20,140 bases of DNA from a virus: positions 1 to 20,140 of the IMG/VR virus record IMGVR_UViG_3300023110_000217; one strand, 5' to 3'. The notes below the pieces were generated by a model. It did no database searches. It saw only the letters and a list, made by a program, of their open reading frames with translations, and was not told where the DNA came from. This document shows, in pieces, positions 1 through 20,140 of the stretch. Both the position numbers and the translations under genes were made by a program. Each line of letters opens with the position of its first letter. Positions within the stretch are counted from its first letter, which is position 1.

Positions 1-193
1 ATAATGTAACAATAGGTCTCCATCCCCACCAATTACTTCTAAAGTAATCACCAGGATTTTCTTCCATCCATTTATCGGATAGTTCAAAATAAGTTTCTTT
101 TGCTTTATCGCTCATTTCGTTCCAAGTATCGTGTGGAAATTTAGGTTTTTCTGAACGAATGATTGGGTTTTTACCCGAAATATCTACTCCCAT
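1..193 (-). CDS. Small conserved phage protein, 3' end cut by window edge
   Basis: An open frame starts at ATG 193-191 (MGVDISGKNP...) and stays open for 64 codons to the left edge, so the C-terminus is missing. The visible part is hydrophilic and ends in an aromatic stretch, YFRSNWWGWRPIV. From memory, short phage proteins with an N-terminal MGxDxxGKNP and a later YFRNNVWWWRPL motif are common, and this looks like a member. No function is known to me. It lies 28 nt after the stop of the 34-aa gene upstream and has no Shine-Dalgarno sequence, like the other small genes at this end. The frame is well supported by the motif pair; the family assignment is by recollection only. Confidence 0.7.
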   Translation of the reverse strand, partial: MGVDISGKNPIIRSEKPKFPHDTWNEMSDKAKETYFELSDKWMEENPGDYFRSNWWGWRPIVTL

Positions 194-221
194 AGTTTTT
201 TAAATTTTAAAGGTTATTAAT

Positions 222-326
222 TTATAGTCCTAAATGGTCTTGAATTTCCCAAGTATCCATTTGGTTAATTTCTTCTTCTGTAAAGTTGGTATTAGCCAAC
301 ATAAGTTCTACATAATATTCTTTCAT
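222..326 (-). CDS. 34-aa hypothetical small protein
   Basis: ATG at 326-324 opens a 34-codon frame ending in TAA at 224-222. The product begins MKEYYVELMLANTNF and continues with an acidic helix-like part (TEEEINQMD) and a short tail ending DHLGL. It fills the gap between two genes on the same strand, 6 nt after the stop of the 75-aa gene and 28 nt before the next start, which is the tight packing expected of a phage operon. There is no Shine-Dalgarno sequence; the leader is A/T only. The composition (charged, amphipathic, regular codon use) looks like a real protein, but no family is recognised. Confidence 0.6.
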   Translation of the reverse strand: MKEYYVELMLANTNFTEEEINQMDTWEIQDHLGL

Positions 327-332
327 ATTTTA

Positions 333-560
333 TTATTTTAATTTGTAACTATACTGCCAACCACAATCATCATCGAAATCTTCATCTTCTACAACTTTGA
401 TTGTAGTTCCAATAACTTCTTGTAGTTTTGTTAAATCAACTTGTTTCCAATAACCAAATCGTAGGTAAACATCATTACCACCACCATGAACTTGGCCAAC
501 TTCAAATTCACCAAGTTGATTTTCAATTTCTTTTAAGGTTTTAATACTAATTTTATTCAT
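333..560 (-). CDS. 75-aa hypothetical protein
   Basis: A short acidic protein (MNKISIKTLKEIENQ...). The N-terminal half is helical and charged, followed by a GGG turn and beta-like segments (DVYLRFGYWKQV), then a very acidic patch VVEDEDFDDDCGW and a short C-terminus. No known motif is visible. It sits 11 nt downstream of the 104-aa gene, is followed by the 34-aa gene, and probably shares their transcript from the promoter-like part of the 71-bp repeat. Small acidic proteins in such phage blocks are often host-modifying early products, but nothing here shows that. Confidence 0.65.
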   Translation of the reverse strand: MNKISIKTLKEIENQLGEFEVGQVHGGGNDVYLRFGYWKQVDLTKLQEVIGTTIKVVEDEDFDDDCGWQYSYKLK

Positions 561-571
561 AATATAGGGAT

Positions 572-886
572 TTAAAATACTTGTGTTACACTTTCACCAT
601 TTGCCTCGATATGTTCGTTGATTAACTGAACAATATCTTCAACTCTACGATAATCTTCTTTTGGAAGGATTAGAGCCTTGGTAAGTAATTCATCGTAAAG
701 GTAACCATCCCAAATACCACAAAGTAGGTTTTCAAGTTCTGAATGAACTTCTTTTTGGGTTTCCCAAATATAATCTCTAACTAACTTGATGGTAGTTGAA
801 TGCCAATCCATTAGGAAATCATCGAAAAGTTCGTGTCTATTAAATCTTTTGTAACTCATAATTTCTGTATTTAAGGGGTTATTCAT
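572..886 (-). CDS. 104-aa hypothetical protein (start moved to internal ATG)
   Basis: The frame can be opened at a TTG (916-914), giving 114 aa, but that codon lies inside the 71-bp promoter/terminator repeat and upstream of the predicted transcription start. The ATG at 886-884 (MNNPLNTEIMSYKRF...) is therefore the better start and gives 104 aa. The product is hydrophilic and mostly helical, with an acidic middle (WETQKEVHSELENLL) and no membrane segment or recognised motif. It is the first gene after copy 1 of the repeat and leads a probable operon with the 75-aa, 34-aa and edge genes. Function unknown. Confidence 0.65.
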   Translation of the reverse strand: MNNPLNTEIMSYKRFNRHELFDDFLMDWHSTTIKLVRDYIWETQKEVHSELENLLCGIWDGYLYDELLTKALILPKEDYRRVEDIVQLINEHIEANGESVTQVF

Positions 887-900
887 ATCTCTCAATCTTA

Positions 901-936
901 CAAAGCTAATATACAAAAAAGGTTTGGAATATCCAA
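901..936 (-). promoter_or_regulatory. Promoter candidate in repeat copy 1
   Basis: On the coding strand TTGGAT (936-931), 17 bp, then TATATT (913-908) reads as a sigma70-type -35/-10 pair, the -35 lying inside the terminator stem. Overlapping it, TAGCTTTG (908-901) fits the Bacteroidota -7 consensus TAnnTTTG, but no TTG sits at the usual distance upstream. Either reading puts the transcription start near 895-900, about 10-15 nt before the ATG at 886. Confidence 0.45.
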
Positions 937-940
937 ACCT
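914..940 (-). terminator. Rho-independent terminator after the 115-aa gene
   Basis: Inverted repeat AGGTTTGGA / TCCAAACCT (920-928 and 932-940), 9 bp with a 3-nt loop. On the minus strand it is followed by six T residues (920-915, the first shared with the stem). It lies 27 nt beyond the stop codon of the 115-aa gene. Confidence 0.8.
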
Positions 941-966
941 AAAATGTTAAAATTTTGTTAAAGTTA

Positions 967-1314
967 TTAACAATCACTTTCCATTCGTTGAACTCTTTCG
1001 TGGTGGTCTTGTTCTGAATAAGGAACTACTGAAAGTGAAGGAGTGAACTTGGTCATATACATACCACTACCCAAACCATTTTTGATATAGTTTGAAGAAA
1101 TCACAGTATCGATGAAATCTTTTAACATATAAGTTCCATCAGAAGAACCAAATCCTTGGTCTTCATCCCAATCATTTGTCCAATCAGTAGCAACTTCAGT
1201 TGCAATTTCTAATAAATCCCATTGAGGAATTTGTTCATCACCAATCATTTTGGTGAAACCAGCGATTCGGTGAGAGTTAAAAACAAGGGTTTGGGGGTCA
1301 ACTAAATAATTCAT
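967..1314 (-). CDS. 115-aa hypothetical protein
   Basis: The frame starts at ATG 1314-1312, 26 nt after repeat copy 2. The product (MNYLVDPQTLVFNSHRIAG...) has an acidic, tryptophan-rich middle (ATDWTNDWDEDQGFG) and a methionine-rich segment (GLGSGMYMTKF); it ends in ESDC. No signal peptide, membrane helix or known motif is visible. It is flanked on both sides by the identical 71-bp terminator/promoter cassette, so it is probably transcribed as a single-gene unit and could move as a cassette by recombination between the two copies. Function not recognised. Confidence 0.65.
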   Translation of the reverse strand: MNYLVDPQTLVFNSHRIAGFTKMIGDEQIPQWDLLEIATEVATDWTNDWDEDQGFGSSDGTYMLKDFIDTVISSNYIKNGLGSGMYMTKFTPSLSVVPYSEQDHHERVQRMESDC

Positions 1315-1345
1315 ATAAAGGGTTTAAAGTTTATCAATCATCTTA

Positions 1346-1381
1346 CAAAGCTAATATACAAAAAAGGTTTGGAATATCCAA
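1346..1381 (-). promoter_or_regulatory. Promoter candidate in repeat copy 2
   Basis: Coding-strand TTGGAT (1381-1376), 17-bp spacer, TATATT (1358-1353), with TAGCTTTG (1353-1346) overlapping, as in copy 1. The predicted start near 1340-1345 would leave a leader of about 30 nt before the 115-aa gene. Confidence 0.45.
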
Positions 1382-1385
1382 ACCT
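1359..1385 (-). terminator. Rho-independent terminator after the PhyH-type gene
   Basis: Same 9-bp stem and 3-nt loop as copy 1 (stem arms 1365-1373 and 1377-1385), with the T-run on the minus strand at 1365-1360. It begins about 30 nt past the stop codon of the dioxygenase gene, at the boundary between the structural/PhyH block and the small-gene block. Confidence 0.8.
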
Positions 1386-1415
1386 AAAATGTTAAAATTT
1401 TGTTAAAGTTTTAAC

Positions 1416-2195
1416 TTATTCTCCCCAATGTTTTTTCTTTAAATCATAAACATCGATTGGTTCTCTTTTCATATGACCACCTTGTTTAAAAGTAGCACCT
1501 TGTTTCAAATATCCACCTAAAAAATTTCTTCTCATTCGATTAGAATTATTTGTTTCTGAACCATGTACACAATGTGAGTGAAGTAGAACCATATGTCCTT
1601 TTTTACAATCACCTTCAATTTTTCTGAAATCGTGTCCTTCGGGCATTATACAGGGTTTACCTCGTTCATTTCTCCAATTCTTAGGATTAGTTTTAGTTCT
1701 TTCTTCATCTACTTCAATTGGTAAAATACCTAAACGATGTGAACCTTCATAATTCCAAACTGCACCATTTTCTTTATCATGATTATCTAGTGCTAAAGCC
1801 ATATTGATAATTTCATTATGACCACAACCGGTATAGAAAGCGTTTTGATGTTGGTCTCTACCTAATTGTCCTGGTGGTTTGAAGTAAGCCCAAGTTTGCA
1901 TACCAATTAACTCACCCTCCATTAAAAATTCACATGCTTCAATAATTTTTGGGTGAACAAAAAGCTTTTCTAATTTTTCAGAAAGTTTATGTGGATACAT
2001 AAACGGGTCCCATTCTCCCCACTCTTCACCATTTTCTTTGGTAGTGAGTTGTCTTTCTTGACGAAGTTTTTCTAACTCATCATTAATTTCATCACATTCT
2101 TCTTCGGTAAGTAGTGGTAAGGTAGTAAATCCTCTATACCTCCAATCGAAGGTCATTTGTTGGATTTCTTCTTGTGTAAGATGTTTGAATTCCAT
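1416..2195 (-). CDS. Phytanoyl-CoA dioxygenase (PhyH)-like Fe(II)/2-oxoglutarate oxygenase
   Basis: 259 aa, the usual length for a stand-alone PhyH-family double-stranded beta-helix oxygenase. Family landmarks are in order: a core strand with FKPPG near residue 105, the metal motif region GRDQHQNAFY at 112-121, the second-half signature LDNHDKENGAVW...GSHR at 137-154, the distal metal histidine in CVHGSETN (His211) and the 2-oxoglutarate-binding arginine in NRMRRN (Arg222). The first metal motif, normally HxD, reads His116-Gln-Asn118, so the carboxylate ligand appears to be replaced by Asn. The substrate is unknown. PhyH-like genes are frequent in marine T4-like phages. The gene has its own TATTTATA leader element and a terminator behind it, so it is a separate late-type unit beside the tail operon. 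There is no Shine-Dalgarno sequence. Confidence 0.85.
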   Translation of the reverse strand: MEFKHLTQEEIQQMTFDWRYRGFTTLPLLTEEECDEINDELEKLRQERQLTTKENGEEWGEWDPFMYPHKLSEKLEKLFVHPKIIEACEFLMEGELIGMQTWAYFKPPGQLGRDQHQNAFYTGCGHNEIINMALALDNHDKENGAVWNYEGSHRLGILPIEVDEERTKTNPKNWRNERGKPCIMPEGHDFRKIEGDCKKGHMVLLHSHCVHGSETNNSNRMRRNFLGGYLKQGATFKQGGHMKREPIDVYDLKKKHWGE

Positions 2196-2214
2196 ATATA
2201 ACTTATTTTATGTA

Positions 2215-2222
2215 TATAAATA
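2215..2222 (-). promoter_or_regulatory. Late-promoter-like TATTTATA element before the PhyH-type gene
   Basis: Coding strand TATTTATA inside the longer ATATATTTATATAC, 20 nt before the ATG. One of seven upstream copies of this octamer in the window. Confidence 0.55.
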
Positions 2223-2226
2223 TATA

Positions 2227-2583
2227 CTATTTGTGAAACTGTAATAAATTTGGTAAGTAAAGACCTAAATTTTTTATATCATCCGAAGCTAATCTTATTG
2301 CAACTCGATTTGATTCTTTGACCTCATTAAAATTACCTCGTATTCTCCATCTTACTTTAGCACCTACATAAAATGGATTAGAAAGTAATTGAGAATACTC
2401 TTTTGATGTTATTTCAAAAATGGGAGCAGATGTATCGTTGGTGCTTCTAATAAAATATCGATGTACATAACCTCTTAAATAATCTGACTCTACTAATTTA
2501 GGTACATATGCCCGAACTTTATTCGGTCTATAACCTCTAGGGTTTCCGTTAAGTTGACTATATTTTTTATTTAAATCTTCCAT
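2227..2583 (-). CDS. 118-aa conserved phage protein of the tail operon
   Basis: The start ATG (2583-2581) overlaps the hub gene stop as TAATG, so translation is coupled. The protein is basic, with an extended N-terminus (YSQLNGNPRGYRPNKVRAYVP) and a compact core starting at YVHRYFIRSTND, then IFEITSKEYSQL and VGAKVRWRIRG. Short proteins with a 'RYF..R.....IFEI....Y..L' core sit next to baseplate genes in many T4-like marine phages as far as I recall, but I know of no assigned function. Position as last gene of the tape-measure/baseplate operon suggests a baseplate part or assembly factor; that is inference. Confidence 0.75.
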   Translation of the reverse strand: MEDLNKKYSQLNGNPRGYRPNKVRAYVPKLVESDYLRGYVHRYFIRSTNDTSAPIFEITSKEYSQLLSNPFYVGAKVRWRIRGNFNEVKESNRVAIRLASDDIKNLGLYLPNLLQFHK

Positions 2584-5279
2584 TAGATGTTTCGTAATTT
2601 AGATTTTACCGAAGTAATCCATTGTTCGCCTACTTGATGATTGATTTCTGTAATTTGGAATATTTTATTATTAAATTTATATGGTAAATCAGCTACTCTA
2701 AATATATCACCAACTTTTAATCCACTTATACCATGAATTTGAAACTCAAATCCAATAGAAGTTAAGGGCGGATTGATTAAATTATCTTTTCCGTTTGATT
2801 TTTGTATTTCATTCAATTCATATTTCTTTAAAAGAGATGGGTCTTCCCATACACCAACGTAAAGTATTTGTTCAACATTTGCATTATTTGATGGGTCTAA
2901 ATCATATGAAATCCAACCTCCGATACTTTGTTTTGTAATATCATATGGTTTATTTCTATCATTTTCTCTTGGAAATACACCTGCTTTTTCAATAAAATAC
3001 TTATAATTAGTTTTTCTAGCTTCAGTAGCTTCTGCAGATTCATTATTTTTTATTTCTTTGGCAAGCTCAACTCCTTTTTCTAATGCATTTGATAATGAAG
3101 TACCTATATCATTTAAAGTTGCTCTACTCCAAAATTTTCTTTTTGATTTTGTTTCTGCAGATTTTTGTTTAAATTCTTTTTCTCTAATTTCGTTAAGTTC
3201 TTCTTCTTGGTCTGCAATAGCATCACTAAGTTTTTTAATTTTATTTGCAACAGGATCTTCAAATTTAGAAAATAAACCAGTTTCAAGATTTACTTGTTTA
3301 GATTCTGAAGATGTGAATCCTGCGGTATTTGAATCAACGGTTTCCCCATCATCACTTGGAAGTGATGACCCTCTCTGTGCCATAATTTGATTCATCAACC
3401 CACCAGGAATATCAATATCTAAATTAACATTTAAAAATGGTGATTTTATTCCTTGAGTATAAAATTCCGTTTTTATTACTTCTGGTATTCCTTGTTCGTT
3501 GGGTGTAACAGTTTCAGCAGTTACTCCTAGATAATTCGCATCAATCACTTTTAAACAACTATTACCAGTACCAGGTTGTCCGGTTTCTACTATCTGAAAA
3601 TCCCAATAGAAGTTAGCAGCAGATGACATTCCGTTTAAAAGTTCCATTAAAGCTTCATGAGCATATAATCCTGGCGACTGAATTACTTGTAAGAAAAAAT
3701 CAAAATTAATATATAAGTTTTTTAGCATTCCATGTTCGTGTGCTTTTGGTAAAGGTGGATTTATAGTTGAATCCCAACTATAATCTAATACAAGACCATC
3801 TACTGTTGCTGGAAATGCATATCTAGTTTTTTCATTAGTGGTATCTGAACTATTTGCTAATCCATCTGGTTTAGGATGACCATTTACAATACCACTAGGA
3901 CCAAAATCTGGTGCTTCAAGTGGTTCAATTGAACCACTTGGAAAATCCGCAGCCCGTAGAGCATCTATTAATTTAAAATCAGGTAACTGTGTGTTTGGTA
4001 TATATAGTTTACTTTTATCAACTGAGAACATATGTTTAAATGCTCTACAAACAGTATCCTCTATATGAATATCCTCTAACCGAACTCCTTTTAGTTTTTT
4101 ACCCGTACCATCTTGTAATACATATTCTGGACAACCGGTACTAGGTTGATTCTCTCCATACGCATCGGTTGCAAATATTTTATAAGCCAATTCAAATCTA
4201 ATAAATCTATCAGAAGACATTAATGGCACATCTTCGGGTACTCTTAGGTCACTACCATCAGCACTCCGAATTTTGTCATCTTTAGCTTCTTCAACTAAAT
4301 CTTCTCTAATTTGGTTATCCATGTTAATAAAGTTTGCAGGGTCATACCAAACTCTACCCGATGAGTCTGTTAGTTCATCAAATAATACTAATTTTTTTAT
4401 CGGACCTATCTGTTTATTTAAAGGTAGCTCATTATACATTTGCATAAACAAAAATTTACCAACATCACCCATTTCCTTATCACTCATTTCATCAAGCTCA
4501 CCTTGAGTAAACTTAATACCACTTTTTACTGCAGTTCGTGATAATATTTGTCCTTTTTGTGCTCTAAGATATGCGGGTAGTTCTCCAGGTGATGTTAATT
4601 CTACTTCAATATCGTATGCCTCACCGTCTGCGTATTTCATACCACCACCAGTAACTACTGCCAGTAATGCATCATAAGTTCCGTTAGATGCTGCTCTTTT
4701 ATCTTTAAGAATTCCTAGATTGTTATAGTAAATTAAATCACAGTCTGTAATACCATTACTAGTTCCAGCTCTTTGTTGAAGTGATTGTGGAACATTCCAT
4801 CCCCATTCTAATAAAACATAAGCCCCAGGTTCTAAGAAATGAGCAGATACTGAATCAGCTTGTGAAACTGTGTAAGTTCGAATGGTGAATTTAGCTTTTC
4901 GTGTTAAACCTTCAGTACCATTTTCAATTGTAAAAGATTCTACGGTAGGCGAAGGTCTCAATCCTCTCTTTTCTCTACCAACATAGTCAGTATCACTATC
5001 ATCAATTCCAGCATAGACAGGAGAAAAATCTGTTGCTGCTAAACCTACAATACCAGCATGAGAAAGATTACCATATCTTCTACCAAAGGTTTCTTTGGCA
5101 CTAAGAGAATCAATAACTAATCCTCTACCACCACCATTAGCAATTGCACCACTACCATTTAGAGTAACCAAACGAAACCAAGGCATCAACCCACTTAAAG
5201 CATAATTTGAATTTGCCTTAGTAAGAATTGCCTCAGCTATCTCAGGTTGTATGTTTGATAAATTTGGAAACCCACTCAT
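2583..5279 (-). CDS. Baseplate hub protein (gp27/VgrG-like position), enlarged
   Basis: 898 aa, far longer than T4 gp27 (391 aa). The N-terminal part has the pattern of phage hub proteins: SFTIENGTEGLTRKAKF at 115-131 followed by FLEPGAYVLLEWGW at 148-161. The C-terminal end (about 847-898) has the typical hub barrel sequence SGLKVGDIFRVADLP...FQITEINHQV...W.T. Between them are long insertions, including a low-complexity Ser/Asp region (about 636-662), a coiled coil with heptad-like charges (about 676-712) and a second helical segment (720-756). The protein should sit at the tail tip joining tube to wedges. It starts 10 nt after the LysM-like gene, has no Shine-Dalgarno sequence, and overlaps the next gene by one base. 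I see no lysozyme motif. The hub call rests on the two end patterns and on gene order. Confidence 0.7.
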   Translation of the reverse strand: MSGFPNLSNIQPEIAEAILTKANSNYALSGLMPWFRLVTLNGSGAIANGGGRGLVIDSLSAKETFGRRYGNLSHAGIVGLAATDFSPVYAGIDDSDTDYVGREKRGLRPSPTVESFTIENGTEGLTRKAKFTIRTYTVSQADSVSAHFLEPGAYVLLEWGWNVPQSLQQRAGTSNGITDCDLIYYNNLGILKDKRAASNGTYDALLAVVTGGGMKYADGEAYDIEVELTSPGELPAYLRAQKGQILSRTAVKSGIKFTQGELDEMSDKEMGDVGKFLFMQMYNELPLNKQIGPIKKLVLFDELTDSSGRVWYDPANFINMDNQIREDLVEEAKDDKIRSADGSDLRVPEDVPLMSSDRFIRFELAYKIFATDAYGENQPSTGCPEYVLQDGTGKKLKGVRLEDIHIEDTVCRAFKHMFSVDKSKLYIPNTQLPDFKLIDALRAADFPSGSIEPLEAPDFGPSGIVNGHPKPDGLANSSDTTNEKTRYAFPATVDGLVLDYSWDSTINPPLPKAHEHGMLKNLYINFDFFLQVIQSPGLYAHEALMELLNGMSSAANFYWDFQIVETGQPGTGNSCLKVIDANYLGVTAETVTPNEQGIPEVIKTEFYTQGIKSPFLNVNLDIDIPGGLMNQIMAQRGSSLPSDDGETVDSNTAGFTSSESKQVNLETGLFSKFEDPVANKIKKLSDAIADQEEELNEIREKEFKQKSAETKSKRKFWSRATLNDIGTSLSNALEKGVELAKEIKNNESAEATEARKTNYKYFIEKAGVFPRENDRNKPYDITKQSIGGWISYDLDPSNNANVEQILYVGVWEDPSLLKKYELNEIQKSNGKDNLINPPLTSIGFEFQIHGISGLKVGDIFRVADLPYKFNNKIFQITEINHQVGEQWITSVKSKLRNI

Positions 5280-5289
5280 CGTAAACCTA

Positions 5290-5574
5290 TTAAATGTTAT
5301 TTAAAATTTCTCTAAAATTTTCAGGTACTCTTAGAGTTGTACCATCTGGTACTGCAAATGTTGCATCGTGAATGTTATTAGCAGTTGCAATAATCCACCA
5401 TAAAGATGAATCCCCATACATATCATATGCTATAGTATCTAGTCTATCACCTGTTTGGGTAACAATATATATATCTTTATCTGATTTTGGTATATTTTTA
5501 TATATCCTTGATTGATATACTCGTCTACCATCTTTCAATTTTTTTATACTATTTCTATTGTATCTACTTGCCAT
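5290..5574 (-). CDS. LysM-like baseplate/tail protein (gpX / gp53 type)
   Basis: 94 aa. After a basic N-terminus (about 1-32) comes one LysM-like module at about 35-85: DIYIVTQTGDRLDTIAYDMYGDSSLWWIIATANN, ending in VPDGTTLRVP. This is the layout of P2 gpX-type tail proteins and of the LysM part of T4 gp53-type wedge proteins: a small domain at the tube-baseplate junction. The position between a large baseplate protein and the hub gene agrees. It starts 5 nt after the previous stop. The LysM fold here is used for virion assembly rather than cell-wall binding, judging by family knowledge. Which of the two named families it belongs to cannot be settled by eye. Confidence 0.85.
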   Translation of the reverse strand: MASRYNRNSIKKLKDGRRVYQSRIYKNIPKSDKDIYIVTQTGDRLDTIAYDMYGDSSLWWIIATANNIHDATFAVPDGTTLRVPENFREILNNI

Positions 5575-5579
5575 AATTT

Positions 5580-7967
5580 TTAATTAGGTTTTGTTAATCC
5601 AAATAAAGTATCGGATTTTTGAATATTTTGAGCATTAATAGTATTGTATCTATTAGGTGTATCATCTATTATGGTTGGTTCTTCACTTTCCCAAAGAAAA
5701 TTTACATTACCATTTACATCAATTTCCCAATAGGTTTGCATTCTAGTATTTGTACCTTGAATCGTTCCATCTTGGTAAACATAAATTGGATTAATAAGTT
5801 TTACATTGAGTTGTTCTGCTGCTTCATTTGGTAAATCTTTTAAACTAACAGAATTAGTTTTAACATCAGCAGGTACACTAACTCTTAAATTTTCAAATGA
5901 CCAAGCTTGTTGATTTGTCCAATTATTTTTTGTTTCTAATAATTTTACAGAATCTAAAGGAGATTCTCCTTCTAATCTATCAGCAAGTGCAGATTGATTT
6001 TTTATTAAATCATCTGTTCCACTATCCGCTTCAATTGGTGTTGAAATTTTAGCAGTTCCTTTTGGAATTGCAGAATTAAGTTTATTGGACTTTTTGTTAG
6101 GTATATTTTCACCAGTTGGTGATGATGATGTATCAACAATACCACGACTTGTAACTGTTACTGGTACTCTATTACTAGTATTTAAAAACCCTTCATCTCC
6201 ATCTGTTTCTGACATTCCAAAGATGCCGTTACCCACTTCAACACTAGCTATACCAGTTCTATTTGATGCAGAGAATCCATTTGAATTACTATCTTCTTTA
6301 ATTTTTTCAACTGCAGCTTTAGATTTTTTATATCCATATAGTGAACTCAATACTGAAGTATCTTCGATAAACTTGATAGTAACCGATACTTCAATATATT
6401 TTGGTAAAAATCCTAAAGTACCATCAGTTTCCCATGTAGAGTCATCGGGTATGGTATAAGTTAAACCTTCTATAAATCCAGTTTTATCAAAATAAATATC
6501 ACCCAATCTAAACTGAATGATTGGTGGATTTACTAAATTATTTTTATTTATTTTTGGATATGCCATTTTAGTTAAAGATTCTATCTTTTCCCAATTTGTA
6601 GAAAGTTCAACTGGAGAACTACAATATATCTTTAACGTAAAAGAAGTATTTCTTTCAATTTGACTATAGGTGTAATATGGAAATGGATTACCCACCATTT
6701 TATTGGCACTCCAAGATGGAGATACTGATTCGTTTAGACCTGTAATAATTGCTCTAAATGGTGTTTTCTTTTCACCATATTTTCCAATATAAAATGGTAT
6801 TAAATCTTCACCAACTTTATTTTCACCTTTTTTATAAACACCATAATCATCAACCGTATCATAATCTGATGATTTGAGTGTATTAATCTTATCACCTTTA
6901 CCAAGACCATATCTATCTTGAAGTGTACCTTTAGTAACTTCTGTCTTTTTTCTACCTGGTGCAAATTTGTTTATCCAAAAACCAGAACGAGTACCATCTG
7001 AACTTTTATTTTCAAAAGCATACTCGGTTTTACCAAATCTACCCTCAGGAGTTCCAAATTTAGCACTACCTGGTCTTGTTACACCATATATAGGAGAAAC
7101 TAATGATAAATCTAATTTAGTTCCCTCTAAATCTTTTGCTACACCTTCAGTACTTGGTAATACTTTAGATTTATTTACATCAGTATATGTACGAAGATTT
7201 GTAGTAGTTGCAACTTGAGGTTCTATATCATTTGAACCTGCTGCTTGTCCTTCACCAAAAAGTGCACCCCTTAGTTTATCTTTTGCCAACCCAATTCCTT
7301 TACCTAACGCTTGTTTTCCTAAAGTTTTTGGATTACCACCACCAGTTGATTGTAAAAACTTACCAACATCAGTTCCATTTTTTGAAATTATATCTTTGGT
7401 AATTGGTATATTAGATGGTACTTCATCAAAAGATTTTGGTACTTTTGATGGTGGAGATGGGACATCTATACCTGGGAATGGATTACTTTTTGGTTTGTCT
7501 AAATTTTGTATCTGTATGTTTTTATTATCTAATATTCTTGAAGGGGTTTGTGTTTCAGGTATACCAATAGTAGAATTTACAAAATCTCTTGCTTGATTTA
7601 TTTTACCACCAATTAACCCACCTCCAGCTTGAGAACCACCTTCAACAGTTCCACTTTTCATATCTTCTAGAAGTGGAGTACTTCTTTGAGTAATACGAAT
7701 TGCTTCATTACCATAAATGAGAGGATTATTAACATCTACGAGAGATTTAACACGAATACCAGTAGTTTCTTGTTCTAAAAGTGTTTCTTTATCGGATTTC
7801 AAAGATGAATAATCAGTTCCATATTTAAAAGATTCTTTGTTTCTATAAAGTTCGCGTAAAGTGGATTCATTGGGAGAATTTAAATCACCACTAGTAGGAA
7901 GGGTTTGATTCAATCCTTTTGACTGAAATTCATTACTTTCAAATAGGTCCATTATTGTTCTTGCCAT
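5580..7967 (-). CDS. Large baseplate / tube-junction protein
   Basis: 795 aa in three parts. Residues 1-280 are low-complexity, rich in Gly, Pro, Ser and Lys, and look disordered. Residues about 385-545 form the conserved core: DLIPFYIGKYG, TPFRAIITGLNESVSPSWS, GNPFPYYTYSQIERNTSFTLKIY and LGDIYFDKTGFIEGLTYTIP. This core resembles a domain seen in marine phage baseplate proteins encoded next to LysM genes. The tail end (about 550-795) is again Ser/Asn/Thr-rich, with a small folded part near 740-775 (INPIYVYQDGTIQG, MQTYWEIDVNG). It starts 1 nt after the tape measure stop, so the two are coupled. Position between tape measure and LysM gene points to the tail tip. No enzymatic motif is visible. 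Confidence 0.65.
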   Translation of the reverse strand: MARTIMDLFESNEFQSKGLNQTLPTSGDLNSPNESTLRELYRNKESFKYGTDYSSLKSDKETLLEQETTGIRVKSLVDVNNPLIYGNEAIRITQRSTPLLEDMKSGTVEGGSQAGGGLIGGKINQARDFVNSTIGIPETQTPSRILDNKNIQIQNLDKPKSNPFPGIDVPSPPSKVPKSFDEVPSNIPITKDIISKNGTDVGKFLQSTGGGNPKTLGKQALGKGIGLAKDKLRGALFGEGQAAGSNDIEPQVATTTNLRTYTDVNKSKVLPSTEGVAKDLEGTKLDLSLVSPIYGVTRPGSAKFGTPEGRFGKTEYAFENKSSDGTRSGFWINKFAPGRKKTEVTKGTLQDRYGLGKGDKINTLKSSDYDTVDDYGVYKKGENKVGEDLIPFYIGKYGEKKTPFRAIITGLNESVSPSWSANKMVGNPFPYYTYSQIERNTSFTLKIYCSSPVELSTNWEKIESLTKMAYPKINKNNLVNPPIIQFRLGDIYFDKTGFIEGLTYTIPDDSTWETDGTLGFLPKYIEVSVTIKFIEDTSVLSSLYGYKKSKAAVEKIKEDSNSNGFSASNRTGIASVEVGNGIFGMSETDGDEGFLNTSNRVPVTVTSRGIVDTSSSPTGENIPNKKSNKLNSAIPKGTAKISTPIEADSGTDDLIKNQSALADRLEGESPLDSVKLLETKNNWTNQQAWSFENLRVSVPADVKTNSVSLKDLPNEAAEQLNVKLINPIYVYQDGTIQGTNTRMQTYWEIDVNGNVNFLWESEEPTIIDDTPNRYNTINAQNIQKSDTLFGLTKPN

Positions 7968-7968
7968 T

Positions 7969-10900
7969 TTACTTATTCCCCGCTAATATATTGTTTTCCA
8001 ATGAACGACCTGTTGCTCTTTCTAATCCTTGATTAACTTGTCTACCATCTAAATTAACAATCATACCTTGTTTTAGTGCAGTAGCAACATTACGAATTTC
8101 TGTAAGTACATCTTTTTCAAAAGTAGAAACCGATTCAGATTCTAAAGCAGTAGTTTCTTCTGATTTACTTTCACCACCTGCAAATCCAAATACTTCAGCT
8201 ACCATTGCAATTCCTGCAGATGCAGCTGCAATACCTAATAAAGCTGGTAAAGCATATAATCCTGCTGCTCCTAAGAACATAAGTGAAGCAGCTAATCCCA
8301 TAAATGCAAGGGATAATAAACCAATAGTTGCAACTTGTCCTAAAGTAATACTTTCCATAAAGTTTGATAGTTTTGGTAAGAAATTACCTAAACTATTTGC
8401 AGCCAATTCTATTCCTGCAGATGCAGCTGTAATACCTAATAAAGCTGGTAAGGCAAATAATCCTGCTGCTCCTAAGTATATAAGTGAAGCAGCTAATCCC
8501 ACAAATGCAAGAGATAGTAAACCAATAGTTGCAACTTGTCCTAAACTGATACTTTCCATGAAGTTTGATAGTTTTGGTAAGAATGAACCTAAACTATTTG
8601 CAGCAAGTTCTATTCCTTTACCAAACATCATAGCACCAGCTCCAATAAGAGTAAATGCAGAAGCTAATCCAATTGCCATTCCAACAAAAGCAAGTAACCC
8701 AAGAGCACCAACTCCTGAAGCCATTAAACCTCCTAATGCGGTTAATGCAGGAATTAAAGCAAATATACCAAAAGCTGCAATTGGTGCAGCTACGCCTATC
8801 ATTAACATTCCAATTGAACCTGGTATCATAAGAGTAAATGCCGATGCAGCTAAAAGAAGTGCTGCCGAACCTACTACGGTTGGTGCCATCGCCATTAATC
8901 CAGCTGCTAATCCAATCAACCCAGCTCCAGCAGTTACACCAAGTAAAGCTACACCCCCCATTCCAACTATTCCTGGTATCATCAAACTAAATCCTAATCC
9001 AGCAAGTATTAAAGAAGTAGAACCAACTACCGTTGGTGCCATGGCTAGTAAACCAGGAGCTAATCCAAGTAATCCTTTACCTGCTGCTGCTCCGAGTAGA
9101 GCAACACCACCCATACCAATGATACCAGCAGTCATTAAACTAAATCCTAAACCAGCAACTGCAAGAGAAGTAGAACCACCTAGTGTTCCGTTCATTGCGG
9201 TTAAACCTGCAGCTAAACCAATTAAACCTTTACCAGCACTAATTCCAGTTTTACCAACTAAGAACATACCAGGAATACCTGGCAAGATTGCAATAAATCC
9301 TAATGCAGTAGGGATTAAGTTTAAAGCTCCTTTAAGAACTTGTCCAGTTCCCATTGCAGTTAATCCACTTGCAAGAGAAGTTAGTTTTCCTCCTATGGAT
9401 TCATCTGGTGCAACACCTTCTGCTTTATCACTTATTTTATCTGCTACTGAATCTAATTTATCATCAACTAAATCTTCTGCCTTATCCGAAACTTTATCTT
9501 TGGCTTTATCCGCAATACTATCTGTAGCCGATTCTGGTATTGCCATCATATCTTTGGCTTCTTTACCACCGAATCCTGCTAATATTTGTTTATCGGATAG
9601 TCCTTTTGATTTTGCAACTTCAAATGGGTTAAGTGCAGCACCAGCTTCAGCTCCACCGAATCCTAATTTTTGTGCTGCTATTTTAATAAGATTAACCAAG
9701 AATTTAGCAGATGAAACTACAGCATCTTTTAATCCTCCTGCTATCTTTCCAATACCAGTACCAATAAATTTAAATGCTTTACCAATACCACTAAATACCT
9801 TTCCTATACCCGGTGCAATCATTGCCATGTATCCTAAAGTTTGTAACATCTGACCACCAAAGCCAGTTGCAAAACCTGTTAAGGCTTCTTTCATTTGGTC
9901 AAACTGAGATACTTGAATAGAACCATCTTTATTCAACTTATCCATATTAGATAACATCTTCTGCAGTTCATCACTTTGTAATCCTAATGCTGCAGCGGCT
10001 GCTTTCTTTTGGAAGTAATCCATTCTATTGAATGCTTCAATACCACCAAGTTGTTGTAGTGCTGCTTGTAATGAACCTTTTATATCACCTTGATATGCAA
10101 GTTCTCTTGCTTTTTGGAAGTTAATGTTTTTACCTAATCTAGCACCCAATTCTAATTCTTGGTTGATTGAGTTTTCAAAATCAAGTAATTGGTCGGTTAA
10201 TTTGGTAGCAGTAGCTAAATTTGTACCTAATTGACCTGCCGCAACTGCTGCCTCTGCAATGTTCGTTCCACCTGCTTTACCATACTCAGCAAATGCTTGT
10301 GCAGAACCAGCTACATCAGCCATTACTTGAGATGGCATTAATCCATTTGCTTTTGCTAATTCTTTAGTAGATGCTGCAAGATTTTGAGCGGTTTCAATTG
10401 AACCACCATTTAATCTAGCGAAGTTACCTACGAGTTGTGCAGCCTCTTTACCACTAATACCCATATTCATGGCCATGAGGTTAGTGTTGAGTTGTGTATC
10501 AAACGAAGTATCTGCTAAACCACCAAATTCACTTGATAATCCTTTTGCAGATTCTAATGCAGTTGGAAATACAACTGATAACGCAGTAACTTGAGAAGTT
10601 GCACCAGTAAGACCTCCAACAAACCCACCCATTTCACGAGTAGTTTTACCAAGGGCACTAGCAACTTTACCAAGACCTACAAACATTAAACCAATAAGAA
10701 CATTTGGTTTTTTAAGAGCAGTAGTTATTTGGTTTCCAACTGCTTTCATTCGAGTTGACATTTTATCAGCTTCTGCAGTTAATTCCTTATATTGTTCAAC
10801 TTGTTCTGCAGATAAACCAGAAGTTACTTTTATTTGTTCATTAACCGATTGTGTTCCTTTTATATAATCTTGTAAGAAGTTATTTGCAGCTGCGTTTTGA

Positions 10901-11424
10901 GTTAAAAATTTTCCATGAGTTGCAGTTAAACTCTTCAGTTGGTTTTGAGCTGCTTCAATATTACCTAGAGCAATAGTTCTTTCTTCTTCATTAGATGCAT
11001 TCATTAACTCTGCTTGAGCATTTTGCATCATACTTGCACTTTCTTGGAAAGCGTTTACAAAAGATGCAGCAGCTTCTTTCTGATTTTCAGGAGTACCTAA
11101 ATCAATAGATGAAATTGCTTTGTAGTTCTTAGTTACAGTACTTATAGCGGAAGATAGTTGAGAAGTTGCTCTACTAGATAAAGATATATTATCTGCAGTA
11201 TCTTTAAAAGCTTCTGCTGCATCTTTGATACCTTCAACTTTTTCAAGATATGCTTCTACTTTTTGTTTCTTTTCTTTAAGATTTCTTATTTCTCGCTGAG
11301 AGTAGGTATGTTGTTTTTCCGCATTAGCTTTCTCCATCTTAGCTAGGTCTGCTTCAACCTTTTTAAGATTTTCTCTTGCCTTTGCTTCTGCATTAATAGC
11401 TTTTATTCTATCTTCAGCTGCCAT
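7969..11424 (-). CDS. Tail tape measure protein
   Basis: 1151 aa. Residues 1-75 are a strongly charged coiled coil (KARENLKKVEADLAKMEKAN...), followed by long helical segments. Hydrophobic Gly/Ala stretches appear near 240-280 and over most of 690-1085. This is the composition of tape measure proteins, which fill the tube and set tail length; it is about twice T4 gp29 (590 aa). Two tandem repeats lie in the hydrophobic part: a 51-aa unit three times (about 731-883) and a 67-aa unit twice (938-1071). A lysine/aspartate-rich linker (about 645-690) separates the helical half from the hydrophobic half. The C-terminus (NLDGRQVNQGLERATGRSLE) is soluble. The gene follows the 65-aa gene by 7 nt and is one base from the next gene. 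A 431-codon plus-strand frame opposite it is a composition shadow. Confidence 0.9.
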   Translation of the reverse strand: MAAEDRIKAINAEAKARENLKKVEADLAKMEKANAEKQHTYSQREIRNLKEKKQKVEAYLEKVEGIKDAAEAFKDTADNISLSSRATSQLSSAISTVTKNYKAISSIDLGTPENQKEAAASFVNAFQESASMMQNAQAELMNASNEEERTIALGNIEAAQNQLKSLTATHGKFLTQNAAANNFLQDYIKGTQSVNEQIKVTSGLSAEQVEQYKELTAEADKMSTRMKAVGNQITTALKKPNVLIGLMFVGLGKVASALGKTTREMGGFVGGLTGATSQVTALSVVFPTALESAKGLSSEFGGLADTSFDTQLNTNLMAMNMGISGKEAAQLVGNFARLNGGSIETAQNLAASTKELAKANGLMPSQVMADVAGSAQAFAEYGKAGGTNIAEAAVAAGQLGTNLATATKLTDQLLDFENSINQELELGARLGKNINFQKARELAYQGDIKGSLQAALQQLGGIEAFNRMDYFQKKAAAAALGLQSDELQKMLSNMDKLNKDGSIQVSQFDQMKEALTGFATGFGGQMLQTLGYMAMIAPGIGKVFSGIGKAFKFIGTGIGKIAGGLKDAVVSSAKFLVNLIKIAAQKLGFGGAEAGAALNPFEVAKSKGLSDKQILAGFGGKEAKDMMAIPESATDSIADKAKDKVSDKAEDLVDDKLDSVADKISDKAEGVAPDESIGGKLTSLASGLTAMGTGQVLKGALNLIPTALGFIAILPGIPGMFLVGKTGISAGKGLIGLAAGLTAMNGTLGGSTSLAVAGLGFSLMTAGIIGMGGVALLGAAAGKGLLGLAPGLLAMAPTVVGSTSLILAGLGFSLMIPGIVGMGGVALLGVTAGAGLIGLAAGLMAMAPTVVGSAALLLAASAFTLMIPGSIGMLMIGVAAPIAAFGIFALIPALTALGGLMASGVGALGLLAFVGMAIGLASAFTLIGAGAMMFGKGIELAANSLGSFLPKLSNFMESISLGQVATIGLLSLAFVGLAASLIYLGAAGLFALPALLGITAASAGIELAANSLGNFLPKLSNFMESITLGQVATIGLLSLAFMGLAASLMFLGAAGLYALPALLGIAAASAGIAMVAEVFGFAGGESKSEETTALESESVSTFEKDVLTEIRNVATALKQGMIVNLDGRQVNQGLERATGRSLENNILAGNK
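8212..8613 (-). repeat. Tandem 201-bp repeat within the tape measure gene (2 copies)
   Basis: Two in-frame copies of 67 codons, 8413-8613 and 8212-8412, encode nearly identical segments starting IELAANSLG and ending ASAG. DNA identity is also high (for example the shared stretch starting ttcctgcagatgcagctg). The high identity points to a recent duplication. Confidence 0.9.
8776..9234 (-). repeat. Tandem 153-bp repeat within the tape measure gene (3 copies, third diverged)
   Basis: In-frame units of 51 codons begin at 9234 (GKGLIGLAAG), 9081 (GKGLLGLAPG) and 8928 (GAGLIGLAAG). The first two share GMGGVALLG and LGFSLM; the third has drifted. All are Gly/Ala/Leu-rich and membrane-like. Confidence 0.85.
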
Positions 11425-11431
11425 CTATACC

Positions 11432-11629
11432 CTACTTCTTCTGAATTTTTTGTAGATATTTTACTAAATCATCTAAGTCTTTATTGACATTATCAATTCT
11501 TCTTGCTAATTCAGGATTTTGTTTAGCTGATTTTTTAGCAAATTGTTTATCTAACCCTCTTTTGTATGAGTTAAATAAACCATCAATAAACTTATCGATG
11601 ATTCCTTCATTTATTTGTTTTTTAGACAT
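11432..11629 (-). CDS. 65-aa basic small protein before the tape measure gene
   Basis: MSKKQINEGIIDKFIDGLF... is a lysine-rich, helical, soluble protein with a C-terminal coiled-coil-like part (ARRIDNVNKDLDDLVKYLQKI). It has the best ribosome site in the region, AAGGAG 5 nt before the ATG, and a TATTTATA element 28 nt before the start. It is the first gene of the operon that runs through tape measure, baseplate and hub genes, and its stop is 7 nt from the tape measure start. No family is recognised. A role as a tape measure partner or assembly factor is only a guess from position. Confidence 0.75.
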   Translation of the reverse strand: MSKKQINEGIIDKFIDGLFNSYKRGLDKQFAKKSAKQNPELARRIDNVNKDLDDLVKYLQKIQKK

Positions 11630-11656
11630 TATATCTCCTTAACGGTTTTGTACTAC

Positions 11657-11664
11657 TATAAATA
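11657..11664 (-). promoter_or_regulatory. Late-promoter-like TATTTATA element before the tape measure operon
   Basis: Coding strand AACTATATTTATAGTAGTA, identical over 19 nt (11651-11669) to the element before the tail tube gene. It lies just after the upstream terminator and 28 nt before the 65-aa gene. Confidence 0.6.
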
Positions 11665-11670
11665 TAGTTC

Positions 11671-11701
11671 AAAAAAAAAGTGAGGAAATTATTTCCTCAC
11701 T
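11671..11701 (-). terminator. Rho-independent terminator overlapping the end of the chaperone-like gene
   Basis: Arms AGTGAGGAAA and TTTCCTCACT (11679-11688 and 11692-11701) form a 10-bp stem, followed on the minus strand by nine T residues (11679-11671, the first shared with the stem). The 3-nt loop is exactly the stop codon TAA of the 86-aa frame, so the stem contains its last codons. Confidence 0.85.
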
Positions 11702-11949
11702 CTTACCCCCGGTCCTTTAGATTGTCTATTGGCCTTTTTGTATTCGTCTTGTTCTTTTTTCTTTGCTTCTACCAACTTCTTAAAGTAAAACCTTCTCCAA
11801 TGAATTGGCATGGTATAGACTTCAGACCAAGTAAATCCATTACCATAATTAACCATTTCCCAAATTTGGTTATGAAGTTGGATTGAGTAATCACTCGGTA
11901 GGGTAAAAAAACCCAACCCCAAAGGGTATATCAAGTGCCTCCGTTTCAC
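11689..11949 (-). CDS. Tail assembly chaperone-like protein, possibly made by frameshift from the upstream gene
   Basis: The frame overlaps the end of the gp26-like gene by 59 nt. The only upstream start is GTG at 11949-11947, with no Shine-Dalgarno sequence; the next ATG (codon 32) would remove the N-terminal third. The core sequence FTWSEVYTMPIHWRRFYFKKLVEAKKKEQDEY resembles the second domain of phage tail assembly chaperones, which often has 'Y.MP...R..F...L'. In many phages that domain is made only as a frameshift extension of the first chaperone gene. Here a U7 run at the overlap would allow a +1 or -2 shift (see findings); the fusion would be about 322 aa. The basic C-terminus (KGPGVRVRK) ends in the loop of a terminator. 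The role in tape measure handling is inferred. Confidence 0.65.
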   Translation of the reverse strand: MKRRHLIYPLGLGFFTLPSDYSIQLHNQIWEMVNYGNGFTWSEVYTMPIHWRRFYFKKLVEAKKKEQDEYKKANRQSKGPGVRVRK

Positions 11950-12658
11950 CCGTTATATCTGATGTAAATTCGTAAGTTAAATCTAAATCAGGTGAGATTT
12001 CACGAACATAATTTCGTAGTGCACGAGAATCTCTAGCTAGTAAATTATTTTTAACCCAATTATTAATAAAACCTCGTTCAGTATTTCCATCAACTTCTTG
12101 AATCATATATCTTAAACGAGTTGAAAGGTCTTGAGATACACTTTCTTGTCCTTTAGTTAAACGATTTAATGCCTGAACTTCTGCATTGATATCTTTTTCA
12201 TCTTTATGAGTTAATAATTTGAATTTGATTGTTTTTTTAGCAAGTGGTAATTCAAATTCGTATGAGTTTGATGGTGAAAGTAATTCTTCATCAACTTCCT
12301 TGATTTGAATTTTAGATAAATCAATTGCAACTTTCTGTTGTTCACCAGAAAATGGGTCTGTTACTTCTACATTGTATTCTGGTCCGTAACCTAATACACG
12401 AGTTGCTAAAAGAATAGCGTTTTTATCACCTACAAATATATCTCCTATATCTAATCCTTCTTCTACAACAACAGATTCGAATAATTTATCTAATACCACC
12501 CCCTTTCTTATCAAATTTTGGGAAGCAAGTATATCCTCTTCTTTTGCAGTCATATACTTGATTTCAACCGTACCCTTTGATAATGGGTGGCCTTGTGGAT
12601 AAAGTTTACCTTTTGACGGTAACTCTATAATTTCAGTTGGAAAATCATGTTTTGCCAT
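11891..12658 (-). CDS. T4 gp26-like baseplate/tail assembly protein
   Basis: 255 aa (T4 gp26 is 208). The N-terminal signature is ELPSKGKLYPQGHPLSKGTVEIKYMTAKEEDIL at about 12-44, then LIRKGVVLDKLFESVV and IFVGDKNAILLATRVLGYG, the typical order of the T4_baseplate (gp26) family found in many marine myoviruses. The middle is acidic and beta-rich (NVEVTDPFSGEQQKVAIDLS), the C-terminal half helical. Located between tube and tape measure genes, the place where tail assembly chaperones are encoded in many phages, and overlapping a chaperone-like frame, it probably acts in tail initiation rather than only as a hub subunit. It has its own TATTTATA element 25 nt upstream and no Shine-Dalgarno sequence. 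The in-frame stop is TGA, 12 nt after the U7 run. Confidence 0.85.
   Translation of the reverse strand: MAKHDFPTEIIELPSKGKLYPQGHPLSKGTVEIKYMTAKEEDILASQNLIRKGVVLDKLFESVVVEEGLDIGDIFVGDKNAILLATRVLGYGPEYNVEVTDPFSGEQQKVAIDLSKIQIKEVDEELLSPSNSYEFELPLAKKTIKFKLLTHKDEKDINAEVQALNRLTKGQESVSQDLSTRLRYMIQEVDGNTERGFINNWVKNNLLARDSRALRNYVREISPDLDLTYEFTSDITGETEALDIPFGVGFFYPTE
11905..11911 (-). other. U7 slip site, candidate programmed frameshift
   Basis: Seven consecutive T on the coding strand, read in the gp26-like frame as GGG TTT TTT TAC. A tRNA-Phe on the second TTT can move +1 (or -2) and still pair perfectly, leading into the downstream 86-aa frame at ACC. The in-frame stop follows 12 nt later. Confidence 0.4.
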
Positions 12659-12682
12659 AAACTTATATTTTTATTGTTTGTA

Positions 12683-12690
12683 TATAAATA
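12683..12690 (-). promoter_or_regulatory. Late-promoter-like TATTTATA element before the gp26-like gene
   Basis: Coding strand ATATATTTATATAC, 25 nt before the ATG and just after the tube terminator, so the gp26-like/86-aa pair forms its own unit. Confidence 0.6.
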
Positions 12691-12711
12691 TATAATTTAA
12701 AAAAAAGTTGA

Positions 12712-12744
12712 AAAAAAAAGAGTTCTCACTAAGAGAACTCTTTT
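12712..12744 (-). terminator. Rho-independent terminator after the tail tube gene
   Basis: Arms AAAAGAGTTCTC and GAGAACTCTTTT (12716-12727 and 12733-12744) form a 12-bp stem with a 5-nt loop. On the minus strand a run of nine T follows the core stem. It begins 24 nt past the tube stop codon. Confidence 0.9.
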
Positions 12745-12768
12745 GTAAAGTTGTAGTATATTGGGATT

Positions 12769-13257
12769 TTAGAATTCTAAAATTGCATAATCATAAGCAA
12801 GAGTAACTGTAATTTCAGCAGGGTCATTAGAAGACCAATCTAAGTTACCAAAGTTAGCTTGAGTGATAAATGCACCTTTTAAAGTCCATTGTTCAATTTT
12901 ATCACCAACTGGTCCTAACATATAGCATTGGATATCTTTCTTATAGAAATCTGCATATCCATCTCTACCTGTTAAAGATTCATGAGAGGTTCTTACCCAC
13001 TCCATTATTGCTTGTGCTCCACTTGGAACGATTGGGTCAAATAGAGTGATTTCTACATCCTGCCATTCACCTTTACCTTTCAATTGTCTTTTAACATTGA
13101 TGTGGTCAAGTGTTACCTTTTCGAACTGAATCGTAGGTCTGTTAGCAACTCTAATAAGATATGAAGGGATACCATCAATTTCCATGATGAATCTGTTCTT
13201 CATCTTTGGTTCAAAGTTGGTATAGAACATATCGTTAAATTCTAATACTTCTGCCAT
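12769..13257 (-). CDS. 19: Tail tube protein (T4 gp19-like)
   Basis: 162 aa, against 163 in T4 gp19. The N-terminal sequence EFNDMFYTNFEPKMKNRFIMEIDGIPSYLIR is the family hallmark, followed by the strand VTLDHINVKRQLKGKGEWQDVEITLFDP and the C-terminal LKGAFITQANFGNLDWSSNDPAEITVTLAYDYA. The product forms stacked hexameric rings inside the sheath and the channel for DNA. It has a clear AGGAG ribosome site, a TATTTATA element 24 nt upstream and a strong terminator after it, so it can be expressed as a one-gene unit at the high level a tube protein needs. It follows the sheath gene, as in most contractile phages. Confidence 0.95.
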   Translation of the reverse strand: MAEVLEFNDMFYTNFEPKMKNRFIMEIDGIPSYLIRVANRPTIQFEKVTLDHINVKRQLKGKGEWQDVEITLFDPIVPSGAQAIMEWVRTSHESLTGRDGYADFYKKDIQCYMLGPVGDKIEQWTLKGAFITQANFGNLDWSSNDPAEITVTLAYDYAILEF

Positions 13258-13280
13258 TTTTTATTCTCCTATTATACTAC

Positions 13281-13288
13281 TATAAATA
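13281..13288 (-). promoter_or_regulatory. Late-promoter-like TATTTATA element before the tail tube gene
   Basis: Coding strand AACTATATTTATAGTAGTA, sharing 19 identical nt with the element at 11651-11669. It lies 24 nt before the ATG; AGGAG lies between them. Confidence 0.6.
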
Positions 13289-13311
13289 TAGTTTCCTTTA
13301 TTTTTTAATTA

Positions 13312-15612
13312 TTATGCCGTGAACGAAGCTCCAGTCGGTAGAATGTTGAAATCAAGTACAATGAATTCAGCAGTTTTAGTTGGTTGTAGATAAATCTGAC
13401 CAGCTAAGATGTTTCTATCGATTACATCTGGAGTATTATTTGTTTCATCCATTACAACTCTAAACGCATATAAACCTTGTCTTTGTTGGATTCCCTCTAA
13501 ATATGGGTTTACTGTGTTTAAGAACTTAGAACGAGTTGTAGCAGTGTTTTGTTCGAATACTAAGTATCTTGAAGTTGAAGCGATATACTTCTTAACTTTG
13601 ATAAGTAATCTACGAACATTAATTCTATCAAGAGCTGAAGCTCTATCTTGAAGGGTTTTCTGACCAAATGCAACAATACCTTCTCCTGGGAATTGTGCGA
13701 TTGGGTTGATTTTTCCTTCATATAATGTATCTCTTTCAGAGTGTGTTAATCTGTTAAGAACTGAAACAGCACCTACGATACCACCACGATTAAGACCTGC
13801 AGGAGCGAACCACTCAGCAGCAACTGCATCGTTAGCAGCATAAATTCCTGGCATCAATACAGATGGTGGAACTGAAGTTAGTTTATTAGTTCTTGAGTCG
13901 ATTGTTTTAACCCATGGGTAGTAAGTACCAACATAGTTAGAATCTACTGCCTGTCCTTGGTCTACTGCATCTGTAATTGTTGCATCAGCACCAACTACAT
14001 CACCAATGAAAAATGCGTCTTCTCTAGCTTCACACATATCAACGATTTTATCGAATACATACGAGTGATGTTGTCTTACAATACCAGGTGCAGATACTAA
14101 GTTAATATCGAAATCATCTGGGTTAGATACTGAGTTAATTGCTTTTACATAAGAAACTGAACCGCTAGATGTTGAACCAGCTAAATCAAATCCTTGTGAG
14201 TTACCTGAAGAAATATCTGTTCCTTTATCACTAGATACTGTTGGAGATACACCATCGAATCCGCCTTGGAATCCTACAATGAGTTGTCTCTTATTAATAT
14301 CTGCAGCTGATGAACCAGTTAATTCATAAGATAATTGAGAATCAAATGCAAATACTACATTTGAACCAGTTCCAGCGTTTGTTGGGATTGGTTTTAAGTA
14401 ATGTGCATTATCAATTTTAGTTACAGATGTTTCTAAATCAATACCACTATAAGATGTACCATTAGATGCAGTGTTTGAATCTGAATCTGTTTGGAAAACT
14501 ACAGCAGGTACTTCTGAACCACTTGCAACTAAGATTGGGTTTTGATATTCTGCATGTCCAAATGGTCCCGCGATGATAGGGAATGAACCTTCGTTAGAAC
14601 ATTCTACTCTAATATAAGATGAACGGTTTCGGTAATCACCATTTAGAGTTTGTTTTCCGTTTGCATCAATAGTAATATTGATATCACCAATTACTTTCTT
14701 AATGTAATTTGGAGATGCAGGGTCTAAGTTAACATTATTAAATGTTTCTAAAATTGAAGGTCTTTTATCTGTATCAGAATATCCACGAACCACGATAGAG
14801 AATGTTGCATAATCAGTAGCATTAGATTCTCCAGCAGCTTTTACATTAAAGATACCAATCTTATATTCTTTATTATAGTTAGAACCATCACCTAAAGTGT
14901 GGAAACGGAATAGGTCATGTCTTTCACCTGATATCAACTGTGATTTAATCCAAGGAGTTGTTGCGTGTTGAATATCAAATCCAAAATCTTGGTCTGGTAA
15001 AGTTTCTAAAATTACTTCACCACCAGCAGTTAATGTTGATGCTAAATCAGTTGCTGCTTTTTCGAAGTAAACATATGAGTAAGCTTTTTTAGAACCACGA
15101 GCAGATTCACCGAATACATCAGATAAATCATTTGCTGCAGATGGTAAAATAGATGCTGACACTGCAGTTCCTAACGCTGAACCGCTAATTGAGAACGCAG
15201 AAGCACTTGGTTGAGCATCAATAGTAGTAGATGGTAAACCTACCGACTCATCTCCATTATGAGTTACGAAAAGAGAACCTACTACTTTAATAGCACCAGA
15301 ACCACTTGCCTGAACTTTGATTGCTACAGGGTCAACATGAGTATAACCACCGGTGTGTCCAACACGAACGATAGTTACAGTTCCAGCTTCTCTTAAATAA
15401 TTTTGTACGGTATATCCTGTATAGTATGTTCCATCAGGTGTACCGAAGATTTTTTCAAATTCTGATTGGGTGTTTACAACGGTTGGTACGAACGCAGGTC
15501 CTTTATGGAAAGGTCCAATTACTGCTGCTCCGATTTCTCCAATCCCTTGTGCTAAGAAAGAAAGGTCATTCTCTCTCGTAAATACACCAGGTGATACAAT
15601 TTTTTCTGCCAT
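13312..15612 (-). CDS. 18: Tail sheath protein (T4 gp18-like)
   Basis: 766 aa (T4 gp18 is 659). The N-terminus MAEKIVSPGVFTRENDLSFLAQGIGEIGAAVIGPFHKGPA is the classic gp18 handle sequence, with VPTVVNTQSEFEKIFG next. The C-terminal domain (about 540-766) has the sheath signatures VLMPGIYAANDAVAAEWFAPAGLNRGG, INPIAQFPGEGIVAFGQKTLQ, RRLLIKVKKYI and the end EFIVLDFNILPTGASF. Residues about 110-520 are Ser/Thr/Gly-rich, form the surface domains and account for the extra length. Sheath subunits contract to drive the tube into the cell. The gene has AAGGAG before the ATG, a TATTTATA element 43 nt upstream and a short hairpin between them. I see no terminator behind it, so readthrough into the tube gene is likely. 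Confidence 0.97.
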   Translation of the reverse strand: MAEKIVSPGVFTRENDLSFLAQGIGEIGAAVIGPFHKGPAFVPTVVNTQSEFEKIFGTPDGTYYTGYTVQNYLREAGTVTIVRVGHTGGYTHVDPVAIKVQASGSGAIKVVGSLFVTHNGDESVGLPSTTIDAQPSASAFSISGSALGTAVSASILPSAANDLSDVFGESARGSKKAYSYVYFEKAATDLASTLTAGGEVILETLPDQDFGFDIQHATTPWIKSQLISGERHDLFRFHTLGDGSNYNKEYKIGIFNVKAAGESNATDYATFSIVVRGYSDTDKRPSILETFNNVNLDPASPNYIKKVIGDINITIDANGKQTLNGDYRNRSSYIRVECSNEGSFPIIAGPFGHAEYQNPILVASGSEVPAVVFQTDSDSNTASNGTSYSGIDLETSVTKIDNAHYLKPIPTNAGTGSNVVFAFDSQLSYELTGSSAADINKRQLIVGFQGGFDGVSPTVSSDKGTDISSGNSQGFDLAGSTSSGSVSYVKAINSVSNPDDFDINLVSAPGIVRQHHSYVFDKIVDMCEAREDAFFIGDVVGADATITDAVDQGQAVDSNYVGTYYPWVKTIDSRTNKLTSVPPSVLMPGIYAANDAVAAEWFAPAGLNRGGIVGAVSVLNRLTHSERDTLYEGKINPIAQFPGEGIVAFGQKTLQDRASALDRINVRRLLIKVKKYIASTSRYLVFEQNTATTRSKFLNTVNPYLEGIQQRQGLYAFRVVMDETNNTPDVIDRNILAGQIYLQPTKTAEFIVLDFNILPTGASFTA

Positions 15613-15638
15613 GTTATTTTACTCCTTGTTAATAAAAT

Positions 15639-15654
15639 TGTGTATGAATACACA
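15639..15654 (-). promoter_or_regulatory. Leader hairpin of the sheath gene
   Basis: Inverted repeat TGTGTAT-GA-ATACACA, 7 bp with a 2-nt loop, placed between the TATTTATA element and the AAGGAG ribosome site. It could be a 5' mRNA stabiliser or a protein-binding operator; no T-run follows, so it is not a terminator. Short, so possibly chance. Confidence 0.35.
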
Positions 15655-15662
15655 TATAAATA
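15655..15662 (-). promoter_or_regulatory. Late-promoter-like TATTTATA element before the sheath gene
   Basis: Coding strand TTATATTTATATGTGTA, 43 nt before the ATG, the longest spacing of the seven; the leader hairpin accounts for the extra length. Confidence 0.55.
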
Positions 15663-15692
15663 TAAGATAACTTTTCCAAAAGTATATTTTTC

Positions 15693-15977
15693 TTACTCTG
15701 AAACTTCTTCTTTAGAGATTGGAGTGAATGTATTTGTTGTTGGGTCGTAATTACCATCACCATATTTTTCATTCAATCCCTTAAAAAGGTCTTGTTCTTG
15801 TTGTTGTAACCCTTTGTGTTTTTCGATTAGTTGTTCTTCTAAATCATCTAGTTCATCTAATCTTCTGTTTCTCTCAATAGATAATTGTCCTAATTGAGTA
15901 AAAACATTTGCAACTTCTTGACGAAGTTGGTTAATCGATTGTACTTCTTCTTCTGTAAATTGGATTGTTTCTGCCAT
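15693..15977 (-). CDS. 94-aa coiled-coil protein between Hint protein and sheath
   Basis: MAETIQFTEEEVQSINQLRQEVANVF begins a long acidic helix; heptad-like hydrophobics continue through QLSIERNRRLDELDDLEEQLIEKHKGLQQQEQDLF (about 30-67), then a short non-helical tail (KYGDGNYDPTTNTFTPI). This is very probably a coiled coil over residues 8-70. Similar short 'FTEEE...LRQE' coiled-coil proteins occur in marine phage structural regions as far as I recall, without known function. It has its own TATTTATA element and no Shine-Dalgarno sequence, lies in the late block, and could be a small structural or chaperone protein. Confidence 0.75.
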   Translation of the reverse strand: MAETIQFTEEEVQSINQLRQEVANVFTQLGQLSIERNRRLDELDDLEEQLIEKHKGLQQQEQDLFKGLNEKYGDGNYDPTTNTFTPISKEEVSE

Positions 15978-16011
15978 TTTAATATAACTTTTTAATTATT
16001 TAATTTATATA

Positions 16012-16019
16012 TATAAATA
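16012..16019 (-). promoter_or_regulatory. Late-promoter-like TATTTATA element before the coiled-coil gene
   Basis: Coding strand ATATATTTATATATATA, 35 nt before the ATG, in a very AT-rich gap where chance matches are more likely than at the other sites. Confidence 0.5.
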
Positions 16020-16043
16020 TATTGTTTTTTCTCAAACGATAAA

Positions 16044-17312
16044 TTATCTCGTAAATGTTAATGTACTTGACCAAGTTCCCTTCAATCCAGCTTCAATTGC
16101 ACGAACTCTAAAATACCAAGTTCCTGCTGCTAAAATTGTGTTAACTTCAACTTCAGTTGTACTCCATTCATCTGCAGTATTTTCAATCGAACTAAAGTTT
16201 GATGCTGCAGATATTTGATATTCATATGCAGTTACACCAGTTGTAGTAGTATCAGATGGTGCTGTCCATGTTACCAATGGTGATGAATATGTTACAGAGG
16301 TAGGTGCACCAGGACCTGAGAAATCTGAATGCGAGTTACCTCCTTTATTGTGAGTAATATATCCATTAACCATATAAGTATCTTCTTCTTCAACATCAAT
16401 TGAAATAATTTCAGTTGTTTTTTCTACTACTTCAATAGAAGTAATATCAACTTCAGTTCCATCACCTTTGATTAGTTTATCACCAACTACTAAGTTGAAC
16501 ATTTCTTTGAATAAATAATCACCACCTACTGAATCTTTAACTAACATTGGGTGTTCTGATGTTGCAGTTACCTCACCATCGTTAATATCATAATATCTTG
16601 GTGAGAACGAATAAGTTAAATTTACAACTGTTACATCTTTTGCTGTTGTAGATAATTCAGATGATGACCAATCTAAGAAAGTTCCATCTGAATCAGTTCC
16701 TAAACCACCAATTGAGAATCCTTTTAATAAATCTCCTTCAGATAATTCACCAGCTTCAATTGTTGTTCCATCTGCAAGTGTTACAGGTGAATCAATCGTT
16801 AAACATAAAGCAGTTGAGTTACCATCATATGAATCTACCGAATAAACGGTTTTATCTCTATTTGTATTATAGTTTGTTGCATGGTCATTAAATCCATCAG
16901 CAAAAACTACTCTTAATGTATGAGTTTCAATTCCTTGTAATGTAGTTTGTGTTACAACATCAGTCATGTTACCAACTGCAAAAGTAGCAGTTGCTCCACT
17001 ATTTGTATCTAATGAAATTTTAGTACCAGTTGGAACTGACCAAGTAAAGTTATCTGACCGTGTTGAAATTTTAGAAAAGTCTGAACCTGCACCAGTAAAA
17101 CCAAGTGTGTAGGTTTCCGATGTATTTTCTACTGCATAAGTATAACCACTAATATCACCTACTGCATCTATATAAAAATCGCTACCAAGAGAAATATTAT
17201 CTCCAGATACAGGTGAACCTTTAATAGTTCCTAATGAAATGTCTGATACACCTTGTCCTGTAGCAGAACCAAGATTATTTAAACTTAGAGTGTCTCCTGA
17301 TGATACGGCCAT
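16044..17312 (-). CDS. Virion-type protein with embedded self-cleaving Hint domain and C-terminal FN3 domain
   Basis: 422 aa in three parts. Residues 1-169 are Ser/Thr/Gly-rich and beta-like, as in phage appendage or decoration proteins. Residues 170-322 form a compact Hint (intein/hedgehog) domain without homing endonuclease. Cys170 starts it (LCLTIDSPVTLADGTTIEAG), followed by ELSEGDLL, the block-B motif Thr251-Ser-Glu-His254 (TSEHPML), VVGDKLIKGDG at 275-285 and the terminal YMVNGYITHN with His321-Asn322. Residues 335-422 are a fibronectin type III domain (PTSVTYSSPLVTWTAPSD...YFRVRAIEAG). The residue after Asn322 is Lys323, not Cys/Ser/Thr, so normal splicing is not expected. Cleavage at one or both borders, as in bacterial intein-like domains, is. 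AGGAG precedes the ATG and a TATTTATA element lies 25 nt upstream. The gene sits between the glycosyltransferase and sheath genes. The role in the virion is inferred from context. Confidence 0.85.
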   Translation of the reverse strand: MAVSSGDTLSLNNLGSATGQGVSDISLGTIKGSPVSGDNISLGSDFYIDAVGDISGYTYAVENTSETYTLGFTGAGSDFSKISTRSDNFTWSVPTGTKISLDTNSGATATFAVGNMTDVVTQTTLQGIETHTLRVVFADGFNDHATNYNTNRDKTVYSVDSYDGNSTALCLTIDSPVTLADGTTIEAGELSEGDLLKGFSIGGLGTDSDGTFLDWSSSELSTTAKDVTVVNLTYSFSPRYYDINDGEVTATSEHPMLVKDSVGGDYLFKEMFNLVVGDKLIKGDGTEVDITSIEVVEKTTEIISIDVEEEDTYMVNGYITHNKGGNSHSDFSGPGAPTSVTYSSPLVTWTAPSDTTTTGVTAYEYQISAASNFSSIENTADEWSTTEVEVNTILAAGTWYFRVRAIEAGLKGTWSSTLTFTR

Positions 17313-17328
17313 TTATATTTTCTCCTAT

Positions 17329-18324
17329 CTAACTATTATAAATATCAAGGAACTCTCTTACCCATCGTTCTTTATCGGTAAAATTGTCCTTCATATATTG
17401 TTTTAGATGTAAAAACCACTTATTTTTTTCCTCATAAGGGGTTTCAATTAACTTATTATAAATATGATGAAATTCTTTTTTATTAGATGCTCTATAAGGA
17501 TATTCCAAATCTTTACACCAACTTCCATTTAATATTGGTAATTTACCCATATCTACTGATTGAAAGATTGAATAACCAAATGGCTCTGATGTAAAGGATG
17601 AATGTGATATACCCCAATCCATATTCCAAAACTTATCACTAAATTGAGAATCATAATGAAATATTCTAGATTTAGACATATCTAACTTTGCACCATTTTT
17701 CCAAATTGTATTAAATTCAAGTGAATTAGTAAAAACTAAACTTGGTAACCCATCTAAATAGTGTGGATTCTTTCTACCTTCACATCTTGCAGCAAATCCT
17801 AATTTATTTGACTTACTTAAAGGTTTATTGTGTTTAAATTCGTAAAAGTTGGTAATATTTGTATTTTCTATAAGAATTTCATATAACCCAACCCAAATTG
17901 AATGTTTTGCCCATTCGTTTATTTGTTTTTCCCAAGATGAATCTAAATAAGGATGCCAACCTAATGAAGCATCAGTTCCAACTTGTGATTTTAAAATATG
18001 GTCTACTGAATTATGTAAAATATTCGAGTAAATCTTGTGTTTATTTTCTTCCAATACTTTCATTGGAGTGTAATGACCATGTAAGATATGTATTCTTCTA
18101 CAATCTTTGATTATTTTTTCAAATTTGAGAATATCATCTCCGTGCCAATGTGATTCTATTGGAAATTGAAAATCTTCATGACCTTTGGGTTTATTTCTAT
18201 GTATGAGAAGAACGGGTTTAACTTTTAACTTTGATGCAATTTCTTCTAACCAAATATTAACCCAAGTATCAGTACCTGCATTTACCCAAGGCCCTCCACC
18301 TGTGGTATAATAAACATCATACAT
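17329..18324 (-). CDS. GT-B-type glycosyltransferase (family 4-like)
   Basis: 331 aa. The N-terminus has a Gly-rich loop (TTGGGPWVNAGTDTWVNIWLEEIASKL, about 7-33), as in the first Rossmann domain of GT-B enzymes. Near the C-terminus is the nucleotide-sugar motif of GT4-like enzymes, Glu247-Pro-Phe-Gly250 (SEPFGYSIFQSVDMGKLPIL), followed by a helical tail ending in a basic/aromatic helix (WVREFLDIYNS). No signal peptide or membrane helix is seen, so it acts in the cytoplasm. It starts 3 nt after the tail fibre stop, has no Shine-Dalgarno sequence, and is probably co-expressed with the fibre. Likely jobs are glycosylating a virion appendage or host surface sugar; donor and acceptor cannot be told. 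Sequence is divergent outside the two motifs. Confidence 0.7.
   Translation of the reverse strand: MYDVYYTTGGGPWVNAGTDTWVNIWLEEIASKLKVKPVLLIHRNKPKGHEDFQFPIESHWHGDDILKFEKIIKDCRRIHILHGHYTPMKVLEENKHKIYSNILHNSVDHILKSQVGTDASLGWHPYLDSSWEKQINEWAKHSIWVGLYEILIENTNITNFYEFKHNKPLSKSNKLGFAARCEGRKNPHYLDGLPSLVFTNSLEFNTIWKNGAKLDMSKSRIFHYDSQFSDKFWNMDWGISHSSFTSEPFGYSIFQSVDMGKLPILNGSWCKDLEYPYRASNKKEFHHIYNKLIETPYEEKNKWFLHLKQYMKDNFTDKERWVREFLDIYNS
17337..17344 (-). promoter_or_regulatory. Late-promoter-like TATTTATA element before the Hint-domain gene
   Basis: Coding strand GATATTTATAATAGTTAGAT, 25 nt before the ATG, overlapping the last codons of the glycosyltransferase gene. AGGAG follows directly. Confidence 0.55.
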
Positions 18325-18327
18325 ATT

Positions 18328-20140
18328 TTATTTTTTTACGATTATTACTCCAGCAAATGTACTTGAAAATACAACAGTAACTTGATTTGCCGAATCTGAA
18401 GTAATTGAAGTTGGTACTTCTTGTTGAGATGTAGAAGTATTCCAAGCTTGTACTATTGGATATTGTTCATTTAAATCATGTTTTATTTCATATGTAGAAT
18501 AGTTTTCAACTTCTTCTTTATAAGTTGTTAAATCTGTAATTTGTGAAGAACCACTAATTACACCACCTGGTAAAGTTAAATCATCTTCTGTTGCAACATC
18601 ATCTTTATCAGAAAATTGTATTTTACCATCACCATCTACTTTAATTTTTCTTGCAGTTGCACCACTACCAATTTGTAATTCATTAACAACTACTTTTTTA
18701 AGAGCTTGTGTATCTGAATCTTTAAAGTTTATATCTCCTGAATCATCTCTTGTAATAAGAGTACCACCCAAATCAATTGTTGAACCACTTAAAAATAAAT
18801 CTCTAAATCTCTTTGATGATGAACCTAAATCATATACTTCTGTTGTATCTGGTAAAATAGGTCCGTAAACTTCCATAGTAGTACCTTGTTGAGAACGAAC
18901 TTTAGTAAATGCATTTGAAGTATAACCACTTTCAACAGAAGATTGTTCACTACTTTGATTTGTGTTTACAGTTACATTAGCTAATAATGTTGTACTTCTT
19001 GGAATTACATCCATATCTACGGTTACATTTCCATAGATTGTTCCAAGAGTTTCAAATGCTAATATAAACCCTGCAGTAGTTGTTTGTTTTGTCCAAAGTA
19101 GAGGATTAATATATCTACCTCCATTATACTCTTCGTGGTAATTAACCGTCCAGCTTAGAGCTGGTAGAGTATTACTTCTTAATGCTGCATTAAAATAAAC
19201 TGTATGAGTTTCTCCTGCATTTTGGGCAGTCATTCTACCTACAATCTGATAGTTATTTGAATTACCACTTGGTATTATAGTTACAACCTTTTGATATTCA
19301 CCACTACTAAAATAACTACCGTTACTATTACCGTAATAAACTTGATTAAAGCTCATTACATTTGAGTTGTTATATCTTACCTCTGTAAAATAAGGTGAAT
19401 CACTACCTGAACCGAATACAGGTCCATTAAGTGTAATAGCATCTAGAGTACTTCCACTAAGTTGTGATGAACCACTAATTAAACCATCACCATTCAATTC
19501 TGCAAATACTCCATAATTAGAAATTTGAGTTGATGATGAAACCAACCCATCTATATCAAATAAATCAGAATCTATTTGTTCGGATGATGATATAAGTCCA
19601 CTTGGAATGTTATTAAGATTAGAATAATCTAAGTAATATGAAGCAGGTTGTCCATTTAAGTTAGATGCATCACTAGCAGAACCACTTACAATATGTCCAC
19701 CTTTTGCAACCACAACAAATCCACTTTGAGCAGATGATAAAACTACTTGTACGGTATTTTGGTCTGTTAAAGATACAGTTTGTGGTATAATTTGATTATC
19801 GTTGTTATCATATACAGATACAATTACATTTTTAGAATTGAAGTTGTGTCCAACATTTATTGTAGATTGGTTATCAAATGAAGATGTTACAGTTGCTACT
19901 TGAGATATATCAGCTGTAGGTAAATTTGTTAACTTTGAACCATCACCAACAAAGTATGATGCAGTTACTGCACCATTTAATTTGAGAGAACCTGTTATAT
20001 AATTTTCGGTGTTTGTGGTAAGTATTTCAGATATGGTTGAGGTACCTGAATCTTTTTCGAAGAATATTCTACCATCATAGGTGTTTATCGCCAATTCACC
20101 GAGTTCTAAATTACTCGTTGTTGGGACTTTACCAGATACC
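18328..20140 (-). CDS. Tail fibre / appendage protein, 5' end cut by window edge
   Basis: The frame is open to the right edge. A TTG at 20094 could be taken as the start, but 15 in-frame codons precede it and encode VSGKVPTTSNLELGELAINTYDGRI, the usual interior sequence of T4-like phage fibres, so the gene is 5'-partial (at least 603 codons visible). Numbering from that TTG: a GDGSKLTNLP module at 50-59; a beta domain at about 78-131 (VGHNFNSKNVIVSVYDN...GFVVVAKGG), repeated at the C-terminus (535-588, IKHDLNEQYPIVQAWN...GVIIVKK); and four short linkers of the GLISGSSQL type at 166, 183, 204 and 511. It should form trimeric fibres or a neck/baseplate appendage that binds the host. A glycosyltransferase gene follows immediately. 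The protein is Ser/Thr/Asn-rich throughout, so the exact appendage cannot be named. Confidence 0.85.
   Translation of the reverse strand, partial: VSGKVPTTSNLELGELAINTYDGRIFFEKDSGTSTISEILTTNTENYITGSLKLNGAVTASYFVGDGSKLTNLPTADISQVATVTSSFDNQSTINVGHNFNSKNVIVSVYDNNDNQIIPQTVSLTDQNTVQVVLSSAQSGFVVVAKGGHIVSGSASDASNLNGQPASYYLDYSNLNNIPSGLISSSEQIDSDLFDIDGLVSSSTQISNYGVFAELNGDGLISGSSQLSGSTLDAITLNGPVFGSGSDSPYFTEVRYNNSNVMSFNQVYYGNSNGSYFSSGEYQKVVTIIPSGNSNNYQIVGRMTAQNAGETHTVYFNAALRSNTLPALSWTVNYHEEYNGGRYINPLLWTKQTTTAGFILAFETLGTIYGNVTVDMDVIPRSTTLLANVTVNTNQSSEQSSVESGYTSNAFTKVRSQQGTTMEVYGPILPDTTEVYDLGSSSKRFRDLFLSGSTIDLGGTLITRDDSGDINFKDSDTQALKKVVVNELQIGSGATARKIKVDGDGKIQFSDKDDVATEDDLTLPGGVISGSSQITDLTTYKEEVENYSTYEIKHDLNEQYPIVQAWNTSTSQQEVPTSITSDSANQVTVVFSSTFAGVIIVKK

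Follow-up and report, generated by a model that had tools for sequence, protein, structure and literature searches.

A recurrent octamer, TATTTATA, stands just upstream of seven genes of a phage genome fragment, and we consider it very likely that these boxes are late promoters of the T4 type with a TT centre, read by a phage sigma factor of the gp55 kind. The consensus, TATATTTAT(A/T), has TT in place of the AA found at -10/-9 in T4, where the late promoter TATAAATA works with the sigma factor gp55, the coactivator gp33 and the clamp gp45. The window (the whole stretch of DNA analysed here) is a complete virus record of 20,140 bases; its genes are read on the minus strand, and its source is a T4-related contractile-tail phage. 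A preliminary description of this DNA had proposed a late-type element that defines transcription units and is probably read by a sigma factor of the phage, and that part of its reading is retained; its further proposal, that the element runs in the reverse sense to that of T4, is not.

The octamer occurs eight times in the window, each time on the minus (coding) strand, so that sense TATAAATA occurs nowhere in it. The seven positions described earlier (2215, 11657, 12683, 13281, 15655, 16012 and 17337, minus strand) were reproduced exactly, as were the nine-mer common to all seven boxes (ATATTTATA) and the 19-nt identity (AACTATATTTATAGTAGTA) between the copies at 11657 and 13281. Between the 3' end of each box and the ATG lie 19, 27, 24, 23, 42, 34 and 24 nt, in the same order. 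The eighth copy (17457..17464, minus strand) had gone unlisted; it lies inside the 331-aa gene at 17329-18324.

Conservation of the boxes (all on the minus strand) was assessed at orthologous starts, counting distinct upstream stretches only. The box at 13281..13288 precedes the tube gene (12769-13257), and TATTTAT is found at 56/56 orthologous starts; the box at 12683..12690 precedes a T4 baseplate gene (gp26-like, PF12322; hub) at 11891-12658, whose product matches PF12322 with an E-value of 1e-10, and recurs at 54 of 56 starts. All 38 orthologous starts of the 94-aa coiled-coil gene (15693-15977) have the box seen here at 16012..16019, at protein identities down to 26%, and the box heading the run of the 65-aa gene (11657..11664) is found at four out of four orthologous 65-aa starts. 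For the sheath gene (13312-15612; box at 15655..15662) the exact box is present at 16 of 37 starts, and the remaining orthologues mostly have TACTTATA, with one mismatch. The box of the PhyH gene (1416-2195; box at 2215..2222) is kept in only five of 15 orthologues. The box at 17337..17344, ahead of the Hint-domain gene (16044-17312), recurs at 29/32 starts, a count confounded by conserved codons: this box overlies the DIYN codons with which the 331-aa gene ends, and part of its conservation is therefore due to coding. The eighth copy, which in relatives keeps a constant distance of 120 nt to the 17337 copy, codes for a conserved (D/H)-I-Y; judging from these codons it is probably not a promoter, and it indicates that DIY-type codons alone can produce the octamer. 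The 422-aa protein encoded at 16044-17312 has a weak match (below the curated cut-off) to the pretoxin-HINT family (PF07591), and its gene lies within the phage structural cluster.

In 80 viral contigs with a tube gene, sense TATTTATA was found 10-60 nt before an ATG in 289 out of 378 cases, and sense TATAAATA in only 14 out of 67. The distance from box to ATG in relatives has a sharp peak at 15-40 nt. Matching of orthologous sites, mismatches being tolerated, gave a nearly invariant core, ATA(T/C)TTAT(A/T), in which each of the central Ts was T in 208 of 209 sites.

The boxes stand at the heads of gene runs. Behind the 11657 box, for example, follow the 65-aa gene, the tape measure gene (7969-11424) and genes for proteins of 795, 94, 898 and 118 aa, down to position 2227; the genes internal to this run have the box at none of 73 orthologous starts in relatives, and when the 331-aa gene is taken together with those for the tape measure and the 795-, 94-, 898- and 118-aa proteins, the count is 0/104. 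The absence of the box from closely packed genes, asserted earlier for the window, extends to four long relatives: only 4/355 starts with a gap of <15 nt have a box, versus 46/200 starts with a gap of >=40 nt (Fisher P 6e-18). Among starts with a gap of >=40 nt, 14 of 29 are boxed after a terminator versus 32 of 171 otherwise (P 0.001). Two terminators, the strongest in the window, have their ends ~12 and ~26 nt ahead of boxes: an intrinsic terminator with a 13-pair stem and a T run (11676..11704, minus strand) is just upstream of the 11657 box, and another with a 12-pair stem and a T run (12716..12744, minus strand) is just upstream of the 12683 box. A terminator-like stem is also seen at 1365-1385, before three small box-less genes (333-1314) that may belong to another expression class.

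In sets of 183 and 337 distinct sites, no strong column suggestive of a -35 element was seen ahead of the box; downstream, the sequence is A-rich, with a preference for purine/A at a distance of 11-13 nt from the first T of the box. This architecture is as expected of a T4-type late promoter, which has no -35 element and is AT-rich downstream (PMC2988020). Structural genes are among those boxed, and from this gene class late expression would be expected; against this, PhyH and several genes of unknown function are boxed as well.

The preliminary description had also allowed that the box acts in mRNA leaders. An element of this kind (a translation signal or an RNA-processing site, rather than a promoter) would be AU-rich and directly upstream of the start codon, as the box is. 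But we regard it as highly improbable: run-internal genes, which are equally in need of translation, lack the box, terminators often stand ahead of it, and it lies at distances from the ATG that vary by ~30 nt.

The box recurs in other phages. By sheath, the nearest named phages are Microcystis phage Mel-JY01 and Flavobacterium phage immuto. Motif discovery in long relatives, with upstream octamers ranked by enrichment against dinucleotide shuffles, placed TATTTATA first in the 123-kb contig G001 (22 genes versus 2.8 expected), and it is enriched in immuto (21 versus 3.2), in a second contig, G002 (10 versus 1.6), and in Mel-JY01 (12 versus 2.8); sense TATAAATA is near chance upstream in all four. 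In immuto, 12 of the 21 boxed starts fall inside a block at 117-160 kb (P 5e-5) that contains the terminase, portal, sheath, tube, hub and tape measure genes. A T4-type Yersinia phage has mostly the AA centre (eight starts, versus three with TT), and four phages of the far-T4 kind (LR756508, RM378, LIS04 and GXN1) have no enrichment of TATTTATA in ~30 kb around the sheath gene. In the open-access literature searched, we found no earlier paper that describes the box.

Other upstream motifs were seen in these genomes. Immuto (L089, L091-L093) has a second one, approximately CTATATTTAGGTATCAATAATTAA, before ~14-21 genes, which may be another promoter class. TTTTTCGTATATTTA is upstream of eight or nine genes of G002 (L104-L109), and CGTATATT is recurrent in immuto and Mel-JY01; these two may represent either a subtype of the box or yet another class. 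In Mel-JY01 (L090, L094-L096), AACAACCTAACA is upstream of ~7 genes.

The host of immuto invites another explanation, namely that the box is read by a host sigma factor. The Bacteroidota -7 element is TAnnTTTG, with an upstream TTTG, and TATATTTA resembles it, being one letter away; among the phages that have the box, one infects Flavobacterium. The upstream TTTG is not enriched, however (2.4% at 19-27 nt upstream of the box versus 3.7% in shuffles), and TATATTTG is found in only 45 of 3131 upstream stretches, compared with 373 for TATATTTA. As a cyanobacterial phage uses the same box, we judge a host-sigma promoter highly improbable.

The orientation proposed earlier is not needed to account for the box. 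TAT...ATA reads the same on both strands, which leaves TATTTATA and TATAAATA with a difference at the two central bases only, and everything that a flipped box could account for is covered by a change of the centre from AA to TT. Cryo-EM of the T4 complex (PMC7892883) shows three bases flipped by gp55, namely A(-12) against Y97, A(-9) against N13/H95 and A(-8) against T99, with the As at -12 and -8 inserted into deep pockets; both of these As are retained in the TATTTATA box. A T4 box used in reverse, with the sigma factor contacting the element flipped relative to T4, is hard to credit: TATTTATA is indeed the exact reverse complement of TATAAATA, but with self-complementary flanks the AA to TT centre is the sole difference, and the position of the box, a leader of normal length and the As at -12/-8 gripped by gp55 all fit the normal orientation. 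A flipped box would also require a larger change in the sigma factor, and no letter of the sequence separates the two readings.

The bare tally of the octamer in the window is weak evidence (eight versus 3.9 expected, matched in six out of 100 shuffles); the signal is carried by strand and position, and little by the raw count. The box is found 10-60 nt before 7/15 starts of the window; when the same stretches were dinucleotide-shuffled 5000 times, the mean was 0.28 and the maximum 3. Sense TATAAATA precedes none of the 15 starts. That the boxes are chance octamers in AT-rich gaps, as a raw tally of only twice the expectation might suggest, has next to no likelihood in view of the position and strand tests and the cross-phage conservation at orthologous starts. 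The box is a real feature, and it is the cross-phage conservation that decides this.

If the boxes are T4-type late promoters, a sigma factor of the gp55 kind would be expected to read them. The search for one found a candidate in relatives, while the window itself holds no sigma gene. Immuto gp118 (YP_010114565.1) has a weak match to the gp55 family phrog_234 (E 0.008; E 0.5 in another search). Its family, of 230-260 aa, also includes Mel-JY01 WWT39502.1 (37% identity to immuto gp118), the product of G001 4050-4817 (39% identity) and proteins from at least 80 further contigs. G001, immuto and Mel-JY01 each hold both the boxes and the candidate gene, and 79 of 80 loci with the candidate have at least one upstream TATTTATA, with 202 upstream sites in all versus 13 for TATAAATA. 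The phage of the window presumably has such a gene too, outside the fragment, the link being made through its relatives.

When the candidate profile was compared with T4 plus cyanophage gp55 (hhalign), the sigma-2 region was aligned with a probability of 87 and an E-value of 4e-6, a probability that falls to 6% if cyanophage gp55 is left out. Run against all ORFs, the gp55 profile puts the candidate gene in first place in both G001 and immuto, and in Mel-JY01 it did not find the homologue directly. No match was obtained by phmmer with T4 gp55 and gp45 against the ORFs of relatives, or in Pfam and PDB sequence searches with the candidate. For an AlphaFold model of the candidate, of middling confidence (pLDDT 70.6), the PDB matches are mostly sigma factors, with the sigma region 2 fold, and the best is T4 gp55 (7d7c_F; Z 10.9, rmsd 5.8, 115 residues aligned); helical models can reach a Z near 11 by chance, and the uniform list of sigma factors therefore outweighs the Z value. 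In predicted fold and by profile, the N-terminal half of the protein resembles T4 gp55, making the family a good candidate for the sigma factor, and it is this protein that would read the box.

The alignment of these faintly similar proteins allows the residues that contact the T4 box to be compared: Y97 is invariant in the candidate family; T99 is present in almost every near-clade member, with S at this place in Mel-JY01 and Q in immuto; H95 is replaced by F and N13 by G or T. The H95 to F change was considered as a mark of the TT centre and rejected, as cyanophage gp55, which has an AA box, also has F, and only N13 tracks the centre change. This is a correlation over few lineages, drawn from aligned sequences.

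The candidate adds ~100 C-terminal residues, predicted to be helical and HTH-like (model pLDDT 81.6); it was considered as a sigma region 4, but gave no clear structural match (best Z 4.9). After an acidic linker, 31/34 near-clade members end in NPY(I/L)DN(E/D)(Y/F)L, a tail reminiscent of the clamp-binding end of gp55 and, by this analogy, putatively clamp-binding. It is absent from the members in L184, L185, L190, Mel-JY01 and immuto, and the sub-clade of L184, L185 and L190 may have lost or replaced it. The NPYIDNEYL-type tail was also considered as a general clamp tag; at the end of PolB in relatives stands FF(T/S/N)F instead. The T4 clamp family phrog_223 had no match in twelve records, a result that is uninformative as the controls had no match either. 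In Mel-JY01, the gene of an unannotated 250-aa protein, WWT39363 (L094:25755-26507), has PolB on one side and a gp44-like clamp-loader gene on the other; by position only, this protein is probably a sliding clamp.

These observations are best explained by a mechanism in which the boxes act as the -10-like elements of T4-type late promoters and are melted by a phage-coded sigma factor of the gp55 kind, with the 230-260 aa family as candidate reader, on the host RNA polymerase. RNA would start at ~11-13 nt from the first T, downstream, giving leaders of ~10-40 nt; each box would open one unit of the structural gene cluster, and the terminators ahead of some boxes would separate the units. The exact start site, and any use of a sliding clamp, are what we infer.

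The box shares with the T4 late promoter the -10 octamer, the TAT/ATA flanks, the lack of a -35 element, the AT-rich downstream sequence and the location before structural genes; it differs in having TT rather than AA at the centre and in being extended to TATATTTAT(A/T). The candidate shares with T4 gp55 the predicted sigma-2 domain, but is longer, with the extra C-terminal helical domain. In cyanophages S-PM2 and Syn9, the late promoter NATAAATA (PMC2984593) has the same place and role, with an AA centre; cyanophage gp55 shares an AF(A/S)YF segment with the candidate, but keeps N13, which is G or T in the candidate family. In Aeromonas phage Aeh1, too, the T4 late box varies in a lineage-specific way, although there the change is at the upstream edge, (a/g)C at -13/-12 (PMC2988020), and here at the centre. 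Ma-LMM01 is also a Microcystis phage whose late promoters have an AT-rich -10 element, but these are bipartite and host-sigma-like, in a phage without gp55 (PMC5780444).

The box is thus a real feature that reaches well beyond the window, very likely a centre-changed late promoter of the T4 type, with a diverged gp55 as its probable partner. A tentative possibility, on which we would not insist, is that a whole branch of the T4 superfamily (Flavobacterium, Microcystis and many uncultured aquatic phages) switched the centre of its late promoter, AA becoming TT, along with its sigma factor, and that the C-terminal domain gained by the latter may replace gp33, so that one protein would combine promoter recognition with, in the near clade, a clamp tether. 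Such a co-change of sigma-2 and promoter is testable, as the box differs from that of T4 at two bases and the contacts of gp55 are known from cryo-EM. The box makes transcription units readable in a large, hardly studied group of aquatic phages, and their probable late sigma factor can be named, a protein family so far unannotated; the box would also explain why searches for the T4 box in such genomes find nothing.

Follow-up and report, generated by a model that had tools for sequence, protein, structure and literature searches.

Outside of Hedgehog and the inteins, few natural Hint domains have a known biological role. In Hedgehog, the C-terminal autoprocessing domain places a Hint after a processed N-domain, which is activated as a thioester and transferred to cholesterol, and a terminal His-Asn is lacking. 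The self-processing module of FrpC from Neisseria cuts itself and then forms an isopeptide bond to a Lys; its fold is unrelated to Hint, and the reaction proceeds through Asp-Pro chemistry.

A-type bacterial intein-like (BIL) domains, such as CthBIL4 (2LWY), have the Hint fold, Cys1, a TxxH motif, and a terminal His-Asn followed by a non-nucleophilic +1 residue. They are located in variable surface proteins, and their C-flanks are described as diverse. According to PMC5874633 and PMC4031507, the latter citing Dassa 2004 and Aranko 2013, cyclization of the terminal Asn in these domains liberates an alpha-amine capable of attacking the N-terminal thioester. A nucleophilic +1 side chain is therefore dispensable, and both splicing and cleavage have been reported for A-type BILs without one. 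Cleavage is the main outcome for A-type BILs that have HN and lack a nucleophile at +1 (PMC7765530).

BIL2 is encoded by BUBL1, a eukaryotic polyubiquitin locus of the ciliate Tetrahymena thermophila. We take this domain to be without a +1 nucleophile, as is the phage Hint described here. BIL2 (6TMM, 6Y75) sits between two independent domains and is reported to attach its N-flank to lysine (PMC8616854, PMC9200820). The product is a K(epsilon-NH2) isopeptide bond through which ubl4 becomes linked to ubl5 or Ras, the acceptor Lys belonging either to the downstream ubiquitin-like domain or to Ras (PMC8616854). Lysine-accepting protein self-processing is represented by this one ciliate locus in the literature searched. 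The open-access literature searched yielded nothing on Hints in phage virion proteins; its phage papers deal with genuine inteins of terminase and RNR, or with the absence of inteins.

A Hint domain in a phage appendage protein

The window, meaning the whole stretch of 20,140 nucleotides that was analyzed, encodes a Hint-bearing surface protein of jumbo-phage origin. The gene for this 422-aa appendage protein is on the minus strand at 16044-17312, with its ATG start at 17312 and its stop at 16044-16046. The product is probably a surface precursor belonging to the tail appendage. A sequence-only reading had reported the same ORF without naming a strand, and it placed Cys170, Thr251-Ser-Glu-His254, His321-Asn322, and Lys323 exactly as found here, with 153 residues from Cys170 to Asn322.

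The N-extein (residues 1-169; 16806-17312) is composed of a short N-terminal motif (LSLNNL...) and a beta-rich domain, and has a D160-x-Y162 motif (16827-16835) located 8-10 residues before Cys170. The Hint domain (Cys170-Asn322; 16347-16805) begins with the predicted thioester residue, Cys170 (16803-16805). It contains block B, T251-S-E-H254 (16551-16562), and ends with the predicted Asn-cyclization site, His321-Asn322 (16347-16352). Lys323 is the +1 residue (16344-16346), and the C-extein includes an FN3 domain (residues 339-420; 16053-16298).

As a single sequence, the protein has PT-HINT (PF07591) as its best Pfam match (E=5.8e-5), at 23.8 bits against a cut-off of 27.7. TIGR01445 intein_Nterm also falls under its curated cut-off (E=6e-4), and this match begins exactly at residue 170. 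The fn3 match over residues 339-420 is likewise weak and under its cut-off (E=0.002, single-sequence Pfam search). A family profile of 34 homologues, when compared with the PDB, matched BIL2 (6Y75/6TMM) at E=1.4e-6 and CthBIL4 (2LWY) at E=2e-4. The AlphaFold model of the 422-aa protein was made from 34 homologues and has a mean pLDDT of 82.8; a single-sequence model (pLDDT 32) was useless and was discarded. In Foldseek, the model aligned to BIL2 with E=2e-10 and a target-normalized TM of 0.79. The BIL2 of Tetrahymena is the nearest solved structure by both sequence profile and fold, though the two share only about 21% identity. Low-confidence stretches at residues 162-168 and 326-331 border the Hint in the model, and the domain is therefore placed between two folded domains and not within one. 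The earlier proposal of a Hint lying between a beta-rich N-part and FN3 is borne out by the family profile, the predicted fold, and the fn3 match. The profile search that it recommended returned PT-HINT and intein_Nterm weakly from the single sequence, and BIL2 and CthBIL4 from the family profile.

By its anatomy, the domain resembles an A-type BIL, and auto-cleavage or splicing activity is predicted from the sequence. It combines the Hint fold, a Cys at position 1 (where Cys or Ser is expected), the block-B TxxH, and a terminal His-Asn followed by a non-nucleophilic +1 residue. Its setting is also that of A-type BILs, a variable protein with swapped C-exteins in an appendage gene cluster, and it is BIL2-like in both sequence and fold. 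All class-1 catalytic positions of Hint are present except for Ser/Thr/Cys at +1, where the phage protein has Lys323. In BIL2 the setting is a polyubiquitin locus, whereas here it is an appendage protein with Lys fixed at +1. The phage Hint is unlike Hedgehog in having HN followed by Lys. Cutting followed by a Lys isopeptide is shared with FrpC as a proposal, while the fold and the Asp-Pro chemistry differ. The PT-HINT domains of polymorphic toxins release a toxin, and in the seven bacterial PT-HINT junctions collected the +1 residue is C, A, or S and never K; the phage protein has FN3 as its C-part and no toxin domain.

Several neighboring genes are also on the minus strand. Directly upstream is a partner gene of 331 aa (17329-18324), GT-B-like by motif only (EPFGYSIFQSVDMGKLPI), and next to it a fibre-like structural protein (18328-20139) that extends beyond the window end. 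Downstream are a conserved 94-aa coiled-coil-like protein (15693-15977) and the tail sheath protein (13312-15612). The sheath and glycosyltransferase neighbors named by the sequence-only reading fared differently: the sheath is confirmed by profile, and the glycosyltransferase is suggested by a motif, with no Pfam, PDB, or NCBIfam match.

Lysine at and after the C-terminal junction

Homologues were collected with queries of differing bias: the whole protein, a profile, the N-domain alone, the Hint cut before +1, and the neighboring gene alone. The profile query is a biased one because its pattern contained HNK. Lys is at +1 in 201/203 distinct N-domain-family proteins with a readable C-terminal junction; the other two are a paralogue with Thr (L357) and a degenerate sequence (L384). 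The scan with only the N-domain as query gave Lys in 57/57 distinct members. Among the 105 members read at the codon level, the +1 Lys is encoded by AAA in 95 and AAG in 10, and Arg occurs in none. Cys170, His254, His321, and Asn322 are invariant in all 201 Lys-+1 members, which differ widely in overall identity and have synonymous codon changes. By this comparison, the +1 Lys is nearly invariant, on a par with Cys1, the block-B His, and the terminal His-Asn. The survey for HNK that had been suggested earlier thus came out in favor of the motif, and relatives losing Cys170, His254, or Asn322, named in advance as contrary evidence, did not appear among the 201. The earlier view of Lys323 as merely a missing nucleophile does not fit a feature kept this closely.

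Other positions in the family are also constant. Gly follows the +1 Lys in 97% of members. D160 and Y162 of the N-extein, which adjoin the low-confidence linker, are invariant in 201-202 aligned sequences. E301 is invariant in the N-domain family and was considered as a co-conserved partner of the +1 Lys; GT-linked Hints whose +1 residue is Val have it as well, and we therefore claim no coupling.

The C-extein is exchanged among family members. The FN3 domain of this protein is found in 137 members, and the alternatives are a ConA-like lectin domain of 220-257 aa (Laminin_G_3, E 4e-15 and 6e-6), another beta-domain of 138-145 aa, and a bare tail of 4-27 residues, such as KGSN or KGSDSNPF. The +1 Lys is retained across all of these. 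Because the C-extein is swapped while the Lys stays, the Lys belongs with the Hint and not with the downstream domain.

Phage Hints with other N-parts form the extreme C-terminus of structural proteins. They were found in Erwinia and Dickeya jumbo phages, phage NCTB, a Shewanella prophage-type tail fibre, and many metagenomic phages, and their +1 residue is V, A, S, T, G, R, or K. A first set had Lys in 19/20 distinct short tails. This pattern was noticed after the fact and was therefore retested on newly fetched sequences, with the expectation taken from equal-length C-termini of 1246 other ORFs from the same loci. The new sequences had Lys in 11/11 tail clusters (50% identity), where 5.0 were expected. 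Over all clusters, with tails of 1-30 residues, Lys was present in 35/36 against 16.5 expected, with a P of 7e-12 that is nominal because the clusters are still related and not fully independent. A general preference for C-terminal Lys or overlapping ATGA starts accounts for about half of the observed frequency. Arg shows no excess (3/36 against 5.2 expected), which makes mere charge a less likely cause. The shortest tails read K, DK, KH, KIS, and KVD, and the position of the first Lys ranges from +1 to +10. A tail Lys is missing from three phage Hints whose ends lack HN (CHQ, CRQ, and HSET).

A scan of bacterial genomes with the Hint profile found only four loci, three of them in Shewanella. 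In Shewanella surugensis (L273:4189-6489), a tail-fibre-like protein of a probable prophage has the Hint tail HN-SDTAKP, and its host is culturable. Tandem Hints, two or more head to tail, are present in some phage ORFs, mainly in L454-L510. Their joints read ...HN-IPPGKCFTGDT... or HN-IPPFCFVAGT..., and they look like self-processing modules within one protein.

Possible fates of the predicted Hint thioester

The lysine pattern is best explained by Lys amines, whether at +1 or further along the tail, accepting the Hint thioester in cis. In the proposed mechanism, Cys170 would turn the Leu169-Cys170 peptide bond into a thioester, and Asn322 would cyclize, cutting before Lys323. The amine of Lys323 would then accept the N-fragment, either directly through its epsilon-amine to give an isopeptide or through the alpha-amine freed by Asn cyclization. 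The Hint would be released, and the mature product would be the N-domain linked through Lys to an FN3 fragment, a lectin fragment, or a short tail. The same reactions could also draw on a Lys in a different molecule. We give this reading, in which the Cys170 thioester is resolved by the Lys323 amine and the N-domain is joined via Lys to the C-fragment, a probability of roughly 0.45. The near-invariant +1 Lys and the tail Lys together suggest that these viruses finish surface proteins by a lysine-dependent cut-and-join reaction. A fixed catalytic role for the Lys is less likely because its position varies among Hints, and this spread is more in keeping with a flexible nucleophile. Chemistry at +1 would not be uniform, since other phage Hints carry V, A, S, T, or G there. 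The statement of the sequence-only reading that this Hint cannot splice normally is too strong, because A-type BIL domains can ligate by aminolysis, and those without a +1 nucleophile are reported to both splice and cleave (PMC4031507, PMC5874633).

The main rival is plain A-type BIL auto-cleavage at both ends of the Hint, giving the N-domain, a free Hint, and a released FN3, lectin, or tail. Here the +1 Lys would only tune the reaction, by speeding Asn cyclization or blocking splicing, or would be a remnant. We consider this a real but clearly less probable outcome. It agrees with the mainly cleaving behavior of HN-bearing A-type BILs that lack a +1 nucleophile (PMC7765530), with the short-tail members that have no domain to join, and with the swapped C-exteins, which show that the C-part is dispensable. 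It leaves unexplained why Lys is near-invariant at +1 and why it is kept in tails of 1-4 residues that would be discarded, and release of a lectin or FN3 from the virion has no obvious use. The three free fragments predicted by the sequence-only reading are thus one possible outcome and not the sole one, given how seldom Lys323 varies. In another alternative, the Hint acts as a BIL2-like dispenser: the Cys170 thioester would hand the N-domain to a Lys on a different molecule of the virion or host, or to a glycan in whose synthesis the GT-like enzyme takes part, and the cis Lys would be a fallback acceptor. Passage of a fragment to another nucleophile, which had also been raised earlier, has a precedent by analogy in Tetrahymena BIL2, where the N-flank goes to lysine (PMC8616854), and ubl4 is joined to ubl5 or Ras in this way. 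The N-domain was never seen without a Hint (0/105 distinct N-domain ORFs). Direct fusion would suffice if the outcome were simply an N-domain joined to the C-domain, so the constant presence of the Hint speaks against plain cis joining and suggests that timing, release, or transfer in trans counts for more. The GT-like gene also lies directly upstream in 292/292 Hint-centred loci with room and in 77/79 informative divergent loci centred on the GT-like gene. Nonetheless, no acceptor molecule was identified, the GT assignment comes from a motif, and phage gene order can be kept without a biochemical link, and we consider trans conjugation improbable.

Two further explanations fit the comparison poorly. 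An inactive Hint, kept as a structural domain, would agree with the loss of HN in a few relatives (CRQ/CHQ in L051/L052; HSET in L049). The invariance of C, H, H, N, and K over 201 diverse sequences with synonymous codon changes makes it very unlikely. Least probable of all is a true intein, which would be a mobile element excising itself and joining its exteins canonically. The Hint fold is complete, with blocks A, B, F, and G, but there is no Ser/Thr/Cys at +1 and no endonuclease, the insert is located between domains of a variable protein, and empty alleles are missing from the same 105 distinct N-domain ORFs.

Returning to the Lys323 amine as acceptor, a bolder form of this proposal makes phage virion Hints a distinct self-processing class. 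In this class, a C-flank lysine would be the required acceptor of the Hint thioester and would yield isopeptide-linked, topologically branched surface proteins without ATP or a ligase, alongside a dedicated GT-like partner. We put this forward tentatively, with the odds clearly against it. Nothing in the open-access literature searched described the near-invariant Lys, the lysine-tail rule, or the link to a GT-like gene. A large phage family in which a near-invariant Lys replaces the usual nucleophile offers a clean, testable case of lysine-accepting self-processing. If true, lysine acceptance would be a new way to finish virion surfaces, would account for the many structural proteins of jumbo phages that finish with a Hint and a tiny lysine tail, and would provide single-turnover ligases for isopeptide engineering.

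The GT-like partner gene

The partner gene has an EPFGYxIF[EQ] motif, which is EX7E-like and similar to the one in retaining glycosyltransferases of the GT-B type. Searches against Pfam, PDB, and NCBIfam gave no GT family match, so its function is suggested by the motif alone. When loci were centred on this gene, a Hint was directly downstream in 75/75 close loci, and in the two divergent informative loci that deviate, it was within about 600 nt. In 12 of the divergent loci no sheath gene lies nearby, which indicates that the Hint and GT-like pair is more stable than its surroundings. In a 484-kb uncultured phage, the two genes are adjacent with their order reversed.

In several related loci (L200, L206, L271, L354, L051:2313-3011, and L052:4019-4717), another protein with a C-terminal Hint, distinct from the first, is encoded immediately or a short way upstream of the GT-like gene. 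This results in a Hint-GT-Hint order, and the second Hint in L051 and L052 ends in CRQ and CHQ, respectively, without Asn or a tail. More genes that resemble glycosyltransferases or sugar enzymes by eye follow the Hint gene in L047:7069-13028, L049, L050, and L051, and in these divergent relatives they resemble a surface glycosylation island. The window itself also contains a 259-aa ORF at 1416-2195 on the minus strand that looks, by eye, like a phytanoyl-CoA dioxygenase-type (Fe/2OG) enzyme.
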